Source: an uncultured Clostridia bacterium (GTDB lineage Bacteria; Bacillota; Clostridia; Oscillospirales; Ruminococcaceae). From it: a stretch of DNA of 64,000 nt. Made by a program: the position numbers and the translations under genes. This document shows, in pieces, positions 1-64,000 of this stretch. Every line of letters starts with the position of its first letter. Position 1 is the stretch's first letter. The DNA lies in NCBI GenBank assembly GCA_946567425.1, contig CAMNXF010000003.1:1-64000 (forward strand), given 5' to 3'. Under the pieces are notes generated by a model that made no database searches, was not told where the DNA came from, and saw nothing but the letters and a program-made list of their open reading frames with translations.

Positions 1-305
1 TGCGGGAGGTACATAAATCTTAATTCTCCGTTAGCGACATCGCGATAATGACAGGTATGTTTATTCTAGTGAATGTGCTTCGGAGCTTGTTGGCGGCCGC
101 ATATAATCCATAACTCGCACAGGCGCAAGCGCACCGAACGAAAATCTTGTACGTCCGCAAGGCTTTTTGCGTATTACGTGAAACGCCGACAAATGGATTT
201 TCCGTTTAAACAAAATATATGTTATCATTCCCCAATAAACGTTTATTTGTTTTAACCCGAAAATTTCAAGTTTTTCTTAGCGGAAACCGTCCTTTGAATA
301 ATTAT
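1..305. other. Left-edge region without a recognised gene
   Basis: No convincing coding sequence was seen here. The only open frame is short, rich in Arg and Cys, and has no ribosome binding site. The stretch is AT-rich around positions 195-290. It may hold the upstream region of a gene beyond the window, but I could not identify a clear promoter. Confidence 0.4.
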
Positions 306-332
306 TGCCGCCTAGATTGCTTAGCAGGCGGC
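306..332 (-). terminator. Probable terminator of the sigma/anti-sigma-like pair
   Basis: Read on the minus strand, this is a GCCGCCT...AGGCGGC hairpin with a loop of about 12 nt, followed by an A/T-rich run. It lies just after the stop codon of the 349-834 gene. The T-run is interrupted, so terminator strength is uncertain. Confidence 0.6.
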
Positions 333-348
333 ATCATTGAAATTATTG

Positions 349-834
349 TTACTCGTCGCTATTAGCACTTTTTCCGCTGTATCCCCTCACCCAGTATGAA
401 AGTTCGCCATTAAACTCGCCAAGCAGTACTTCGCGGTCAGCAGAACCTTTCAACCCGTACATATCGACAAATCTGCCGTCGGGGTCGTATTTCACATAAA
501 AGCTGCCTATAAATTCGCCTTTAAGCTGCGCGGACGGCTCGGGCAGACCGAACGTCACGCGGATATCGCCCGTGTGAAAGCCCTCTTGGCAATACCCCGC
601 GCCGTCAATCTCAACGAGAACCATAGGCGGCACTTGGTCGTCGCTAGTCATATTCGCAAGGACAACGTTATACAGCGCCGCAACCCCTCCGAACACCAAC
701 GCAAGCGCCGCCGCTGCCTCTACCGCAAGCTTGACAATCCCGACAAAGCGCCGCTTTTTAAGCACCGCCGCCGAGCGATCTATCAGCGCGTCATCAATAT
801 ATGAAATGCCCTCAAAGATGTTTTCGGAATTCAT
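349..834 (-). CDS. Membrane protein, possible anti-sigma partner of the ECF sigma factor
   Basis: A 161-residue protein. It has a short cytoplasmic N-terminus of about 30 residues, one hydrophobic segment (about residues 33-60, rich in Ala/Val/Leu), then an extracytoplasmic domain ending in a charged tail. Its start codon overlaps the stop of the upstream ECF sigma gene in an ATGA arrangement, so the two are translationally coupled. That layout is typical of sigma/anti-sigma pairs, but I see no zinc-binding anti-sigma HxxxCxxC motif. The anti-sigma role is inferred from context only. A substrate or effector protein for the sigma regulon is the alternative. Confidence 0.6.
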   Translation of the reverse strand: MNSENIFEGISYIDDALIDRSAAVLKKRRFVGIVKLAVEAAAALALVFGGVAALYNVVLANMTSDDQVPPMVLVEIDGAGYCQEGFHTGDIRVTFGLPEPSAQLKGEFIGSFYVKYDPDGRFVDMYGLKGSADREVLLGEFNGELSYWVRGYSGKSANSDE

Positions 835-1391
835 ACGTCCACTCCTTTCTCGTATAGCGCGAGTTTCAGCTTCTCGCGCATTCTGAACAGTATCGCGGTT
901 ATCTTGCTTTTTGAAAAGCCGCTCCCGCGCGATATTTCCGCAATAGTTTTACAATAAAAATACCTTTCGGTAAATACCGCTGCGTTGACCTCGGTCTGCT
1001 CTTTCAGGAACGCGCTTATCGTCTCGCCGATAAGCTGCGCGTCTATCAGCTTGTCCGCGAAATCTCCAGTCGGAACGCAGTCCGCAAGCTCCGACAGCAG
1101 AACCTCCGTTTCACCGCCGCCGCGTTTCTGCCGCCGTCGGGATTTCAGCCGCGTAAGCGCCTGATTGCGTGTTATTCTCGCAAGATATGCCGCAAGCGAA
1201 TCGGGGCGCTCGGGCGGTATCGCGTTCCAAGCCGCGTACAGCGCGTCGTTAAGGCACTCTTCCGCATCCTCGCGGCAGCCGAGAATATTTGCCGCCACAC
1301 ATCGGCAGAAGCCGCCGTATCTTCGTTCGCTCTCCGCGAGTGCGCGTTCGTTGCGCTGCCAATACAGTTCTATTATCTCCTTTTCGGTCAT
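831..1391 (-). CDS. RNA polymerase sigma factor, ECF (sigma-70) family
   Basis: A 186-residue protein of normal ECF length. Residues of about 10-80 match sigma region 2, including the acidic DAEECLNDAL stretch and the aromatic/Trp part AAWNAI. Residues of about 125-175 match the region 4 helix-turn-helix (TIAEISRGSGFSKSKI). A basic linker (RLKSRRRQKRGG) lies between them. The factor would direct RNA polymerase to a small stress or envelope regulon. It overlaps the downstream membrane protein gene by 4 nt. Upstream, the minus strand carries a CGTCTA-like motif resembling an ECF -10, but I found no matching -35, so autoregulation is unproven. Confidence 0.9.
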   Translation of the reverse strand: MTEKEIIELYWQRNERALAESERRYGGFCRCVAANILGCREDAEECLNDALYAAWNAIPPERPDSLAAYLARITRNQALTRLKSRRRQKRGGGETEVLLSELADCVPTGDFADKLIDAQLIGETISAFLKEQTEVNAAVFTERYFYCKTIAEISRGSGFSKSKITAILFRMREKLKLALYEKGVDV

Positions 1392-1463
1392 CGGTTCACC
1401 CCTTTAAAAAAGCCGTTCACTTATATAGTAGACGTTTTACTCTCTTTGATTGCGCTTAAACGA

Positions 1464-1492
1464 AAAAAAGACCGCGTAAAGCAGTCTTTTTA
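1464..1492 (-). terminator. Intrinsic terminator
   Basis: On the minus strand the sequence is AAAAGACTGC, a TTTA-type loop, then GCGGTCTTTTTTT: a stem of about 9 bp followed by a T-run. It overlaps the stop codon of the small membrane protein gene and separates it from the sigma operon. Confidence 0.85.
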
Positions 1493-1945
1493 TAAATTCG
1501 CCGTAATCTCCGCAAAGACCTCGACCATTTTCACCGCCGCGAACACTGCCGACGGAATAAATATCACGCTTCCCAACACCATGGTAAGCAGCGCGTTGCC
1601 GTCAATCGCCAAACGGTTCAGGCGGCAGTACAACAGCTTTATCTCCTTTTCGGGAACATACAACCTCCCCCGCATTACCATTTCACACGGAAACATATTC
1701 AGCACTTCCCTGTCGCCTATCCTGTACACCGCACACGGAAACCGCCGCTCCTCGTTGAACCTCACGAACACCGCCGTCGTTCTCTTTGAAAATGCGAGCA
1801 TCACCGGACACACCGCGAAAAAACAGCCAATAAGCACTATAAATATCCCGACGATGCCCATGCCCAGCACCGCGATATCGCCCCAGCCGAATCCCAGACA
1901 GAGCATGAGCACTATTATCAATGCCGCACCTATTACAATATCCAT
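1490..1945 (-). CDS. Small membrane protein, function unknown
   Basis: About 151 residues. The start is placed at the ATG at 1945 because AGGGGGAGA lies directly upstream; a longer frame begins 24 nt earlier without a binding site. Two hydrophobic segments lie near the N-terminus (roughly residues 2-22 and 26-50). A soluble region with many Arg residues follows, then a C-terminal hydrophobic segment. I do not recognise the family. It sits downstream of the ABC-2 permeases, separated by a family A element. It might belong to that operon, but the evidence is only direction and proximity. Confidence 0.65.
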   Translation of the reverse strand: MDIVIGAALIIVLMLCLGFGWGDIAVLGMGIVGIFIVLIGCFFAVCPVMLAFSKRTTAVFVRFNEERRFPCAVYRIGDREVLNMFPCEMVMRGRLYVPEKEIKLLYCRLNRLAIDGNALLTMVLGSVIFIPSAVFAAVKMVEVFAEITANL

Positions 1946-1996
1946 AGTTCTCCCCCTGTTTGTCGACAAAGATTTTTGTTTTCTTCCCTAAATGTC
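1946..1996 (-). repeat. Tandem SD-bearing module (family C)
   Basis: Two tandem versions of the same short unit occur here. Read on the minus strand each has the form GTCGACA, an A/T spacer, then AGGGRAGAA. The second copy supplies the Shine-Dalgarno sequence of the 1490-1945 gene. Similar units occur near 3737, 4781, 13630-13683, 19372-19430 and 38795, next to family A elements. Confidence 0.55.
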
Positions 1997-2020
1997 GACG
2001 ATTGGCTGTTTATTTAAAAA

Positions 2021-2130
2021 CGCTCCGCGCACCGGGCGGCTTTCGCCGCCCTAGCCGAGCTATCTTGCTCCGTTCCGCTCGGTTCGCTCTCTCCACCTCA
2101 CAAGTCAGCTCGCTTGGCTGCGTATTTTGT
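2021..2130 (-). repeat. Family A structured intergenic element, copy 1
   Basis: It carries the shared block CGCTCCGCGCACCG and a hairpin GGGCGG-CGAAAG-CCGCCC when read on the transcribed strand. Arms GAGCTATCTTG and CAAGTCAGCTC pair with two mismatches. It lies directly upstream of the small membrane protein and its family C module. Sense orientation relative to the downstream gene. Confidence 0.85.
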
Positions 2131-2218
2131 TTGTTGCTCTTGGAAACAGTTTAAAGCTGCGCTTTAGTTTGTGGCTTTTGAATATAGAATTTCTCCCTTA
2201 ATCATATCATATATTCAC

Positions 2219-2893
2219 TCAAATGTCAACATTTACCGCCCGTTTCCCCATGACCCAACTTGCAGCGACCACCGCCGCAGTCAGTGCGGGAAGTCCCGCA
2301 TAGCAGATTATCCGCAGCGCCGCCGTTCCGATATCTCCCATGAATATCATAAACGTAAGCCAAATCATCGCCGCTGCGAGAAGTACCATAAAGCCGATAT
2401 ACACTGCCGTAGTCGACTTTGCGCCAAAGCAGTAGCCGAGCGTGAACGTCGGCAAAAGCGCGATCGCCTGCACCATACACATACACAGCGGCAGCGCGAG
2501 CATAGGCTCGAGCGGTATGCCGAAGATCACCGCCAGAACTGCGTTCATAACAAGCGACATCAGCGTGAGCAGACCGAGCACCACGCCCATAGCCGAGAAT
2601 TTCGCACCGACTATTTTGCCGCCCGTCAGCGGCATTGTGCGCTGCATTTTCGACCAGCCGCTGCGTTCGTCATAGCCGAGAGTGTTCACCATGAACGACG
2701 AACAGAGCGTTATCGAGATATAGTTGGCGAAACCGTACACAAAAACGGAGATTTCGACGGGAGGGATTGCTTCTTCGACCGCCATTCCACCGCCCATCAG
2801 CATAAGCATTGCCGTGGGCAGCAACATTATAGCCAGAGCGCCGAATATCTGAAACCTCACTCCGTAAAGATCCTTAAGCACCAAACCTTTCAT
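2219..2893 (-). CDS. ABC-2 type transporter permease
   Basis: About 224 residues with six predicted hydrophobic segments spread over the whole length and almost no soluble domain, as in ABC-2 permeases. The ATG at 2893 overlaps the stop of the preceding permease (TGATG), which indicates translational coupling; a TTG two codons earlier is the alternative start. With the adjacent permease and the upstream ATPase it would form one exporter. The substrate cannot be read from sequence. YtrA-controlled systems of this type often relate to cell-envelope stress or peptide antibiotics (family knowledge). Confidence 0.8.
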   Translation of the reverse strand: MKGLVLKDLYGVRFQIFGALAIMLLPTAMLMLMGGGMAVEEAIPPVEISVFVYGFANYISITLCSSFMVNTLGYDERSGWSKMQRTMPLTGGKIVGAKFSAMGVVLGLLTLMSLVMNAVLAVIFGIPLEPMLALPLCMCMVQAIALLPTFTLGYCFGAKSTTAVYIGFMVLLAAAMIWLTFMIFMGDIGTAALRIICYAGLPALTAAVVAASWVMGKRAVNVDI

Positions 2894-3585
2894 CAGCAAA
2901 CGTCCCCTTTCTTAACCCTTTCCAGCAGAACGAAGTAGAATATTACATACAGCGCCGTCGAGATACCGAGCAGGATAAGCAGCAGCCACCCGTTTGAAAG
3001 CAGCGTGATAAAGCCGCTTAAAAGGCTCTCCGTTTCCTCGGTTAACACGTTACAGAGCACCATTATAGGCAACACAAGACCGAACCCGAACACCAATCCC
3101 ACTACAAGCCCCGCCTTTTCGGCGCTCTTAAAGTCGATAACAAAAGGATTGACTATCCATTCTATCGAACCGCACGACGACGCCAGCACCATTATTATCT
3201 TCACCGTTTCAAGCGTAAAAAATCTCCTGTCGAACACGCTCATCACAAGCTGCATTATTATGCACATTACCAGACCTATCCCGATGGTGATGACGTTTTT
3301 CAGCAGCTCCGATGTCACAAACATATTCCTCGATATACCGCCCGCGAGCGTTATATCCGTAAATCTGCACTTGATATTCGCCTCAAGATTTCGTCCGAGC
3401 CACTCCATTATTATCGCAAGCACCACAAGCTGCAAGCCTATAAACAGCGTTGCCACAACGCCCTCGTTGTTCGGCACCAAGCTCACAAAGAACGCGCAGA
3501 ACGCCGTGCCCAGTACGGCGGTTATCCCCGCCGCGATAAACCATTTCTTGTTAAGCAAAAAATTGCCGTATAATATACCTTTCAT
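2893..3585 (-). CDS. ABC-2 type transporter permease
   Basis: A 230-residue, six-segment integral membrane protein. The start is supported by AAGGGG five bases upstream of the ATG. It is weakly similar in layout to the next permease, so the exporter may be a heterodimer of two membrane subunits. A family A element separates it from the upstream ATPase gene. That is unusual inside an operon and could modulate relative expression of ATPase and permeases. Confidence 0.8.
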   Translation of the reverse strand: MKGILYGNFLLNKKWFIAAGITAVLGTAFCAFFVSLVPNNEGVVATLFIGLQLVVLAIIMEWLGRNLEANIKCRFTDITLAGGISRNMFVTSELLKNVITIGIGLVMCIIMQLVMSVFDRRFFTLETVKIIMVLASSCGSIEWIVNPFVIDFKSAEKAGLVVGLVFGFGLVLPIMVLCNVLTEETESLLSGFITLLSNGWLLLILLGISTALYVIFYFVLLERVKKGDVC

Positions 3586-3604
3586 AATTACCCCTTATCT
3601 GAAA

Positions 3605-3705
3605 GCGCTCCGCGCACCGGGCGGCATAGCCGCCCTAGCCGAGCAGCATTACCTGAGCTCCACTGCGGCAATACTGCTCGCTTGCGCTACGCTTAGCTGC
3701 ACCTT
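3605..3705 (-). repeat. Family A structured intergenic element, copy 2
   Basis: It carries GCGCTCCGCGCACCG and the P3 hairpin GGGCGGC-TAT-GCCGCCC. The long arm differs from other copies: GAGCAGCATTACC pairs with GGCAATACTGCTC. The change on one side is matched by a change on the other. Located between the ATPase and permease genes, in sense orientation. Confidence 0.85.
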
Positions 3706-3772
3706 TTGTTTTTTGCTCTTAACCATAGAATTTCTCCCCTGAATGCCGACGATCTTTACACGCCTTTACCGC

Positions 3773-4612
3773 CTATTCCTTAACATAGAACACCATAATT
3801 TCCTCGATAGTCGGCGCGTCCGCGGGGATATCGGGGTATTTATGCGCGTTCGTCGTCAATACCTCATTCTGAAATCTTCCTTTGCGCACTCCGATAATAT
3901 CCGCCTTGTCGATACGCATAAGCTGCTCGTCGGTGCACTTGAGTATTCTGTGACGCTCCATCATCTCGTTGCGCTCCTCGGTGAACATTATCTCGCCCTT
4001 GTGGATAAAGCAGATATAGTCCGCGATATGCTCCAGATCGCTCGTGATATGCGTCGAAATAAGTATCGAATGACTTTCGTCCTGCATAAACTCCAAGAAA
4101 ATATCCAGAATCTCCGCGCGCATCACGGGATCGAGACCGCTCGTCGGCTCATCGAGTATCAGCAGCTGCGTATCATGCGATAGTGCCGCCGCTATCGACA
4201 GCCGCATAACCATACCGCGCGAGAAGCTCTTGAACCGCTTGTCAAGCGGCAGCTCAAACTTCGTCATATACCCGAAAAAGCGCTCGCTGCGCCACGTCTT
4301 GTAGATACCGCGCATCACCTTGTCAAGCTGCCTTACCGTAAGGTTTTCGGGGAACGACAGTCCGTCAAACACCACCCCGATTTTCTCCTTTGTCGCAGGA
4401 GACAGCTCGTGGGCGTTCTCGCCGAGCACCGTAATGCTCCCCTCGCCCCTTTTCAGCAGCCCGAGTATCGCCTTTATCGTCGTTGATTTGCCCGCGCCGT
4501 TCTCACCGATAAAGCCCACCACCGAACCGCACGGCACGTTGAACGATACGTTCTTCAGGCTAAACTGCGGATATGTCCGCGTTATATTCTTCACTTCAAT
4601 ACAATTTTCCAT
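3773..4612 (-). CDS. ABC transporter ATP-binding protein
   Basis: 279 residues. Walker A is GENGAGKST near residue 36, the signature region reads FSRGMVMRLS, and Walker B is LLILDEPTSGLD, followed by the H-loop STH. The signature has SRGM where SGGQ is usual, a variation common in this YtrB/BcrA-like subgroup. The C-terminal 70 residues are an accessory region that may contact the permeases. An AGGAGAT site precedes the ATG. It energises the two ABC-2 permeases encoded downstream and lies in the operon headed by a GntR regulator. Confidence 0.92.
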   Translation of the reverse strand: MENCIEVKNITRTYPQFSLKNVSFNVPCGSVVGFIGENGAGKSTTIKAILGLLKRGEGSITVLGENAHELSPATKEKIGVVFDGLSFPENLTVRQLDKVMRGIYKTWRSERFFGYMTKFELPLDKRFKSFSRGMVMRLSIAAALSHDTQLLILDEPTSGLDPVMRAEILDIFLEFMQDESHSILISTHITSDLEHIADYICFIHKGEIMFTEERNEMMERHRILKCTDEQLMRIDKADIIGVRKGRFQNEVLTTNAHKYPDIPADAPTIEEIMVFYVKE

Positions 4613-4628
4613 AATATCTCCTATCTAA

Positions 4629-4745
4629 AACGCTCCGCGCACCGAGCGACATAGCCGCCCTAGCCGAGTTACCTTGCTCCGTTCCGTTTGCTTCGCTCTC
4701 TCCACTTCACAAGGTAACTCGCTTGCGCTCCGCTTCGATGCGTGT
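4629..4745 (-). repeat. Family A structured intergenic element, copy 3
   Basis: Shared block ACGCTCCGCGCACCG. Long arms GAGTTACCTTG and CAAGGTAACTC pair perfectly, with CTTGCGCTCCGCTTCG at the far side. It begins about 15 nt upstream of the ATPase start codon, in sense orientation. A family C module follows at about 4781-4800. Confidence 0.88.
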
Positions 4746-4794
4746 TTTGCTTGTTGCTCCCGGCTATTGAAATTCTTCCCTGTTTGTTGACGGA

Positions 4795-4992
4795 AGACAA
4801 TTGCGCTTATTCGGCAGTGCGGCTCAGGAGCGGTTTGCCCGCCACCCCTATTCTCCATTTAACCGCAACGCTGCTGCCAACCAACCGGGGCGGACGTGCA
4901 AACCGCTGTCGGCGGGGCACTCGCAGCCGCCCCGCTGCGCGGCACAAATTTAAACGCACCTGCTCCCGTTAAGGCGACTGCTCGCGCCCCGC
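4795..4992 (-). repeat. Family B GC-rich element, copy 1
   Basis: Shares GGGGCGCGAG and the block GCGGTTTGCACGTCCGCCCC with the element at 15380-15581. It starts immediately after the stop codon of the GntR gene. Internal complementary stretches (AAACCGCT and AGCGGTTT) suggest a long hairpin. Confidence 0.65.
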
Positions 4993-5364
4993 CTATTCGC
5001 CGTAAAACATCGCGAGAATTTCCGTGAGCTCCTCTTTTGTAACGCCGCTCTGGCGCGCGATATCGGCGGCCTTGCCGAGATGTTCCTCGATCTCGCGGAG
5101 ATTATTCTCGCGCATCATCTCGGGATCGGCAGCCGAAACAAAGCTCCCGCGCCCCGTAAACGACTGGATAAATCCCTCGCTCTCCAGTATCTCATACGCG
5201 CGTTTGGTCGTGATAACGCTCACGCGCAAGTCCTGCGCGAGCGCTCTCATGGACGGCAGCGCATCGCCCTCGTGCAGCTCGCCGCCGAGTATCAGACCCT
5301 TGACCTGCGCGGCGATCTGCTCATAGATAGGCACGCCGCCCGAATTTGTGATTATAATATTCAT
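4993..5364 (-). CDS. GntR-family transcriptional regulator, YtrA subfamily
   Basis: About 123 residues when started at the ATG at 5364, which has GAGGGGTAC upstream; a longer frame to 5475 lacks a binding site. Residues of about 8-75 form the GntR winged helix (PIYEQIAAQVKG, then PSMRALAQDLRVS, then the wing GRGSFV). The short helical C-terminal domain of about 45 residues is typical of YtrA, which lacks the large effector domain. It is the first gene of the ABC exporter operon and probably represses it. A 25-bp palindrome overlaps the -10 element of the operon promoter. Confidence 0.92.
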   Translation of the reverse strand: MNIIITNSGGVPIYEQIAAQVKGLILGGELHEGDALPSMRALAQDLRVSVITTKRAYEILESEGFIQSFTGRGSFVSAADPEMMRENNLREIEEHLGKAADIARQSGVTKEELTEILAMFYGE

Positions 5365-5506
5365 AAAGTACCCCTCGGGACGTATGTCCCCCGCCGCTCG
5401 TTCCACTTGGCTGTGCACTTCCGAAGCGAACCTTGCGGCGTTCCTTTGCAAAGATTTACCGGTTTGAGAATACACTTCTTAATACCACAAAGTACAACTT
5501 GTTTTT

Positions 5507-5531
5507 ATTGTGTATATCTCATATATACAAT
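5507..5531. promoter_or_regulatory. Palindromic operator, probable GntR/YtrA site
   Basis: Near-perfect 25-bp palindrome. Outer halves ATTGT...ACAAT and inner TATAT...ATATA flank the centre CTC, with one mismatched pair. It overlaps the -10 element (5529-5534) of the promoter that reads into the GntR gene, a position suited to autorepression. Confidence 0.75.
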
Positions 5532-5557
5532 ATATCACATCAGCACAAATTTGTCAA
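5529..5557 (-). promoter_or_regulatory. Sigma-A promoter of the GntR/ABC operon
   Basis: On the minus strand: TTGACA (5552-5557), a 17-bp spacer and TATATT (5529-5534). It leaves a 5' untranslated region of about 155 nt before the GntR start. Confidence 0.88.
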
Positions 5558-5617
5558 TACCCTTTTTGATTTTTTTTTGAAATTATTTCAGCCGCTGCAA
5601 AAAATAAGGCGGAGGAA

Positions 5618-6205
5618 CTAGTCCTCCGCTTCCAATTCTATCACCTCGTCCGCAAGAGCGGCGCATTCGTCCTTGTCGTGAGTGACGAGCACCACGGTCT
5701 TTCCCGCGGACTTTCTGTGGCAATAAGCCATTACAGTGCGCTTTGTCGTCTCGTCGAGACCCTTAAACGGCTCGTCCAGAAACAACGCGTCATACTCCGC
5801 AAGCAGCGCCCTCACCAGTGCAGTTCGGCGTTTCATTCCGCCCGAAAGCGTCCTAACCGCCTTGTCCGCGCACTCTGCGAGACCCACCTCGGCAAGCTCG
5901 GCGGCTATATGTTCCTTTGTGAACCTCTTGCCCGTCACAAGCCGTATATTTGCGCTTACGGTAAGATTTTCGCACAATCTCTCCTCTTGAAACACCGCGC
6001 TTATCCGCTCCCCGTCGAAGATCACCTCGCCGCTGTCGGGCTTCACAAGCCCCATAAGCACATTCAGCAGCGTGCTTTTGCCGCATCCCGAACGCCCCAG
6101 CACCGCCGTCACCTTTCCCTCCGCGAACTCGCGGGTGAAATTATTCAACACCATATTTTCACCAAAACTTTTTGTGATTTTAACGGCTTTGAGCAACACT
6201 ATCAC
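5618..6205 (-). CDS. ABC transporter ATP-binding protein, NitT/TauT type
   Basis: About 195 residues, short for this family (usually about 240-260). It keeps Walker A (GRSGCGKST), signature (LSGGMKRR), Walker B (FLDEPFKGLD) and the H-loop (VTHD). The missing length is mainly C-terminal, and the Q-loop region is compact. The start is ambiguous: GTG at 6205 or the GTG/TTG two to three codons later, with AAGGGG upstream. It powers the lipoprotein-dependent importer encoded just upstream. A family B element separates it from the permease gene. Confidence 0.9.
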   Translation of the reverse strand: MIVLLKAVKITKSFGENMVLNNFTREFAEGKVTAVLGRSGCGKSTLLNVLMGLVKPDSGEVIFDGERISAVFQEERLCENLTVSANIRLVTGKRFTKEHIAAELAEVGLAECADKAVRTLSGGMKRRTALVRALLAEYDALFLDEPFKGLDETTKRTVMAYCHRKSAGKTVVLVTHDKDECAALADEVIELEAED

Positions 6206-6440
6206 CCCTTCTCCGCAGTATCGCCTGACAGACGCAGCCGCCTCGGGCGGGGCGCGACGGTTTGCCTTAAGGTAAAGTCTGCGTCACCGAACGATCTCTG
6301 CGCGGAGCGCGGCAAGCCGGAGTGCCCCGCCCCCTCAGCTTTGACGAGTGTACCGCTCGGCACAGCCGCTACGGCGCATTTGCATCATTTGGCTACGTTA
6401 TCGGCAGCTGTAATGAGCGGGGCGCGAGGAGAAGCCCCCG
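6206..6440 (+). repeat. Family B GC-rich element, copy 2
   Basis: Contains TCTCTGCGCGGAGCGCGGCA, the reverse complement of a block in the 15380-15581 copy, and ends with GAGCGGGGCGCGAG. It is therefore inserted opposite to the other two relative to transcription. It lies between the permease and ATPase genes. No open frame with a binding site was seen. Confidence 0.55.
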
Positions 6441-7211
6441 TTACATTCGCTCCACTCGTCTCTGCAGCAACGCCATGAGCGCCGTAAACGCTTTTTCGCA
6501 CAGCCAGCTCAGCAATATCACCGTAAGCGTCCACGCGAACAAATCCGCCGTCTCCAGATACACCTTAGCCTCGAACAGCTTTTCGCCAATCGAGCCATCC
6601 GGTATTCCGATAACCTCCGCTGCCGCTCCCGACTTCCAACATAGACCTATCGCCAACCGCGAAGCCGAGCGGAAATACGGCAGCAGCTGCGACAGATACA
6701 CCCCGACGAACCGCCGCCATACGGGTATCCCGAACACCTCGGACATCTCCCTGAGTTTCGGGTCGAGAGCGTCGATTCCTTCCAGCATATTTGAATAAAC
6801 AATCGGCACGCATATCATAAACGACACCAGCACCGACAAGTCCTTAGACCCTATCCATATCAATGCCAGTATCGTGAACGACGCGACGGGTATCGACTTC
6901 ATCACGCTTATCAGCGGCGAAATCAGCGTCCGTACAAACCGCAGCTTACCGGCCGCGAACGCCAGCAAACAGCCGCAGGTCAGCCCGAGCGCGAACCCGA
7001 ACAGTATCCGCGCCGCCGAAAATCCTACGCTCTGCCAAAAATCGCCCGTCGCCACGAGAACGTACAGCTGCTTCACAACGTCAACGGGCGAAACAAGCAA
7101 TATCTTGCTGTTCAGCTTAACAGCGGCAATCTGCCAAACGATCAGCCAGAACAGCATGCTCACGGAGGTGATGAGAATTTTTTTCAGAGCCGCCTTAGCC
7201 CGGGAACTCAT
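6441..7211 (-). CDS. ABC transporter permease, NitT/TauT (SsuC-like) type
   Basis: 256 residues with about six hydrophobic segments. The cytoplasmic coupling region near residues 145-180 reads EGIDALDPKLREMSEVFG, a form of the EAA motif seen in SsuC/TauC/NrtB permeases. It overlaps the 3' end of the lipoprotein gene by 17 nt, so translation is probably coupled; no clear separate binding site is visible. It would carry an anion or small organic substrate delivered by the lipoprotein. Confidence 0.9.
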   Translation of the reverse strand: MSSRAKAALKKILITSVSMLFWLIVWQIAAVKLNSKILLVSPVDVVKQLYVLVATGDFWQSVGFSAARILFGFALGLTCGCLLAFAAGKLRFVRTLISPLISVMKSIPVASFTILALIWIGSKDLSVLVSFMICVPIVYSNMLEGIDALDPKLREMSEVFGIPVWRRFVGVYLSQLLPYFRSASRLAIGLCWKSGAAAEVIGIPDGSIGEKLFEAKVYLETADLFAWTLTVILLSWLCEKAFTALMALLQRRVERM

Positions 7212-8322
7212 ATGCGTAGTAGAAGTCGTCCGTGGGCACCTTTCCGCCTACCGATTTCGCGTCATTGTCGGCGAGCACCTGTAAATAGCCGCCGAGCTTA
7301 GTTTTCATCTCCGCGCCTGTAATGCACACGATATGGCAGCTCGGGAGCGCCTTTTTCGCGACGGCTGCGGGCACGATATCATACTTTTCGATAAGCGCCG
7401 CGCCCTCGTCAATGTTATTGTTGACATAATCAACAGAGCCTTTGTATTCACTGAGGAATTCGTTGACCTGCTCGGGTTGTGCTTCCGCGAACTCCTTGCG
7501 CACGATAACGATACCCGTCAGCAGCGAGCTGTCCACGCCCAGCTTATCCCACTCGTCGTTGAGGTCAAGCGCCACGCGAACACCCTCGTTCTTGCTCTGC
7601 GCGGTCGTCACGAACGGCTGCGGCAGCATTGCCACACTGTTTTCGGTCGCAAGCAGCGACGCGAGACACTCCGCGTGTTCGCTCTTCCACTCGATCGTCA
7701 CGTCCTTTTCGGGATCGATATTGTTGCTCTTGAGGATAAAGTTGAGAGCATATTCGGGTGTCGCGCCCTTCCCCGACGAGAAAATAGTCTTGCCCTTTAA
7801 ATCAGCCGCGGACTGCACTGTCTCGCCGTTCTCGCAGATATACAGAACGCCCAACGTGTTCACCGCAAGCGCCTGAACCTTGCCCTCGGTCTTGTTGTAA
7901 AGCACGCTGCCGAGGTTCGCGGGTACGCACGCGATATCCACCGTACCCTGCACTACCTTCGGCGTAAGCTCGTCGGGAGCGGCGAGTATCTCAAAATTGT
8001 ACTTCTTATCCGCTGCCTCATCGTTGTCGTTCATCAGCTTTGTCATACCCATTGCAGTTGGACCTTTCAGAGCCGCGACCCTCACCGGCGCGCTGTCCGG
8101 CTCGGTATTTTCGGGAACGCTCGAGGGACTGTTCAAGCTTTCATCTGTTGAACTTTCGGGAGCACTGCTTTGGTCCGTTGAACTTCCGCTACTCTCGTTC
8201 GTCGAGTTTTCAGGCGCACTGTTAAACGACGAACCGCCGCTTGTTCCGTTGTCCGAGCAAGCCGCGAACGTAAGGCACATAGCCGCCGCGAGCATTGCCG
8301 CCAATGTTTTTCTGAGTTTCAT
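7195..8322 (-). CDS. ABC transporter substrate-binding lipoprotein, NMT1/NitT-TauT type
   Basis: 375 residues from the ATG at 8322. The signal peptide ends in a lipobox, TFAAC, so the mature protein is lipid-anchored. A Ser/Glu/Asn-rich linker of about 60 residues follows. The binding domain begins at about residue 75 (PVRVAALKGPTAMGM) and has the NMT1-like layout, with GTVDIACVP and the later KGKTIFSSGKGATPEY. An in-frame extension of the reading frame to 8787 overlaps the promoter and leader and is not real. GAGGAAAGG lies upstream of the start, and an ATG three codons earlier is a second possibility. Substrate unknown. Confidence 0.9.
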   Translation of the reverse strand: MKLRKTLAAMLAAAMCLTFAACSDNGTSGGSSFNSAPENSTNESSGSSTDQSSAPESSTDESLNSPSSVPENTEPDSAPVRVAALKGPTAMGMTKLMNDNDEAADKKYNFEILAAPDELTPKVVQGTVDIACVPANLGSVLYNKTEGKVQALAVNTLGVLYICENGETVQSAADLKGKTIFSSGKGATPEYALNFILKSNNIDPEKDVTIEWKSEHAECLASLLATENSVAMLPQPFVTTAQSKNEGVRVALDLNDEWDKLGVDSSLLTGIVIVRKEFAEAQPEQVNEFLSEYKGSVDYVNNNIDEGAALIEKYDIVPAAVAKKALPSCHIVCITGAEMKTKLGGYLQVLADNDAKSVGGKVPTDDFYYAYEFPG

Positions 8323-8500
8323 AGTTACCATCCTTTCCTCGGCGCAAAAAAAATGCGCCCCGAAAGACGCACTGAAAACGCGGCATAACCGCGCATTATT
8401 CATTAGGCGTTCTTTCGGCTCAATGTAAAATTTTGCCGTCAGTAAGATTCGCAAGACTGCATTCTGTCGGGAATTCCCTGAAGTCTGCTCTTGCCTTGCG
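8323..8500 (-). ncRNA. Structured 5' leader of unknown class (riboswitch-like)
   Basis: A leader of about 175 nt between a strong promoter and the importer lipoprotein. On the minus strand: hairpin GCAAGA...TCTTGC enclosing GGGAATTCCC; then CCGAAAGA-CGC pairing with GCG-TCTTTCGG; then GGCGCA, a run of eight T, and TGCGCC immediately before the Shine-Dalgarno. The last two hairpins look like an expression platform. I checked the consensus cores I know (TPP, SAM, FMN, guanidine I, cobalamin, THF, xanthine) and none fits. Confidence 0.5.
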
Positions 8501-8505
8501 GATAT

Positions 8506-8534
8506 ATTATAACATATTGTTAACGTTTTGTCAA
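8506..8534 (-). promoter_or_regulatory. Sigma-A promoter of the NMT1-type importer operon
   Basis: On the minus strand: perfect TTGACA (8529-8534), a 17-bp spacer and perfect TATAAT (8506-8511). Confidence 0.92.
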
Positions 8535-8563
8535 GTAAATTTTTCGAGCGAAACTGCTGTGCG

Positions 8564-9916
8564 TCACTTTCTCTTGGAAAAAATATCCTTATCCCTGTCA
8601 CGGTGTTTTTGTGAAAGCGCGATACGCTTTTGCCGCACCACCTCTCTGAACGGCATTTTTGTGGGAGTCTGCGGCTCTGCGGACGGCTCCGGCTCGTCGT
8701 AAATGTAATCCGCTGTAATATAGCCCACGTCTCCCACATACTGACCGGTATGCCGCGGAAGCTTGCGCTTGCGCAGCTTGTTCTCAATGAAGTCCTTAAA
8801 CAGCATATAAATTACCGCGCAGACGGGCACGCCAAGGAACATTCCCAGCATACCGAACAGTCCGCCGCCGATGATTATCGAAATCAGTATCCACACAGCG
8901 GGCAGACCCGTAGAATCGCCGAGTATCCACGGCGCAATTATATTTCCGTCGACGGTTTGCAGGATAACGTCAAAAATCGCGAACCACAATGCGTTCAACG
9001 GGTTCGCCGACAACAAAAGCAACAGACAGCACGGTATGCAGCCGATAAACGGACCGATAAACGGTATCAGATTAAACACGAACATTATCACGGCGATAAG
9101 CGGCGCATACGGCATCTGCATTATCGTACAGCCGATAAACACGAACATAGCCACCACAAACGCCTCGACGATCTTGCCGACTATCGAGCCGAGGAACTTT
9201 TTGCTTGCCTCTCTGCATACGCCGAGGAAACGCTGAGCCTTATCCGCCTTGACGAACGCGAACACCAGCTTTTTGGTCTGCCCGACGAACATCTCCTTTT
9301 TCGCCAGCAGATACACCGAAAGCGTCAATCCGATAAACACGTTTTTCAGCGTATCAATAACCGCCCACACGCCGTTCGCAACGTTCCCCGCGAAACCGAG
9401 CAGCTCGCCCGAATACTGATCCCATATTCCCTTTATAAACTTGCTGAAATCGTCCAGCGGATTACCCAGAAACTCCGCCAACTGCGGATAATCGCCTGCT
9501 ACCTTTGTGATAAAGCCGCGCACAGTCGCGATATAGCTGTCCATATTGTTGAATATCGCAACAATATTCGTCACCAGTTGAGGGATAACCAGTACTATCA
9601 TCAACAGCAGCGCCGCCAGAACCAACAGCATGGTTATCGTCAGCGAGAATGCCCTTGCCCGTCCACGAACCTTTGCGCTTTCCGAACCCGCCCACTTTCC
9701 GAACAGTCCGTTCTCGATCTTCATCATCAGCGGATTCAGCAGATATGCACAGAACACACCTATTATCAGCGGCGTTGCAACCGTCGTGAAGAACGTCAGC
9801 TTTTCTGACACCTTTTCAAAATTAAATATCAGCATTATCGCGACCGCGCTCACTACCACGCTTAACGTTGCATACACCGCTATTGTAAAATATTTCGAGT
9901 TCCAGTTTATCTTCAT
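8564..9916 (-). CDS. AI-2E family transporter (YtvI/PerM-like)
   Basis: 450 residues. There are two N-terminal hydrophobic segments, a central amphipathic region (about 90-190), then a cluster of membrane segments from about 195-385 including PFIGPFIGCIP and GDSTGLPAVWILISIIIGGGLFG. These are features of the AI-2E transporter/UPF0118 family. The C-terminal 70 residues are a charged cytoplasmic tail. Members transport autoinducer-2 or other small solutes, or act as Na+/H+ antiporters; the substrate here is unknown. AAGGGG precedes the ATG, and a short family A element lies just upstream. Confidence 0.9.
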   Translation of the reverse strand: MKINWNSKYFTIAVYATLSVVVSAVAIMLIFNFEKVSEKLTFFTTVATPLIIGVFCAYLLNPLMMKIENGLFGKWAGSESAKVRGRARAFSLTITMLLVLAALLLMIVLVIPQLVTNIVAIFNNMDSYIATVRGFITKVAGDYPQLAEFLGNPLDDFSKFIKGIWDQYSGELLGFAGNVANGVWAVIDTLKNVFIGLTLSVYLLAKKEMFVGQTKKLVFAFVKADKAQRFLGVCREASKKFLGSIVGKIVEAFVVAMFVFIGCTIMQMPYAPLIAVIMFVFNLIPFIGPFIGCIPCCLLLLLSANPLNALWFAIFDVILQTVDGNIIAPWILGDSTGLPAVWILISIIIGGGLFGMLGMFLGVPVCAVIYMLFKDFIENKLRKRKLPRHTGQYVGDVGYITADYIYDEPEPSAEPQTPTKMPFREVVRQKRIALSQKHRDRDKDIFSKRK

Positions 9917-9933
9917 ATTGACCCCTTATTTTA

Positions 9934-9978
9934 AGGCAAAAGCTCGTAGGTGCGATTTATCGCTTCGGCGACTTTTGC
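9934..9978 (-). repeat. Family A element, reduced copy
   Basis: Only the closing stem is kept: GGCAAAAGC pairs with GACTTTTGCC around a short interior. The P2 and P3 arms are absent. Sense orientation, about 20 nt upstream of the AI-2E transporter start. Confidence 0.7.
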
Positions 9979-10006
9979 CGCTGCGTATTTTGTTTCTTGC
10001 TCTTGG

Positions 10007-10789
10007 CTATTCGCCCAGAAGTCTCAGCGCGTTTTTGCCGAGTATATTCTCCCGCTCCTCGTCCGTTAGAGGCAGTTTTGCGAACCGCTCCAGCTCGTCC
10101 TTGGCGCTCCACATCGGGTAATCCGTGCCCCACATGACCCTGTCCGTGCCGATCTTCCTTATTAACTCTGCGGCGTGCTCGGAAGACATCGCGTACAGCG
10201 AACTTGAACAATCCGCATAAACTCCGCTACCCTCGAACAACTCCGCGCCCCTGTCCCACATCGACCACCCGACCAGATGTGCCCCGATCACCGTAAGCCT
10301 TGGAAACCTCTTCACCACATTCATCAATCGCTCAGGCGACGAATAATCGTACCTGTTATCCCCAATATGAAACAAAACGGGAAGTCTCCCCTGTGCCGCC
10401 TCATATATTGGAAACGCGCGTTCATCGTCAATATTGAACTGCTGAAAATCGCTGTGAAGCTTTATTCCCTTGAGTCCCAACGAAATAATCCGCTCCGTTT
10501 CCCCCGCGATATCCTCAAAATCGGGGTGCATTGCACCGAACCCTATCAGCTTTTCGGGATAACGCCTTACGCTTTCCGCTATGAAATTATTTATCGCTGT
10601 CACTTGCTCGGGAACGGTCGCCACGGACTGCACTATAAACCTGCCCACGCCCGCCGCCGCACCCTCGCTCAGCAGCGTGCCGAGAGTTCCGTCATAGTCC
10701 ACGTTCATTCCGTAAAACCCGCCTATACCCTCCGCCGCGCGGTCGGCTATCTTGTCGGGAAATATATGCGCGTGCGCGTCAATTATCAT
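10007..10789 (-). CDS. Amidohydrolase family protein (TIM-barrel metal-dependent hydrolase)
   Basis: About 260 residues from the ATG at 10789, chosen because GGAGAG lies five bases upstream; the frame extends four codons further to a TTG that overlaps that site. The N-terminal metal-binding motif is DAHAHIFPDK. A central LKLHSDFQ-type strand (GIKLHSDFQQF), a later histidine strand (IGAHLVGW) and the terminal WGTDYPMW aspartate motif place it in the amidohydrolase-2/decarboxylase-like superfamily. It is likely cytoplasmic; substrate unknown. It sits between the AI-2E transporter and the cyclophilin genes with no obvious functional link. Confidence 0.88.
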   Translation of the reverse strand: MIIDAHAHIFPDKIADRAAEGIGGFYGMNVDYDGTLGTLLSEGAAAGVGRFIVQSVATVPEQVTAINNFIAESVRRYPEKLIGFGAMHPDFEDIAGETERIISLGLKGIKLHSDFQQFNIDDERAFPIYEAAQGRLPVLFHIGDNRYDYSSPERLMNVVKRFPRLTVIGAHLVGWSMWDRGAELFEGSGVYADCSSSLYAMSSEHAAELIRKIGTDRVMWGTDYPMWSAKDELERFAKLPLTDEERENILGKNALRLLGE

Positions 10790-10875
10790 TTTTCTCTCCA
10801 ATTCAATGCACAGCGGCGGTGCCGGACGCTCTGCCCGACACCGCGACGCTTTATTACGAGCGCCCGCGGCGTTCG

Positions 10876-11742
10876 TTATTTATTTTCTGATTCCGTCTCG
10901 CCCGTCTGCTCCTGCGGCGGAATATACTCTATTATGTTCACCGAGCTGATAATTATATCGGTGACAGGCATATATTTCTCGCCGTTTTTGTCGGTAGTTA
11001 CTTCCGCACCAGATATCAAATCAAGCACGTCCAAACCCTCGAAGACCTGTCCGAAAACAGTATATCCGCCGTCCCAGAGGGGATATCCGCCTATGGTATT
11101 ATACTTCTCGGCAACCTCGTCGCTTGCCTTTTCTATCATATCGGCAAGATTTGTGTAATATGTCGCCATTGCGTTAAAGGAAGAATAGTTGGGATCACTT
11201 TCCGTCATACTCTCAGTCTCCGCTGTGTACTTGGCAGCTTCCTCGCGTATGGTCGCGGGGTCATACTGCTTGATATCCGTCTGCGTCTTGGCGTTCACTA
11301 TGTAGAACTGCGTGGTGTTCATACCGTCTATATTCGCATAGCCGAGTGCACCGTAGAAGTTGCGCGCGTCCGCGCTCGTCTCTATCGGGAACGACCCCGT
11401 ATTGCCGACGAGCGCCGATCCACCCGTACCGTCGCCGTACAAGGAACCGCCCTGTATGCACATATCCTTTGCGACCTTGTGTATCTTTAAGCCGTTGTAA
11501 TAGCCCTGCTTGGCGAGCTTCTCAAAATTATCCACCGCGACGGGCGCGATATTCGGGAACAGCTTTGCGCGTATCACTCCGTAGTCCTCTATAACTATCT
11601 CAGCGATCTTATCCCCCTCGGCAAACGTCACCGTATTGGAAATATTGCCCGCGGGAGTACCGCTGCAGCCCGCAAGCCCAAGCACACATGACGCTGCCAG
11701 AGCCGCGCTTAAAATTACCTTGCACACGTTTCTCAGCTTCAT
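10876..11742 (-). CDS. Cyclophilin-type peptidyl-prolyl isomerase lipoprotein, copy 1
   Basis: 288 residues. The signal peptide ends in lipobox LAGC. The cyclophilin fold is recognisable by IQGGSLYGDGTGG and the TQFYIV strand. The usual catalytic Arg of the F/IHRV motif is Lys (IHKVAKD), so activity may be reduced. An insertion of about 60 residues rich in Glu/Tyr/Thr lies between the TQFYIV strand and the C-terminal GGYTVFGQVFEGLDV motif. It probably helps fold exported proteins at the outer face of the membrane. It starts 3 nt after the stop of copy 2, so the two are co-transcribed. Confidence 0.9.
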   Translation of the reverse strand: MKLRNVCKVILSAALAASCVLGLAGCSGTPAGNISNTVTFAEGDKIAEIVIEDYGVIRAKLFPNIAPVAVDNFEKLAKQGYYNGLKIHKVAKDMCIQGGSLYGDGTGGSALVGNTGSFPIETSADARNFYGALGYANIDGMNTTQFYIVNAKTQTDIKQYDPATIREEAAKYTAETESMTESDPNYSSFNAMATYYTNLADMIEKASDEVAEKYNTIGGYPLWDGGYTVFGQVFEGLDVLDLISGAEVTTDKNGEKYMPVTDIIISSVNIIEYIPPQEQTGETESENK

Positions 11743-11745
11743 AAT

Positions 11746-12603
11746 TTAACCCTCCACATACTCGGATACGTAAACGTTCTTTATGATAATGTCCTTTACC
11801 GGCTGTGATTTCTCACCGCTGCTGTTTTCTTCCACCTCGGTCGCGGAAATACTGTCGATAACGTCAAATCCCTCGTACACCTGTCCGAAAACGGTGTAAT
11901 CGCCGTCAAGCGAGGGCGTACCGCCTTTTTCATTATAGCGCGCCTTTACGCCGTCCGCGAACCCGTTGTACTTGTCGAGCTCCTTGTTAAGATTATCCTT
12001 AAGCGAACTGTAATATTCGACCGCGTCTGCGTTACCGTCGTACTCCTTGATATATTCGTCGCACAAGGAAACGTTCTCTTTATAAACCGCAATCTGATCG
12101 TCAAGAGAGGTTTTGCTGTTGACCACGTAGAACTGCGTGGAATTTTGCCCCGCTGCGTTCGCGTAGCAGAGCGCTCCGTAGAAGTGGCACGCCTTTTCCG
12201 ACGTTTCAATGCCAAACGAACCGCCGTTCACAAGCGCGTCGCCTCCCGTACCGTTGCCGTTGAGCGAACCCCCTTGGAACATAAAGTCCGACATAACGCG
12301 GTGTATTTTCAAGCCCTTATAATATCCGCTGTCGCAAAGCCGCCAGAAATTCTCCACTCCCTGCGGCGCGATATCCGCGAACAGCACCGCCTTTATCGTG
12401 CCGTAGTCCTCGACCTCGAACGTTGCCACAAGATCGCCCGCCTTCGGTGAAACGTCCTCAATATTGGTATGAGTCACGCTTGCCGACGCGTCAAAAGCTT
12501 CCTTATCCCACACATCACCGTTATTTTTCGAGCACCCCGTAAGCAGCATACCCGCCGCAAGCGCCGTGCACATAAAAAATTTTTTCAGCTTATTCAACTT
12601 CAT
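11746..12603 (-). CDS. Cyclophilin-type peptidyl-prolyl isomerase lipoprotein, copy 2
   Basis: 285 residues. Signal peptide with lipobox LTGC. This is the best preserved of the three copies: IHRVMSDFMFQGG keeps the catalytic Arg and the FxxQGG strand, TQFYVV is the next core motif, and YTVFGQVYEGFDV closes the domain. As in copy 1, a long charged insertion of about 70 residues separates the last two motifs. The mature protein is expected to be anchored outside the membrane. It lies in the middle of the tandem array, 17 nt after copy 3. Confidence 0.92.
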   Translation of the reverse strand: MKLNKLKKFFMCTALAAGMLLTGCSKNNGDVWDKEAFDASASVTHTNIEDVSPKAGDLVATFEVEDYGTIKAVLFADIAPQGVENFWRLCDSGYYKGLKIHRVMSDFMFQGGSLNGNGTGGDALVNGGSFGIETSEKACHFYGALCYANAAGQNSTQFYVVNSKTSLDDQIAVYKENVSLCDEYIKEYDGNADAVEYYSSLKDNLNKELDKYNGFADGVKARYNEKGGTPSLDGDYTVFGQVYEGFDVIDSISATEVEENSSGEKSQPVKDIIIKNVYVSEYVEG

Positions 12604-12620
12604 CTTCCCCGCCTTTCCCT

Positions 12621-13466
12621 TTATTCAGAACTTTCAGTCGAGCCCGACTGTCCGCTATCGGAAGAACCCGCCGGAAGACCCTCCGGGTGTAGCAGCGGAA
12701 ACTCGTCCACATCATCGCCCTCGCTAAATGTCGAGATCGTCACGCTCTTTATTTTGACCTCGTTCGAAGCCTGTCCTTTATCGTCCGCAGGTATATGCGT
12801 CAACTTATCCACCACGTCGAACCCGAGATAGGTCTGCCCGAACACCGTGTACACGCCCGCCATTCCGAACACGCCGCCCGCCTCATAAAACTTGTCGAAC
12901 AGCTCAAGCATTTTCGCGCGTTCGGTTTCGTCCTCGATATTTGCCGCGCTGCTCTTCAACTCGTTGATTGCGTCGGCGGTGAGGTTTTCCGCGTCGTTGT
13001 TACAAACGAACCATCGCGCGTCACAATAGCCCTGCTGCTCCGAATATCCGAGCAGCGCACCCTTGAACGGCCAGAGCTCGGGAGTATATTCGTTCAGCAT
13101 AAGCCCTTTCTCGTCGTCTCTTCCTATATACTGTCCCTTATCGTTGATCCGTCCGCCCGCAAGGAAATACACGTCGTTCTGAACGCCCTTTACAATGCTG
13201 TCATTATAATACCCCGCGTTCGCCTTTTCAATAAACGACTTCACCTTATTCGGAGCGTACTCTTCGTACAGCACCGCCCTTATCTCGCCGTATTCAGTAT
13301 CAAACACCGCGATCGTATCCCCATCTTTCGGCGGCGACAACTGAATAAAATCGTTGCTCATCTCCTTAAAATCATAACTCATCATTCCGTTCGGCGGCGC
13401 ACTTGAGCACCCCGAAAGTGTCACCGTCATTACAGCCGCGATAACCGCGGCAAATATCTTCTTCAT
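12621..13466 (-). CDS. Degenerate cyclophilin-like lipoprotein, copy 3
   Basis: About 281 residues from the ATG at 13466 (AGGAGA seven bases upstream). Lipobox LSGC. It aligns over the whole length with copies 1 and 2 (IAVFDTEYGEIRAVLYEEYAPNKV; YTVFGQTYLGFDVVDKL). The active-site strands have changed: IHRV is VKGV, the QGG motif is LAGG, and TQFYVV is ARWFVC. It is therefore probably not an active isomerase and may act as a binding or chaperone subunit. It is the first gene of the three-gene array and ends in a Ser/Gly tail. A family A element precedes it. Confidence 0.82.
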   Translation of the reverse strand: MKKIFAAVIAAVMTVTLSGCSSAPPNGMMSYDFKEMSNDFIQLSPPKDGDTIAVFDTEYGEIRAVLYEEYAPNKVKSFIEKANAGYYNDSIVKGVQNDVYFLAGGRINDKGQYIGRDDEKGLMLNEYTPELWPFKGALLGYSEQQGYCDARWFVCNNDAENLTADAINELKSSAANIEDETERAKMLELFDKFYEAGGVFGMAGVYTVFGQTYLGFDVVDKLTHIPADDKGQASNEVKIKSVTISTFSEGDDVDEFPLLHPEGLPAGSSDSGQSGSTESSE

Positions 13467-13489
13467 CTTCACTTCTCCTATCTTTAAAC

Positions 13490-13605
13490 GCTCCGCGCAC
13501 CGAGCGGCATAGCCGCCCTAGCCGAGTTACCTTGCTCCGTTCCGTTCGCTACGCTCTATCCACTTCACAAGGCAACTGCTTGCGCTCCGCTTTGCTGCGT
13601 GTTTT
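13490..13605 (-). repeat. Family A structured intergenic element, copy 4
   Basis: Shared block ACGCTCCGCGCACCG, P3 hairpin with TAT loop, long arm GAGTTACCTTG against CAAGGCAACT. It lies about 25 nt upstream of the copy 3 cyclophilin start. Two family C modules follow at about 13630-13683. Confidence 0.88.
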
Positions 13606-13696
13606 GCTTGTGGCTCTCAGCTTTGGATTTTTCTCCCCTGTTTGTCGGCAAAAACTTTAGATTCTCCCACTAAATGCCGACAAAAGCGTGTTTATC

Positions 13697-13895
13697 TAAG
13701 GCAATACTGCACAAAGATTGTGTGCAGATTGCGCAGACAGATTTTTCGTCAGATTGCCAAAAACGACGCAGTAATACCGGCGTAGCGTTTTGCGTGAAGC
13801 GCATAATGCGTTCAAGGAGTTTTTGGCGAAATTGACGAAAATATGCAAGCAAAATGCATACAAAGCCGTAAGGCGGTCTTTGTACGGTGTTGACC
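13697..13895. repeat. Long imperfect palindrome, MITE-like
   Basis: The left half contains GCACAAAGA and TTTTCGTCAGATTGCCAAAAA. The right half contains the matching reverse complements: TTTTTGGCGAAATTGACGAAAA and TCTTTGTAC. The whole stretch of about 200 bp can fold into one long hairpin centred near 13790. Short open frames inside it are fragments without binding sites. It abuts the reduced family A copy at 13902. Confidence 0.65.
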
Positions 13896-13901
13896 TAAAA
13901 T

Positions 13902-13970
13902 GCAAAAGCTCGCACCGAATCACTTCGTTCACTCCTCTGCGGCAATACTGCTCGCTTGCACCTTTTGCAG
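13902..13970 (-). repeat. Family A element, partial copy
   Basis: Closing stem GCAAAAGCTCGCA pairs with TGCACCTTTTGC. The interior keeps the P3-like TCACTTCGTTCA and one half of a P2 arm (CAATACTGCTCGC), but the other half is missing. It lies right after the cysS stop codon. Confidence 0.7.
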
Positions 13971-13974
13971 CGCG

Positions 13975-15366
13975 TTATGCCTTCTTAACTATAGTTCCCT
14001 GTCTGGTTTCCTCGACTATATATCCCATTTCGGTGATCTTATCGCGGATAGCGTCCGCCTTTGCGAAGTCTTTTGCCTTGCGCGCGGCTTTTCTCTCCTC
14101 TATCAGCGCCGCGACCTCCGTGGGTATATCGCCGTCTTTCTTATTATACAACAAACCCAGTACGTTTGTCAATGCCGAAAATTCATCTTGAAAAACTTTA
14201 ATATCACCCTTGGTCACGTCTTGTGAGCCTAGAACCGTATTTATCTTGCGCACAAGCTCAAAAACCGCCGCAATGCCGTCTGCCGTATTGAAATCATCGT
14301 CCATAGCCTTGTTGAAACTTTCACGCGCCGTCTTTACATCCTTGAGAACCGCCGAACTTGCCTCGCCGTCCTTTGCCGCGCCGAGAACTCTCTCCATACT
14401 ATCGCGGCAGGTGTACAGCCTTGCGAGCGCCGCCTTGCAGCTCTCGATGACCTCAAGCGTGTAATTGAGCTGACTTCTGTAATGCACCGACAGCAGCATA
14501 AAACGAATAGGCTCGTAGCCGTACTTAGCCGACAAATCGCGCACCATAAAGAAATTTCCCGCCGACTTGGACATCTTCTTATTATCCACGTTGAGCATTC
14601 CGTTGTGCATCCAAATCTTCGCAAGCGGTGAGCCCGTCGCGCACTCGCTCTGCGCGATCTCGTTCTCGTGATGCGGGAAGATCAGATCGCTTCCGCCGCC
14701 ATGAATGTCGATCGTATCACCAATATAGTGTCTCGACATCGCCGAACACTCGATATGCCAGCCGGGACGTCCGTTCCCGAACGGCGACTCCCAGTACGGC
14801 TCGCCGGGCTTTGCGGCTTTCCACACTGCGAAATCCATGGGATCGCGCTTTTTCTCGCCGATCTCGATACGCGCTCCCGCCTTAAGATCATCCAGCGGCT
14901 GATGTGAGAGTTTTCCATACTCGGGGAACTTTGACGTATCAAAATAAACATCGCCGTCCGCCTCGTAAGCGTAGCCCTTATCCACAAGCGTTTTTACGAT
15001 ATCGATAATTATCCCCATATTCTCTGTGACTTTTGGGTGAATATCGGCGCGGCGGACGTTCAGTCCCTCCGCGTCCGTGAAGTACTCCTTTATCGCGCTC
15101 TCGGAGACCTCCGACGACGTTTTCCCAAGCTCATTCGCCTTTTTGATTATCTTGTCGTCAACGTCGGTAAAGTTCTGCACATACAGTACCTTGTACCCGC
15201 GAAACTCCAGATACCGCCGCAACGTATCGAACACGCACAAGGCGCGCGCGTTTCCTATGTGTATCAGATTATACACAGTCGGTCCGCAGCAATATATCTT
15301 CACCGTGCCATCTTCAATCGGCACAAGCTCCTCTTTTTTTCTTGTCATCGTATTGTAAATGAACAT
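13975..15366 (-). CDS. cysS: Cysteinyl-tRNA synthetase
   Basis: 463 residues, normal length. The N-terminal catalytic motif CGPTVYNLIHIGNAR carries the zinc Cys and the HIGH signature; the KMSKSAGN loop is at about residue 265. Zinc ligands HIECSAMS and HGGGSDLIFPHHENE are present. The C-terminal helical DALR-type domain follows. The enzyme charges tRNA-Cys in the cytoplasm. It lies 215 bp downstream of cysE in the same direction with no visible promoter between them, so it is probably transcribed from the cysE T-box promoter. AAGGAGAG precedes the ATG. Confidence 0.97.
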   Translation of the reverse strand: MFIYNTMTRKKEELVPIEDGTVKIYCCGPTVYNLIHIGNARALCVFDTLRRYLEFRGYKVLYVQNFTDVDDKIIKKANELGKTSSEVSESAIKEYFTDAEGLNVRRADIHPKVTENMGIIIDIVKTLVDKGYAYEADGDVYFDTSKFPEYGKLSHQPLDDLKAGARIEIGEKKRDPMDFAVWKAAKPGEPYWESPFGNGRPGWHIECSAMSRHYIGDTIDIHGGGSDLIFPHHENEIAQSECATGSPLAKIWMHNGMLNVDNKKMSKSAGNFFMVRDLSAKYGYEPIRFMLLSVHYRSQLNYTLEVIESCKAALARLYTCRDSMERVLGAAKDGEASSAVLKDVKTARESFNKAMDDDFNTADGIAAVFELVRKINTVLGSQDVTKGDIKVFQDEFSALTNVLGLLYNKKDGDIPTEVAALIEERKAARKAKDFAKADAIRDKITEMGYIVEETRQGTIVKKA

Positions 15367-15379
15367 ACTTTCTCTCCTT

Positions 15380-15581
15380 AACCTTAAAACTCCGCGGTAT
15401 CGTCATTGCGGCGAAAAGCGGTTCGCGCGCCGCCCCTTACCGCATCAACTTTACCCGCTTGCCGAACCCGACCGGGGCGGACACGCAAACCGCCGCCGCG
15501 GAGCACTCGGTCTTGCCGCGCTCCGCGCAGAGACCGTTCCGCAGCGCTGCAAATACCCCAAGGCAAGCCCTCGCGCCCCGC
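15380..15581 (-). repeat. Family B GC-rich element, copy 3
   Basis: On the minus strand it starts with GGGGCGCGAG directly after the cysE stop and contains GCGGTTTGCGTGTCCGCCCC, as in copy 1. An internal hairpin is possible between GCGGAGCGCGG and CCGCGCTCCGC-type stretches. It lies between cysE and cysS. Confidence 0.65.
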
Positions 15582-16253
15582 TCAATCGCCGCCGTGTTCC
15601 TTAAAGTTTTCAAGCTCCGCGCGAAGCTCGTCGACCTCCTTAGTTAGCCTGTCAATATACATAAGATGGCTGCAAAGTATCTCCGAAACGGGATCAGGAA
15701 CGTGTATCTGATCGAGATCGCTGTTAACGATCTTGATACCGTCGCGCTTGACGACCCTCGCGGGAACGCCGACCGCCGTACAGTTGGGCGGAACCTCCTC
15801 GAGCACAACGGCGTTCGCGGCGATCTTCGAGTTATCCCCGATCCTGAACGGACCGAGAACTCGCGCGCCCGCGCCAACCATAACATTATTCCCGAGCGTC
15901 GGGTGACGTTTTCCGACGTCCTTGCCTGTACCGCCGAGCGTCACATTCTGATAAAGCGTGCAGTTATCGCCGATCTCCGTAGTCTCGCCGATAACGACTC
16001 CCGCACCATGGTCAATAAACAAACCCTTTCCTATTTTCGCCCCGGGGTGAATTTCTATTCCTGTCTTGTGCCGTGAACGTTGCGATATCCACCGCGCGAT
16101 AAAAAAATGCCCGCGCTCGTGAAACCAATGTGCTATTCGGTAGCTCCGCACCGCCTTGTACGACGGGTACAAGAAAAGAACCTCCCAAGCCGAACGAACG
16201 GCGGGGTCACGCGCCTTTATCGACGCAATTTCCTCTTTCAAGCACTCAAACAT
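15582..16253 (-). CDS. cysE: Serine O-acetyltransferase
   Basis: 223 residues. The N-terminal helical part (SIKARDPAVRSAWEV) is followed by the left-handed beta-helix of hexapeptide repeats, with catalytic and substrate motifs IDHGAGVVIGET and QNVTLGGTGK. The C-terminal stretch after about residue 180 is a charged helix, probably part of oligomer contacts. It makes O-acetylserine, the carbon skeleton for cysteine. AAGGAGATAAA precedes the ATG. It is the first gene of the cysE-cysS operon behind a T-box leader with UGGA in the tRNA-binding bulge, fitting control by uncharged tRNA-Cys. Confidence 0.96.
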   Translation of the reverse strand: MFECLKEEIASIKARDPAVRSAWEVLFLYPSYKAVRSYRIAHWFHERGHFFIARWISQRSRHKTGIEIHPGAKIGKGLFIDHGAGVVIGETTEIGDNCTLYQNVTLGGTGKDVGKRHPTLGNNVMVGAGARVLGPFRIGDNSKIAANAVVLEEVPPNCTAVGVPARVVKRDGIKIVNSDLDQIHVPDPVSEILCSHLMYIDRLTKEVDELRAELENFKEHGGD

Positions 16254-16272
16254 TTTATCTCCTTATTTGAAT

Positions 16273-16377
16273 GGAAAAGCTCGCACCGGTCGGCTTTCGC
16301 CGCCCTATCCGAGTTACCTTGCTCCGTTACGGTCATTATGCCCCTTACGCTGAACAAGGCAATTGCGACTTTTACCA
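16273..16377 (-). repeat. Family A element within the cysE leader
   Basis: GGAAAAGCTCGCACCGG, P3 hairpin closed by a GAAA loop on the transcribed strand, and arms GTTACCTTG / CAAGGCAAT. Its outer stem reads GCGACTTTTACC. It lies between the T-box terminator and the cysE start codon, within a stretch of about 240 nt. Additional family-specific sequence (TTGCTTACGTTGCTTTGCTGC) continues to about 16470. Confidence 0.82.
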
Positions 16378-16496
16378 CTGCGTCATTAACGCCTTGTTAT
16401 TTTGCTTACGTTGCTTTGCTGCTTGCAGCTTGTTTTGATTGTTGCTCTTGGCGACAGCTTAAAGGTGCGTGTTTCGATCGCCTCTCTTGGCTATAA

Positions 16497-16540
16497 ACAA
16501 AAAAACCTCCGCGCGTACAACTGTCTGTACTGCGCGAAGG
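16497..16540 (-). terminator. T-box terminator hairpin
   Basis: CCTTCGCGC-A-GTACA pairs with TGTAC-GCGCGGAGG and is followed by seven T. Its 5' half overlaps the CGCCTT used by the antiterminator. Confidence 0.92.
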
Positions 16541-16757
16541 CGTTAGAAACGCTGTTCCACTTCGCTTCGGGCGAATCGCCCCTCATTGCTCCTTAACGCG
16601 GAAAACGGGCGCAGATACTTAATTCCCCGCACCAACCGAGTGCCTTGCGGCACATCCGCAGCCGCACTTCATCGGCTGCGGACTCCGCGCTCGCACCCCC
16701 GCGCGGCTCTCTGTACTCCGTATCCCCGACTACTCTTGCTGCATTATGGTATTTATA
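16497..16757 (-). ncRNA. T-box leader controlling cysE-cysS, probably tRNA-Cys
   Basis: On the minus strand the leader begins about 8 nt after the promoter -10. Stem I features include AGAGAGCC (16705-16712) followed by GGGGGTGCGAGCG, and a base pairing GAGT...CGG with CCG...ACTC. The T-box bulge reads AAGTGGAACAGCG and pairs with CGCCTT in the antiterminator. The competing terminator is at 16497-16540. The bulge UGGA pairs with UCCA, i.e. discriminator base U73 as in tRNA-Cys. UGC triplets at 16650-16652 and 16664-16666 are candidate specifiers, but I could not decide between them. Confidence 0.9.
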
Positions 16758-16764
16758 TATATTC

Positions 16765-16793
16765 ATTATACCACAATTGCACTATAATTTCAA
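16765..16793 (-). promoter_or_regulatory. Sigma-A promoter of cysE-cysS
   Basis: On the minus strand: TTGAAA (16788-16793), a 17-bp spacer and TATAAT (16765-16770). Confidence 0.92.
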
Positions 16794-16833
16794 GCCGAAA
16801 ATACGCCGTTTTCGTTGACAATTATTGTGCAAT

Positions 16834-17178
16834 TTAACCTAAAAAAATCATAGCCAGCGCCATGATCAGCTTTCTATCCGCGTTCTCACGCCACAAAATG
16901 AATATCAGTCCCGCTATAAGCAGCATATCCCTGTCCGACATTATCCTCGAAACAGGATCGGACGGCGCGTTTTTCGGACAGTTTCGGCACACGTTTTGCG
17001 TACACTTTCTTTCGTGATTTTCTGGACGTTTTTTTTCGTTCTTTTCACGCATGATATCGGAGCTTTTTTGAACGTTTTTTCGCACATTTTTTTTACTCTG
17101 AATGTCACGCTCAAAAATGCCGTCGTTATGATCGTTGACAGCCCTGTATAATGCGGATTGTGTTGAATTCCATACCAT
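16834..17178 (-). CDS. Small protein with C-terminal membrane segment, unknown
   Basis: About 114 residues from the ATG at 17178, which has GAGGTGAT five bases upstream. The N-terminal two thirds are very basic and Cys/Asn-rich (KKNVRKNVQKSS; CTQNVCRNCPKN). The last 35 residues form two short hydrophobic stretches around a charged RENADRK. The four-Cys arrangement could bind a metal, but it does not match a ribbon I know. It is the last of three small genes in the same direction (17829 to 16834). Function unknown. Confidence 0.6.
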   Translation of the reverse strand: MVWNSTQSALYRAVNDHNDGIFERDIQSKKNVRKNVQKSSDIMREKNEKKRPENHERKCTQNVCRNCPKNAPSDPVSRIMSDRDMLLIAGLIFILWRENADRKLIMALAMIFLG

Positions 17179-17271
17179 ACAAATCACCTCGAAAAAAAGC
17201 GGTTTTCTGAGCCGAGAAAAGCACTCAAATTCACCTAAAAAAGAGACCTAAGAGGCACCACGAAAAAACCG

Positions 17272-17580
17272 CTAGATCAGCTTATCGAAAAGTCCGCTCT
17301 CCTTTAACACGGGGAGCAGCGAAAACAGCTTCATCAGCCGCAGCGCCGAATCCACCTTTGAGCGGTTCTCCTCGCGCAAAAGCGGCTTCAGCGCCAACAG
17401 GAAGCGCTCGTTGTCGTTCGGCTGATTGAACGTCTCAAACAAGCTGAGCATCTTCAGCAGCATCTCGGGGTCAAGTCCGGAGAACAGCCCCTGCTCCTCC
17501 GGACCGTCCTGACGCCCGTTTTCCGTTTGGTTATCGTCATCCTCCGTAAGCGCACGGAGAATGTCCTCGATATTGTCCAT
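17272..17580 (-). CDS. Small acidic helical protein, unknown
   Basis: 102 residues. An acidic N-terminus (LTEDDDNQTENG) leads into a helical Leu-rich domain (MLLKMLSLFETF; ALRLMKLFSLLPVL). No signal peptide or membrane segment is obvious. It is 12 nt downstream of the 17593-17829 gene and shares the same Leu/Lys-rich flavour, so the pair is probably co-expressed. An AGCGGTTTT arm right after its stop is complementary to AAAACCGCTTTTTTT about 60 nt on, which could be a long-loop terminator. Family not recognised. Confidence 0.65.
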   Translation of the reverse strand: MDNIEDILRALTEDDDNQTENGRQDGPEEQGLFSGLDPEMLLKMLSLFETFNQPNDNERFLLALKPLLREENRSKVDSALRLMKLFSLLPVLKESGLFDKLI

Positions 17581-17592
17581 GCGCCCTCCTTA

Positions 17593-17829
17593 CTACCGTT
17601 TGTTCACCAGAATACGCATTATGTCGTCGGGACTTGATGCTCGGCGAAGCTTTTCCATAAGTTCCTTGTTCGCCAGCACCTCACGCAACTTTTCCTTGTC
17701 CGATTTCGACAGACCCGCCGACAAGCCCTTTACATCGCCGTTTTCAAGCGTTTTTTTCAGCTTGTCGGGCGATGTTCCCAGCTTTTCGCTCGCCGCGCTT
17801 ATCAGCTTTTCAAATTTATTTTCGTTCAT
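17593..17829 (-). CDS. Small charged helical protein, unknown
   Basis: 78 residues, mostly Lys, Leu, Ser and Glu in a predicted all-helical protein (KLISAASEKLGTSPDKLKKTL; LREVLANKELMEKL). GGGAGGAAC lies upstream of the ATG. It heads the three-gene cluster of small proteins. I do not recognise a family. Its two repeated helix units separated by a Gly-Asp-Val-Lys turn hint at a small scaffold or binding protein, but this is guesswork. Confidence 0.6.
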   Translation of the reverse strand: MNENKFEKLISAASEKLGTSPDKLKKTLENGDVKGLSAGLSKSDKEKLREVLANKELMEKLRRASSPDDIMRILVNKR

Positions 17830-17865
17830 AAACTGTTCCTCCCGTCAATAAAATTTGTAAAAATC

Positions 17866-17906
17866 CCATAAAGCCCCTTTTTTTTTTCGGGGTTTTATGG
17901 TATAAT
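17866..17906 (+). promoter_or_regulatory. Hairpin and -10 element between divergent genes
   Basis: CCATAAAGCCCC, a T-run and GGGGTTTTATGG form a hairpin with a T-rich loop, followed directly by TATAAT (17901-17906). A T-rich -35 can be placed 17 bp upstream but is weak. It probably drives the phosphoesterase gene on the plus strand. Confidence 0.45.
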
Positions 17907-17951
17907 TATATGTATTATCACGCCGCAGTGCGTTATTGAAAGGTAAGAAAT

Positions 17952-18437
17952 ATGAAAATTCTTGTTGTGTCCGATACTCATGGGAGCTACGACGCTCTCT
18001 CAGCGATAATAAACGATAACCCCGACGCTGATATGCTCATTCATCTCGGCGACGGCGAACGCGAGTTTGCTCTCGCGAAAAACACTTTTCCGCGGCTGCC
18101 TATGGTCACCGTCGGCGGCAATTGCGACTTCGGAACGCATAAGACGACACATATCGTACAAGCACGCGGTCTGAAAATCTTCTGCTGTCACGGGCATACG
18201 CTCGGTGTGCATGAGGGAGTTTCCTTACTTGTGAACGCCGCCAGGCAGAACGGCTGCAAAATCGCGCTCTACGGGCATACGCATGTTTACCGAAGTGAAA
18301 TTTCCGACGGTATTTATGTGATGAACCCCGGCAGCCCCGAACGTCCGCGCGGCGGCAACAAGCCCTCCTACGGCGTTATCGAACTAAACGGAGAAGATCA
18401 AATTGAGATGAAGATCATTACTTTGGGGAGTAAGTAA
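17952..18437 (+). CDS. Metallophosphoesterase, YfcE/MJ0936 type
   Basis: 161 residues. All calcineurin-like metal motifs are present in order: SDTHG (residues 7-11), LGDGE (about 36), GNCD (about 56), CHGH (about 77) and GHTH (about 106). This compact form acts on phosphodiesters or nucleotides in the cytoplasm; the physiological substrate is not known. AAAGGTAAG precedes the ATG. It ends 5 nt before the biotin ligase gene, so the two are co-transcribed, although their roles are not obviously related. Confidence 0.93.
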   Translation: MKILVVSDTHGSYDALSAIINDNPDADMLIHLGDGEREFALAKNTFPRLPMVTVGGNCDFGTHKTTHIVQARGLKIFCCHGHTLGVHEGVSLLVNAARQNGCKIALYGHTHVYRSEISDGIYVMNPGSPERPRGGNKPSYGVIELNGEDQIEMKIITLGSK

Positions 18438-18442
18438 GCATA

Positions 18443-19180
18443 ATGGAAAACTTAATTTCACTTGATGAAGTCGATTCCACCAACAACTATCTGAAAGCGC
18501 ACTGCGCCGAGCTTCCCGACGGCACGACGGTCACGGCGCGCGTCCAGACCGCGGGCAAGGGGCGGCGCGGTCACGCGTGGTCAACGAATGACGGAATGCT
18601 GCCGCTGTCGGTTCTGCTCATAGATCCGCCCGAATGTGAAACTCTTACCGCGCGCGTGGGACTGGCGGTATGTGACGCGCTCACTGAAATGTACGAGCTG
18701 TACCGCGAACTCCCCGAGATCGGCATAAAATGGCCGAACGACGTAATCGTCTCCTCACACAAGGTCTGTGGTATTTTATGCGAGAGCGTGCGTTTTGGTG
18801 CAAGTACAGCTGTAATTTGTGGTATAGGAATAAATATTTCACAAGACGAGAATTATTTTCGTGAGGTTGGTCTGCCGAACGCGGGTTCGCTGTTAATGCT
18901 GACGGGGTTTGCTCCTTATCGGCAAGCGCTGCTTGAAACGGTGGTTCGCAACGTAAAAAGCCGCGCCGCTATGCCTTTTGCGGATTGTCTTGACGAATAC
19001 GGTTCGCGAATCGTTAATGTCGGACGGAGCGTGAAAATTCTCCGCGCGGACGGCAGCGAACGCGTTGCAGAAGCGGTAGGCGTTGCTCCCAACGGATATC
19101 TTATCTGCCGAGACGGGAACGGTTTTTTTGAGGTCGGCTCGGGCGAAGTCAGCGTGCGCGGACTAGACGGGTATGTGTAA
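18443..19180 (+). CDS. birA: Biotin-[acetyl-CoA-carboxylase] ligase without DNA-binding domain
   Basis: 245 residues. The biotin/ATP loop is TAGKGRRGHAW (canonical GRGRRGR, so the first Arg of the loop is Lys) and the catalytic Lys lies in KWPNDV. GIGINIS and the C-terminal SH3-like domain (RSVKILRADG; GEVSVRG) complete the enzyme. The N-terminal helix-turn-helix of bifunctional BirA is absent, so it should biotinylate carboxylase subunits without acting as a repressor. The start is 5 nt after the upstream phosphoesterase, with GGGGAG about 12 bases before the ATG. Confidence 0.93.
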   Translation: MENLISLDEVDSTNNYLKAHCAELPDGTTVTARVQTAGKGRRGHAWSTNDGMLPLSVLLIDPPECETLTARVGLAVCDALTEMYELYRELPEIGIKWPNDVIVSSHKVCGILCESVRFGASTAVICGIGINISQDENYFREVGLPNAGSLLMLTGFAPYRQALLETVVRNVKSRAAMPFADCLDEYGSRIVNVGRSVKILRADGSERVAEAVGVAPNGYLICRDGNGFFEVGSGEVSVRGLDGYV

Positions 19181-19248
19181 CGTCAAGAGCGGCAAACAAC
19201 ATACGCAGCTTTAAACTGTCGCCAAGAGCCATAAGCAAAACACTCTGC

Positions 19249-19360
19249 TAAGCGGAGCGCAAGCGAGTTGCCTTGTGAAGTGGAGAGAGTGAAGCGAACG
19301 GAACGGAACAAGGCAGCTCGGCTAGGGCGGCTATGCCGCCCGGTGCGCGGAGCGCTTTCA
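19249..19360 (+). repeat. Family A structured intergenic element, plus-strand copy
   Basis: GCGAGTTGCCTTG pairs with CAAGGCAGCTCGGC; P3 is GGGCGGC-TAT-GCCGCCC; the outer stem is AGCG...GCGCA with TGCGC...AGCGCT. This is the only copy upstream of a plus-strand gene, and it is inverted on the chromosome accordingly. Family C modules follow at 19372-19430 before the CYTH gene. Confidence 0.88.
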
Positions 19361-19442
19361 AATAAACACCACTTTTGTCAACGTTAAGGGGATAAAACAA
19401 GATCCTTAGTCAACATTCAGGAGAGGTAGAGATTATAAAATT

Positions 19443-20003
19443 ATGATAGAAAACGAATTTAAGATAATGCTCACAGTGGCACAGTATGGGAAATTATTGT
19501 CGCTTTACAAGTGGGACAGAACGGTAGTGCAGACAAATCATTATTATGACACAGACGATCTTCAGCTGTCGGAAATGCACATAACCTGCCGTGTTCGTGA
19601 AATAAACGGCGCGTACTTTTTACAGATGAAGTTCCCCGCCGCAAAGGAATACTCGCGCGTGGAGCTTGAAAAGACGCTGAACTCGCTGCCCGAGACGCTC
19701 GCGGCGGAGGAGTTGTTCCTACCTGACGGCTGCGTCGCTCTTCCTGAGGTAAGACGGCTGGGGGCGCTCACCACGACGCGCTCCGTTAAGCAGTTTGAGG
19801 GCGCGGAGATCGACCTCGACAAAAGCGAGTACTTCGGAAAGACCGACTGCGAGCTGGAAATCGAGTTCACAGACGAAACGGCGGCGTGTTCCCTACTCGC
19901 CGAGATTACCGAAAAGCTGGGGATACAGCTGAATTCCGAAGTCTGCATGGGTAAGATACGGCGGTTTCTGGAGGAATATTCCAAAACAAAAACGGCGCCT
20001 TAA
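19443..20003 (+). CDS. CYTH domain protein (triphosphate-binding tunnel fold)
   Basis: 186 residues. The N-terminal ENEFK at residues 3-7 is the ExExK signature that binds metal and triphosphate. YYDTDDLQL, RVREINGAYFLQMK and CELEIEF are the later strands lining the tunnel. Members hydrolyse inorganic triphosphate or thiamine triphosphate, or make cAMP; for a stand-alone bacterial protein of this size triphosphatase activity is the most likely. AGGAGAGG lies rather far (16 bases) upstream of the ATG. A hairpin right after the stop separates it from the convergent NfeD-like gene. Confidence 0.9.
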   Translation: MIENEFKIMLTVAQYGKLLSLYKWDRTVVQTNHYYDTDDLQLSEMHITCRVREINGAYFLQMKFPAAKEYSRVELEKTLNSLPETLAAEELFLPDGCVALPEVRRLGALTTTRSVKQFEGAEIDLDKSEYFGKTDCELEIEFTDETAACSLLAEITEKLGIQLNSEVCMGKIRRFLEEYSKTKTAP

Positions 20004-20014
20004 CCGGTGCCGTT
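19991..20014. terminator. Bidirectional terminator between convergent genes
   Basis: AACGGCGCC, a TTAACC loop and GGTGCCGTT: a 9-bp stem with one G:T pair, flanked by A-rich and T-rich sides. It overlaps the stop of the CYTH gene and faces the end of the NfeD-like gene. Confidence 0.75.
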
Positions 20015-20606
20015 ATTTGTTGCTTTCGGGAGCATCCTCGTCAAAAAGTACGTCATAAAGCCGCTGTGTGCTCTCGACAAAGCAGCAGCCGTCCTGCGCG
20101 TAGATGACGACAACCTCCGTGCCTTTCGGCAGCCGACGCTCGTTTGCCGAGACCGCCCGCATAAGATAGCTTTTTGCGCCGTGTTTCACGGTTATCACGC
20201 CGAAATTGTCCGTTTCAATGTCCTCGACGACCTTACCGTCAAGCCCCTCAAGTTCGCTGTCGTTCGGCTCGGCGCTTTTGTGGAGCTTGTCGCTGAGCGG
20301 CGATATCACAATGCTGATGATGAAATTTCCCGTAACGCCCGCCATTGCGCCAAGCGGCATGGATATCCAGCCGACAAGCCCTGCCGCGTCCATAAGCAGA
20401 CCCGCCACTGCCGCAATAAACACCACTATTATCAGCCGGAGCATATTCTTCGGAAACACCGTCTGCCAGAGATTTTTGTCCGTTTTGTCCGTGAACAGTT
20501 CACCCGCGTCAGGGAAAAACAGTTTTCCGAAAAACAGCCAAGCGAGCAGCTGCGCGGTGAGATAGCCACCCGAAAGCACTATCACCAGAATATAGAAGTT
20601 TCTCAT
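20013..20606 (-). CDS. NfeD-like membrane protein
   Basis: 197 residues. Three hydrophobic segments lie at about 5-30, 58-78 and 80-105. A soluble C-terminal domain of about 80 residues follows (LEGLDGKVVEDIETDNFGVITV; GTEVVVIY), resembling the OB-fold of NfeD/YuaF proteins. Such proteins support membrane-domain organisation, usually with a flotillin or protease partner, but no flotillin gene lies nearby. AGGAT lies upstream of the ATG. It ends at the hairpin shared with the CYTH gene and follows the CorC-like protein by 9 bp. Confidence 0.7.
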   Translation of the reverse strand: MRNFYILVIVLSGGYLTAQLLAWLFFGKLFFPDAGELFTDKTDKNLWQTVFPKNMLRLIIVVFIAAVAGLLMDAAGLVGWISMPLGAMAGVTGNFIISIVISPLSDKLHKSAEPNDSELEGLDGKVVEDIETDNFGVITVKHGAKSYLMRAVSANERRLPKGTEVVVIYAQDGCCFVESTQRLYDVLFDEDAPESNK

Positions 20607-20615
20607 TAAGTTATC

Positions 20616-21884
20616 CTATTCGTCCATATCGGATCTATCCTTAAGGGCGAGTTTTACCTTATTGACTCGCAGCTCCTCCGCCTCGAGAACTGTCACAGCA
20701 AGGTCGTCCGTTTCGGCTGTGTCACCCGATTTTGGTATATTTCCAAATAATTCCAGAACCCATCCCGCAACCGTATGCGCCTCGCTCTCGATATCGACCT
20801 CGATATCACGTCCCGAAAAATAGCGCCGCAGACTGTTCAGCGAAACGTCTCCGTACACCGAAAATTCGTTGTCGGACAGCGCTGTGACAGGGCTTTTCAC
20901 CTCGTCACTCTCGTCCCATATCTCGCCGACAAGCTCCTCAAGCAGATCCTCCATTGTGACTATGCCGAGCGTTCCGCCGTGCTGATCAAGCACCACGCTC
21001 ATGTGGCACTTTTTCTTCTGCATTGTCCGCAGCACCTCGGAAATCTTCACCATGCTCGGAAGATAGACCGTCTCTTGTATCAGCTCGCGTATCGTAAGCT
21101 CTGCGCCCTTCTCTTCGTATGCCTTTATGAAGTCCTTTTCGTTGATTATGCCGATTATGTTGTCGAGCGTTTTCTCGACGACGGGCATACGCGAATACTC
21201 CTCGCGCAGAAATTTTTCACGCACCTCCTCCGCGCTGTCCGTCACGTCGACCGCAACGACACGCACACGCGGTGTGATTATCTCGTCGACCGTTATCTCG
21301 TCAAACATCAGCGCGCTGCGCACAAGGTTGCTCTCCTGCTGCTCGAGAACGCCCTCGTCCTCGATCTCGTCGATTATCGCCATAAGCTCCTCTTCGGTAA
21401 CGCTCACCGACTGCTTGGTGTTGAACAACTTAGCCACGCCTTTTTTCAGCAGAATGAAGAATGCCGAAAAAGGCGTGAAGATCACCGTCAGAAACGAGAT
21501 CACCGCCGAAACGCCGATACAAACGCCCTCCGCATGATCCTTTGCGATCGCCTTGGGCATTACCTCGCCGAATATCAGCACCACGAGCGTAGTCGCTATC
21601 GTCGATACAAGCGAGCCGTACTGCTCGCCGACCACCGCGATCGCCATAATGGTCGCAATGGACGACATGGCGATATTCACAATATTGTTGCCGATAAGTA
21701 TGGTCGTGAGCGCCTTGTCGTACTTGTGAAGTATTTTCAGCGCCCTTGCCGCGCCGCGCGAGCCGTTCTCCGCCATACTTTTGAGCCGTATGCGGTTTAC
21801 GCTCGAGATCCCCGTTTCAGACGCGGAAAAGAACGCCGACATCGCCAGCAAAATAATTATTAACGCAATATTCATACCGCTCAT
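20616..21884 (-). CDS. CNNM/CorC family protein (DUF21, CBS pair, CorC_HlyC)
   Basis: About 422 residues from the ATG at 21884. That ATG overlaps the stop of the HAD gene (ATGA) and has GGAGAG eight bases upstream; a longer frame lacks a binding site. The N-terminal DUF21 membrane domain (about 1-190) is followed by a CBS pair (ITPRVRVVAVD; EYSRMPVVEKTLDNIIGIINEKD; HGGTLGIVTMEDLLEELVGEIWDE) and a C-terminal CorC_HlyC domain (AHTVAGWVLELFG). The family handles Mg2+ or Co2+ export. The older 'hemolysin' label is probably misleading. Confidence 0.92.
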   Translation of the reverse strand: MSGMNIALIIILLAMSAFFSASETGISSVNRIRLKSMAENGSRGAARALKILHKYDKALTTILIGNNIVNIAMSSIATIMAIAVVGEQYGSLVSTIATTLVVLIFGEVMPKAIAKDHAEGVCIGVSAVISFLTVIFTPFSAFFILLKKGVAKLFNTKQSVSVTEEELMAIIDEIEDEGVLEQQESNLVRSALMFDEITVDEIITPRVRVVAVDVTDSAEEVREKFLREEYSRMPVVEKTLDNIIGIINEKDFIKAYEEKGAELTIRELIQETVYLPSMVKISEVLRTMQKKKCHMSVVLDQHGGTLGIVTMEDLLEELVGEIWDESDEVKSPVTALSDNEFSVYGDVSLNSLRRYFSGRDIEVDIESEAHTVAGWVLELFGNIPKSGDTAETDDLAVTVLEAEELRVNKVKLALKDRSDMDE

Positions 21885-22696
21885 ACGCAGAACTCTCCAA
21901 TCCTCTCCGCCAAAGCAAACTTCCTTATGCACTCGGTTACGCCGCCGTGATTATTGTCGGGGGCTATGTACGCGCACATTTTCTTTACGTCCTCGTGACC
22001 GTTATCCATACAGAAGCTGTGCTCGGCGAGCCTTAACATTTCCACGTCATTAAAATAATCTCCGAACACCATTGTCTCCTTCCGCTGAACGCCGAGCCGC
22101 TTTTGCAAAGCCGCCAGTGCGCTCCCCTTGCTTACACCCGACGCCATAACGTCCATCCACACCTCGCCCGACGCCTGTACGTTCAGGCGATTTCCGAATA
22201 TCCCGTCCAATGACGGCTTTCCGTGAGCCAACGTTCCGCGCTCGTCACACACCGCGACCTTGTATATCATTTCATTCACCGCGAACAAATCCTCGACCGC
22301 GCAGTGCTTCTTGTAAAACCGTCCTACCTCGCTGTAGAACTTATCGCCCGAATTGATATGATACACCCCGTTCTCCGCGCAGACAACAACACGCAGATCA
22401 CCGATTTCGCGGCACGCTTCCAACAATTCCCTATAAGTATCCCCGCCGAGCGGAGTTACGTCAACGACCTTTCCTCCAAGCACCGTGCACGCTCCGTTAT
22501 CGCAGATATACGCTATCCTGTCTTTGTATTTTCCGGGAAACAAATGCTCTAGCGCCGAATACGTTCGTCCGCTCGCCACCGTAAACACGATGTCCCGCTC
22601 GGCAAGACCGTCCAGAACCTCAAAAATATCGGGCGGCAGTCTCTTTTCATCATCAAGCAATGTGCCGTCCATATCGCTTGCAATCAGTTTTATCAT
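21881..22696 (-). CDS. HAD superfamily phosphatase, Cof type
   Basis: About 271 residues from the ATG at 22696 with GGAG five bases upstream. Motif I is SDMDGTLLDD, motif II is TVASGRT, and motif IV is MVFGDYFNDVEML. The cap domain between motifs II and III is the large C2B type, as in Cof/YbjI phosphatases that dephosphorylate sugar phosphates or flavin/thiamine intermediates. Substrate unknown. The stop overlaps the start of the CorC-like gene, so the two form an operon behind a family A element. Confidence 0.92.
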   Translation of the reverse strand: MIKLIASDMDGTLLDDEKRLPPDIFEVLDGLAERDIVFTVASGRTYSALEHLFPGKYKDRIAYICDNGACTVLGGKVVDVTPLGGDTYRELLEACREIGDLRVVVCAENGVYHINSGDKFYSEVGRFYKKHCAVEDLFAVNEMIYKVAVCDERGTLAHGKPSLDGIFGNRLNVQASGEVWMDVMASGVSKGSALAALQKRLGVQRKETMVFGDYFNDVEMLRLAEHSFCMDNGHEDVKKMCAYIAPDNNHGGVTECIRKFALAERIGEFCV

Positions 22697-22715
22697 TTTT
22701 TCTCCTATTCTATAT

Positions 22716-22820
22716 GGCAAAAGCTCGCACCGGCTCACTTCGTTCGCCTAGCCAACGGCAACTCCTACGCTTCAATTCGTTCCGCCCCGTCGTTGACGTT
22801 GCTTGCGACTTTTGCCGCTG
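22716..22820 (-). repeat. Family A structured intergenic element, copy upstream of HAD gene
   Basis: The outer stem is GGCAAAAGCTCGCA with GCGACTTTTGCC. The P2 arm here is CAACGGCAACT against GTTGACGTTG, different from the GAGTTGCCTTG type but still paired. P3 reads GGCTCACTTCGTTCGCC. Sense orientation, ending about 20 nt before the HAD start. Confidence 0.85.
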
Positions 22821-22886
22821 CGTGTTTTGTTTACCGCTCTTAGCGACAGTTTAAGGATTGCTCGTTTGGTTTGTCGCTTAATGCCT

Positions 22887-23861
22887 TTAATTCAACAAGC
22901 CTTTGCGCTTGCGGTTAAGCAACTCCGCATTATAAAAATCGCCGTCGTACTCCCTTATCGCTGAACTCAGATCCGCAAACAGATCGTCAGGTATCTCCTC
23001 GTCCTTTGCCATTTGCTCGAGCGCCGTCTCGAACGTTCTGTACAGATACTCCGTATCCTTAAGTCCCATTCGCAGCTTTACGGAACTGTTTGTATCCACG
23101 TTCCTCAAAAAATGAATATCATGCTCCAGAATATCCATATACCGCATTATCCCGTCGCCGCGCCTGTTGCGGAATATGCAGCGGTGATACACCGTCGCGG
23201 CGCACAGCGGACTCAACGAAAGACCATGCGGCAGCGAACCGTAAGTTGACATCAGCGTGAAGAAAAATTCCTCCAGCGAACAATACTTCTCAGTGATACC
23301 CATAGTCAGCGTAAGGCTGTCGATACTTGCGCTTGTGAACTTAACAGCATTGTCAAGCGCCGCTTTATAATCATTCGTTGGACAAACGTCTATCGGCACG
23401 GGGAATTCGTTCTTCAAAAAATGAACCGCGTTGAATACGCTCCCGAGATCGCTAAGCGGCTGTGCGCCGCGTATCCTCACCGCTGTTATCGTACCGTCCA
23501 CCAGCTTCGACGCATATTGCAGCAGCTTACATGAATACTTCTCCGGGTCGTCCGCCGCAGGTATCTCCAGCATTACGGGAACTTCGGTCTTTATCAGCCG
23601 CCGAACATCGGGCAGCGTAAGGAGCACATAATCAAAATCGTACAGCTCCGTAAGCCCCAGAAACATCGGGTCTACCAGCCTGAAAATATACCCGATCCCC
23701 TCGGGCAGCTCGCGCAGCTTCATAAGCGTGCGGAAGTCTATCTCCACATACCTCACGCCCGCTTTTGCCAACGACTGTATATACTTTGAAATATGCTCCG
23801 CCGACGCGCCGTCGTACAGCGTATATGCGCAAAGACTGTTGTCTGTCAAAACGGTTTTCAT
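22887..23861 (-). CDS. DRE-TIM-like (homocitrate/isopropylmalate synthase-like) protein, divergent
   Basis: 324 residues. The first strand reads TDNSLCAYTLYDG rather than the usual DTTLRDGEQ. HISKYIQSLAKAGVRYVEID resembles the alpha1-beta2 unit of DRE-TIM metallolyases such as NifV, and a later strand pairs RIRGAQPLSDLG with a region resembling the conserved TGH/N area. The metal-binding Asp and His residues are not clearly kept. The call rests on overall layout only; a degenerate or re-purposed barrel is possible. Promoter at 23919-23947, GAAAGG before the ATG. Confidence 0.5.
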   Translation of the reverse strand: MKTVLTDNSLCAYTLYDGASAEHISKYIQSLAKAGVRYVEIDFRTLMKLRELPEGIGYIFRLVDPMFLGLTELYDFDYVLLTLPDVRRLIKTEVPVMLEIPAADDPEKYSCKLLQYASKLVDGTITAVRIRGAQPLSDLGSVFNAVHFLKNEFPVPIDVCPTNDYKAALDNAVKFTSASIDSLTLTMGITEKYCSLEEFFFTLMSTYGSLPHGLSLSPLCAATVYHRCIFRNRRGDGIMRYMDILEHDIHFLRNVDTNSSVKLRMGLKDTEYLYRTFETALEQMAKDEEIPDDLFADLSSAIREYDGDFYNAELLNRKRKGLLN

Positions 23862-23918
23862 AGCGTTCCTTTCACATTGTTACTTAATGACTTAACAAAT
23901 TCTATCCATACACAAAAT

Positions 23919-23947
23919 ATTATATCACATTCTTTCGGATTTTTCAA
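23919..23947 (-). promoter_or_regulatory. Sigma-A promoter of the DRE-TIM-like gene
   Basis: On the minus strand: TTGAAA (23942-23947), a 17-bp spacer and TATAAT (23919-23924). Confidence 0.9.
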
Positions 23948-23992
23948 CCGTTATTGCATAGTTTACGGTACATATTTTTTAAAAAAACATAA

Positions 23993-24481
23993 AATGTTGA
24001 TGGTGAAGTTTGCCAAGTTATTAATCTTGATGATCTTCCCCAGCAAGCACAAATTATAAAAGGTTCAAATCAGTTTGAAAATTCTGTCTGCAGCTCAAAT
24101 GATATAATTAATTATTATATTGATTTATCCGACGGTCACACATATCAAGGACGAATTGATATAACCAGTGGCGATTGTACCACACCAACATTTTATGCTG
24201 ATAAAAACAATTCAAACCCGATGCTTGAAATTTCAACAAAATTTGTTCTTCCAACAACATATTTTGTTACCATCTATTTCAATTATCTTGATGATTATGA
24301 TAATGTCGGAACAGGTTGGACTAATCAAGACGAAACACTAACTTTTTTCTTTCCTATTCAAGCACATACTTTTTATATCGGAACTTCTATCCAAGCGAAT
24401 CATATGTGTAAAATTACATTTCACAAAGAAGGCAGTAGCACATCTGAAACCAATTTTTTATATTGGGTAAAGCTTGTTTGA
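23993..24481 (+). pseudogene. 5'-truncated coding remnant in AT-rich DNA
   Basis: An open frame of about 162 codons runs from just after a TAA at 23990-23992 to the TGA at 24479-24481. The first ATG in frame is at 24221, with no binding site. The upstream half clearly codes (GEVCQVINLDDLPQQAQ; IDLSDGHTYQGRIDITSG; CTTPTFYADKN), so the gene has lost its 5' end. The predicted protein is rich in Asn, Thr, Tyr and Phe with beta-strand character, and base composition is much more AT-rich than its neighbours. That suggests transfer from another source. I do not recognise the family. Confidence 0.65.
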
Positions 24482-24499
24482 GAAAGGAGAAAATTTTCC

Positions 24500-24961
24500 A
24501 TGTCAAAAGCTAAAAAAATTATTCTCACAGTCGTAGCCGTATTTTTCGGGCTTTTGGTGCTTGCTAACTCGTTTTTGCTCTATATCCTTATTGAGACTTT
24601 CAAAGCAGAACACACAACGATAGACCTAAGTCCCGACATACATATGTCCGTTCTTTTAAATAACGACGAGGATTTGATCACAACAGATTTTTACAAAGAG
24701 CTTGTAACAGGCACTCTGAAAGATGATCCTTTTATCCTCTGCAAAGAACCTGTGATCTTCATTGCAAATCCCGCGATTATGCCCGTTGTTGCCGAGGTGC
24801 TTGAAGAAGAGCCTTCCATTCTGCAAAGTGATCCGTACATCGTAGCACAGTACCCCGAACTTATCGAATTTAATCCCAACCTCAAAGAAATTATTGAGGA
24901 ACTGTTAGAAAACCCGGTATACGAAGAAAATTATCCCCGTCTGAAAAAGTTGCTGACTTAA
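24500..24961 (+). CDS. Small membrane-anchored acidic protein, unknown
   Basis: 153 residues. Residues of about 5-32 are a hydrophobic anchor after a Lys-rich start. The rest is an acidic extracytoplasmic region with internal repetition of the type 'KDDPFILCKEPVIFIANPAI', 'EEEPSILQSDPYIVAQYPEL' and 'ELLENPVYEENYPRL', spaced about 20 residues apart. GAAAGGAG lies upstream. It is 18 nt downstream of the truncated gene, so it may have been its operon partner. A perfect terminator follows. No family recognised. Confidence 0.65.
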   Translation: MSKAKKIILTVVAVFFGLLVLANSFLLYILIETFKAEHTTIDLSPDIHMSVLLNNDEDLITTDFYKELVTGTLKDDPFILCKEPVIFIANPAIMPVVAEVLEEEPSILQSDPYIVAQYPELIEFNPNLKEIIEELLENPVYEENYPRLKKLLT

Positions 24962-24998
24962 AACAAACGCCGTTTCACTCATGAAACGGCGTTTGTTT
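24961..24998. terminator. Perfect bidirectional terminator
   Basis: AAACAAACGCCGTTTCA, a CTCA loop and the exact reverse complement, giving a 17-bp stem with A- and T-rich ends. It serves the plus-strand small protein gene and the minus-strand NlpC-like gene. Confidence 0.93.
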
Positions 24999-25006
24999 TA
25001 ATTATC

Positions 25007-25651
25007 CTACGTTAAACTGACCCCGCCGAAGAAATTTTCGCGGTAGTAATCGGTGGTGATATCCACCTCGCGCACCAGCGTTCCGGGCATAAGGCAGGCG
25101 ATCATTTTTCCGTTGCCCGCGTAGATGCCGCCGAAGCTCACCTCGTCGCTGCCCTCGTCACTGAAAAAAACCAAGTCTCCGTCCTTAAGCTCGTCGTAGT
25201 TAAGCCGCGTACCCATTCTCGACTGCTCTTCCGTACCTCTGGGGCAGGTGATGTAACCGTTTTCACGCAGAACGTAGTATATAAATCCGGAATTATCGAA
25301 CCCGTCCGGGTCGCTTCCGTTCTCCGCGAACGGCACACCGATAAGCGAATTCGCTGCGGCAACTATTCTCTCCGCCTCGCTGTTGCTGCTGTTATCGGAG
25401 CTATCCGTACTGCTTGGGTCACTCGGAGGATCGGAATTATCCGTTGACGAATGTTCGTCGGAGCTGTCCGACGGTTTGTCCGAAGTGCCGGGGCTTTCGG
25501 ATTCGGACGGAAACTCCGAGGAATAGCCGCTGCTGTCCCCCGAGTTATCCGGCGGTCCGGCGTTATTCAATACGCTTGTGAGTATTACCGCAACTATTAC
25601 GCCGACTGCAACAAGCGTTACAATGGCAATAATAAGTATATTGTTCTTCAT
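25007..25651 (-). CDS. NlpC/P60-like protein lacking the catalytic residues
   Basis: 214 residues. Residues 4-28 are a signal-anchor; residues 31-95 are a Ser/Asp/Pro linker; the NlpC/P60-type domain spans about 95-214. The catalytic Cys position is Asn (FDNSGF, residue 120, where families have FDCSG). The catalytic His position in VSHVGIY is Phe (VSFGGIYAGNG, residue 173). It therefore cannot act as a classical cysteine peptidase and may bind peptidoglycan or regulate an active hydrolase. Otherwise the fold landmarks are intact (IVAAANSLIGVPF; ELKDGDLVFF). It has its own promoter and ends at a shared terminator. Confidence 0.82.
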   Translation of the reverse strand: MKNNILIIAIVTLVAVGVIVAVILTSVLNNAGPPDNSGDSSGYSSEFPSESESPGTSDKPSDSSDEHSSTDNSDPPSDPSSTDSSDNSSNSEAERIVAAANSLIGVPFAENGSDPDGFDNSGFIYYVLRENGYITCPRGTEEQSRMGTRLNYDELKDGDLVFFSDEGSDEVSFGGIYAGNGKMIACLMPGTLVREVDITTDYYRENFFGGVSLT

Positions 25652-25707
25652 TTAATCTCCTCTGACGGCAAAGATATTACCTAGAATTATGGTGATCTTA
25701 TACTTTA

Positions 25708-25736
25708 ATTATACAATATTTCATAACAAAAATCAA
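25708..25736 (-). promoter_or_regulatory. Sigma-A promoter of the NlpC-like gene
   Basis: On the minus strand: TTGATT (25731-25736), a 17-bp spacer and TATAAT (25708-25713). Confidence 0.85.
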
Positions 25737-25841
25737 TAGCAAAACGACCTCAAAAAGGTTACAATTCTGTAACCATTTTCATATATTCGTCATAATACGC
25801 ACATATTTCTGTCATATTCTGTCTGTATTCCGCGAATTATT

Positions 25842-27239
25842 CTATAGCGGTAATGCCGCCAGCTTATCATCGACGATCGTCACTTTTGACCGCGTAAGCG
25901 TCTCGGTGATGTCCAGCGTCAGAAAGTTCACGCAGAACTTGACGCCCGGGAAGATCGTTCCCGTAACGCGCGCGCTCAGGTAATCCTTGTTCTTGATATC
26001 CTCGTCAAGCTTGTCGATCAGCGCTTGAATTTCATTCTTCCGCATAGAGTGGAACAGCTTGTTCTGCGTTTCCGTTCTGTAAGCGCGCTGCTGCTGCTCC
26101 GTAAGAATGCCGCCCTGTGCCAGCTTGCGCTGCTTGAGGAACGCGAGATTTTTCACAGCCAGATCGAATATGCGGATAGACTCCTTAAGATCCGCCTCAG
26201 CCTCGCGCCGTCTCGCGAACAACACCGAACCGTCGCCGATATAGACCTCAGTCGCAGTATACTTCTCCGAGCCGATAATACCCGCGTTCACGTCGTGCAT
26301 AGACGTTACGCGTCCGCCTGTGATAACGCCGTGCGTCCCCTTTGCGGTGACCGCGCCGTAGCAGAACACATTGCAGAACGCAAATTGCTTTGACGTAATA
26401 TCACCCTTGACAAAAATCTCCGCGTTCTCACAGAAACCCACGTCCGCATTGCCGTCGCAGTTTAGTTTGGAATTTATGCAGCCGCCGACGATAGTGACAT
26501 TACCGCCTGCGGTTATCTCGCCGCCGAACACCGAGCCGTCAATCTTCACGTTCTTTCCCGCGTTGACGGAAAAGCCCTCCATTACGTTGCCCTTTATGTG
26601 AACGTCTCCGAAAAAGCTGATATTGCCGACCGACAAATCGAGGTCGGTCTTTATCGTCACTGCGTCCTCCACCTGAAAGCTGCCGTTGCCGAATACGATA
26701 TGTCCGTCGCACGCCGCTACCACCTTGGTTCCGTCAGTAGTCACAAGCGTATTTTTGCCAAGCGAGACCTTTGTGGGATCTCCCGGCTCTGCGGGAATGG
26801 GCTTCCCGAAAATATTCATTCCGGGAGTGCCCTCCTCGGGCAGTATGATATCGGCGATTATCTCATTCTTGTGAATGGGAACAATCGCATTCAGCTCGCG
26901 GTAGTCGGTAATGCCGAACTCGTTTTGGCGCGGCTTGAGCTTATGCTCCTTGTCAAAGCGGAAGTTCATATAACCGTTTTTTCCCTTTTTCGGCGGTGTC
27001 GCCGTAGCAATACACACGTTAAGCTCGTACACCTTTTCCTTGACAACACGCTTGATGTTGTCCACGTCCAGACCCGTCACGATACCCAGCCGCGCGATCT
27101 CTCCCGTGACCTGCTCGTATACGACGTCCGCCCCTCCGTTCTGAGGGGAATGAAGTATCATATTCGCAACTCTTCCGTCGCTGTCACAGTTTATCTCGAT
27201 CCGTCCGTCTATCTTCAGGAACTGTTCATTTTCAGCCAT
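25842..27239 (-). CDS. FapA/DUF342 family protein (polymer-forming beta-helix)
   Basis: 465 residues. The N-terminal part leads to the conserved block PEEGTPGMNIFGKPIP typical of FapA/DUF342. Stacked beta-helix turns rich in G, N and V follow (GNISFFGDVHIKGNVMEG; GKNVKIDGSVFGGEITAGGNVTIVGG). The last 110 residues are a helical coiled region (REAEADLKESIRIFDLAVKNL). FapA-domain proteins act in cell-surface assembly or signalling, and no flagellar genes lie nearby. AAGGAGGGAC precedes the ATG. It appears to be a single gene. Confidence 0.9.
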   Translation of the reverse strand: MAENEQFLKIDGRIEINCDSDGRVANMILHSPQNGGADVVYEQVTGEIARLGIVTGLDVDNIKRVVKEKVYELNVCIATATPPKKGKNGYMNFRFDKEHKLKPRQNEFGITDYRELNAIVPIHKNEIIADIILPEEGTPGMNIFGKPIPAEPGDPTKVSLGKNTLVTTDGTKVVAACDGHIVFGNGSFQVEDAVTIKTDLDLSVGNISFFGDVHIKGNVMEGFSVNAGKNVKIDGSVFGGEITAGGNVTIVGGCINSKLNCDGNADVGFCENAEIFVKGDITSKQFAFCNVFCYGAVTAKGTHGVITGGRVTSMHDVNAGIIGSEKYTATEVYIGDGSVLFARRREAEADLKESIRIFDLAVKNLAFLKQRKLAQGGILTEQQQRAYRTETQNKLFHSMRKNEIQALIDKLDEDIKNKDYLSARVTGTIFPGVKFCVNFLTLDITETLTRSKVTIVDDKLAALPL

Positions 27240-27351
27240 AAAAGTCCCTCCTTAATCTGCAAGGCAAATGCCGCGCCTTTTTTCCCCTGCGTTCCGGCAG
27301 CCTGTGCTTATTTATATCGCCGCATACCGTTAGCCGATAAACAACGCTTTT

Positions 27352-28041
27352 TCACATTACATTCAAAATTGGCGGTGTGCAGCCACAACCATTGATATCT
27401 TCAACCAGCCCGATAACGTCCTCCAACGACTGCACATCCGCGTATATCAGCCGTGAAAGCTCTTCGTCGGGGGGCGTAAGATCGGGCACCATGATCGTTA
27501 CGCAGCCCGCCGCCGCAGCCGACTTCACGCCGTTCGGGGAATCCTCAAGCGCCATACATTCGCAAGATGCGAGACCAAGCTCGTTCGCCGCGTACAGGTA
27601 AATGTCCGGCTTGGGCTTGCCCTCCTCAACCATAGTCGCACAGACTATCCTGTCAAAGCATCCGAATATCCCCGTTTTTGTGAGATAATCCTTTGTCCGC
27701 TCGAAGTCCGTAGCCGTGGCTACCGCTGCGGGAAGTCCGCTGTCGTTCAAAAACTTGAGAAGCTCCCTTGTGCCGCGTTTCAGCTCGAGCGGGTGCTCGG
27801 CAAGATACGCGTTCATAAACTCCATTCTCCTTGAACGTATCTTCAGATAGTCGAACTCCGCGCCGAACAGTCCCTGCAAAAACGGTATTGCGAACTTCCT
27901 GTGCAGCGAGCGTATTGCCAGCGCGTGCTCCCGTTTCATAGGAAAGCCCGCCTCGTTTGCAGCCTGTACCCAAAACCGCACCAACAGCTTTTCCGTATCG
28001 AGCAGCAGCCCGTCCATATCAAATATAACAGCTTTAACCAT
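27352..28041 (-). CDS. HAD superfamily hydrolase, beta-phosphoglucomutase-like
   Basis: 229 residues. Motif I is FDMDGLLLDTE, motif II is AVATATD (usual VASSS/T), motif III is the Lys in EEGKPKPDIYLYAANELG, and motif IV is ALEDSPNGVKSAAAAG. The small alpha-helical cap after motif I is the C1 type of beta-phosphoglucomutase and related phosphatases. Substrate unknown, probably a phosphorylated sugar or nucleotide. It has a clear own promoter on the minus strand, divergent from secG. Confidence 0.92.
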   Translation of the reverse strand: MVKAVIFDMDGLLLDTEKLLVRFWVQAANEAGFPMKREHALAIRSLHRKFAIPFLQGLFGAEFDYLKIRSRRMEFMNAYLAEHPLELKRGTRELLKFLNDSGLPAAVATATDFERTKDYLTKTGIFGCFDRIVCATMVEEGKPKPDIYLYAANELGLASCECMALEDSPNGVKSAAAAGCVTIMVPDLTPPDEELSRLIYADVQSLEDVIGLVEDINGCGCTPPILNVM

Positions 28042-28079
28042 AGCCCTGTCCTCATATACAAAATACTATATCACTTTAT

Positions 28080-28108
28080 ATTATATCATACTTGCATAAA
28101 AAAGTCAA
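28080..28108 (-). promoter_or_regulatory. Sigma-A promoter of the HAD gene
   Basis: On the minus strand: TTGACT (28103-28108), a 17-bp spacer and TATAAT (28080-28085). Confidence 0.9.
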
Positions 28109-28178
28109 TATTTCCCTTATATAATTTATACATTTTTTCTTGTTCTATAAAAATATATAATTTTTTTTGCAAAAGCAC

Positions 28179-28207
28179 TTGAAATTTCTGTTATATTGTG
28201 TTATAAT
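28179..28207 (+). promoter_or_regulatory. Sigma-A promoter of secG
   Basis: TTGAAA (28179-28184), a 17-bp spacer and TATAAT (28202-28207). Divergent from the HAD promoter about 70 bp away. Confidence 0.92.
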
Positions 28208-28253
28208 TGGTAGGTATGGTATTGTAACATTTTTTTTGGAGGAAGTTCACGAA

Positions 28254-28736
28254 ATGGGAGTTTTTGAAATTATCAGCGCGATCGTTCTGATTCTCGCTTG
28301 TGTATTTATAGTAATCGTGGTTCTTATGAAGGACACCAAGACGCAGATGTCGCAGTCTATCTCCGGCTCGTCCTCGGACAGCTACTATCAGAAAAACGCG
28401 GGGCGCACTAAGGAAGCCATGCTTAATAAGGCGACCATAGTCGCGGCGATCATATTTTTCGTGCTTGCGCTTGCGGTAAATATCATCAACGTTTACTGGG
28501 GCGGCAGCAGCGACAACAATTCGTCAAGCAACTCGAGTTCGTCGGCGGTTGTGAGCGACAGCAATTCCGAAAGCAGCTCGGACAGCAACAGCGATAGCTC
28601 CGACAGCGGAAGCAACAGTTCCGAGGGGAACAATTCGGACAACGACAGCAGTTCTGACGGCGGTTCGTCAAGCGACAGTAATTCCGACAGCGGCTCGGAC
28701 AGCGGAAATTCCTCGGGCGACAGCACCGCTCAATAA
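28254..28736 (+). CDS. secG: SecG translocase subunit with a long Ser/Asp/Asn/Gly-rich tail
   Basis: 160 residues from the ATG at 28254 (GGAGG upstream). Residues 3-25 and 58-82 are the two membrane segments of SecG, with the conserved polar loop between them (MKDTKTQMSQSISGSSSDSYYQKN). SecG normally ends soon after segment 2, at about 75-85 residues. Here residues 84-160 are almost only Ser, Asp, Asn and Gly. With the two-segment topology both termini face outside the membrane, so this tail would be extracytoplasmic. It sits upstream of rnr, as in many Firmicutes. Confidence 0.9.
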   Translation: MGVFEIISAIVLILACVFIVIVVLMKDTKTQMSQSISGSSSDSYYQKNAGRTKEAMLNKATIVAAIIFFVLALAVNIINVYWGGSSDNNSSSNSSSSAVVSDSNSESSSDSNSDSSDSGSNSSEGNNSDNDSSSDGGSSSDSNSDSGSDSGNSSGDSTAQ

Positions 28737-28747
28737 AAACAAACGAC

Positions 28748-28773
28748 GGGCAGTCTATCAAGGCTGCCCTTTC
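28748..28773 (+). terminator. Terminator-like hairpin between secG and rnr
   Basis: GGGCAG, a 10-nt loop and CTGCCC, followed by TTTCGG. The T-run is short, so it may attenuate rather than end transcription into rnr. Confidence 0.65.
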
Positions 28774-28833
28774 GGATATTTTGCATATTTTATGTTTTAT
28801 TACGAATGATATTTTAAAAGAAAGGATTTGCTT

Positions 28834-30942
28834 ATGAACAGGCTTAAGACCAGCATTTTAACGGCTTTGTACAAATCGGACGACGGGCTTACCGAAAAGG
28901 AGCTGATAAAGACGCTCGACTTGCCGAAAAAGCTCGCAAAAAAGCTCTCTGACGACCTTACGGGCATGAAGAAGTTCGGCGATGTCACCAACAAAAAGGG
29001 AGTGTGGCGGCTGAAGAACGCGGGCGACTACCTAACCGCCGTGATAACGCGCGTTACGCCCAAGTCGGGCTTTATGACCGCACAAGGCGAATTTCCCGTG
29101 GAGTTTTTTGTGCGCGGACGCGATATGTGCGGAGCGATACCGGGCGACGTGGTTCTCGCAAAAAAGACCGCCGACCCCGATGGCGACCACAGCGCCGAGG
29201 CTGTTGTCCTCGCGATTCTCAAGGAGAGTGAAATGCTGCTGACAGGTGTTATCGTCGCGGAGGGCAACCGCCTTATGGTGCTCCCCGACAAGCTGTGTGA
29301 CGAGCCGCTTTACATTGCCAAAGCGGGCGCGAACCCGCTTCACGTCGGCGATAAGGTCGCATTTACGATAAAGAAGCGCGGCGAACGGCATTTCGACCAC
29401 ACAGTCGCTATCGCGGAGGGCTTCGGCTCTGCCGACAGCGCAAAGGCGGGCGCGGAGGCGTATATGCTCGTCAACAATCTGCATATCGAGTTCCCCGACG
29501 AGGTGCTGCATGAAGCGGCAAAGCTCGAAATCGACGAGCCCGACGCGGACGAAGTGGGCCGCCGTCTCGATCTGCGCGGCGAGCCTATCTTCACGATCGA
29601 CGGCGCGGACACCAAGGATATCGACGACGCGATCTCCATTGCGCGCACCGACGGCGGATACAAGCTCGGCGTGCATATTGCGGACGTTTCGCATTATGTT
29701 AAAAAGGGTTCGGCGCTCGACGAGGAAGCATTCACACGCGGAACGTCGATCTACTACGCAGACAAGGTCGTTCCCATGCTCCCCAAGGAGCTTTCCAACG
29801 GGATATGCTCGCTCAACCCGAACGTTGACAGACTTGCATTTTCCTGTTTGATGAACGTCTCGGCGGACGGCAAGCTGCTTGATTACCGTTTCGAGAAAAC
29901 GGTAATCAGGAGCCGCGTAAAGGGCGTTTACTCCGAGGTCAACAAGATTCTCGACAATACGGCAAACGATGAAATTAAGGCGAAATACGACCGCGTTATC
30001 GACCGCATACCGATAATGCGCGAGCTTGCGGAGATACTCGAGAAGAACCGCGTGAACCGCGGCGCGCCCGAGATTGACACCGTCGAAGCGAAGATAATCA
30101 CCGACGAAAACGGCGTCTGTGTTGACGTAAAGCCCCGCGAACGCGGTGTTGCCGAGCGCATAATCGAGGAGTTTATGCTTATGGCGAACAACGCTGCGGC
30201 AGCTCTCGCGATGAAAGAGAAATTCCCGTTCGTGTACCGCGTTCACGAGGCGCCCGCGGCCGAAAAGCTACTCACGCTCGGCGATACACTGACAGCGCTG
30301 GGCGTAAATCCCGAGGGCATTTCCGAGCGCTCCACCGCCGCCGACCTCGCCAAAGTCATCCGCGACAGCAAGGACAGCGACAAGTATACCGTGATAAACC
30401 GCATTGTGCTGAGGACTATGATGAAAGCGAAGTACTCCGACGAGCCGCTTGGGCACTACGGACTTGTAATGCCCGAGTACGCGCACTTCACCTCGCCGAT
30501 ACGCCGCTACGCCGACCTGTCAATACACCGCATACTCACCGACTACGTGTACGCGCTGTCGACCGAAAAGCTCACAAAGAAATACAAGAAATTCGCTGCT
30601 GAGGCGGCAATGCAGGCGAGCAACACTGAGCTTTCCGCCGTCCGCTGCGAACGCGAGTGCGAAAATTTCTACATGGCTGAGTATATGAAGAACCATGTAG
30701 GCGAGGAATTTGACGGCTTCATTTCGGGAGTTTCGCCGAGCGGAATTTTCATTGCGCTGCCTAACACCGTTGAGGGTATGATATCCGTTTCGCGGCTGCC
30801 GCTTGGCGAGTACGAAGTGCAGCATGGTGTTATCCTCACGGGCGCGGCAAACGGAAGGACGTTCACCGTTGGCGAACAGATCAAGGTCAAATGCGTATCC
30901 GTCAACGTAAACGGCGGGTTTATCGACTTCGATTTCGCTTAA
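28834..30942 (+). CDS. rnr: Ribonuclease R
   Basis: About 702 residues from the ATG at 28834 (GAAAGGA upstream); the frame extends two codons to a TTG. In order: an N-terminal winged-helix-like region, cold-shock-type RNA-binding domains (RVTPKSGFMTAQGEFPVEFFV), the RNB catalytic domain with metal-binding GADTKDIDDAISI, and a C-terminal S1 domain (GEEFDGFISGVSPSGIFI). It degrades structured RNA 3' to 5' in the cytoplasm and takes part in quality control with tmRNA. smpB is not in this window; a terminator follows directly. Basic C-terminal tails found in other RNase R proteins are absent. Confidence 0.96.
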   Translation: MNRLKTSILTALYKSDDGLTEKELIKTLDLPKKLAKKLSDDLTGMKKFGDVTNKKGVWRLKNAGDYLTAVITRVTPKSGFMTAQGEFPVEFFVRGRDMCGAIPGDVVLAKKTADPDGDHSAEAVVLAILKESEMLLTGVIVAEGNRLMVLPDKLCDEPLYIAKAGANPLHVGDKVAFTIKKRGERHFDHTVAIAEGFGSADSAKAGAEAYMLVNNLHIEFPDEVLHEAAKLEIDEPDADEVGRRLDLRGEPIFTIDGADTKDIDDAISIARTDGGYKLGVHIADVSHYVKKGSALDEEAFTRGTSIYYADKVVPMLPKELSNGICSLNPNVDRLAFSCLMNVSADGKLLDYRFEKTVIRSRVKGVYSEVNKILDNTANDEIKAKYDRVIDRIPIMRELAEILEKNRVNRGAPEIDTVEAKIITDENGVCVDVKPRERGVAERIIEEFMLMANNAAAALAMKEKFPFVYRVHEAPAAEKLLTLGDTLTALGVNPEGISERSTAADLAKVIRDSKDSDKYTVINRIVLRTMMKAKYSDEPLGHYGLVMPEYAHFTSPIRRYADLSIHRILTDYVYALSTEKLTKKYKKFAAEAAMQASNTELSAVRCERECENFYMAEYMKNHVGEEFDGFISGVSPSGIFIALPNTVEGMISVSRLPLGEYEVQHGVILTGAANGRTFTVGEQIKVKCVSVNVNGGFIDFDFA

Positions 30943-30960
30943 ATCCCGCTAAATTCACAA

Positions 30961-30992
30961 AAAACGCCGTATCAAGCGCGATACGGCGTTTT
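30961..30992. terminator. Bidirectional terminator between rnr and the response regulator
   Basis: AAAACGCCGTATC, a 6-nt AAGCGC loop and GATACGGCGTTTT, giving a perfect 13-bp stem with A and T flanks between convergent genes. Confidence 0.93.
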
Positions 30993-30994
30993 AA

Positions 30995-32056
30995 TTATTC
31001 GGTTTCCGATTCCTCGGTTCTGCGACGTTTCTTGACGATATCGTCAACAATAAGGTTGAACGCTTTGAGCACCTTTGGATTGAACAACCCGCACTGCCCC
31101 TCGTTTATCATCTGTATCGCCGTGTCAGTATCAAACGCCGCCTTGTACACTCTCGGCGAGGTAAGCGCGTCGAAAACATCCGCGACCGCAACAACCTGTG
31201 CCCAGATCGACACCTCGTCGCCTTTCAGACCGTCTGGATAGCCGCGCCCGTCCCAGCGCTCGTGGTGGTGACGGCAGATATCATAGCTGTAGCGGTACAC
31301 CTCGTGATCCATGATATCCTCGGGCATCTGCGCAAGGATATCGCAGCCCTTGACGGTGTGTATCTTCATGATCTCAAATTCCTCGGGCGTGAGCCGTCCG
31401 GGCTTTTTCAGTATGCTGTCGGGTATCGCGATCTTTCCCACATCGTGAAGAATGGACGCTGTGCCTATCTTACCGATAGTGCTTTTGTCGAGATGATACT
31501 CGGGGAACATCTCGCTGACCGTGCTCATCAGCTTTATCGTGATGCTTTTTATGCGCTTTACGTGCTCGCCCGACTCGCAGTCGCGGAACTCGATGATCGT
31601 CGCCAGCGTCTCGACCAGATTATCGTTGATTTTTGATATCTTGTCAACGCTCTCGTGCACCATATCCACAAGCTCGTTTCTGTGACGGTAAAGCTCGATG
31701 ATATTGCCTATTCTCGCCTTGATAAAGCACATACGAAACGGCTTTGAAATGATATCCACCGCCCCCAGATTATACGCGCCCGTAAGCATCTGCATGTTGT
31801 CCGCCGCTGTGATTATGAACACGGGAATATGATATATCTTCCCTGTTCTGTTCAACTCCGCGAGAACGCTCATTCCGTCCATAACGGGCATTATAAGGTC
31901 GAGCATTACCGCGATAATGCTATTGTCCTCGTTGATTATATCCAGCGCCTGCTGCCCGTTTTCCGCCTCTATTATGTTGTATTCATCCTTGAAAAGCTCC
32001 GCGAGAAGGATGCGGTTAATCTCCTGATCATCAACGATCAAAATTGAATTTTTCAC
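30995..32056 (-). CDS. Response regulator with REC and HD-GYP domains
   Basis: 353 residues from a GTG start with GGAAG upstream. Residues 1-120 are a REC domain: DD at 9-10, phospho-acceptor Asp 53 in MLDLIMP, Lys 105 in ISKPF. Residues of about 150-340 are an HD-GYP domain with HD at 204-205 (LHDVGK) and GYP at 272-274 (RWDGRGYPDG). Such proteins hydrolyse cyclic di-GMP under phosphorylation control. It is the last gene of a candidate operon with the HPt protein and the FtsK-like protein. No histidine kinase is visible in the window. Confidence 0.95.
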   Translation of the reverse strand: MKNSILIVDDQEINRILLAELFKDEYNIIEAENGQQALDIINEDNSIIAVMLDLIMPVMDGMSVLAELNRTGKIYHIPVFIITAADNMQMLTGAYNLGAVDIISKPFRMCFIKARIGNIIELYRHRNELVDMVHESVDKISKINDNLVETLATIIEFRDCESGEHVKRIKSITIKLMSTVSEMFPEYHLDKSTIGKIGTASILHDVGKIAIPDSILKKPGRLTPEEFEIMKIHTVKGCDILAQMPEDIMDHEVYRYSYDICRHHHERWDGRGYPDGLKGDEVSIWAQVVAVADVFDALTSPRVYKAAFDTDTAIQMINEGQCGLFNPKVLKAFNLIVDDIVKKRRRTEESETE

Positions 32057-32074
32057 ACAACACTTCCTTTCACA

Positions 32075-32425
32075 TCACTCGTACTTCTTAATGCAGTCCA
32101 GAAAACTCTGTTGAATTTTCAGCGTTTCAGCAAGCAACTCCGTTGCCTTTTCGGGCTTGGCGTCGCGAAAAAGATTTACTATCTCGGTATAGTTGTTGAA
32201 GAGCGGCACAAGCGAAAGATTTCCTACCACGCCCTTTAACGTATGCGCATTCGACAGCGCCGTATCGAGGTCGCCCGACTGCACATACGGCATAACGGGC
32301 GCTTCCTCGACCACTTTCGGAAGCTTTTTCAGCATACGCTCATACAGCTCCGGTTTGCCCATACACCTTGTCATTCCGTCATTGGTATCCGCTCCAAGCA
32401 ATGCGACATCTTCAATTAAACCCAT
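32075..32425 (-). CDS. HPt phosphotransfer protein
   Basis: 116 residues. It is a stand-alone four-helix HPt domain with phospho-acceptor His 61 in AHTLKG and following hydrophobic GNLSLVPL. It would relay phosphate between a hybrid kinase elsewhere and a REC domain, most simply the REC-HD-GYP encoded 18 nt downstream. GGGAGATC lies upstream of the ATG. The 71-bp gap to the FtsK-like gene contains a weak hairpin (CCGCA...TGCGG) but no clear promoter or terminator. Confidence 0.92.
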   Translation of the reverse strand: MGLIEDVALLGADTNDGMTRCMGKPELYERMLKKLPKVVEEAPVMPYVQSGDLDTALSNAHTLKGVVGNLSLVPLFNNYTEIVNLFRDAKPEKATELLAETLKIQQSFLDCIKKYE

Positions 32426-32496
32426 ATTATTGATCTCCCAAAGAATTTCTTAAATTACTTTATACCGCAATCCGCCATTTTGTGAATGCGGAGAAG

Positions 32497-35400
32497 TTAC
32501 AGCAGATACGGCAGCATTGTTAGCTCGTCGTAATCATTTGACAACCTGAACCCGCTCTCCGGCAAGTCGCAGCTTGTGTCGCGGAGTATCTTCTCCGCCT
32601 CGACACGCGGACACGAGAACACCAGTTTGTGTCTGAAAAGCGAGATAAATCCCGTCGCGAGCTGCGCAACGCTCCCCGACACGAACATAAAGTGTACACC
32701 GTACCGCGAGCCTTTTACCAGCGCGCATTTCAGATCGGCAAGGCAGTCGTCGGCATGCATTGCCGCCATCATCAGATCACCACCGAGAACTATCTCGAAC
32801 GCCGCCTTGTGCTTGTCCGCCGCTATATCCGCCGAAAGCTCCTTTACGCGTTTCTCCGCGTCGCTGCTCTCAAGAACCTTTACGCCCTCTAGCGCTCCGC
32901 TGCGCGAAAGCTCCGTGTAAACGGGGTTGCTCTTCCATGCGAGAACCTCCGCTGCGATACCCTGCTCTTTAAGGGATTTCAGCGCCGCCGCGACCATAGC
33001 CGCCGCGCTGCTCTTTTCGCGCTCGGGCGCGATGACCAGCAAATTCTCGCCAAACTCCTCGTACAGGCGAACGGGATATTCTGCTCTGAAACGGCACGGC
33101 TCGCCAATAAACAGCATGGTCTCGTCCTTGCCGCGCGCCGCAATGAGACTCGCGCGCGCCGCACTGCGATCCTCACGCGAAACACGCAGCTTTCTGTCCG
33201 CGAGGAGCGGGTGCTTGTCGACGTACTCGCCGTAATTCGCCGAATACTCGCCGACAGCGGTAAAGCCTATGTCCAAAGGCATCTGTGCCGTAAGAATACG
33301 CACCATTGTCAAGCCCTCGGTGCTGCCCTCCGCCGCCGTGAACGCGCAGCCGTCGGGTACTTTTTTCAGCGACTCAATCTCGTTTTCATACAGCTTCACG
33401 TGGCTAAACATTTCCTTAACGCCGATATCACAACCTGCAACAGCCATTCCGCAGTGAACGGTAACGCCCTCGAAGCACGCGGAGCGCTTTCCGTTCTCGA
33501 AAAACGCCTCGGCGGTCAACAGGAAATGAATACCATATATGCTGCAATTTCTGAACAGCTTGGAGAGTTTTGTCGTGTAATTTCTGCCGAAATATCTCGG
33601 AGCGCCCGCAATGCTTTCCAGCAACTTGGTAAACTCATTGATAATCACGAAAATCCGTGGCATAAAAACGTTCGCGGGAACAGCCGAATATTCATCCCAA
33701 CCGTTCCGATTAAACTCTATAATGCGCTTTTCCAGCTTTGCCGAGATCACGTCTATAAGGTCGAACGCAGTCTCCTCGTCCGAATCCGTAACGCCGTATT
33801 TAATGTGCGGCGCGGGCTTTTGGGAATACTTTGCAAGCTCCCCGTCGCCGCAGTCGAACAGCCACAGCTCCGCGTCATCGGGGTGCGTAACCGAAATGAT
33901 CTGCGTGATTATCCTGTCCGTGAGCATTTCCCTGTCGCCGCCGCGGCTGCCGCAGATAAACGCCACTCCGCCGCCGAGGTCAATATTTACAGGGTCGCTG
34001 CCGACGTTCATTCCGATCTTTATTTCGGGGAGCGCACGGCTGCCCTTTGATCCCTTTGCACTTACGGGCGGCTTGTACTCGGGCGCTTTACGCTCGGGTT
34101 CGGTATGCAGCGGCTCGAGAGCCGGGTGTTCGTTATCCCTGTGGACTGCCCGAACGGGCTCAGCCGTCTCCTCGTGAACGGGCGGCACAAATTCCGCAAC
34201 GTGCGATGCCTCCTCGCGAATTTCGTTCACAGGCTGAACCGGCTGCACGGGTTGAACAGGCGCAACGGGAGGCACCGGCTGAACAGTTTCAACAGGCTGA
34301 GTAGGCGCTGCAACGGCAACAGCCGCCGCGACGGGCGCGGAAACATCAGCCGTGCCCGGAGCAACGGACGCGGGCTGAACAGCAGCGATCTCATGTTCGT
34401 GAGCCGCCTGAGCGCCCTGTTGACGGCGAAGATCGACGTAAACGCGGCGAATTTCCTCGGGAATATCCGAGGGTGCGGAATACCAGAACAGGCTCTCGCG
34501 CTGCTCCTCAAGCCAGAACCCGCCGTTTCTGCTGCGGATAGAGGTCGACATTGCGCGCATTTCACGCTCAACGGGAGTTTCATCTGCAGTCGTTCCGTGG
34601 GTGAGTAACACAAGCACACCGTTCTGCTTCGCATTTCTGCACACCGCAGCGGCTTTTTCGGTCATATCGCCCATATAGTTCTCAGGGAAATCGCACAGAA
34701 CCAGCACCCGGGATACCTTGTCGGGCGTAGGCGAGGACTGCGCCGCCTCCGCGAACTCGTCCAACTTTGTCTCAGCATCGCCAAGCGACTGCGGCACGGT
34801 TATAAACGAATTTATTCCTTTGCCGAGCGCAGCGATATTCCCGAGACTGTCCGCGCTGAACGTGGACGGCTCACAGAACAGCACGTTAGTAATGTCCTGA
34901 CCCGCATACTTTATGAGATTGAGCAGCAGCCGCTGTATACCTCCCATAAGGTACGCGTGGTTGCGCTCGTCGTAGTCGAGATAGAGCGCCCCGCCCTTTT
35001 TCGTGGAAATACGGTAGGGAGCGCCGATAGTACGCGCGGCGGCGTTGTATTCGCCGTTTGAGATCGACGAAAGCTCCATTTCCACGTCCATGGGAACGGT
35101 GAGCTTGACGCGGCGCTGTCCGAGACTGATGAAGTCCTTGCTCGGCAGATTTGCCGTGCCGGGGCTGTTGAACGCGGACTTATCAAATGTAAGGAGCTTC
35201 AGATACTCCTTGAAATCGTTTGACTGTATGTAAGCCTTGACATTCTCGTCATGCTTTTCCTTGCGCTCGTTCAGAGCGGCTACATCGCTGTCGTACTGGC
35301 GTTTCGCCTGCACCTTGCTTCCCTCGATGAGCTGGCGCGTCTGCTCGATTTTCTGCTCGTAGAACAGCTTCTGCCCCGTGACCTTTGTGTACAGTCTTTC

Positions 35401-35715
35401 GGCGTTGGGGTCATTGTGGGAATCGAGTTTTATCGTCTGGCGAATACTCTCAAGCTGACCCGCCGATGTCTCAAAGGGCGTCGCCGCCTCCTCAAGATTT
35501 TCGGGCATAGCGTGTTCCTTTGCGTACTCGACAAGATAATCAAGCTTGCTCATCTTCGCGTGGATCTCCTCGATCTTCTCGTTCAGGTCATTCTCCGACG
35601 AGGCGCAGTAATCATTGTATTCCTTGAAAGCAGCGTCCATGTCGACGGATATCTGTTTATCCTCCTGCAGGAGCGCCATAAACTTGTCAAGCATTTCATT
35701 AACTAAATCTGCCAT
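32497..35715 (-). CDS. Large FtsK/EssC-like protein with three degenerate ATPase modules
   Basis: About 1072 residues from the ATG at 35715 (AAAGGAG upstream). Residues 1-170 are largely coiled coil. Module 1 spans about 230-435, a Pro/Val/Gln linker about 436-550, module 2 about 560-810 and module 3 about 850-1072. Module 2 has FtsK landmarks: FICGSRGGDREM where a P-loop is expected, LWLFDCGDGEL, and RIFVIINEFTKLL in the Walker B position (IxxINEF, not IDEF). Module 3 has LLVIAPEREKSSAAAM and a terminal YGVHFMFVSG block. No module has a proper GKS/T P-loop, so ATP hydrolysis is doubtful. It has its own promoter and is followed by HPt and REC-HD-GYP genes. Confidence 0.75.
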   Translation of the reverse strand: MADLVNEMLDKFMALLQEDKQISVDMDAAFKEYNDYCASSENDLNEKIEEIHAKMSKLDYLVEYAKEHAMPENLEEAATPFETSAGQLESIRQTIKLDSHNDPNAERLYTKVTGQKLFYEQKIEQTRQLIEGSKVQAKRQYDSDVAALNERKEKHDENVKAYIQSNDFKEYLKLLTFDKSAFNSPGTANLPSKDFISLGQRRVKLTVPMDVEMELSSISNGEYNAAARTIGAPYRISTKKGGALYLDYDERNHAYLMGGIQRLLLNLIKYAGQDITNVLFCEPSTFSADSLGNIAALGKGINSFITVPQSLGDAETKLDEFAEAAQSSPTPDKVSRVLVLCDFPENYMGDMTEKAAAVCRNAKQNGVLVLLTHGTTADETPVEREMRAMSTSIRSRNGGFWLEEQRESLFWYSAPSDIPEEIRRVYVDLRRQQGAQAAHEHEIAAVQPASVAPGTADVSAPVAAAVAVAAPTQPVETVQPVPPVAPVQPVQPVQPVNEIREEASHVAEFVPPVHEETAEPVRAVHRDNEHPALEPLHTEPERKAPEYKPPVSAKGSKGSRALPEIKIGMNVGSDPVNIDLGGGVAFICGSRGGDREMLTDRIITQIISVTHPDDAELWLFDCGDGELAKYSQKPAPHIKYGVTDSDEETAFDLIDVISAKLEKRIIEFNRNGWDEYSAVPANVFMPRIFVIINEFTKLLESIAGAPRYFGRNYTTKLSKLFRNCSIYGIHFLLTAEAFFENGKRSACFEGVTVHCGMAVAGCDIGVKEMFSHVKLYENEIESLKKVPDGCAFTAAEGSTEGLTMVRILTAQMPLDIGFTAVGEYSANYGEYVDKHPLLADRKLRVSREDRSAARASLIAARGKDETMLFIGEPCRFRAEYPVRLYEEFGENLLVIAPEREKSSAAAMVAAALKSLKEQGIAAEVLAWKSNPVYTELSRSGALEGVKVLESSDAEKRVKELSADIAADKHKAAFEIVLGGDLMMAAMHADDCLADLKCALVKGSRYGVHFMFVSGSVAQLATGFISLFRHKLVFSCPRVEAEKILRDTSCDLPESGFRLSNDYDELTMLPYLL

Positions 35716-35783
35716 AATTTTTCTCCTTTTATGCTTCGGTCTTAGGAAGCACACTGCAATTCCGCAACTATGCCCATACAATA

Positions 35784-35812
35784 ATTATACCTAAAAAAAC
35801 GGCGCATGTCAA
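35784..35812 (-). promoter_or_regulatory. Sigma-A promoter of the FtsK-like/HPt/HD-GYP genes
   Basis: On the minus strand: perfect TTGACA (35807-35812), a 17-bp spacer and TATAAT (35784-35789), about 60 nt upstream of the start codon. The rest of 35716-36047 holds only this promoter, AT-rich sequence and the terminator of the next gene. Confidence 0.93.
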
Positions 35813-35975
35813 TAGTTTTTATTAACTTTGTACAATATTTTGTGAAATGTTTTCGTTTTCAATATAGATATTGATAAAAAAGGCTTTACAAAGGGATTTC
35901 CGAAATCCAACAGACAATGTGATTTTTTTCACATAAAAACCGCCGCCCAATGCCTGAGGTATTTTCAATCCCAAC

Positions 35976-36002
35976 AAAAATGCCCCCGATAATTCGAGGG
36001 CG
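35976..36002 (-). terminator. Terminator of the VanY-type gene
   Basis: On the minus strand: GCCCTCGA, an ATTA loop and TCGGGGGC (one G:T pair), then A and five T. It lies about 45 nt after the stop codon. Confidence 0.8.
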
Positions 36003-36047
36003 AATTTCTGTAAGACTACACGACGCATTAATAGACAGCGGTTAATT

Positions 36048-37118
36048 TTATTCGGTCTCGACCCCGAGAAACTCCTCCAGAGTAAGTCCGCTGTCGACGA
36101 CCAGCTTTGCGGTGCTCTTCCCAAGATAACGGACGTGCCACGGCTCGTAATCGTAGCCCGTTTTTTCCGTGCCGTCCATAGGATAGCGGATAATAAATCC
36201 GTACTTATGGCAATTATCGGTAAGCCACGCGCCCTCCTCGGTGTAGGCGTAGTCCTCGGTTATCTCGCCGAGGTCCATTGCCAGACCCGTCTGGTGCTCG
36301 CTGTGACCCGGCTCAGCTGAATACATGATAACTCGCTCATAATCGTCGATCTCGCAATAATACTCAAAAAGGTCCATTTGTGTCTCATAGCTGCGGAAAC
36401 CCGACACCAGTGCCAAAGAATACCCCGTGTCCTCGCGCATTTCCAGCAGCTTGTTATACGCGTCATCGATTACAAGTCCGTCGCCGTAGTCTTCGGGAAC
36501 GGTGTATTTCTTGTTGACAATAAGCACTCCGCCAACCGTAGTAATACCGTCCTTTTCGACGGGCGAGGGTGCTTTTATTTTCGACGTGCACGTTCCCGCG
36601 CAGTCGATATCATCAAACGAATCAAGCACCGACAGTGTACCCGAACCCGCGATCTTGCCGCTTTCGCGTATGCCGAGCTTTCCTTTCAGCTCCAGATCGC
36701 CGTCAAGACGGATTTCGCCGCCGAGCAGCAACGCTCCGCCGCGCTGTATCTCTATCGAACCGCCGTCCGCGCAGTCGATCTTCCCCTCGACGGTAAGCTC
36801 CGCGCCGCTGTTTATGTACAGCGTCTCGCCGCTCTTTATTGTTAAGGTCTCTCCCGACGCAACCGTTTTGTCGGCGCTTACCGTAAGATTATCCGGCTCG
36901 GAAACGTCCAACACCGTTGAACTTGAATTTCCAGTTCCCCCGGAACTGCCGTTTGAAGAGCTGCCTGAACCGCTGTTAGCCGCGTCGTTTGACGAATTTA
37001 TAACGATAGACGAAATACCTCCGCCCGTCGGACGAGAATTGCCCTCATTGCAGCCGCATAAGCACACAGCCATTGCCGCAAGCAAAATGGCAGCCCCCGA
37101 TTTCATATATGCCTTCAT
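36048..37118 (-). CDS. D-alanyl-D-alanine carboxypeptidase lipoprotein (VanY/M15B) with beta-rich N-terminal region
   Basis: 356 residues. The signal peptide ends in lipobox CLCGC and is followed by a Ser/Gly/Asn linker. Residues of about 78-190 show short repeated turns (SGETLTIKSGETLYINSGAEL; GGSIEIQRGGALLLGGEI) resembling a small beta-helix. Residues of about 205-350 are the M15B domain with SGFRSYETQ, the zinc motif SEHQTGLAMDLG, GAWL and the terminal YEPWHVRYLG. It would trim D-Ala from peptidoglycan stems at the cell surface. The N-terminal addition is unusual for VanY and could bind the wall. GGGGGAAG precedes the ATG. Confidence 0.92.
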   Translation of the reverse strand: MKAYMKSGAAILLAAMAVCLCGCNEGNSRPTGGGISSIVINSSNDAANSGSGSSSNGSSGGTGNSSSTVLDVSEPDNLTVSADKTVASGETLTIKSGETLYINSGAELTVEGKIDCADGGSIEIQRGGALLLGGEIRLDGDLELKGKLGIRESGKIAGSGTLSVLDSFDDIDCAGTCTSKIKAPSPVEKDGITTVGGVLIVNKKYTVPEDYGDGLVIDDAYNKLLEMREDTGYSLALVSGFRSYETQMDLFEYYCEIDDYERVIMYSAEPGHSEHQTGLAMDLGEITEDYAYTEEGAWLTDNCHKYGFIIRYPMDGTEKTGYDYEPWHVRYLGKSTAKLVVDSGLTLEEFLGVETE

Positions 37119-37165
37119 TTTACTTCCCCCTTGATAAAAGCGCAGAATATCTTTTATCTGTCTAC

Positions 37166-37194
37166 ATTATAACATCTATCGTCAGAAAAGGCAA
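37166..37194 (-). promoter_or_regulatory. Sigma-A promoter of the VanY-type gene
   Basis: On the minus strand: TTGCCT (37189-37194), a 17-bp spacer and TATAAT (37166-37171). Confidence 0.88.
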
Positions 37195-37231
37195 TAGCGA
37201 TTTATTACAATTTTCTTACGAATTAATGAAA

Positions 37232-38590
37232 TTATCCGCAAATTTCCACGATCGCATGCGCGAACAGCACAGCGTCCTTCAGCAGCTCGTCCGTTGTGAT
37301 GAACTCGTTTGCCCCGTGCATGTGGTAGTCCGTATCTCCACGCTCCGCGCCGAACGCCACGCCGCCGTCGATATTGTGAACATACGTTCCGCCGCCGATA
37401 GCAATGCACTTGCCCTTTTCGCCCTCAACATGCTCATACACCGACAGGAGCTGCTTTACAAACCCGCTGTCCTCGGGAACGACGTGCGGCTCGCTGCCAA
37501 TAACTATTTCGCACTTCAATCTATGACTTTCCAGCACGGCGCACAGCTTATCCTTGACGGTTTGCAGATCGACGCAGGTCGGGAAGCGGATATCCAACGT
37601 TCCCTCGCACTCGCCGGACGGCATAATGGCAAGCATACTCAGAACGCAGGTTAGCGCACCGCTCTCATCGGCGCATTTCAATCCCAAAGATGCACCGTCC
37701 GTTTCCCCGAACGGGAACAGCTTTTCGATCCCCCTGAGCCCCGGCTCGTCTGTCACGCGGTTCATAAGCGAAAGCAACGCCGTTACAGCGTTTACGCCCT
37801 TTTCGGGAGTAGAAGCGTGCGCTGCTCTTCCGTCGCAGGATATAAAAACATTGTCGCCGCGTTCAGTCACAGTAAACTTCGCCTCCGACTCCTCGGGAAT
37901 AGCCGCCCGAACTTTGTCGGCTGTTACCTTACGCATAATCGTTTTGGCTTTATCCGCGACCGCGTTCGGAATATTTCCGCCCCGAAATTCCGTATAATTG
38001 CCGCCCGTGTTCCCGCTGAACCGCACGCCCAGCATTCCCTTTTCAACATTGATAACGGGAAAACTGCCGTCGGGCGTGAACACCTTGGGCGGGAATTTCG
38101 CGTGCTGCTTGTAAATTTCCAGATCCTTTGAGCCGTTTTCCTCGTCCGTGCCGAATATCAGACGAACGCCCTTTTTAAGCGGAATGCCAAGCGACTTCAC
38201 CGCGTTAACCGCCCAGAGTGCCGCGACAGCGGGACCCTTATCGTCGATCGCTCCGCGCCCGAACAGCACGCCGTCCTTTTCGGTGAGCGTAAACGGATCG
38301 GAGAGCCAGTTTTCCGCCTGCGCGGGAACTACGTCTAAATGCGCCAGAATACCCAACTCGGGCTCCTCTCCCAAGTCCGCGCACAGCACCGCGTCGCCGA
38401 TCACCCACGTTTTCAGACCCATTCCCTTGCAAAGCTCCTCCATTTTCAGCAGCGCCCGCTTCGCCTCCGCGCCAAACGGAGCTCCGCGCTCCGGGTCACC
38501 CGATACACTCGGTATCGCCACAAGCTCCGCAAGGTCTCTCACCATTTCGCTCTTGTGCGACTCGACAAATTCACAAATCTTCTCGTTCAT
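37232..38590 (-). CDS. pepV: M20 family dipeptidase, PepV/Sapep type
   Basis: 452 residues. Metal and catalytic motifs in order: GILAHLDVVPA, GRGAIDDKGP and FGTDEENGSKD; the C-terminal His region GGTYVHNIDGGVAFG and YHMHGANEF. The inserted dimerisation-like domain of PepV lies between them. It cleaves dipeptides, often with N-terminal beta-Ala or D-Ala, in the cytoplasm. AGGAGGAAAT precedes the ATG. It follows murC, with a family A element in the gap. Confidence 0.93.
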   Translation of the reverse strand: MNEKICEFVESHKSEMVRDLAELVAIPSVSGDPERGAPFGAEAKRALLKMEELCKGMGLKTWVIGDAVLCADLGEEPELGILAHLDVVPAQAENWLSDPFTLTEKDGVLFGRGAIDDKGPAVAALWAVNAVKSLGIPLKKGVRLIFGTDEENGSKDLEIYKQHAKFPPKVFTPDGSFPVINVEKGMLGVRFSGNTGGNYTEFRGGNIPNAVADKAKTIMRKVTADKVRAAIPEESEAKFTVTERGDNVFISCDGRAAHASTPEKGVNAVTALLSLMNRVTDEPGLRGIEKLFPFGETDGASLGLKCADESGALTCVLSMLAIMPSGECEGTLDIRFPTCVDLQTVKDKLCAVLESHRLKCEIVIGSEPHVVPEDSGFVKQLLSVYEHVEGEKGKCIAIGGGTYVHNIDGGVAFGAERGDTDYHMHGANEFITTDELLKDAVLFAHAIVEICG

Positions 38591-38609
38591 ATTTCCTCCT
38601 TATTTTAAA

Positions 38610-38719
38610 GGCAAAAGCCCGCACCGGTCGGCTTTCGCCGACCTAGCCGAGTTGCCTTGCTCCGCTCCGTTAGCTTCGCTCTCTCCGCTGCACAAGGCAA
38701 CTCGCTTGCGACTTTTGCC
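38610..38719 (-). repeat. Family A structured intergenic element, reference copy
   Basis: The clearest copy. P1: 38610-38623 (GGCAAAAGCCCGCA) with 38707-38719 (TGCGACTTTTGCC). P2: 38649-38659 (GAGTTGCCTTG) with 38693-38703 (CAAGGCAACTC), perfect. P3: 38626-38632 and 38637-38643 closed by GAAA on the transcribed strand. Sense orientation, about 15 nt upstream of the pepV binding site. Extra T-rich sequence and a family C module continue to about 38815. Confidence 0.92.
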
Positions 38720-38848
38720 GCTGCTTTATTATTGCCTTGCTTTTTTGCTTGCGTTACTTTGCTGCACCTTTTGTTTGCTGCTCTTGACTGTTGAATTTCT
38801 TCCCTGTTTGTTGATTTTAATTACACGCCACGCCAAACAGAAACTTAG

Positions 38849-40231
38849 TTACTTCCCTTTGATCATCTCGATCATCATCTCGGCTACCTTGTACACGTCG
38901 CCGCAGCTTGTCGTTATCACCAGATCGCCCTCCCGAACGTTATCCACTACATACCGCGCGACCTCCTCAAATGTCGGAAACCACACGCAACCGTCGATCT
39001 TCGCCGCTAAGTCCTTTGAGTAAATATTATACGTATTCTTCTCGCGGCTGCCCATTATCTCAGTGAGCACTACCTTATCCGCGATCGACAGAGCCTCAGC
39101 GAACTCGTCAAGCAGCGTCGCCGTCCTCGAATACGTAAACGGCTGATGAACGCACCAAACGCGCTTGAACATCATCTCCTTGGCGGTTTTCAGCGTCGCG
39201 GCAATCTCGGCGGGGTGATGTCCGTAATCGTCCACGAATGTCACGCCCTTTATTTCGGCGAGCTTCTCAAACCGTCTCATTGCTCCCGTAAAGCTCTCCA
39301 TTCCGCGCTGTACCGCGTCGAGCGGTATTCCCGCCGAATACGCCGCCGCGCACGCAGCCACCGCGTTATACACGTTATGCGCTCCGGGAACGTTCACCTC
39401 GACACGGCACAGCTCCTCGCCCTTGTACATCAACGTGAACTCGCTCTTGAACGCCGAAATGCGGTAAATCCTCTCGGCGTAGAAATCGTTGGCACTGCGC
39501 TCGCCGTATGTGACGAATTTCGCCGCCGAATTGCACTTGCGCAGCACCTCCATGGTGTTTTCGTCGTCGCCGTTCGCCACGATAATATCCGTCGTCATAT
39601 CACAAAACTTCACAAACGACGCCTTGAGATTATCCATGGTCTTGAAATAATCCATGTGATCCTCGTCGATATTGAGAATAACCGAGATATTCGGGAACAA
39701 ATGCAGAAACGTATCCTTGAACTCGCACGCCTCGCACACCATATACTCCGATTTTCCCGCGCGTCCGCTGCCGCCGATAGCGCGGAGCTTTCCGCCTATA
39801 ACCGCCGACGGATCTACCCCCGCCGCAAGCAGTATGCAAGTCAGCATCGACGAAGTTGTGGTCTTTCCGTGCGTTCCCGAAACGCAGAACGCCTTTGAAA
39901 ACTGCTCCGTCACCAACCCCAGCAGCTCCGCGCGTTCCGCAAGCCGAACGCCGTTCTCTGACGCCTTTCGCGCCGCAATAAGCTCTGGATTATCCTCCAT
40001 TATCGCCGCCGAGAACACAATAAGGTCCGCGCCCTCGATATTCTCCGCACGCTGTCCGAGCGTCACGGGAATACCCATTTTCCGAACCGCCTTCAGTGTC
40101 GCGGTCTCATTGTTGTCCGAACCTGTAAGGTAATACCCCTTGGTATGCAGAATTTGCGCCAACGGGTACATTCCGCTGCCGCCTATCCCTATAAAATGAA
40201 TATGCTTTTTGCCCGTAAGAAAATTTTCCAC
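38849..40231 (-). CDS. murC: UDP-N-acetylmuramate--L-alanine ligase
   Basis: 460 residues from a GTG start with GGGGGAA six bases upstream. The N-terminal Rossmann motif is IHFIGIGGSGMYPLA; the P-loop is GTHGKTTTSSM near residue 118; Mur ligase motifs NIDEDHMDYF and FVDDYGHHPAEI follow. It adds L-Ala to UDP-MurNAc in the cytoplasm, the first step of stem-peptide synthesis. Length and motifs are normal. It is divergent from spoVG. pepV follows downstream across a family A element. Confidence 0.97.
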   Translation of the reverse strand: MENFLTGKKHIHFIGIGGSGMYPLAQILHTKGYYLTGSDNNETATLKAVRKMGIPVTLGQRAENIEGADLIVFSAAIMEDNPELIAARKASENGVRLAERAELLGLVTEQFSKAFCVSGTHGKTTTSSMLTCILLAAGVDPSAVIGGKLRAIGGSGRAGKSEYMVCEACEFKDTFLHLFPNISVILNIDEDHMDYFKTMDNLKASFVKFCDMTTDIIVANGDDENTMEVLRKCNSAAKFVTYGERSANDFYAERIYRISAFKSEFTLMYKGEELCRVEVNVPGAHNVYNAVAACAAAYSAGIPLDAVQRGMESFTGAMRRFEKLAEIKGVTFVDDYGHHPAEIAATLKTAKEMMFKRVWCVHQPFTYSRTATLLDEFAEALSIADKVVLTEIMGSREKNTYNIYSKDLAAKIDGCVWFPTFEEVARYVVDNVREGDLVITTSCGDVYKVAEMMIEMIKGK

Positions 40232-40348
40232 AGAACGTTCCCCCTAAATATAGTATCCAAAAAATATATGCCGCGCTCGGAAAATTTATGAATAATCCGC
40301 CGCACAATTTCCCAAAATAGTATTGTCAAAATTCTTTTAAAGGATACG

Positions 40349-40381
40349 GGTCAAGGCACGGCGCAACACGGCGCTTTGACC
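40349..40381 (+). promoter_or_regulatory. Hairpin in the spoVG leader
   Basis: GGTCAAGGC pairs with GCTTTGACC (9 bp, one G:T) around a 15-nt loop, ending about 20 nt before the spoVG binding site. No T-run follows, so it is not a terminator. I could not place the spoVG promoter with confidence in 40232-40348. Confidence 0.4.
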
Positions 40382-40409
40382 TCGCTTTCCTTGAATTACG
40401 GAGGAAAAA

Positions 40410-40667
40410 ATGGAAATCAGCGACATCAAAATCAGAAAGACGATGCACGAGGGCAGACTGCGCGCGGTCGTCTCGATAACCATCGACAACGCCATTGCCA
40501 TACACGACATCAAGCTCGTTCAGGGTGACGAACGTATGTTTGTGGCAATGCCCAGCCGCCGCGAGGACAGCGGAGTTTTCCGCGACATCATTCACCCCAT
40601 ATCCTCGAATATCCGCGAGGAGATCGAGAAAAAGATACTCACCGCCTACAACGAATATATCCAGTAG
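40410..40667 (+). CDS. spoVG: SpoVG family RNA/DNA-binding regulator
   Basis: 85 residues, normal SpoVG length. The N-terminal ISDIKIRK and the central MPSRREDSGVFRDIIHPI motif are diagnostic. SpoVG binds nucleic acids and modulates septation, sporulation and envelope genes in Firmicutes. A strong GGAGG lies seven bases upstream. The gene is monocistronic and divergent from murC; the NUDIX gene converges on it with a gap of only 4 bp. SpoVG also occurs in non-sporulating species, so it does not prove sporulation. Confidence 0.95.
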   Translation: MEISDIKIRKTMHEGRLRAVVSITIDNAIAIHDIKLVQGDERMFVAMPSRREDSGVFRDIIHPISSNIREEIEKKILTAYNEYIQ

Positions 40668-40671
40668 CCCG

Positions 40672-41208
40672 TCACTTTGCAAGCAGCAGCTTGGTTTTCA
40701 GAATGGCTACCTGTGTCTTTGCATCTCCAATTTCATTATTCATTATCATTTCCGCCGCTTTTTCAAGCGGTATTTTTTCTACATCTAGGAACTCGTCCGC
40801 GTCCAGCTTCTGAGACCCGTAATGCAGTCCGCGTGCCAGATACATATGGATTAGCTCCGTGTCGTAAGCGGGCGTTGGGATAAGGCAGCCCAAATATTCA
40901 AAGCTGTCGCAGGTGCAGCCTGTCTCTTCTTTCAGCTCGCGCAGTCCGCACGCGCGGTGATCCTCGCCGTACTCCAGCTTGCCCGCGGGTATCTCCAAAA
41001 GCACCTTTTGGTGCGGATACCTGAACTGCCGCACGAACAGCACGTTCTCCTCCTCGTCCAATGCCACGACGCACACGCCGCCCGGGTGCCTTATTACCTC
41101 GCGCGTTGCCGTATCGCCGTTCTCGAGTTCCGCTGTGTCCACGAACAGCTTGACTATTTTCCCGTCAAACTTTTGCTCGCTCGTAAGTGTCTTTTCTCCT
41201 AAATGCAT
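40672..41208 (-). CDS. NUDIX hydrolase, ADP-ribose pyrophosphatase type
   Basis: 178 residues from the ATG at 41208 (AGGAGGAAGT directly upstream; a longer frame has no site). The Nudix box reads GKLEYGE, seven residues, RELKEETG, fully conserved. The preceding EIPAGKLE and the following Gly-rich ECLGCLIPTPAY-type strand match ADP-ribose pyrophosphatases (NudF-like), which clear free ADP-ribose. GVCVVALDEEENVLFVRQFRYP is the first strand pair. It is preceded by a family A element. Confidence 0.93.
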   Translation of the reverse strand: MHLGEKTLTSEQKFDGKIVKLFVDTAELENGDTATREVIRHPGGVCVVALDEEENVLFVRQFRYPHQKVLLEIPAGKLEYGEDHRACGLRELKEETGCTCDSFEYLGCLIPTPAYDTELIHMYLARGLHYGSQKLDADEFLDVEKIPLEKAAEMIMNNEIGDAKTQVAILKTKLLLAK

Positions 41209-41227
41209 ACTTCCTCCTGATTTAAAA

Positions 41228-41337
41228 GGCAAAAGCTCGCACCGGCTTACTTCGTTCGCCTAGCCAAGCTGCCTTGCTCCGTTTCGGTCGCTGCGCTCCC
41301 TACACTACGCAAGACAGCTTGCTTGCGACTTTTGCCG
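41228..41337 (-). repeat. Family A structured intergenic element, copy upstream of NUDIX gene
   Basis: Outer stem GGCAAAAGCTCGCA with TGCGACTTTTGCC. P2 here is CCAAGCTGCCTTGC with GCAAGACAGCTTG, changed on both sides relative to GAGTTGCCTTG. P3 contains TTACTTCGTTCGCC. It ends about 20 nt before the NUDIX start, sense orientation. Confidence 0.88.
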
Positions 41338-41386
41338 CTGCACCTTTTGTTTGTCATTCTTGGCGACAGTTTAAAGACTGCGTACT

Positions 41387-44020
41387 TTAATTGTCGTCCT
41401 TTTTTACCTCGTCCAACTCTTCCATAACGCGGTACGCCTCGTCGTCCTCCGTTATATGCGAATTGCGTTCCTTGGGCTTGCGCTTGCTGAAATCGTAGCG
41501 CTCCGTATCCATAAAGCTCTCCTCTTTTTCGGGGAACTCTATCCCGCCCGCAAAACGCTCCGTGAGCTCGGGCGAATTGTATATCTGTCCAGAAAGCCTG
41601 TTGATATACGACTTATGCGCCTTAACACCGTCCACCAGATCCAATTCGTACAGATGAACATACGAGAAACCTCTCTCTCGTTTCCATACAACAAACACTA
41701 CAACGTACAAACCAAGCAGCACAATGCCTGTCACCGTCGCGATGATGCCGTACTTCAGCCCCGGAGTCTCATACTCGAACGATATCTCGCATACTCCCTC
41801 GGGAACGCGTATTCCGCAAAGACCGCCGTTTATCTTGTCGACTTCAACGGGACTGCCGTTCACGGTCGCCGACCAGCCCTTGCACCACGGCACGCTGAAT
41901 ACGACCAGCTTTTCACTGTCGTAGTCGCTCATCGCCGTAAAGCCCTTTTTGTTTATGCTGAACTGAACCACGCCGTCGTTTATGCGCTCCTGAGCGTCCA
42001 GCTTGAACCGCTCCGCCGATATCTCCCACGCGGAATCCTCATCATGCTCCAGTATATCCCCGTACTTCTTCTCCTGTTCCTCAGTGAGTATCGCGGCGCG
42101 TATCATAAGGTTGTCCACCTTTTTGTTGCCTTTTGCCTCTTCCTCAAGGAAATAGCTGTCATACGCGAAACCCATGGGCAGGGCGTAATCGGACTTGTAA
42201 ATATCGTAAAACCCTTGAGTATCAAAGTACTCGTAGGTCTCGAGATCTTTCAGTGTGCTTTCGCGCTTGGAGTCGCTCATATCATGCGGTATCATTATAT
42301 ACTTGACCCGCGTCAGCGCTCTAAAAGCGTAATGCGACAGCTCGGGCGCGGAATTTACCGAACGCGTTCCGTTGTCTTTCATTACCCTCGCCAGATCGTA
42401 CAGATCGAATGTTGAGCCGGGAACTATGCTCGTAAAGCTCTTCATCGAGCTCATTCCCCAGAACATATTAACGTTGTTTGTCTCGTCGATACCCTCAATA
42501 CGGTAAAAATCGGGATCGTCGATGTTGAACTCCGCATCAACCATTTTATTGAACCGCCCGACCTTCGGACCGATAATTCTGCCGTAGCCGAGAAAGTAAT
42601 AGCCGAGCATAAGTGAACAAAATATCGTTATCGCGGCGGTGCGGCGCATAAATATCTCCCACGATACCCTTTTGCGCATACGGATAACCAGCCACAGAAT
42701 GACCAGAAACGCCGTCGCCAGAAACAGCGCCACCCAGACAGCGGGGCTCATATCGGTCATCATTCTCAGAACGACGATGCTTTCCTCCACGCCCTCAGAG
42801 TTTGTTATCTTCTTTGTGAACGGCGCGAGCACCGCCAAACCGCCCATTACCGCAACGCAAACCGCGCACGCTTTCATTCCGAGCTTAAGGTCAATCTCGT
42901 CGTGCTCGAGAGTATACACAGTTGCCAGACAGCAGATAAGCTCGGGCATATAGAACCACCGCGTGTAGAAATTGTTGTTGAACATGGTGAACGACGCATT
43001 AAGCCCCGGCACCATTGCGAACAGCAGACATATAGGCAGCAGTACTCTCGCCCAATGCCCCTTTGCACCCTTGACGAACGCGAACACACCCGCCATTCCG
43101 AAGAGCGGCAGATACAGCGCCACGCTCGACCATTTTGCGTTCGCCTCGGTGAACATCGCGTTGCGTGCGGCGACCTCGGGCGGGAAGAACAAGCTCTCCA
43201 GAATAAGCCCGTAGCGCTGCTCGCTGCCGTAAAACAGGAAGCTCCAACCCGTGAGTATATTCGTTGAACGCGGAACGTCCAACACCTGATAGATCGACGG
43301 AATAAACAGCACTCCCGCTATCATAACGCCGACCACGCTCTCGAACGCTAGGCAGAGAAATCCCTTTAAATTCAGAATAAACCGCTTGTCCATAGCGTAA
43401 CGGATGAGGAAGTAGATGACAATAAACACCACTTCGCCGATAAAGAAGAAGTAGTTCGCCAGTGCGTTCAACGCGACCGCAAGCGCGAATACCGCGTGAC
43501 GCTTGTTGATAACGGCTTCCTCGAGACCGATAAGCAGCAGCGGAAACCAGATTATTGCGTCCTGAAACTGGAAAAAAATGTTATATAGATTAAAGCTCGA
43601 AAACGCGTACAGTATGCCGCCTATAAGCGCCGTCTGCGGCTTTGCGACGAACCTCCGTATATACATAAACGCGAACAGCGAGAAAAGCGCTATCTTCACG
43701 CAGAGCAGCGGTGCCATAAGATACTGCGACCACGATGCGGGAAACAGGCACATAAACCAGAAAAACGGGCTTCCGAGCGTGTAATAGGTGTAGCTCCCGA
43801 CGAAGTTTGCACCGAGATCGGTGTGCCAATCCCAGCCCGACAAGCCGTCGTGCACCGCCTGAACGCACATTTTGAAAAACGGTATCTGCTGCGCGTTGTA
43901 ATCGCCGTAAAAAATGAAGTAGCCGCCGTCGATTATCACAAACGGCAGAAACATTACCGCTGCCAGTATCAGCGCCACCAAAAAGGCTTTTTGATAATAC
44001 TTTTTCTCCTGCTTAAACAT
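41387..44020 (-). CDS. YfhO-like polytopic membrane protein
   Basis: About 877 residues from the ATG at 44020 (GGAGGAA upstream). About a dozen hydrophobic segments lie in the first 480 residues, including the conserved GDYNAQQIPF and DLGANFVGSYTYYTLGSPFFW near the N-terminus. A large extracytoplasmic domain follows, then a last segment near residue 775 and a cytoplasmic charged tail. These are features of YfhO proteins, thought to glycosylate lipoteichoic acid or membrane lipids. The first ATG of the frame (44050) is too close to argS to have its own site. Confidence 0.9.
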   Translation of the reverse strand: MFKQEKKYYQKAFLVALILAAVMFLPFVIIDGGYFIFYGDYNAQQIPFFKMCVQAVHDGLSGWDWHTDLGANFVGSYTYYTLGSPFFWFMCLFPASWSQYLMAPLLCVKIALFSLFAFMYIRRFVAKPQTALIGGILYAFSSFNLYNIFFQFQDAIIWFPLLLIGLEEAVINKRHAVFALAVALNALANYFFFIGEVVFIVIYFLIRYAMDKRFILNLKGFLCLAFESVVGVMIAGVLFIPSIYQVLDVPRSTNILTGWSFLFYGSEQRYGLILESLFFPPEVAARNAMFTEANAKWSSVALYLPLFGMAGVFAFVKGAKGHWARVLLPICLLFAMVPGLNASFTMFNNNFYTRWFYMPELICCLATVYTLEHDEIDLKLGMKACAVCVAVMGGLAVLAPFTKKITNSEGVEESIVVLRMMTDMSPAVWVALFLATAFLVILWLVIRMRKRVSWEIFMRRTAAITIFCSLMLGYYFLGYGRIIGPKVGRFNKMVDAEFNIDDPDFYRIEGIDETNNVNMFWGMSSMKSFTSIVPGSTFDLYDLARVMKDNGTRSVNSAPELSHYAFRALTRVKYIMIPHDMSDSKRESTLKDLETYEYFDTQGFYDIYKSDYALPMGFAYDSYFLEEEAKGNKKVDNLMIRAAILTEEQEKKYGDILEHDEDSAWEISAERFKLDAQERINDGVVQFSINKKGFTAMSDYDSEKLVVFSVPWCKGWSATVNGSPVEVDKINGGLCGIRVPEGVCEISFEYETPGLKYGIIATVTGIVLLGLYVVVFVVWKRERGFSYVHLYELDLVDGVKAHKSYINRLSGQIYNSPELTERFAGGIEFPEKEESFMDTERYDFSKRKPKERNSHITEDDEAYRVMEELDEVKKDDN

Positions 44021-44074
44021 GAATTGTTCCTCCGAAATATTGAACTGCATTATTTTAAAAATTCTTACATTATT

Positions 44075-45832
44075 TTACATTTTTTCGGGCGCTTCTATTT
44101 TCAGCAGCGTCAGAACGTTTTTGATAACGGTTTTCACCGCACAGCACAGCGCGAGCCGCGACAGCTTCACTTCCGTTTCTGCGTCCTTTATCGGGCAGCT
44201 GTCGTAGAACTTGTGGAACGTCTGCGCAAGCTCGTATACATATTTTGTCAATTTAAACGGACTGTATTCCTCAGCAGCCTCATTTATCAGCTCGGGGAGC
44301 GCGGCTATTTTACGTATAAGCGCAAACTCCGGCTCTTCGGTGAACTTTACCTCACCGCCGCTGTACTTCATGCCGTTGTCCGCCATTTTCTCCAGAACGC
44401 GGCAAATTCTCGCGTGTGCGTACTGAACATAGAACACGGGGTTCTTGGAGCTTTCCTCGACGGCAAGGTCGAGGTCGAAATCAAGATGCGTGTTCGTGTC
44501 GCGCAGATTGAAAAAAAATCTCGCGTTGTCTATCGGCACTTCGTCAAGCAGCGTCGAGAGCGTTATCGCCTTTCCCGAACGCTTCGAGAGCTTGACCACC
44601 TCGCCGTCGCGCACGAGGTTCACCATCTGGCACATCACCACGTCAAGCCGTTTTTCGTCGATACCCATTGCCTGCAGGCAAATTCTCATGCGCTTTACAT
44701 ACCCGTGATGATCCGCGCCGAGCACGTCTATCGCCTTGTCGTAATTGCGTGTTACGAGCTTATTGTAATGATACGCTATATCGGGCACTATATAGGTCGG
44801 GAAGCCGTTCGAGCGCACAAGAACGAAATCCTGTTCACCGCCGAAATCGGTCGCGCGCAGCCAAAGCGCGCCGTCCTGTTCGTAGGTGTGACCGCCCGCC
44901 TTAAGGTGCTCGATGACCTCCTTGACCGCGCCGCTGTTATGCAGACTGCTCTCCTTGAACCAATTATCGTATTTTATACGGTACTTCAGCAGATCCGTCT
45001 CCAGCCGCTTCTCGTTTATCGGGAGCGCATATTCCACCAAAGCCGTCTGCCGAGCGTTCTCGTCCGCCTTGGCGAGAATATCGCCGCCGTTCTTGTCATA
45101 GTAGTTCTTCGCGTGCTCGATTATGTCCATTCCCAGATAAACGTCCTCGGGCATCGGGAACGTTTTCGTATCGCCGTAAATTGCCGCAGTAAACTTTTCC
45201 ATATCGTTTCCGCATTCCGCAGCGATCTTTTGTCCTTCTTCACCGCAGATCTGCATATAGCGTAGCGAGAGCGATTTCCCGAATTTGCCTATCTGATTTC
45301 CCGCGTCGTTTATATAAAACTCGCGGTCTGCGGTATAACCCGCCTCCTGTAAAAGCGACGCGAGACAATCGCCGATAGCGCCGCCGCGCGCATTCCCTAT
45401 ATGCATGGGACCCGTCGGGTTCGCCGAAACAAACTCGACCAGAACGCGCTTTCCCGCGCCAACGTCGGTCTTTCCGTAATCTGCGCCGAGTTTCAACGTG
45501 TTCGTAACTACCCCTGAAAACCAGCTCTCCCCGAGATAGAAATTCAAAAACCCGGGACCCGCGACCTCCGCCTTATCAAATCCCGTGCCGTCGAGCTTGA
45601 TCTCGTCGATTATCATCTGCGCCAGCGCTCTCGGATTGGTTTTCAGCGTCTTTGCCGAGACTAGCGCTGCGTTCGCCGAGAAGTCGCCGTGAGCGCTGTC
45701 CTGCGGCACTGTCACCTGAAACGCGGGCAGCGGCTCGGCTGATATTTTCCCCGCGTCGATCAGCTTGCCCAGTGCCTCCGTAATTATTTCCTTTACGCCG
45801 TTTTTCGCGTCCTTAACTGCATTATAATACAT
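44075..45832 (-). CDS. argS: Arginyl-tRNA synthetase
   Basis: 585 residues. The N-terminal Add-1-like domain is followed by FVSANPTGPMHIGNARGGAIGD (the HIGH motif is HIGN) and the C-terminal DALR anticodon domain (HARICRVLEKM). The KMSK-like region is KLSKRSGKAIT. It charges tRNA-Arg. AAGGAGG precedes the ATG. It lies between the DUF1934 gene and the YfhO gene in the same direction, so these are probably one operon, with family A elements in the gap upstream. Confidence 0.96.
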   Translation of the reverse strand: MYYNAVKDAKNGVKEIITEALGKLIDAGKISAEPLPAFQVTVPQDSAHGDFSANAALVSAKTLKTNPRALAQMIIDEIKLDGTGFDKAEVAGPGFLNFYLGESWFSGVVTNTLKLGADYGKTDVGAGKRVLVEFVSANPTGPMHIGNARGGAIGDCLASLLQEAGYTADREFYINDAGNQIGKFGKSLSLRYMQICGEEGQKIAAECGNDMEKFTAAIYGDTKTFPMPEDVYLGMDIIEHAKNYYDKNGGDILAKADENARQTALVEYALPINEKRLETDLLKYRIKYDNWFKESSLHNSGAVKEVIEHLKAGGHTYEQDGALWLRATDFGGEQDFVLVRSNGFPTYIVPDIAYHYNKLVTRNYDKAIDVLGADHHGYVKRMRICLQAMGIDEKRLDVVMCQMVNLVRDGEVVKLSKRSGKAITLSTLLDEVPIDNARFFFNLRDTNTHLDFDLDLAVEESSKNPVFYVQYAHARICRVLEKMADNGMKYSGGEVKFTEEPEFALIRKIAALPELINEAAEEYSPFKLTKYVYELAQTFHKFYDSCPIKDAETEVKLSRLALCCAVKTVIKNVLTLLKIEAPEKM

Positions 45833-45855
45833 ATTACGTCCTCCTTATTTAAAAA

Positions 45856-45960
45856 CGCTCCGCACACCAGTCGGCTTTCGCCGCCATAGCCCAGTTACCT
45901 TGCTCCGTTCGCTTCGCTCTCTCCACTTCACAAGGCAACTCGCTTGCACTCCGCTTCGCT
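45856..45960 (-). repeat. Family A structured intergenic element, copy upstream of argS
   Basis: ACGCTCCGCACACC, P3 with TTTC (GAAA in RNA) loop, long arm AGTTACCTTG against CAAGGCAACT, and the closing CGCTTGCACTCCGCTTCG. It begins about 10 nt upstream of the argS binding site, sense orientation. Confidence 0.85.
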
Positions 45961-46048
45961 GCACCTTTTGTTTGTTGCTTTTTGCGACAGTTTAAAGCTG
46001 CGTGTTTTGTCTGTTACTCTAGGCGGTTATTTAAAAAGCCGAAACTTA

Positions 46049-46462
46049 TTACATTTTCACCTTAATGCTTATCTCGTTCTCCGTCATAAGTCCCGAATTA
46101 ACGTCTATCGAATAACGCAGATGAACGTTCCCGCCCTTTTCGTTGAGCGAATTATTCAACTCGTAAGTTGTTATTCCGACCATGCACTCTCCGTACTCCG
46201 TTCCGTAGTGGCAGAAATGCCGCACTCCGTTCTCGAAAACCAGTCCCGAAAACGTTGAACCCGTCCTCGTCATGGTCATCATCTTCTCGTCTATCTTAAG
46301 CTGAGCGTGGCTGCCCTCGTAGCCCGTTGCCTCGCTCTCGTCATAATCTATATAATACGACCCGTTGTGGTACCGGAACTCCCCCCGCGTAAACAACTCC
46401 GACTCGTCCGTTATCCCGTCCGAGGTCTGCTTTATGTTCAGAAATATCGAACAATTATCCAT
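46049..46462 (-). CDS. DUF1934 family protein (YwiB-like beta-barrel)
   Basis: 137 residues with the beta-rich pattern of the YwiB/DUF1934 calycin-like fold: GEFRYHNGSYYIDYDES, a central TRTGSTFSGLVFE and a C-terminal TTYELNNSLNEKGGNVHLRYSID block. AGGAG precedes the ATG. Its function is unknown, but its place directly upstream of argS matches the ywiB-argS arrangement in Bacillus, which supports the family call. No signal peptide. Confidence 0.88.
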   Translation of the reverse strand: MDNCSIFLNIKQTSDGITDESELFTRGEFRYHNGSYYIDYDESEATGYEGSHAQLKIDEKMMTMTRTGSTFSGLVFENGVRHFCHYGTEYGECMVGITTYELNNSLNEKGGNVHLRYSIDVNSGLMTENEISIKVKM

Positions 46463-46485
46463 ATCTTTGATCTCCTTATTTTAAA

Positions 46486-46572
46486 GGCAAAAGCTCGCAC
46501 CGCACTGCTTTGCCGCGCTAACCAACGGTAACTCCTCCGCTTCGTCGTCACCGTTGCTTGCGACTTTTGCCG
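46486..46572 (-). repeat. Family A structured intergenic element, copy upstream of DUF1934 gene
   Basis: Outer stem GGCAAAAGCTCGCA with GCGACTTTTGCC. P2 is CCAACGGTAACTCC with GTCACCGTTG, a different paired sequence from the GAGTTGCCTTG type. P3 is GCACTGCTTTGCCGCGC. Subtype-specific CTTGCTTTTTTGCTTACGC follows on the far side. Confidence 0.85.
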
Positions 46573-46639
46573 CTGCGGCATTATCGCCTTGCTTTTTTGC
46601 TTACGCTGCTTTGCTGCGTTTTTTATCTGTCGCTCTTGA

Positions 46640-47701
46640 CTAATTGCCCTCAACTGCAAGCTGAATAAGCCTGTCAAGCAGCGCGGGATACGGCACGCCC
46701 ATATTCTCCATCAGCTTTGGATACATACTTATATCTGTGAAGCCGGGCATTGTGTTTATCTCGTTAAGTATTATATCATTCTCCGTAACGAAAAAATCCA
46801 CTCTCGAAAGCCCGCTGCAGCCGCACGCTCTGTATGCCCTCTTCGCGATATCACGCAGACGGTGCATTTCATCGTCCGTAATTTTCGCAGGTATGTCAAG
46901 AACCGACGTTCCGAGCTTATACTTTGCATCGTAATCGTAGAACTTCTCCGCGGGGGTTATCTGCCCCGGCACGGAAGCCAACAAATCGACGCCGTTTCCG
47001 AGCACCGCACACTCGACCTCCTTACCGATTATCTCACGCTCGACAATTACCTTATGACCGTGCGCGAACGCTATCTTCAAGCCCTCTTTAAGCTCCGCGC
47101 GGTTCTCTGCCTTGGAAACGCCCACTGACGAGCCCGCGCTCGACGGTTTCACATAAACGGGGTAGCCCAGCTTATCCTCGATCTCTCCGCACGCCCTGTC
47201 CATATCGCCCAGCGATTCACGGCAGAGCGTTAGATAATCGGCGGTCTTTATCCCCGCCGCGTCGAGCACAGTATGCGTTATCGACTTATCCATGCACACC
47301 GCGGAGCTTGTCATATTGCAGCCGACACATGGCAGACCGCCAAGCTGGCACAGCCCCTGAACCGTGCCGTCCTCGCCGTTCGCGCCGTGCAGCACGGGAA
47401 AAACCGCGTCCACCTTTCGCAGATAAACGTCGTTGTCGCCGATAACTATTATCCCCTTATGCACCGAATCGGGACTGAGCACCGCCGTGCAGCAGTCGGG
47501 ATTGTTCTCCCACTCCCCCGTCTTAATGTACTCATACTCGCCCGGATAATACATCCAATGTCCTTTTTTCGTTATCCCGACGCAAAAAACGTCGTACTTC
47601 TCCTGCGGAATGTTCGTCAATACCGAATATGCCGACAGCAGCGATATCTCGTGCTCGCTCGACGCGCCGCCGAACAGCACCGCTATCTTCTGTTTAGCCA
47701 T
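46640..47701 (-). CDS. ddl: D-alanine--D-alanine ligase
   Basis: 353 residues. The N-terminal motif AVLFGGASSEHEIS, the serine loop KPSSAGSSVGVSKA and the terminal NEINTMPGFT of the ATP-grasp fold are intact. It makes the D-Ala-D-Ala dipeptide for peptidoglycan. The residue set at the second D-Ala pocket was not judged, so whether it is a D-Ala or D-Ser/D-Lac ligase is not decided here; with murC and a VanY-type gene nearby, normal Ddl is likeliest. Promoter at 47821-47849; GAGGGT before the ATG. Confidence 0.95.
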   Translation of the reverse strand: MAKQKIAVLFGGASSEHEISLLSAYSVLTNIPQEKYDVFCVGITKKGHWMYYPGEYEYIKTGEWENNPDCCTAVLSPDSVHKGIIVIGDNDVYLRKVDAVFPVLHGANGEDGTVQGLCQLGGLPCVGCNMTSSAVCMDKSITHTVLDAAGIKTADYLTLCRESLGDMDRACGEIEDKLGYPVYVKPSSAGSSVGVSKAENRAELKEGLKIAFAHGHKVIVEREIIGKEVECAVLGNGVDLLASVPGQITPAEKFYDYDAKYKLGTSVLDIPAKITDDEMHRLRDIAKRAYRACGCSGLSRVDFFVTENDIILNEINTMPGFTDISMYPKLMENMGVPYPALLDRLIQLAVEGN

Positions 47702-47820
47702 TGTAATATACCCTCGCGAACAACATCTGCACTGTTCGCGTCCTTTCTTTATGCCATTCTATGTTATCTCATTATGCAAAATGCTCATAAAATATTCTTC
47801 CGCACAATAACTCAATCTAC

Positions 47821-47849
47821 ATTATAACATAAACCCGTCCGAATTTCAA
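47821..47849 (-). promoter_or_regulatory. Sigma-A promoter of ddl
   Basis: On the minus strand: TTGAAA (47844-47849), a 17-bp spacer and TATAAT (47821-47826). The remaining AT-rich stretch to 47971 shows nothing else recognisable. Confidence 0.9.
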
Positions 47850-47971
47850 GGGGTATTTTTGACGTAAAAACACTCTTTTAAAATAATACAAAATGAACGT
47901 CGAAAAGGCTGCAGAAAATAATCATTAAAAAAATAAAGCCACGAAAATTTGTGGAATTTGCCAAAAAGCAA

Positions 47972-48000
47972 TTGACATATTTAAAAAAATATGTTATAAT
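47972..48000 (+). promoter_or_regulatory. Sigma-A promoter of galE
   Basis: TTGACA (47972-47977), a 17-bp A/T-rich spacer and TATAAT (47995-48000). Divergent from the ddl promoter. Confidence 0.93.
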
Positions 48001-48047
48001 AATTATATGCTTTTTTAAATATTAGGTTCATTTGGGAGGATCAAATT

Positions 48048-49052
48048 ATGGCTGTTTTAGTTACCGGCGGAGCCGGATTTATCGGCTCCCATACATGCGT
48101 TGAGCTGCTGAACGAGGGCGAAAATATCATTGTTATGGACAACTTCTACAACTCCAACTCCAAGGCGCTGGACGGAATAAAGAAGATTACCGGCAGAGAT
48201 TTTAAGTTCTACGAGGCGGATATGCTGGATATGCCCGCCGTAGAGCATATCTTTGAAGAAAACGATATCGAACAGGTAATACATTTCGCGGGTTACAAGT
48301 GCGTTCCCGAGAGCGTGAAAAAACCGTTGGTGTACTACTCAAACAACTTGCGCGGAACGTTCAACATACTCGAAATGATGAAGAAATACGGCTGCACGAA
48401 GTTTGTGTTCAGCTCCTCGGCAACCGTTTATGGCATTCCCAAGCGCGTGCCCGTTTACGAGGATTTTCCGCTTTCGGCAATAAATCCCTACGGCTCGACC
48501 AAGCTGATAATCGAGAACCTCTGCCGCGAAATGTACGCTGCGGACAATTCGTGGACTATGATACTTCTGCGCTACTTCAACCCCGTGGGCGCGCACAAGA
48601 GCGGTCTTATCGGCGAGGATCCCAACGGTATCCCCAACAACCTTATGCCGATCGTTCTCGACAAAGCAACGGGCAAGCGCGACATTCTGCAGGTCGCGGG
48701 CGACGATTATCCAACGCCCGACGGCTCGTGCATACGCGACTACATTCACGTTGTCGATCTGGCAAAGGGTCACGTCGCGGCGGTCAGAAAGGCCCGCGAG
48801 CTTGAAAACGGTTGCCCCGCGTACAATCTCGGCACGGGCAAGGGCTACTCGGTATTCGAGGTGCTGAATACGTTCCAGAAAGTCAACAATATTGATCTCG
48901 GCTACACCGTAGGTCCTCGACGTCCCGGCGACGCGGCCTCCTGCTTCTCCGACCCGTCGCTCGCCGAAAAGGAGCTCGGCTGGAAGGCGGAGCTAGGTAT
49001 TGAGGATATGTGCCGCGATGCGTGGCATTTCGTCCAAGTCCGCGGAAACTAA
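48048..49052 (+). CDS. galE: UDP-glucose 4-epimerase
   Basis: 334 residues. The NAD Rossmann motif is GGAGFIGSHTCVELL at residues 7-21. The catalytic pair appears as SSSATVYG (about 124) and YGSTKLIIE (Tyr/Lys). FNPVGAHKSGLIGEDPNGIPNNL and RPGDAASCFSDP are GalE signatures. It interconverts UDP-glucose and UDP-galactose for sugar use and envelope polysaccharides. A strong promoter and a hairpin terminator make it monocistronic. GGGAGG lies upstream of the ATG. Confidence 0.96.
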   Translation: MAVLVTGGAGFIGSHTCVELLNEGENIIVMDNFYNSNSKALDGIKKITGRDFKFYEADMLDMPAVEHIFEENDIEQVIHFAGYKCVPESVKKPLVYYSNNLRGTFNILEMMKKYGCTKFVFSSSATVYGIPKRVPVYEDFPLSAINPYGSTKLIIENLCREMYAADNSWTMILLRYFNPVGAHKSGLIGEDPNGIPNNLMPIVLDKATGKRDILQVAGDDYPTPDGSCIRDYIHVVDLAKGHVAAVRKARELENGCPAYNLGTGKGYSVFEVLNTFQKVNNIDLGYTVGPRRPGDAASCFSDPSLAEKELGWKAELGIEDMCRDAWHFVQVRGN

Positions 49053-49062
49053 TAAAAACACC

Positions 49063-49095
49063 AAAGCGTGTTCACCTGTGTGAGCACGCTTTAAT
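49063..49095 (+). terminator. galE terminator
   Basis: AAAGCGTGTTCAC, a CCTGT loop and GTGAGCACGCTTT, then AATACT. The stem is about 13 bp with one mismatch; the T-run is short. Confidence 0.82.
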
Positions 49096-49113
49096 ACTAT
49101 ATCGGAGGCTGCC

Positions 49114-49300
49114 ATTCAAATCTGTGGAAAATGCGGAAATCAATGCTTTAACAATAAGCGCTGCTGCTCCGCGTGCAGCGAACAGATAGGAACCATGCCG
49201 ACAGCCACGCATTCGGCGATACGGTCACGCTGCGCGAAAGAGTGTCAAACGTATACCAGACTATCCACGTCGTGTGGGTCACATGGTATGAAAAAGTAAC
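49114..49300 (+). pseudogene. Zinc-ribbon protein remnant (ATT start, frameshift)
   Basis: GGAGG, five bases, then ATT and a coding stretch ICGKCGNQCFNNKRCCSACSEQIG with CxxC pairs typical of a zinc ribbon. After about residue 25 the plausible coding continues in another frame (DSHAFGDTVTLRERVSNVYQ, then VVWVTWYEKVTE and a stop at 49298-49300). The start is ATT rather than ATG. The most economical reading is a small zinc-ribbon gene disabled by a start-codon change and a frameshift. A sequencing error or true ATT initiation are alternatives. Confidence 0.45.
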
Positions 49301-49311
49301 CGAATGATTAA

Positions 49312-49343
49312 GAGCGTTATCCGATCGGATAACGCTCCTTATT
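49312..49343. terminator. Bidirectional terminator upstream of GH5 stop
   Basis: GAGCGTTATCC, a GATC loop and GGATAACGCTC, giving a perfect 11-bp stem followed by CTTATTTTATT. It ends the zinc-ribbon remnant on the plus strand and the GH5 gene on the minus strand. Confidence 0.9.
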
Positions 49344-49353
49344 TTATTCAGCT

Positions 49354-50553
49354 TTATTCTGCTGCCGCGATCATGGCGTTCAGAACGTCCTCGTTGAACC
49401 ACGCAAGCTCTCCTCTGATAAGCAATCCGAAGTTTTCGCCATTGCCCCTGTACGCGCCGTTATCCCACCAGATACACGGCACGCCCACCTCTTTCGCGGC
49501 GGTAAGGTAATCGGTCACGCACTTTACTCTGTCCTCGGTGTTCTCCTTGTTGACCGAGCCGAATTCGCCGATAATAACGGGAATATCGTTGTCAAGGAAT
49601 ATCTCCTTGATATTCTTAAACAAGCCCGGTATTTCATTGTTGTTCGGGTTGTAGACCTTTGTTCCCTTAGTGTCGAGCGCGAACGAATACGGCAGATACG
49701 CGTGAACAGAAACAATAACGTTGCCTGCGTTCTCGGGTATCTTCAGTGCCTTGAGGTTCTCGGGCATTGACGAAGCCGCATAAGGAGTGAGCATAAGCGC
49801 TCTTTCGGCATTGTTGCCGCCGCTTGCTCTCACCGTCTTTACAAACGTCTCGGCATACTTGTTGACGATTTCGCGGGAATCGGCTGTGCCCGTCCATTCC
49901 GCGCCCTCTCCGCGCAGGCGCGGCTCGTTTACGCCCTCGAATATCAGACGCTCGCCATAGCCCTTAAAACGCTCGGCGATCTGCTCCCAGAGCTTTTCGA
50001 GCTGCTTGAGGTTCTCCTCAACAAACTCCCCCTTGGGCATATACCACTCCTCGTGGTGAGTGTTCAGTATAACGTACATTCCGTTGTCGTAGCCGTAATC
50101 GACCACCTCCTGAACTCTGTCCATCCACTCCTTGTCAACGACGTAGTTTTCGTCCATATGCGTTCCCCACGAAACGGGCACGCGGAACACGTTAAATCCC
50201 GCCTTTGCAACAGTGTCGATCATAACTTTCGTGGTCGTCTTATTTCCCCACGAGGTCTCCGCTTCGACACCTTGATGATCCTTGGACGAGTCCATTGAAT
50301 CAAGCGTGTTGCCGAGATTCCAGCCAATCTTCATCTGCGCCACCAAGTCCTTCGCGGAAGTGATGTTCATCGGATCGTTCCGCTGCTGATTTTCAGCGCC
50401 GCTCTCGGTGCTGCTGTCCTCGGACTGCGCTCCCGAATTATCGGAAACAGTCTGCGAACCGCTGCTGCCAGATGACGAATCGTTGCTGCAGCCACATAAC
50501 GCTACAGCTAATACTGCCGACATAACCAAACTCATAACTCTCTTAAATTTCAT
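49354..50553 (-). CDS. Glycoside hydrolase family 5 lipoprotein (endoglucanase-like)
   Basis: 399 residues. The signal peptide ends in lipobox ALCGC, followed by a Ser/Gln/Asn linker to about residue 65. The catalytic domain begins KIGWNLGNTLDS. Motifs in order: FRVPVSWG, NTHHEEWY, the acid/base FEGVNEPR and the nucleophile strand VIIGEFGSV; WDNGAY closes the site. It resembles GH5 cellulases of subfamily 4 or 2 (inference) and would cut beta-glucan at the cell surface. It starts 14 nt after the stop of the transketolase subunit gene, so it may be co-transcribed. AGGAGGGTACT precedes the ATG. Confidence 0.93.
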   Translation of the reverse strand: MKFKRVMSLVMSAVLAVALCGCSNDSSSGSSGSQTVSDNSGAQSEDSSTESGAENQQRNDPMNITSAKDLVAQMKIGWNLGNTLDSMDSSKDHQGVEAETSWGNKTTTKVMIDTVAKAGFNVFRVPVSWGTHMDENYVVDKEWMDRVQEVVDYGYDNGMYVILNTHHEEWYMPKGEFVEENLKQLEKLWEQIAERFKGYGERLIFEGVNEPRLRGEGAEWTGTADSREIVNKYAETFVKTVRASGGNNAERALMLTPYAASSMPENLKALKIPENAGNVIVSVHAYLPYSFALDTKGTKVYNPNNNEIPGLFKNIKEIFLDNDIPVIIGEFGSVNKENTEDRVKCVTDYLTAAKEVGVPCIWWDNGAYRGNGENFGLLIRGELAWFNEDVLNAMIAAAE

Positions 50554-50567
50554 AGTACCCTCCTATA

Positions 50568-51503
50568 TTACTTACCGAGCGCCGCCTTTGTAACGGCAAC
50601 GATATTCTCCGCGCAGAGACCGTACTTTTTCAGAAGCTCCCTTGCGGGACCGCTCTCGCCAAATACATCGTTCATACCTATCTTAATAACGGGCACGGGA
50701 CACTCTTCCAGAACCACGTCGCCGACCGCCGAGCCGAGCCCGCCGATAACGCTGTGCTCCTCGACCGTAATTATCTTTCCCGTCTCGCGCGCCGCCTTTA
50801 TGATGATTTCGCGGTCTATGGGCTTTATCGTGTGGATATTGATTATCCGCGCGTCCACGCCCTGCTCCGCGAGCGCTCTGCCCGCTTCAACAGCCTCGGC
50901 AACCATAAGCCCCGACGCGATTATCGTGACGTCCTTGCCGTCCTTCATGGTAATTCCCTTGCCGACCTCGAACTTGTAGGTGTTCTCGTCGTTGAATATC
51001 GGCACGGCGAGCCGTCCGAACCGCAGATACGTCGGACCCTCGTACTCCGCCATCGCCAGCACCGCCGCCTTTGCCTCGACGTAGTCGGATGGATTGATGA
51101 TCGTCATTCCGGGGATAGTCCGCATAAGCGCAATATCCTCGTTGCACTGGTGTGTCGCACCGTCCTCGCCGACTGAAATTCCCGCGTGGGTCGCGCCGAT
51201 TTTTACGTTAAGATGTGGATAGCCTATCGAGTTGCGGACGATCTCGAACGCTCTCCCAGCCGCGAACATCGCGAACGAGCTTGCAAAAACGAGCTTTCCC
51301 GTAGTTGCGATACCCGCTGCGACGCCCATCATATTCGCCTCTGCAATGCCGCAGTTGAAGTGTTTTTCGGGGTACGCCTTCCTGAATACGCCCGTTTTTG
51401 TCGCGGCAGCCAGGTCCGCTTCGAGAACTATCAGATCATCGCGCTTTTCGGCGAGTGCGACAAGCCCGTCGCCGTATGCGTCGCGTGTTGCTTTATTTTC
51501 CAT
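50568..51503 (-). CDS. Transketolase, C-terminal subunit
   Basis: 311 residues covering the pyrimidine and C-terminal domains of a split transketolase. GIAEANMMGVAAGIA, SVGEDGATHQCNEDIALMRTIPGM and the later TVEEHSVIGGLGSAVGD are diagnostic. With the N-terminal subunit encoded 18 nt upstream it forms one active enzyme of the non-oxidative pentose phosphate pathway. Two-gene transketolases are common in Clostridia and archaea. GAAAGGAG lies upstream of the ATG. Confidence 0.96.
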   Translation of the reverse strand: MENKATRDAYGDGLVALAEKRDDLIVLEADLAAATKTGVFRKAYPEKHFNCGIAEANMMGVAAGIATTGKLVFASSFAMFAAGRAFEIVRNSIGYPHLNVKIGATHAGISVGEDGATHQCNEDIALMRTIPGMTIINPSDYVEAKAAVLAMAEYEGPTYLRFGRLAVPIFNDENTYKFEVGKGITMKDGKDVTIIASGLMVAEAVEAGRALAEQGVDARIINIHTIKPIDREIIIKAARETGKIITVEEHSVIGGLGSAVGDVVLEECPVPVIKIGMNDVFGESGPARELLKKYGLCAENIVAVTKAALGK

Positions 51504-51521
51504 TTTTACGCTCCTTTCAAA

Positions 51522-52364
51522 TTACGCTTCAAGCTCTGCAAGATGTTCTCTGAGCTGTTTCATCGCGCGTTCGTATTCCTCGTCGTTGGGCGCTTTTCCG
51601 TGCCAGCCTATAGAGTTCTCCATATAGTCAACGCCCTTGCCTTTTGTGGAGCGCATAACGATCATCGTGGGCTTCTGCATTACGGTCTCCGCCTCGTTGA
51701 ACGCCTTTTCCATTTCGTTGAAGTCGTGAGCGTTTATGCTGATAACGTGCCAGCCAAACGCCTCGAATTTCTCGTCAATGGGGTAGGGAGACATTACGTC
51801 GCCGATTTTGCCGTCAATCTGCAAGCCGTTGTTGTCAACGATTGCAACAAGGTTGTCAAGCTGATAATGCGCCGCGAACATCGCCGCCTCCCAGACTTCG
51901 CCCTCCTCGAGTTCGCCGTCGCCGAGTATCGCGTAGACCTTGTAGGTATCGCAGGAAATTTTCCCCGAAAGCGCCATTCCGCAAGCCGCGGAAATGCCCT
52001 GTCCGAGCGAACCAGTGCTCATATCCACACCGGGGATCTTTCCTCTTACGGGGTGTCCCTGCAAACGCGCGCCGATGTGACGGAGTGTTTTCAGTTCCTC
52101 CTCGGGGAAAAATCCGCGCTGTGCCAGAGCCGCGTATAATCCCGGCGCGGAATGTCCTTTCGACAGCACCAAACGGTCGCGCGTCGGCATCTGCGGGTCG
52201 GCGGGGTCGACGTTAAGACGGTGAATATACAGATAAGCCAACAAGTCCGCGATAGACAGCGAACCGCCGGGGTGTCCCGCCTTAGCCGAGTGAGTTCCCT
52301 CAATTACGCCCATTCTGATTTTTGTGGCAGTTATTTCAAGCTGCCTTACAAGTTTCTCGTCCAT
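51522..52364 (-). CDS. Transketolase, N-terminal (thiamine diphosphate) subunit
   Basis: 280 residues with the diphosphate-binding half of transketolase: GHPGGSLSIADLLAYLY, LSKGHSAPGLYAALA and the ThDP motif GDGELEEGEVWEAAMFAAHYQLDNLVAIVDNN. It pairs with the downstream C-terminal subunit. AGGAGGAAACT precedes the ATG. The cellulase gene downstream suggests the operon links polysaccharide use to pentose phosphate metabolism, but the arrangement may be chance. Confidence 0.96.
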   Translation of the reverse strand: MDEKLVRQLEITATKIRMGVIEGTHSAKAGHPGGSLSIADLLAYLYIHRLNVDPADPQMPTRDRLVLSKGHSAPGLYAALAQRGFFPEEELKTLRHIGARLQGHPVRGKIPGVDMSTGSLGQGISAACGMALSGKISCDTYKVYAILGDGELEEGEVWEAAMFAAHYQLDNLVAIVDNNGLQIDGKIGDVMSPYPIDEKFEAFGWHVISINAHDFNEMEKAFNEAETVMQKPTMIVMRSTKGKGVDYMENSIGWHGKAPNDEEYERAMKQLREHLAELEA

Positions 52365-52410
52365 AGTTTCCTCCTATGATTTTTTCTCTATTATAAAAGT
52401 TATATACCTC

Positions 52411-53109
52411 TTACTTGCAGATATACCCCAAAGCCCTCGGGAAATTGCTCCCCGAAAAGCCCGGGTCAATACCCCATGCCGCCGCGATCTCGATAACATG
52501 ATCCTCGCTCGGCACCTGAACTCTCTCGGGATCCTCGGCAGCACTCGATATCAGATTCGTGAAACCCAGATGCTGCTCCTCGGGAGTAATCCCACCCCTA
52601 TTTATGATGACCTCGCCGTCGCATCCGCACCAACCGTAGCCGCGAACCATTTCGCCGTTGACGTACTTCACCCATGCATGATACTCCGAAACGCGGTGTG
52701 TTGAGAAGTATTGCAGCTCGGGGAACTTTTTCGCGCTCTCGTCCAGAAGCTCGGGCGCGAGTGTGAGAATATCCATTCCGTAATTTACCACCAACACATA
52801 CCCGTTCAGCACGGGCGAAACGAACCGATAGCCGTTGTACGCCATTTCAATGCCCTTATCCCAATTAGACGGCTCATAGTTTTTCAAGCCGAGTTTCCGG
52901 ATAACGTCCAACGGGGAATCCGACCTCACGCACAACCAGTTGCACTTGTAGCCGAACGGCACGGGAAGATCGGGCTCGGTGCCCGTTGCGGGGCGGACAG
53001 GCTCGGCCAGCTTTACTTCGAGCGTCTTTTTTTCGGCATTTTCCGTTTTCGGCTGCTTTTCTTTATTCAGATATTTGCTTTCTTCGAACAATTCATCTAA
53101 AAATCCCAT
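52411..53109 (-). CDS. Unknown protein, tandem paralog 1
   Basis: About 232 residues from the ATG at 53109 (GGAGAAG upstream; four codons later than the frame start). A charged N-terminal 50 residues precede a core domain of about 180: VPFGYKCNWLCVR, VSPVLNGYVLVVNYG, EYHAWVKYVNGEMVRGYGWCG, GEVIINRGGITPEE. The same core, in the same order, occurs in the next gene (53125-53916). It is soluble, with no signal peptide. I do not recognise the family; the layout recalls small immunity-type proteins, which is only an impression. Confidence 0.7.
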   Translation of the reverse strand: MGFLDELFEESKYLNKEKQPKTENAEKKTLEVKLAEPVRPATGTEPDLPVPFGYKCNWLCVRSDSPLDVIRKLGLKNYEPSNWDKGIEMAYNGYRFVSPVLNGYVLVVNYGMDILTLAPELLDESAKKFPELQYFSTHRVSEYHAWVKYVNGEMVRGYGWCGCDGEVIINRGGITPEEQHLGFTNLISSAAEDPERVQVPSEDHVIEIAAAWGIDPGFSGSNFPRALGYICK

Positions 53110-53124
53110 TTTCTTCTCCATTCG

Positions 53125-53916
53125 TCAATTATAATCACACAAAAATCCCATGGATTCCGGATATGTCTTACGTTGAAAGAGCGTGTCGATACCCCATGCG
53201 GCGGCAACATCGAGAACATTCTGCTCGTCAGGAAAGTCATAGTTATCCCAATCTGCCTCGCTGTCCGGCAGCAAGTTAGTAAGCCCAAGTTCCGTTTCCT
53301 CGGAAGTAACCGCGCCCTTGTTCAGCAGCACCTCTCCAATATCGCCGCAGTAACCGTAGCCGCGTACCATTTCGCCGCCGACGTACTTTACCCACGCGTG
53401 ATATTCGACAACGTGGTGTGTGCTGAAAAACTGCAGCTCAGAGAACTTTTTTGCAAGCTCGTCGAGACGTGAGGGGTCGGTATCAAGGATATCCGTTCCC
53501 CAAGCCACAACAAGCACATAACCGTCCAACACGGGCGACACGAACACGCCTCTGTTGCCGTAAACGCCGTCGTTCCAGTTGCATACGCGCGGGTTCTTCA
53601 AGCCGATCTTTTCGATCACTTCCTCGGGCGAGCTTGCTTTGACACACAACCACGAGTTTTTGTACCCGAACGGCACGGGCTTGTCGGGAACGACCTGCGC
53701 GGCGGACGCGTTAATTCGCGGAGGCGCATTGTCCGTGCCGTCCGACGGACTTACCGATATTCCCGACAGCGCCGAATTTGCTGCGCTTGACCAACTTGAC
53801 GCGCCCGCAGAACTTTTAACGCTTGCGGCGTTCGCTTTATCCGCGCTTTTTTGTCCGGCATTAAGCCCCATGCCGTCCGTAAATGCCTTGACCAGTTCCT
53901 TAAAAAAATCCGGCAT
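53125..53916 (-). CDS. Unknown protein, tandem paralog 2
   Basis: 263 residues. An Ala/Ser-rich N-terminal 75 residues (KANAASVKSSAGASS) precede the core shared with the upstream-numbered paralog: PVPFGYKNSWLCVK, VSPVLDGYVLVVAWGTDIL, EYHAWVKYVGGEMVRGYGYCG, GEVLLNKGAVTSEE. Identity over the core looks high by eye (most landmark residues are shared), so the pair arose by duplication. The N-termini are unrelated. GTGAGGT lies upstream of the ATG. Function unknown. Confidence 0.72.
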   Translation of the reverse strand: MPDFFKELVKAFTDGMGLNAGQKSADKANAASVKSSAGASSWSSAANSALSGISVSPSDGTDNAPPRINASAAQVVPDKPVPFGYKNSWLCVKASSPEEVIEKIGLKNPRVCNWNDGVYGNRGVFVSPVLDGYVLVVAWGTDILDTDPSRLDELAKKFSELQFFSTHHVVEYHAWVKYVGGEMVRGYGYCGDIGEVLLNKGAVTSEETELGLTNLLPDSEADWDNYDFPDEQNVLDVAAAWGIDTLFQRKTYPESMGFLCDYN

Positions 53917-53923
53917 AGTTACC

Positions 53924-54736
53924 TCACAATTTTTCGATATAGTCGATGACCTCGGCTATCGCGCCGCTGTTATTGTCGCAGACGATAATGTCCGCAGCCG
54001 TCTTTACACTCGGCTGAGCGCTCGCTACCGCCGCGCCGAGATCTGCCTTTTGTATCATCGTCGTATCGTTCATATAGTCGCCCGAAGCCACCGAGAACCT
54101 GTCCTCGGCGTGCAGCAGACGTATCAGCTCCGCGAAGCCGCGTGACTTGTCAACTCCGCTCGGCAGACACTCAAAATAATGCGGCGCGGAACGCACCCAC
54201 TGCGCGTCCTCGAAACCGCTACTGCCGCGAACCGCCATTTCCACCTCGTCAAGTTCGTCGGGAGGCGCGGCTATCACGAATTTCAGCCAGCCGCCCTCGG
54301 GTATTTCGTCGAGCGGACGGCGGTCGGGAGTGACGCTCTCCATTTCCAGATGCTCGCGCTCGGTCTCGTTCAGAAACGGCACGAAAACTGTGTGCTGATG
54401 CAGCACCTCGAAGCCGAGCCTGTTCGGGAACATATCGTTTATTCTGCGGATATATTCGCGTGCCTGAGAGCCTATTTCGCACTGCCAAAGGAACCTGTCC
54501 TGTTTAAAGTCGAACACGCCCGCGCCGTTAAACAGCACCGACGGTATATCCAGATGAAGCACGTCCTCGACTATTCGCCTTGCCATTGCCCAGCCGCGCC
54601 CCGTCGCCGTCGTGAACAGCCCGCCGCCCGCGCGGAAACGCTCTATCGCCGCCATATCACGGTCAAGAATGCGCTTGTCGTCGGTCAGCAGCGTACCGTC
54701 AAGGTCGGTCATATAAATCACCTTGCCGAAATCCAT
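53924..54736 (-). CDS. HAD superfamily phosphatase, Cof type
   Basis: About 270 residues from the ATG at 54736 (GGAGG seven bases upstream); the frame runs two codons further to a TTG. Motif I is MTDLDGTLLTDD, motif II is TTATGRG, and motif IV is VASGDYMNDTTMI. A large C2B cap lies between. Substrate unknown, probably a sugar phosphate. It lies 7 nt upstream of the second unknown paralog in the same direction, so the two may be co-transcribed. Confidence 0.9.
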   Translation of the reverse strand: MDFGKVIYMTDLDGTLLTDDKRILDRDMAAIERFRAGGGLFTTATGRGWAMARRIVEDVLHLDIPSVLFNGAGVFDFKQDRFLWQCEIGSQAREYIRRINDMFPNRLGFEVLHQHTVFVPFLNETEREHLEMESVTPDRRPLDEIPEGGWLKFVIAAPPDELDEVEMAVRGSSGFEDAQWVRSAPHYFECLPSGVDKSRGFAELIRLLHAEDRFSVASGDYMNDTTMIQKADLGAAVASAQPSVKTAADIIVCDNNSGAIAEVIDYIEKL

Positions 54737-54773
54737 ATCCAAACCTCCGCTCCCGTGTTATACGGATAATTTT

Positions 54774-55526
54774 TCACAGCCTCAGCCACTCGTCCATATT
54801 GTAGTTCACCCAAATGTCGGACTTCCCCGCCTTTTCCAAACGGTTTGCCAACGGATCATACCGCCTGCCGTTTCTGTCAAGTATCCCCGAAAATCGCTCC
54901 AAGCGCTCCATGCGAAGCAAAACGTTCGCAATTTTTGTTCCGCTGAGCTTGTCCGCCGCCAGCGTGAAATCAAGATATCGTATTGCCGACCGCGTCAAGC
55001 TCTCAATATCGTTCAGCTTGTGCAGTTCATAGATTTTCAGTCCGAGCAAATTCGGCATCTTCCCGAAATCGGGCAGACTCTCCACTGCGGGCAGTGAACA
55101 TAAAAACAGCTTGCGTAGCCCCGAAACCCTCTCCAAAAACGACAAGTCGGAAACCTTACGCATTTCCTCAAGCGCAAGATATTCCAAATTTTCTGTAAGT
55201 AATCCCTCAAAGCCCTTGTTCAGCCTATCATAAATTGTAAGACTTTTTACTTTGGGAATCCGCACATTTATAAGCTCTGCGTCCGATGTGATCTTCATTG
55301 TCAAACGATCAAGCAACTTCAGCTCCGATATTCCGTCAACATTCGCGAAATTCCCGTTGATAAACAGTGTCTCAACATTCGGATAGTCGGTCAACAAACT
55401 TAAATCGGCATTCTTGTTGTCGGTATAAACACAAAGATCTTTCACATCCTTGGGGTTTTGACCAAGAAGATTTACCGTAGTTTCTTTTTTTCCGATCTTC
55501 ACGGTAGGATTGATGATCTCAAACAT
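54774..55526 (-). CDS. Leucine-rich-repeat-like protein, cytoplasmic
   Basis: 250 residues. Between about 40 and 200 there are six or so repeat units of about 22 residues with the pattern LxxLxxLxLxxN (YPNVETLFINGN; ISELKLLDRLTMKI; IPKVKSLTIYDR; TENLEYLALEEM; VSGLRKLFLCSL; MPNLLGLKIYEL). No signal peptide, so it should act inside the cell, perhaps as a protein-binding scaffold. It is nearly contiguous with rluD (1 bp gap). AGAGGTG precedes the ATG. Confidence 0.8.
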   Translation of the reverse strand: MFEIINPTVKIGKKETTVNLLGQNPKDVKDLCVYTDNKNADLSLLTDYPNVETLFINGNFANVDGISELKLLDRLTMKITSDAELINVRIPKVKSLTIYDRLNKGFEGLLTENLEYLALEEMRKVSDLSFLERVSGLRKLFLCSLPAVESLPDFGKMPNLLGLKIYELHKLNDIESLTRSAIRYLDFTLAADKLSGTKIANVLLRMERLERFSGILDRNGRRYDPLANRLEKAGKSDIWVNYNMDEWLRL

Positions 55527-55527
55527 A

Positions 55528-56424
55528 TCACACCTCTATGCTTCTGAGAAATTTCACAAAATATTCGGGCAGATCTGAATTGAATTCCATATACTCGCCC
55601 GTCCTTGGGTGGACGAATCCTATCTTCTTCGCGTGCAAACACTGTCCGTTCAGCCATTTCGGCTTGCCGCTGCCGTAGACCTCGTCGCCCGCGACGGGGT
55701 GTCCGATGTAGCTCATGTGCACGCGTATCTGGTGCGTTCTCCCCGTTTCGAGCCGAACCGCCAGATGCGTGTAGCCCGCGTAATTGCGTATCACGGCGTA
55801 ATGCGTTACCGCCTCACGCGAATTTTCGAGGGTCACGCACATACGCTTGCGGTTGGTCTTGTGCCGCCCTATGGGAGCGTTCACCGTGCCGTTCTCTTTT
55901 ATGCAGCCCGTCACGACCGCGCTGTATTCGCGCGTAAACGTGTGCGACTTTATCTGCTCGGACAGCCCGATGTGCGCGAGATCATTCTTCGCGACCATTA
56001 GCAGCCCGCTCGTGTCCTTGTCAATTCGGTGAACTATCCCGGGGCGTATCTCGCCGTTTATCCCCGACAGGCTCCCGCCGCAGTGAAACATCAGCGCGTT
56101 GACCAACGTTCCCGAATAATGTCCAACCGCCGGGTGAACTACCATGCCCTTAGGCTTGTTCACCACGAGCAAATCCGCATCCTCGTAGACAATCTCGAGT
56201 GGGATATCCTCGGGGAGAATATCGGCGTTCTGCGGCTCGGGGAGCGAGATCACCACCTCCGCGCCCTCGGACGGGACGTCCTTTTTGCCGCACGGTTTGC
56301 CGTTTACGGTAACGTTTCCCAGCTCTATCAGCCTTACCGCCGCGCTGCGCGAAAGCTCGGTGCTATCGGATATCAGCTTATCCAGACGGCAGCCGCCCGC
56401 CGCGTTAAACCTTATCGTCTCCAT
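55528..56424 (-). CDS. rluD: 23S rRNA pseudouridine synthase, RluD family
   Basis: About 298 residues from the ATG at 56424 (GAGGAGAG directly upstream). An N-terminal S4 domain (RLDKLISDSTELSRSAAVRLIELGNVTVNGK) precedes the catalytic domain with HRIDKDTSGLLMVAKND, which holds the catalytic Asp; canonical RLDKDTSG has Leu where Ile stands here. It converts uridines of 23S rRNA to pseudouridine. It overlaps lspA by 20 nt, the standard lspA-rluD arrangement. Confidence 0.94.
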   Translation of the reverse strand: METIRFNAAGGCRLDKLISDSTELSRSAAVRLIELGNVTVNGKPCGKKDVPSEGAEVVISLPEPQNADILPEDIPLEIVYEDADLLVVNKPKGMVVHPAVGHYSGTLVNALMFHCGGSLSGINGEIRPGIVHRIDKDTSGLLMVAKNDLAHIGLSEQIKSHTFTREYSAVVTGCIKENGTVNAPIGRHKTNRKRMCVTLENSREAVTHYAVIRNYAGYTHLAVRLETGRTHQIRVHMSYIGHPVAGDEVYGSGKPKWLNGQCLHAKKIGFVHPRTGEYMEFNSDLPEYFVKFLRSIEV

Positions 56425-56929
56425 TACTCTCCTCGGCGGCAATCTCCGCCTTTTTCTTTTTGCGGTTCTTTATCTCGTCGCAGATCACGGCGATCATAAA
56501 CAATATCGAGCCGCAGACCGCGCAAATATCGGCAACGTTGAATATCGGGAAATTAATCAGCCGAAAATCAATAAAATCCACGACCAGTCCGTCGTTGAAA
56601 ATTCGGTCGATAAGATTGCCCGCGCCGCCGCTCAGAATAAGCCCCACAGCCGCGACATAAACGGGGCGCTTGACCTTTTTGAAAATCAACACATACAACA
56701 GAAAAAGAATTACCAGAGAGGTGAACACGATCAGCAGCCACCTTTGTCCTTTAAGTTTGCTGAAAGCCGCACCGTCGTTCAAGCAGTAATAGACGTTTAG
56801 AACCTCAGTATTGCCGAATTTAATGATATGAATAGTGTCCTTCAGCTCCATGTTCGCAACCACAAGATTTTTCGTAATCCTGTCAACGCCGACCAGCAGA
56901 GCCGCTATCAATAGCCAGATGTATTGCAA
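56405..56929 (-). CDS. lspA: Lipoprotein signal peptidase (signal peptidase II)
   Basis: 174 residues from a TTG start with GGGGAA six bases upstream. Four membrane segments. The first catalytic Asp motif is in NDGAAFSKL, the second in the VVDFIDF/FNVADICA region; GGAGNLIDRIF lies between. It cleaves signal peptides of the many lipoproteins encoded in this window. A hydrophilic tail (NRKKKKAEIAAEESNGDDKV) extends past the usual end. A terminator lies between ileS and lspA, so lspA may have its own promoter in the AT-rich gap. Confidence 0.95.
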   Translation of the reverse strand: MQYIWLLIAALLVGVDRITKNLVVANMELKDTIHIIKFGNTEVLNVYYCLNDGAAFSKLKGQRWLLIVFTSLVILFLLYVLIFKKVKRPVYVAAVGLILSGGAGNLIDRIFNDGLVVDFIDFRLINFPIFNVADICAVCGSILFMIAVICDEIKNRKKKKAEIAAEESNGDDKV

Positions 56930-56997
56930 GTAAAATTCCCCATTTCATACCTAAATTTATCCGTTTTGTACATATATCTCTTTCTCTTCATAAAACG

Positions 56998-57032
56998 CAA
57001 AAATCGGGAAGGGGAAAATACCCCTCCCTGAT
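56998..57032 (-). terminator. Terminator after ileS
   Basis: On the minus strand: TCAGGGAGGGG, a TATTTT loop and CCCCTTCCCGA, then TTTTTG. A stem of about 10 bp with a T-run, separating ileS from lspA. Confidence 0.88.
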
Positions 57033-57042
57033 CTTTTATTGC

Positions 57043-59853
57043 TTATTCAAAATGAGTTTTGATAACGTCCGCGCAACGCTTGCACAGGTTAGGGTATTTG
57101 CTGTCGATGCCGACCGTATCGTCGAACTTCCAGCAGCGCTCACATGCGCAGCCCGCCTTTTTCGTTGCCGTAACGGAGCAGACAGCGCCCTTGTATTCAC
57201 CCTCGCCGTCCGCGTTCACCTTAACGCCCGATACGATACAAGCGTCCGCAAGCTCGTTTTCAAGTGCCTTTACACTCTCGTCGGAGGTGAAAATCTCAAC
57301 CATAGCCTCGAGCGACTTGCCGATAACCTTATCGGCGCGCTTAAGCTCAAGCGCCGCCAGAACGTCGTCGCGTATCGCGTGTATCTTCGCCCACTTCTCC
57401 TCGTCGGCGGTAACGCCTGTCTTTTCGGGCATCTGGTTGAAGATGACCGAGCGCAGGTCGTCGTCATTTCTGTGCGGCATAAACTGCCATATCTCGTCGG
57501 CAGTGTAGCACAGGATAGGCGCTATCAGCCGCACGAGCGAATCGAGAATAACGTACATCGCGGTCTGTACGGACTTTCTCGCGGGAGAATCCGCAGCCTC
57601 ACAATAGAGCGTATCCTTGACGATATCAAGATAGAAGTTCGACATATCCACAACACAGAAACTGATAAGCGTGTGATAAGCGAGGTAGTAGTCAAACGCC
57701 TCATACGATGCCTTAACCTTTTCAATGACCTCGTCGAGCCGCGCGAGCGCCCACTTGTCAAGCTCGCGGAGCTTGTCAAAATCTACCATTTCAGTGTTCG
57801 GGTCGAAGCCCTTGCTGTCGCCGAGATTGCCGAGAATATAACGCGCGGTGTTGCGTATCTTGCGGTAGCTTTCGGAGAGCTGCTTCAGCATATCCTTGGA
57901 AACGCGAATATCCGCATGATAATCGAGCGAAGCCACCCACAGGCGCAGAACGTCCGCGCCGAAGTCCTTGATGACCTCCTCGGGAAAAATCTGGTTGCCC
58001 TTAGATTTGTGCATCTGTTGACCGTTTCCGTCGACTACCCAGCCATGCGTGCAGACCGCCTTGTAGGGCGCTTGTCCCGTAGTCGCGACTGACGTGAGCA
58101 GGCTAGACTGGAACCAGCCGCGGTACTGGTCGCAGCCCTCGAGGTACATATCCGCGGGCCACGAAAGCTCGGGGCGCTCCTTGAGGACAGCCGCGTGCGT
58201 GCAGCCGCTGTCGAACCACACGTCGAAAATATCCATTTCCTTGCGGAATTTACCGCAGCCGCACTCGCATTTAACATCGGCGGGAATAAACTCGCTCGCG
58301 TCCTTTGCGTACCACGCGTCGGAGCTCTCCGCTCTGAAAAGGTCAGAAATAGCCTTTATCGTGGTATCGTTGATGATCGTCTTTCCACAGTCCTCGCAGT
58401 AGAGCATAGGAATAGGCACGCCCCATCGTCTCTGGCGTGAAATGCACCAGTCGGAGCGCATATTGACCATATTCTTGATACGCTCCTCGCCCCACTCGGG
58501 AATCCACTGTACGCCCTCGATAGCCTTGATCGTCTCGGGCTTGAACATATCCACGTTGCAGAACCACTGGTCGGTCGCGCGATAAATTATCGGCTCGTGG
58601 CAGCGCCAGCAATGCGGATACGGGTGAACTATCTTCTGCATAGCGAGCAGCGTGTTGTCATTCTCCAGCCGTTGCGCGATTGCCTTGTTAGCGTCCGCGG
58701 TCTTTAACCCCACGAACTCGCCCGCCTCGTCGGTGAGCACGCCCTTTGCGTCAACGGGTACGATTATGTTGAACATTCCCTTGTACTCGGGCTTCATGCA
58801 GACCTCGAAGTCCTCCACGCCGAAGCCCGGCGCAGTATGAACGCAGCCTGTGCCGCTGTCAAGCGTAACATGATTTCCCACGATAACCGGGGAACGTCTT
58901 GGCAGGAACGGGTGGTCAGTCTCGATAAGCTCGAGGTCGCTGCCCTTGAAGCTGCCAACAGTGCTGTATTTCGTGATACCTACGGCGCTCATCACCGTAT
59001 CGACGAGCTCCTTAGCCATAAGCAGATACTCGCCGTTGGACTTGCTCTCCTCGTTCTCGACCTTGACAAACGTGTACTCGTAATTCGGTCCGAGACAGAT
59101 AGCGAGGTTGCCGGGTAGCGTCCATGTGGTGGTCGTCCAGATAACGACGAACGCCTTTTTGAGATCCATCCCGAGGTCTCCGAACTTACCCTTGTCGTCA
59201 ACAAGAGGGAACTTAACGTAAATGGAATAGCAAGGATCGTCCTGATACTCAATCTCCGCTTCAGCAAGCGCAGTGTTGCAGTCCGCGCACCAGTAAACAG
59301 GCTTTAGACCCTTGTAGATGTAGCCCATTTTGTACATTTCGCCAAAAACTTCAACCTGCTTAGCCTCAAAAGCGGGATTTATGGTGAGGTAGGGGTCGTC
59401 AAAATCGCCCCAAACTCCGAGACGCTTGAACTGCGCCTTCTGGTCGTCAAGACATGAAAGCGCGAACTGACGGCAGCTCTTGCGCAGCTCCACGGGGTCA
59501 ACCGCTCCGCTGTCAACGCCAAGCTGCTTTATCGCTTTAAGCTCGATAGGCAGACCGTGGCAGTCCCAACCAGGAACATAATTCGCGTTGTAGCCCGTCA
59601 TAGCCTTGTATTTTACGATAATATCCTTTAACACCTTGTTGAGCGCGGTGCCGAGGTGAATGTTTCCGTTTGCGTAGGGAGGTCCATCGTGCAAAGTGTA
59701 AGGCTTTTTCCCCTTATTCTTCTCCGCAAGCGCGTAGTACATACGCCCGCTCTCCCACTTCGCCAACATATCCGGCTCTCTCTTAGGCAGATTGCCGCGC
59801 ATCGGAAACTCGGTCTGCGGCAGATTTACCGTACTGTTAAGATCCACTGACAT
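57043..59853 (-). CDS. ileS: Isoleucyl-tRNA synthetase
   Basis: 936 residues. PYANGNIHLGTALNKVLKD carries the HIGH motif as HLGT; the KMSKS loop is MHKSKGNQIF. The editing domain (CP1) and the C-terminal zinc ribbon CERCWKFDD...CKRCADVI are present. Length and arrangement match bacterial type 1 IleRS, the form sensitive to mupirocin in other species (family knowledge). It lies downstream of divIVA in the classical Gram-positive order. No T-box is visible upstream. CCAAGGAGAG precedes the ATG. Confidence 0.96.
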   Translation of the reverse strand: MSVDLNSTVNLPQTEFPMRGNLPKREPDMLAKWESGRMYYALAEKNKGKKPYTLHDGPPYANGNIHLGTALNKVLKDIIVKYKAMTGYNANYVPGWDCHGLPIELKAIKQLGVDSGAVDPVELRKSCRQFALSCLDDQKAQFKRLGVWGDFDDPYLTINPAFEAKQVEVFGEMYKMGYIYKGLKPVYWCADCNTALAEAEIEYQDDPCYSIYVKFPLVDDKGKFGDLGMDLKKAFVVIWTTTTWTLPGNLAICLGPNYEYTFVKVENEESKSNGEYLLMAKELVDTVMSAVGITKYSTVGSFKGSDLELIETDHPFLPRRSPVIVGNHVTLDSGTGCVHTAPGFGVEDFEVCMKPEYKGMFNIIVPVDAKGVLTDEAGEFVGLKTADANKAIAQRLENDNTLLAMQKIVHPYPHCWRCHEPIIYRATDQWFCNVDMFKPETIKAIEGVQWIPEWGEERIKNMVNMRSDWCISRQRRWGVPIPMLYCEDCGKTIINDTTIKAISDLFRAESSDAWYAKDASEFIPADVKCECGCGKFRKEMDIFDVWFDSGCTHAAVLKERPELSWPADMYLEGCDQYRGWFQSSLLTSVATTGQAPYKAVCTHGWVVDGNGQQMHKSKGNQIFPEEVIKDFGADVLRLWVASLDYHADIRVSKDMLKQLSESYRKIRNTARYILGNLGDSKGFDPNTEMVDFDKLRELDKWALARLDEVIEKVKASYEAFDYYLAYHTLISFCVVDMSNFYLDIVKDTLYCEAADSPARKSVQTAMYVILDSLVRLIAPILCYTADEIWQFMPHRNDDDLRSVIFNQMPEKTGVTADEEKWAKIHAIRDDVLAALELKRADKVIGKSLEAMVEIFTSDESVKALENELADACIVSGVKVNADGEGEYKGAVCSVTATKKAGCACERCWKFDDTVGIDSKYPNLCKRCADVIKTHFE

Positions 59854-59883
59854 AATGTCTCTCCTTGGTTTTGTTTTTATATT

Positions 59884-60765
59884 TTATTTATTGTTCTTGC
59901 CGAACTGGAGCTTTCCGTGACTTGCGGTAGCCTCCTCGGGCGACTTGAAAAACGGCAGATTGCTGTCCTTGCCGTCCGCGGGTTTCTTGTCCTCAGCGGG
60001 CTTGGCGGCAGGTTTCTCGGCTGCCTTTTCAGCGGTCTTCTCCGCTGGCTTGGGAGCGGGGGGCTTTTGAGGTGCGGGCTTAGGCTTCTGAGCCGCAGCC
60101 TTTGCGGCAGCTGCCGCCGCTTGCTTTTTGCGCTCCGCCTCGCGCTTCTCAACTTCCTCTGCAGTCCTCTTTATATAATCGTTCTCGCACTTTTCGGGGA
60201 GCGCCTCAATAAGCGCGATATGCTCCTTGTAGCCCGTGAGCAGCTTCGTTCTGTATTCGAGAACCTCTTTTCTTGTTTGCTGAAGAATATTCTCTTGTAT
60301 CTCTTGCTGTCTGTCCATAGCAGCCTTTATCTCGGCAGCCTTGTTGTTTGCGTCGCCGATTATCTTAGCGGCGGCAGCGTCAGCATCAGCGCGTGTTTTC
60401 TTGGAATATTCGTCCGCGTCGTTGACAAGTCTATCCGACTTCGTTTTCGCGTCGGCAAGCTGCTTGGTCACGGTCTCGTTGGTCTCCCTGGTGAGCTTCT
60501 CGGCAGAAGCCTTGGACTCAGCGACGATAGCGTTACCTTGCTTCTGAGCCACAAGCAGCGCGTCTCTGAGCGCGTCCTCGTCGTCACGGTACTCGCGTAT
60601 CTTGTCCGCTAAGACCTCGAGCTTGCGCTCAAGCTCGCCCTTATCCTTCTGGAGCTGCGCAAACTCGTCGGAGACCTCTTTCAGATACTCATCTACATCG
60701 TCGGGCTTATATCCGTTAAAAGCCGCCTTTTCAAATTTTTTTGTAACGATTTCCTTTGCGTTCAT
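59884..60765 (-). CDS. divIVA: DivIVA-domain protein with Ala/Lys/Pro-rich tail
   Basis: About 293 residues from the ATG at 60765 (AAGGGAAG upstream; the longer frame lacks a site). The N-terminal 50 residues match DivIVA/GpsB (KFEKAAFNGYKPDDVDEYLKEVSDEF). A long coiled coil follows to about residue 200. The last 80 residues are low-complexity Ala/Lys/Pro/Glu (QKPKPAPQKPPAPKPAEKTAEK). It localises to curved membrane at septa and poles and recruits division or growth proteins. Located between ylmH and ileS as in other Firmicutes. Confidence 0.93.
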   Translation of the reverse strand: MNAKEIVTKKFEKAAFNGYKPDDVDEYLKEVSDEFAQLQKDKGELERKLEVLADKIREYRDDEDALRDALLVAQKQGNAIVAESKASAEKLTRETNETVTKQLADAKTKSDRLVNDADEYSKKTRADADAAAAKIIGDANNKAAEIKAAMDRQQEIQENILQQTRKEVLEYRTKLLTGYKEHIALIEALPEKCENDYIKRTAEEVEKREAERKKQAAAAAAKAAAQKPKPAPQKPPAPKPAEKTAEKAAEKPAAKPAEDKKPADGKDSNLPFFKSPEEATASHGKLQFGKNNK

Positions 60766-60882
60766 TTTATCTTCCCTTCCAATTTCCCGCAGGATACCCT
60801 GCCGTGTCCAGATCCCGATGCTTAGCTGCGCTCCGGAAAATCTCCGTAAACACAGCATCGCCGTAACGCCTTTCGACGTTCA

Positions 60883-61650
60883 CTATATATATTTATATAT
60901 AACAACACGAAGCCTACCTTTTTTTGTTTCCCCGACAATTTCCGACAATCGGAATCTGCCAAAGCCGCGTATTGAAATAACCGTATTTTCTTTGATTATT
61001 GCACTTACATTAAGACACACCGAAAAATCCGCACTAACCTGTCCGGATCTTACCAGCAACGCGGATTTCTCCCTTGAAGTATTGGTACACGCGCCCACGA
61101 CGCAATCCAGCCTCATTGACGCTATTGCAGCCTCTATCCTCTCAAATTCTGCCCTTGACAGTTCTTTTGTAATTCCGCGCTCCGAGCGCACTCCGACACG
61201 TCCTATCTTCATCAAACCCGCAACTGTCTCCGCCGCCGTATCAAGACAGAACACGACCGCATGATCCTCGGCGACCAGAATATCACCCACAACGCTTCGC
61301 TCAAGCCCCGCCGCAATAATCGCTCCAAGGAAATCGCGGTGCGAGAGCTTATCAACGCTGCGGAAAGAAAACGTAACGGCGCACACGGGAAACAGCTCCT
61401 CATGCGGTAGCTCTTCGGCATACGTTCCCTCGAAGAAACCGCAGACCGTTCTCGCCGCGCCGTCATATCCTCCGTAAAAAAACGGTTTCAAGCCTCCTGC
61501 CTGCGCCGCGCCCAACCCTGCCACAACCGCCTCCCGCTCGTTTAGGAAACGGGAAAAACGCGGCACTCCCGTTTTGCGGCTCAACGCCGCCAAATCGGAA
61601 ATATGTGCACACAGAAAACGCTCCTCATCGTTTGTAATTTGCGTGATCAC
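60883..61650 (-). CDS. ylmH: YlmH-like RNA-binding protein with S4 domain
   Basis: 255 residues from a GTG start overlapping the region of the sepF stop. The N-terminal domain (about 1-170) has the YlmH pattern YGGYDGAARTVCGFFEG and HRDFLGAIIAAGLERSVVGDI. The C-terminal S4-type RNA-binding domain (about 175-250) includes SGQVSADFSVCLNVSAIIKENTVISIRG. In other Firmicutes YlmH helps clear stalled ribosomes and lies in the division cluster. The start lacks a strong binding site, suggesting coupling to sepF. Confidence 0.93.
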   Translation of the reverse strand: MITQITNDEERFLCAHISDLAALSRKTGVPRFSRFLNEREAVVAGLGAAQAGGLKPFFYGGYDGAARTVCGFFEGTYAEELPHEELFPVCAVTFSFRSVDKLSHRDFLGAIIAAGLERSVVGDILVAEDHAVVFCLDTAAETVAGLMKIGRVGVRSERGITKELSRAEFERIEAAIASMRLDCVVGACTNTSREKSALLVRSGQVSADFSVCLNVSAIIKENTVISIRGFGRFRLSEIVGETKKGRLRVVIYKYI

Positions 61651-61653
61651 TTA

Positions 61654-62097
61654 TCACTCGTCAATACTGTTGATCCAGTCAACATTCTTGGGTGCAACGG
61701 CGTAGCAGCAGGTGTCTACCTTCTTGATTCTGCCCTCGAAAGCCGCGGCAACACCTGTCATAAAGTCTACAATTCTCGTGCCGATCTCCTGGTCGATACC
61801 ATTAAGGTTCAAAAAGATGATCGTGCCCTCGCGCAGCATATCGACCGCACCGTTCATAACGTCCTCGTACTTTGCGGGTTTCATAATGAACAGCTTGGGC
61901 GCACCAGACGCGCTGTGCATATTGATGATCTTGGAACTGCTGTTGTTTCCGTAAGAGCCGGAATAATCGGAATATCCCGATGAATACGCCTCCTCGTCCG
62001 TCACAGCCGAGGAAGAGGTATCGTATCCCTCCTCGTAGTCCATAAAGCCCTCGTTCTCGTCCCCCGTGCCGAAGATGCTCTTCAAAAAGTTTGCCAT
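61654..62097 (-). CDS. sepF: Cell division protein SepF
   Basis: 147 residues. An N-terminal membrane-targeting stretch (MANFLKSIFGTG) and an acidic/Ser linker precede the SepF domain (about 70-147) with IFLNLNGIDQEIGTRIVDFMTGVAAAFEGRIKK. It bundles FtsZ filaments at the division site. GGGAGG lies upstream of the ATG. Position between yggS and ylmH is standard. Confidence 0.96.
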   Translation of the reverse strand: MANFLKSIFGTGDENEGFMDYEEGYDTSSSAVTDEEAYSSGYSDYSGSYGNNSSSKIINMHSASGAPKLFIMKPAKYEDVMNGAVDMLREGTIIFLNLNGIDQEIGTRIVDFMTGVAAAFEGRIKKVDTCCYAVAPKNVDWINSIDE

Positions 62098-62113
62098 TTT
62101 AATTTCCTCCCAA

Positions 62114-62815
62114 TTATAAATATTTTCTGTACCCGAACAGCCCTGAACCTATCCGGATAATTGTGGCTCCGTGCCGTATTGCCGCCTCGTAGTCTCCCGA
62201 CATTCCCATCGAGAGGGTATCGAACACCGAATTCTCTCTGTTATGCGCATTCTCGACCCTTATCTGCTCGAAAAGCCCATGCATTTCCGCAAAGACACTC
62301 TCGTCACAGCCCGCAGGCGGTATTGTCATCAGACCTCTCAGTCTGATGTTCGGAAACTCGGCAACTTCCTCGCAGAACGCGCTTGCACCGTCTGCCGGAA
62401 CGCCCCCCTTTGTTTCCTCCCCGCCGATGTTTATCTCGGCGAGTATATCCATAACTATCCCGTGCTGAGCCGCGCGGCGGTCAATCTCTTCCGCCAGCCG
62501 CAGACTATCCACGGAATGTATCATTGATACCTTGTCAATAATGTATTTCACCTTGTTGGTCTGAAGTCCGCCGATAAAGTGAACCTCGGCAGGCTTATAG
62601 ATCTCCCGCTTGTCCAGATACTCTTGAACGCGGTTTTCGCCCAACAGTGAAACTCCCAGTCCTATAACGTAATTTATCCGTTCGGGGCTGACGGTCTTGG
62701 TCACCGCCATCAGCCGAACATCGCGCCCGGACTTGTCTATATTCTCGCAGATCTTGAGGTAATTCTCGCGAATGTCCTCAAATGTCGTCTGCGTGTTATC
62801 CGATAACTTTTCCAT
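62114..62815 (-). CDS. yggS: Pyridoxal phosphate homeostasis protein, YggS family
   Basis: 233 residues of the PLP-binding TIM-barrel YggS/PROSC family. The PLP lysine is in VRLMAVTKTVS. HFIGGLQTNKVKYII, INIGGEETKGG and the terminal LSMGMSGDYEAAIRHGATIIRIGSGLFG (phosphate site) are diagnostic. It buffers PLP in the cytoplasm. It overlaps the HlyD-like gene by 20 nt. Confidence 0.95.
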   Translation of the reverse strand: MEKLSDNTQTTFEDIRENYLKICENIDKSGRDVRLMAVTKTVSPERINYVIGLGVSLLGENRVQEYLDKREIYKPAEVHFIGGLQTNKVKYIIDKVSMIHSVDSLRLAEEIDRRAAQHGIVMDILAEINIGGEETKGGVPADGASAFCEEVAEFPNIRLRGLMTIPPAGCDESVFAEMHGLFEQIRVENAHNRENSVFDTLSMGMSGDYEAAIRHGATIIRIGSGLFGYRKYL

Positions 62816-64000
62816 CGTACAAATCTTTACCCTCGGTAACTATCCTGTCGTAGAGCTTCAGATAATCGTCGTCCTGTTCCTGTGTGCAGATAACGTAATC
62901 CTCGCCCCAATAGACAACGTTCACCTTTTTGAACATCAGGTTCTGCCCGCGCACTATAAACACCCCACGCTCGTCCTTGTCGTTGTAGCGCAGAGCCTTT
63001 CTCGAAACGCGCAGACCGCCGTGACTGTTCACAGGCAACTTAAAATGCGCAGTTCTCCCCGCCGTTACCACCGAGTTGAGCTTATCGCATTCAAATATGT
63101 ATATCGCCTTGTTGTCCCCGCAATCCTTGACGGAAACGATGTCCGCGTCAATAAGATACGAACCAGAGCCGACACGCAGCCGAACCTCGCTCCCCTCGTA
63201 GAACCCGAACATATTTTCGGTATCGATCACTGCCGCAACGCGCCAGTGATAGTCCGCGATCAGCTTTCCAATAGCCTTTCCGTCGTGTGGTTTCTCGGGA
63301 GCGGCAATTATGCCGACTATTTTCTCCTCGGTAAGACTTTCTCCGCTCGCGTAGTCAAGTTCGCCCTCGTAGCCATCAACCTCGCTGACAAAGTAGCCCG
63401 CGCCGCCTGCGACAACTTCCTGTACACCGCCCGAAATGAGCGCATTAAGCTGACTTATCCGATTGCTGAGCGACTGCTTTTTCGCTGCGTAGCCGTTCGA
63501 TTCTTTAAGCGTTATCTCACGCTTGCACATTGCCTCCAGCAGATCGTTCTGCTTGTCGGCGGCAGCAAGAAGATCTCCGTTTATAATGTCTGCGATCATA
63601 CCCGAATGGCTCTCGTTTATCTGAACGGAAATAGCCTCAAGCTGGGAATTATCCGTGCCGACAAGCCTTTCGGCACTCTCAAGCACCGCAATCTGCCTTT
63701 CCAACAAGCTGATCTCCCTCAGATAAGCCACGTCGTTGTCGCTTTTATAGCGCCGCGCGATAACCGAGCTTTTGCCGACCTTGGAGCCGTCCTCCTGCTC
63801 ATAGCTTAATATTCCCGTGCCGCTGTTGTAAATAAGCGTCTCGTCGCGCAGGTATACTCCCTCGAACGGAACTTCCTCCTCGACATTGTAGACCAACGCC
63901 GTTTCCGTGGTCAGCTTTTCACCGCCCGCGAAAAATATCTGCCCAACCGCGACAAGAATGATAAACACGGACAAGGTCACGATTATGACCGTAGTCCAGC
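62796..64000 (-). CDS. HlyD-like membrane-fusion protein, partial at window edge
   Basis: At least 400 residues; the frame is open through the right edge, so the true start lies outside the window (an internal GTG at 63980 is not the likely start). A hydrophobic segment (VTLSVFIILVAVGQIFF) precedes an extracytoplasmic region with a barrel-sandwich part, a coiled coil of about 150 residues (LLERQIAVLESAERLV) and a beta-barrel part (VGSGSYLIDADIVSVKDCG). These are features of HlyD/MFP adaptors. It heads the division cluster here, a place where ylmG or ftsZ is more usual, and no ABC partner is visible. Its role is unknown. Confidence 0.75.
   Translation of the reverse strand, partial: WTTVIIVTLSVFIILVAVGQIFFAGGEKLTTETALVYNVEEEVPFEGVYLRDETLIYNSGTGILSYEQEDGSKVGKSSVIARRYKSDNDVAYLREISLLERQIAVLESAERLVGTDNSQLEAISVQINESHSGMIADIINGDLLAAADKQNDLLEAMCKREITLKESNGYAAKKQSLSNRISQLNALISGGVQEVVAGGAGYFVSEVDGYEGELDYASGESLTEEKIVGIIAAPEKPHDGKAIGKLIADYHWRVAAVIDTENMFGFYEGSEVRLRVGSGSYLIDADIVSVKDCGDNKAIYIFECDKLNSVVTAGRTAHFKLPVNSHGGLRVSRKALRYNDKDERGVFIVRGQNLMFKKVNVVYWGEDYVICTQEQDDDYLKLYDRIVTEGKDLYDGKVIG

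Follow-up and report, generated by a model that had tools for sequence, protein, structure and literature searches.

Bacterial interspersed repeats are usually viewed as DNA parasites that only occasionally affect mRNA. REP/REPIN sequences with RAYT, and single-stranded DNA elements of the IS200/IS605 type, carry hairpins that are recognised on one DNA strand, and in integron attC sites structure is conserved more than sequence, one strand folds and the sites share the orientation of the genes. ERIC elements occur in both orientations. The last point is also implied by the available part of PMC2229807, in which the ERIC/IRU elements of enterobacteria are 127 bp long, are co-transcribed with both neighbours and fold as transcript, with an effect on mRNA stability that varies with orientation. 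According to the accessible part of PMC3049150, the BOX elements of Streptococcus pneumoniae are modular, co-transcribed, folded, spread in bursts and proposed to be MITE-like, and a table title there gives pneumococcal repeats as over-represented between convergent genes.

The element described here, from an uncultured Clostridia bacterium, resembles ERIC in being a small repeat of similar size that would fold as a transcript and lies in gene gaps, and BOX in being modular, folded and spread in bursts (as far as the same parts of PMC2229807 and PMC3049150 describe them). That part of PMC2229807 gives terminal repeats and target duplications among the features of ERIC, whereas no such duplication was recognised in the present element; its orientation, unlike that of ERIC, is nearly fixed and its stems differ completely between species. 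REP/REPIN and IS200/IS605 elements have one or two hairpins, whereas the present element is a three-way junction, and in contrast to attC sites its flanking genes, judged by gene content alone, are chromosomal housekeeping genes and not cassettes.

Architecture and copies in the window

The sense strand of the element folds as a three-way junction, composed of a closing stem, P1, and two exchangeable hairpins, P2 and P3. The junction letters are nearly invariant (AAGC ... GGCTA ... GG), and 3' of the junction there is an A/T-rich tail, TTTNARATAA, that often runs straight into the ribosome binding site. This three-arm architecture, proposed in an earlier note on the window (the whole 64-kb stretch of DNA analysed), was seen in most of 29 displayed copies when folding was restricted to Watson-Crick pairs; plain RNAfold gives it cleanly in about half of the 13 window copies and misfolds the others. 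P1 is a terminal inverted repeat whose sequence differs between species, and short DNA matches to the P1 arms coincide, by eye, with the covariance-model copies. Stem sequences differ strongly across the roughly 12 species bearing the element.

A covariance model built on seven window copies recovers 11 of the 13 listed copies end to end, seven of them by construction and those at 2021, 3605, 22716 and 46486 independently. The copies at 9934 and 13902 were missed by the model and hold up as reduced versions, in which by eye the P1 arms are kept and the internal arms are fewer or of another kind. On the minus strand, the model places a copy at 2006..2138 that lacks the 5' strand of P1 and is followed by a C/B-type unit with no direct Shine-Dalgarno sequence (SD), a copy at 3591..3701 with P2 of the GAGCAGTATT type and the SD AAGGGG, and a copy at 4616..4742 with P1 of type AAGCGGAGCGCA. 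The reduced version at 9934..9979, identified by eye and located ahead of an AI-2E transporter gene, consists of the P1 arms and one short hairpin; the CysRS gene has the other at its 3' end (13901..13974, also found by eye), with no SD after it, and between the two a model copy (13475..13599) precedes a cyclophilin-type PPIase gene. The copy at 16259..16382 is without the base of P2 and has an extra module 5' of it. Further model copies on this strand precede genes for a HAD hydrolase (22702..22822, with P2 of the AACG type), an M20 peptidase (38596..38725, the best model score), a NUDIX protein (41214..41342), argS (45841..45963) and a DUF1934 protein (46472..46577), and the sole plus-strand copy, at 19243..19369 in the model, lies between two plus-strand genes. 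C units of about 40 nt, one example of which is at 45985..46024 on the minus strand, are found 5' of most of these window copies.

Distribution and insertion

In the 2.9-Mb genome the model gives 51 matches at E<1e-3, so that the element is dispersed, multi-copy, short and non-coding, as MITE-type repeats are. Our own set comprises 53 copies, two of which match only weakly (E 0.015 and 0.04). The congener set was taken from 40 stretches picked among high scorers. One tandem copy, L095:2557-2680, was added from the earlier search of the genus, and L086:3129-3249 from that of the 2.9-Mb genome, although the later model scans did not report them. For two sister species (G121 and G139, with 34 and 32 copies), 40 stretches were taken and eight orthologous pairs examined; five copies are common to the congener and sister sets.

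Within one genus of uncultured gut Oscillospiraceae, 12 of the 43 genomes carry convincing copies (among the best 81 first-look candidates per genome), and 98 further genera of the family yielded none (strict filters, best 34 first-look candidates per genome); searches of more than 40 genomes used strict filters, and their copy numbers and absences are bounds. G000, G132, G133, G138, G121 and G139 are rich in copies, and G122, G141 and G140 poor. A wider distribution was considered and set aside, as three weak matches in other genera (L052-L054) resemble coding or terminator sequence by eye. In other families of the order, where the best 11 first-look candidates per genome were scored, one genome (G284) has a 22.5-bit match, L346, in which a long closing stem encloses a hairpin tipped by GGAGCGGAG but the GGCTA junction is missing. 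A DNA-level search alone gave congener matches in none of 20 relatives. One copy tested had no match in phages and plasmids and one 22-base P3 pattern none in viral contigs, and a phage or plasmid origin was rejected on these results. No element like this one appeared in the literature listings, among them the listings and abstract openings of two bacterial ncRNA surveys (PMC11109978, PMC8632094).

The gap before argS is 216 nt here and only 23 nt and 31 nt in two relatives (G141 and G122), and the gaps before the DUF1934, NUDIX, HAD and M20 genes are short in at least one relative. These short gaps indicate lineage-specific insertions, with empty orthologous sites at argS and other window sites as expected of a MITE-type repeat; in the argS comparison no target-site duplication was recognised by eye, the relatives being too distant for base-exact ends. 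The earlier note had set selection on RNA against a mobile palindrome, but the fold is selected and the element is also a spreading repeat, and the two are not mutually exclusive.

Between the sister species, P2 and P3 arms are exchanged whole in inherited copies. P1, junction and tail are identical at 419/456 positions, compared with 1422/1790 third codon positions (the five shared copies are counted twice in this comparison), and with two odd pairs excluded at 313/345 versus 1255/1485 (p=0.003). P1 and tail exceed third positions in four of six comparable close pairs, the exceptions being L315/L344 and L317/L338, and no codon count was obtained for L309/L339. These alignments support, though modestly, that inherited copies retain P1, junction and tail, and gene conversion between copies could yield the same pattern.

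Covariation and strand asymmetry

Covariation within the modelled stems is 0.430 in our own copies (0.136 in shuffled controls), 0.821 in nine congener genomes (0.206) and 0.669 in two of these nine sampled more deeply (0.165), compared with at most 0.121 in slid versions, the alignments being fitted to, and hence biased towards, the model. Changes on both sides were found in 22/23, 23/23 and 23/23 modelled pairs, respectively. Pairing is therefore kept despite the differing arm sequences, as first proposed, and a lack of covariation, which had been named as one of the outcomes that would speak against selection on RNA, did not appear. P1 is not local, and so provides the cleaner evidence of compensatory change; P2 and P3 have partly been replaced as whole arms, hence part of their compensation needs no stepwise co-substitution, and covariation counts alone can overstate it. 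The P2 and P3 arms may need only be hairpins, which would leave them free to be exchanged.

G·T outnumbers A·C within the stems by 128:13 (151 distinct copies, the five shared ones removed from double counting), or 42 versus 11 by distinct contexts, and the asymmetry is nearly unchanged when the reverse complement is folded, which identifies the sense strand as the folding strand. Compensatory change together with strand asymmetry is what a structured RNA displays. The proposed selection on RNA stands as far as folding of the transcribed strand is concerned, but given the hairpin tips described below single-stranded DNA of the sense strand is also a possible target.

Orientation and Shine-Dalgarno context

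Between genes on the same strand, 127 copies are sense and one is antisense (shared copies counted once), in agreement with the orientation bias noted earlier; the random orientation named as a contrary outcome was not seen. The downstream gene is sense in 52/53, 48/53 resolved and 47/47 copies of the three sets, counts that hold five copies in two sets, 11 copies in divergent gaps and one weak own match, L074, that resembles coding sequence and was counted as sense; neighbours were called with a home-made ORF scorer. In contrast to the pneumococcal repeats, only 4/56 congener copies and no resolved copy of the own or sister set lie in convergent gaps.

The SD was said to be always adjacent, and this is so for 10 of the 13 window copies, which stand directly before one, but not for those at 2021, 19249 and 13902. 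By a strict pattern an SD follows directly in 38/53 own and 34/56 congener copies, and in L087, L105 and L102 the copy apparently lies, by eye, between SD and start codon. Adjacency may merely reflect the shortness of the gaps.

The predicted probability that the SD is unpaired (n=102) is 0.60 with the element and 0.64 without it (p=0.08), 0.57 with a shuffled core (p=0.18) and 0.49 with the core reversed (p=5e-5 against the native element). As openness is similar with a shuffled or absent core, these values demonstrate no effect on translation, and SD occlusion was rejected as the cause of orientation given the small effect of reversal. Insertions might nevertheless arise both ways, with copies in the other orientation removed by purifying selection because they spoil expression, so that only sense copies remain 5' of genes and the fold has no further role. 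The lower openness with a reversed core and the mostly short operon gaps in relatives are in line with this, but the openness effect is slight when set against a ratio of 127:1 and the G·T:A·C asymmetry and two-sided changes are left unexplained; we consider it quite improbable.

It is very improbable that the element is a regulatory RNA recognised by a trans-acting factor, for instance by CsrA bound to GGA repeats of the P2 tip together with the SD. There are GGA runs in P2 tips, and CsrA is encoded in 38/43 congeners and 11/12 copy-bearing genomes (the exception, G119, is 75% complete), but the protein is just as common among genomes that lack copies, and GGA per core (2.28, 2.39 and 1.30, with the five shared copies counted twice) is below that of mononucleotide shuffles (2.93, 2.54 and 2.19). 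A role as CsrA sponge was rejected on the same two grounds.

A scan of 38 downstream proteins assigned 35 to a Pfam family, and their functions are unrelated. Rfam at gathering threshold has no match in the window, and at E<=0.1 over 10 loci the sole result is a T-box beside one copy; a metabolite riboswitch was thus rejected. The copy in question separates the T-box leader from pheS, all on one strand, and is therefore within leader RNA.

Hairpin tips and copying

Triloops make up 204 of 316 loops in the 151 distinct copies, and 139 of them are GNA, compared with 9-12% triloops and 0-2% GNA in controls (the five shared copies entering this control comparison twice) and 48% and 1% in the reverse complement. 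The heptamer GCGNAGC occurs 191 times in sense and three times in antisense. The available part of PMC4686876 describes mini-hairpin DNA of extraordinary stability in which a GNA or GNNA loop sits on two G-C pairs, so that the selected molecule could be the sense strand as single-stranded DNA.

These tips, with their strand bias and DNA-type stability, favour a selfish element that copies itself by way of folded sense single-stranded DNA, or else via an RNA and its cDNA. In this reading the fold is selected for copying, and effects on mRNA are only tolerated. The orientation would then follow from an RNA intermediate, or from the sense strand being exposed when the region is transcribed. Bursts of copies are seen, as are tandem copies and empty sites, and a reverse transcriptase (PF00078) is found in 8/12 copy-bearing versus 9/31 other genomes (Fisher p=0.04). 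On the other hand, none was found in G133, G138, G120 and G129 (assemblies 73-89% complete), and most inherited copies retain P1 and tail, which would not be expected of dead insertions. The Y1 transposase (PF01797), in contrast to REP/REPIN and IS200/IS605 systems, is absent from 11 of the 12 copy-bearing genomes, several of them incomplete, and present only as a fragment in the twelfth, G138, which led us to reject mobilisation by Y1/RAYT or IS200/605 enzymes. A transposase with matching ends had been named as evidence against selection on RNA, and this outcome is absent as far as the Y1 and reverse transcriptase families, those searched, are concerned. On balance we regard selfish copying as somewhat unlikely. 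Less likely still is a combination of the two readings, in which a mobile element copies via its sense strand in folded, single-stranded form, inserts solely into transcribed strands 5' of genes, has DNA-type GNA mini-hairpins as caps and swaps whole arms, with the junction, closing stem and tail selected as an mRNA module.

Proposed role of the element

The architecture, two-sided changes, sense-strand asymmetry, orientation and insertion relative to close relatives are direct observations. The reading that we tentatively prefer, at a little under an even chance, is that of a small interspersed repeat confined to one genus, which has multiplied in operon gaps and in leaders and works there in cis as a folded module of the mRNA. 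Its compact junction may hold upstream sequence off the ribosome binding site, leave the SD open and provide a stable 5' edge for the downstream cistron. Individual cistrons would thus be tuned in their decay or translation, with no need for gene-specific information. The case for such a module is weakened by the mixed, pair-by-pair conservation and by the association of reverse transcriptases with copies.

In about 12 species, what selection acts on appears, from the orientation and the strand asymmetry, to be the folded sense strand. If the mRNA reading is true, these bacteria would carry a generic, gene-independent leader module before dozens of cistrons; if copying through a single strand is the true reading, the element would be a mobile one.

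Results

Architecture of the repeat and its copies

A direct-repeat search of the window reveals family A, a dispersed three-arm repeat with a closing stem (P1), a long arm (P2) and a short hairpin (P3), of which an earlier note had listed 13 copies. A covariance model built from seven aligned window copies, with the three-stem structure assigned by hand, matched 11 of the 13 end to end; the copies at 9934 and 13902 are reduced forms that have P1 but a smaller number of arms. The source genome holds 53 matches at E≤0.1 (51 below 1e-3), some of them truncated. A typical copy reads 5'-GCAG-P1-AAGC-P2-GGCTA-P3-GG-P1'-TTTNARATAA-3', after which GGAG and then a start codon often come next, and most window copies are preceded by C units of ~40 nt with the core GAGCAACAAACAAAA...CGCAGC, all 14 members found in the window being located at A copies.

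Four own-genome copies (L080, at 4611-4740, L094, L066 and L069) are followed by a partial direct duplication of their final ~28 nt, which comprise the 3' strand of P1 and the tail. By eye, the element starts within the upstream reading frame in L131 and L114, where the conserved GGCTAG apparently provides the stop codon, and in L087, L105 and L102 it apparently lies between a Shine-Dalgarno (SD)-like sequence and the start codon, so that the folded element would occupy the SD-start spacer. Another type of intergenic repeat, which is GC-rich and GCGGGGCGCGAG-like, apparently recurs, also by eye, at window positions 4612-4993, 6205-6441 and 15366-15582, and 10876-13472 holds three adjacent genes of similar length with common internal repeats, one encoding a cyclophilin-type PPIase.

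Covariation and strand bias

The claim that pairing is kept while arm sequences change was borne out, albeit in alignments that had been fitted to the covariance model: both sides change in 22 of 23 pairs among own-genome copies (score 0.430 versus 0.136 shuffled and ≤0.10 slid), and in 23 of 23 both in nine genomes of the same genus (0.821 versus 0.206 shuffled) and in the sister species G121 and G139 (0.669 versus 0.165 shuffled). P1, whose strands lie far apart in sequence, comes in 24, 32 and 33 different combinations of strands for these three sets, counted over the copies that have eight or more Watson-Crick pairs (133 of 156), a few being extended or shifted by misfolding.

The proposed orientation bias also holds, as gaps between same-strand genes contain 127 sense copies and one antisense (five copies being in two sets), and the single plus-strand window copy is oriented with its plus-strand genes. 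In the own genome the downstream gene is on the same strand in 52/53 cases and the upstream gene in 49 (other strand 2, unresolved 2). The 56 copies of the nine congeners have both genes on the same strand in 41 cases, with 4 convergent, 1 divergent, 1 antisense and the remainder cut by contig ends; for the 47 of G121 and G139 the numbers are 37 same-strand, 8 divergent and 2 with the upstream gene unresolved, the downstream gene being sense in 47/47.

Single mismatches inside stems (151 distinct copies, Watson-Crick-only folding) were G·T in 128 cases and A·C in 13, or 42 versus 11 by distinct contexts (p=2e-5), whereas a DNA palindrome under neutral decay would give equal numbers. Folding the reverse complement gave 133 and 12; P3 alone shows a weak asymmetry (12:5), and G·G mismatches are likewise common (30 in own copies).

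Hairpin tips and candidate mobilising enzymes

The main rival to a leader module is a selfish element copied via a folded single strand, and here the hairpin tips are relevant. In the 151 distinct copies, 204 of 316 loops are triloops (139 of them GNA) and 17 are GNRA tetraloops, compared with 9-12% triloops and 0-2% GNA in the controls (shuffled copies, coding DNA and other intergenic DNA), and 48% and 1% in the reverse complement. GCGNAGC occurs 191 times sense versus 3 antisense in copies, and 36 and 26 times in the window's coding DNA. Extraordinarily stable mini-hairpin DNA is reported for a GNA or GNNA loop placed on two G-C pairs (PMC4686876; PMC6479982), and strong stabilisation of RNA helices for UNCG and GNRA tetraloops (PMC3972237). 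A purely RNA-level role leaves the hairpin tips unaccounted for. As for an enzyme, Y1 transposase is absent from 11 of the 12 copy-bearing genomes, with a fragment in G138; reverse transcriptase is found in 8/12 copy-bearing versus 9/31 other genomes (p=0.04), and since the four copy-bearing genomes that lack one are incomplete assemblies, it may be the mobilising enzyme.

Insertion, distribution and inheritance

The gap before argS is 216 nt in the own genome, the extra sequence stopping just before GGAG, versus 23 nt in G141 and 31 nt in G122, the closest relatives (ArgS 91-92% identical); the named ArgS relatives are uncultured Oscillospiraceae/Clostridia assemblies. It is short in 24 of the 27 other loci shown, and the different inserts that other species carry there, in L142 (G140), L162 (G129) and L146 (G133), show that this gap is a recurrent target. 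Among the window gaps listed, one or more relatives have only a short gap before the DUF1934, NUDIX, HAD and M20 genes. Three of these sites also count against a simple insertion picture: in G141 the M20 gene is preceded by a different small structured piece and the NUDIX gene by longer unrelated sequence, and in G140 and G121 other inserts precede the DUF1934 gene.

Matches at E≤0.01 occur in 16 of the 43 genomes of the genus, own included; by eye, copies are convincing in 12 (G000, the own genome, G119, G120, G121, G129, G132, G133, G138, G139, G140, G143 and G146), matches in G135, G127, G144 and, from a separate search, G134 appear accidental, and the relatives found in G141 are diverged but share the P1 type. 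Among the best-scoring candidates per genome, numbers are highest in G133 (at least 64), G132 (at least 41) and G138 (at least 36); a more permissive search gave 34 copies in G121 and 32 in G139. Under strict filters, inspection of matches yielded no convincing copy in the 98 genomes that belong to the family but to other genera. A further 294 genomes of the order, of which at least one is from the genus itself, gave under strict filters one weak match, in G284, a member of another family; this match, at L346:1481-1640, has a long closing stem around a hairpin with a GGAGCGGAG tip and may be distantly related or convergent. At L255 and L256 in G121, repeats that also have several hairpins but another sequence take the place of A copies, in sense orientation and with a tail that is similarly TTAAAATAAGGAG-like; several families of this sort seem to exist in the genus.

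G121 and G139 have eight copies in common with homologous flanks. Whole arms differ, with much of the remainder kept, in L322/L336, L317/L338, L321/L331 and L315/L344, single base pairs changed on both sides in L318/L330 and L309/L339, and L340 is a tandem duplicate of which the counterpart, L314, is single. Over 370 base pairs, with the first copy of each orthologous pair as structural reference, 26 changed on both sides and 18 on one with pairing kept, and 60 were broken, largely by arm replacement, so this count is no proof of stepwise compensation; 68/406 unpaired positions changed. Identity is 419/456 for P1, junction and tail and 366/471 for the arms, compared with 1422/1790 at third and 3381/3580 at first and second codon positions of downstream genes. 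Leaving out L307/L329, whose genes are distant, and L309/L339, which gave no codon count, P1, junction and tail exceed third positions (313/345 versus 1255/1485, p=0.003), with the opposite trend in two of six pairs (L315/L344, L317/L338). These figures may reflect constraint on P1 and the tail or, alternatively, conversion between copies.

Discussion

Genes downstream of the element are unrelated by Pfam (PheS, GyrA, LeuS, BipA, RbfA, GreA, DnaJ, PurM, CarA and others). Upstream of pheS, a copy is inserted between a T-box leader (L031:1741-1958, minus strand) and the pheS start, on the same strand. Modelled SD openness (n=102) is 0.60 with the element, 0.64 without it, 0.57 with a shuffled core and 0.49 with a reversed core, so the element is predicted to keep the SD open but would do no opening of its own. 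ERIC repeats show that elements of this kind are able to influence the stability of mRNA according to their orientation (PMC2229807), and BOX elements offer a modular parallel (PMC3049150). We propose, at somewhat short of even confidence, that the element acts in cis as a leader module and spreads in the manner of a small interspersed repeat.
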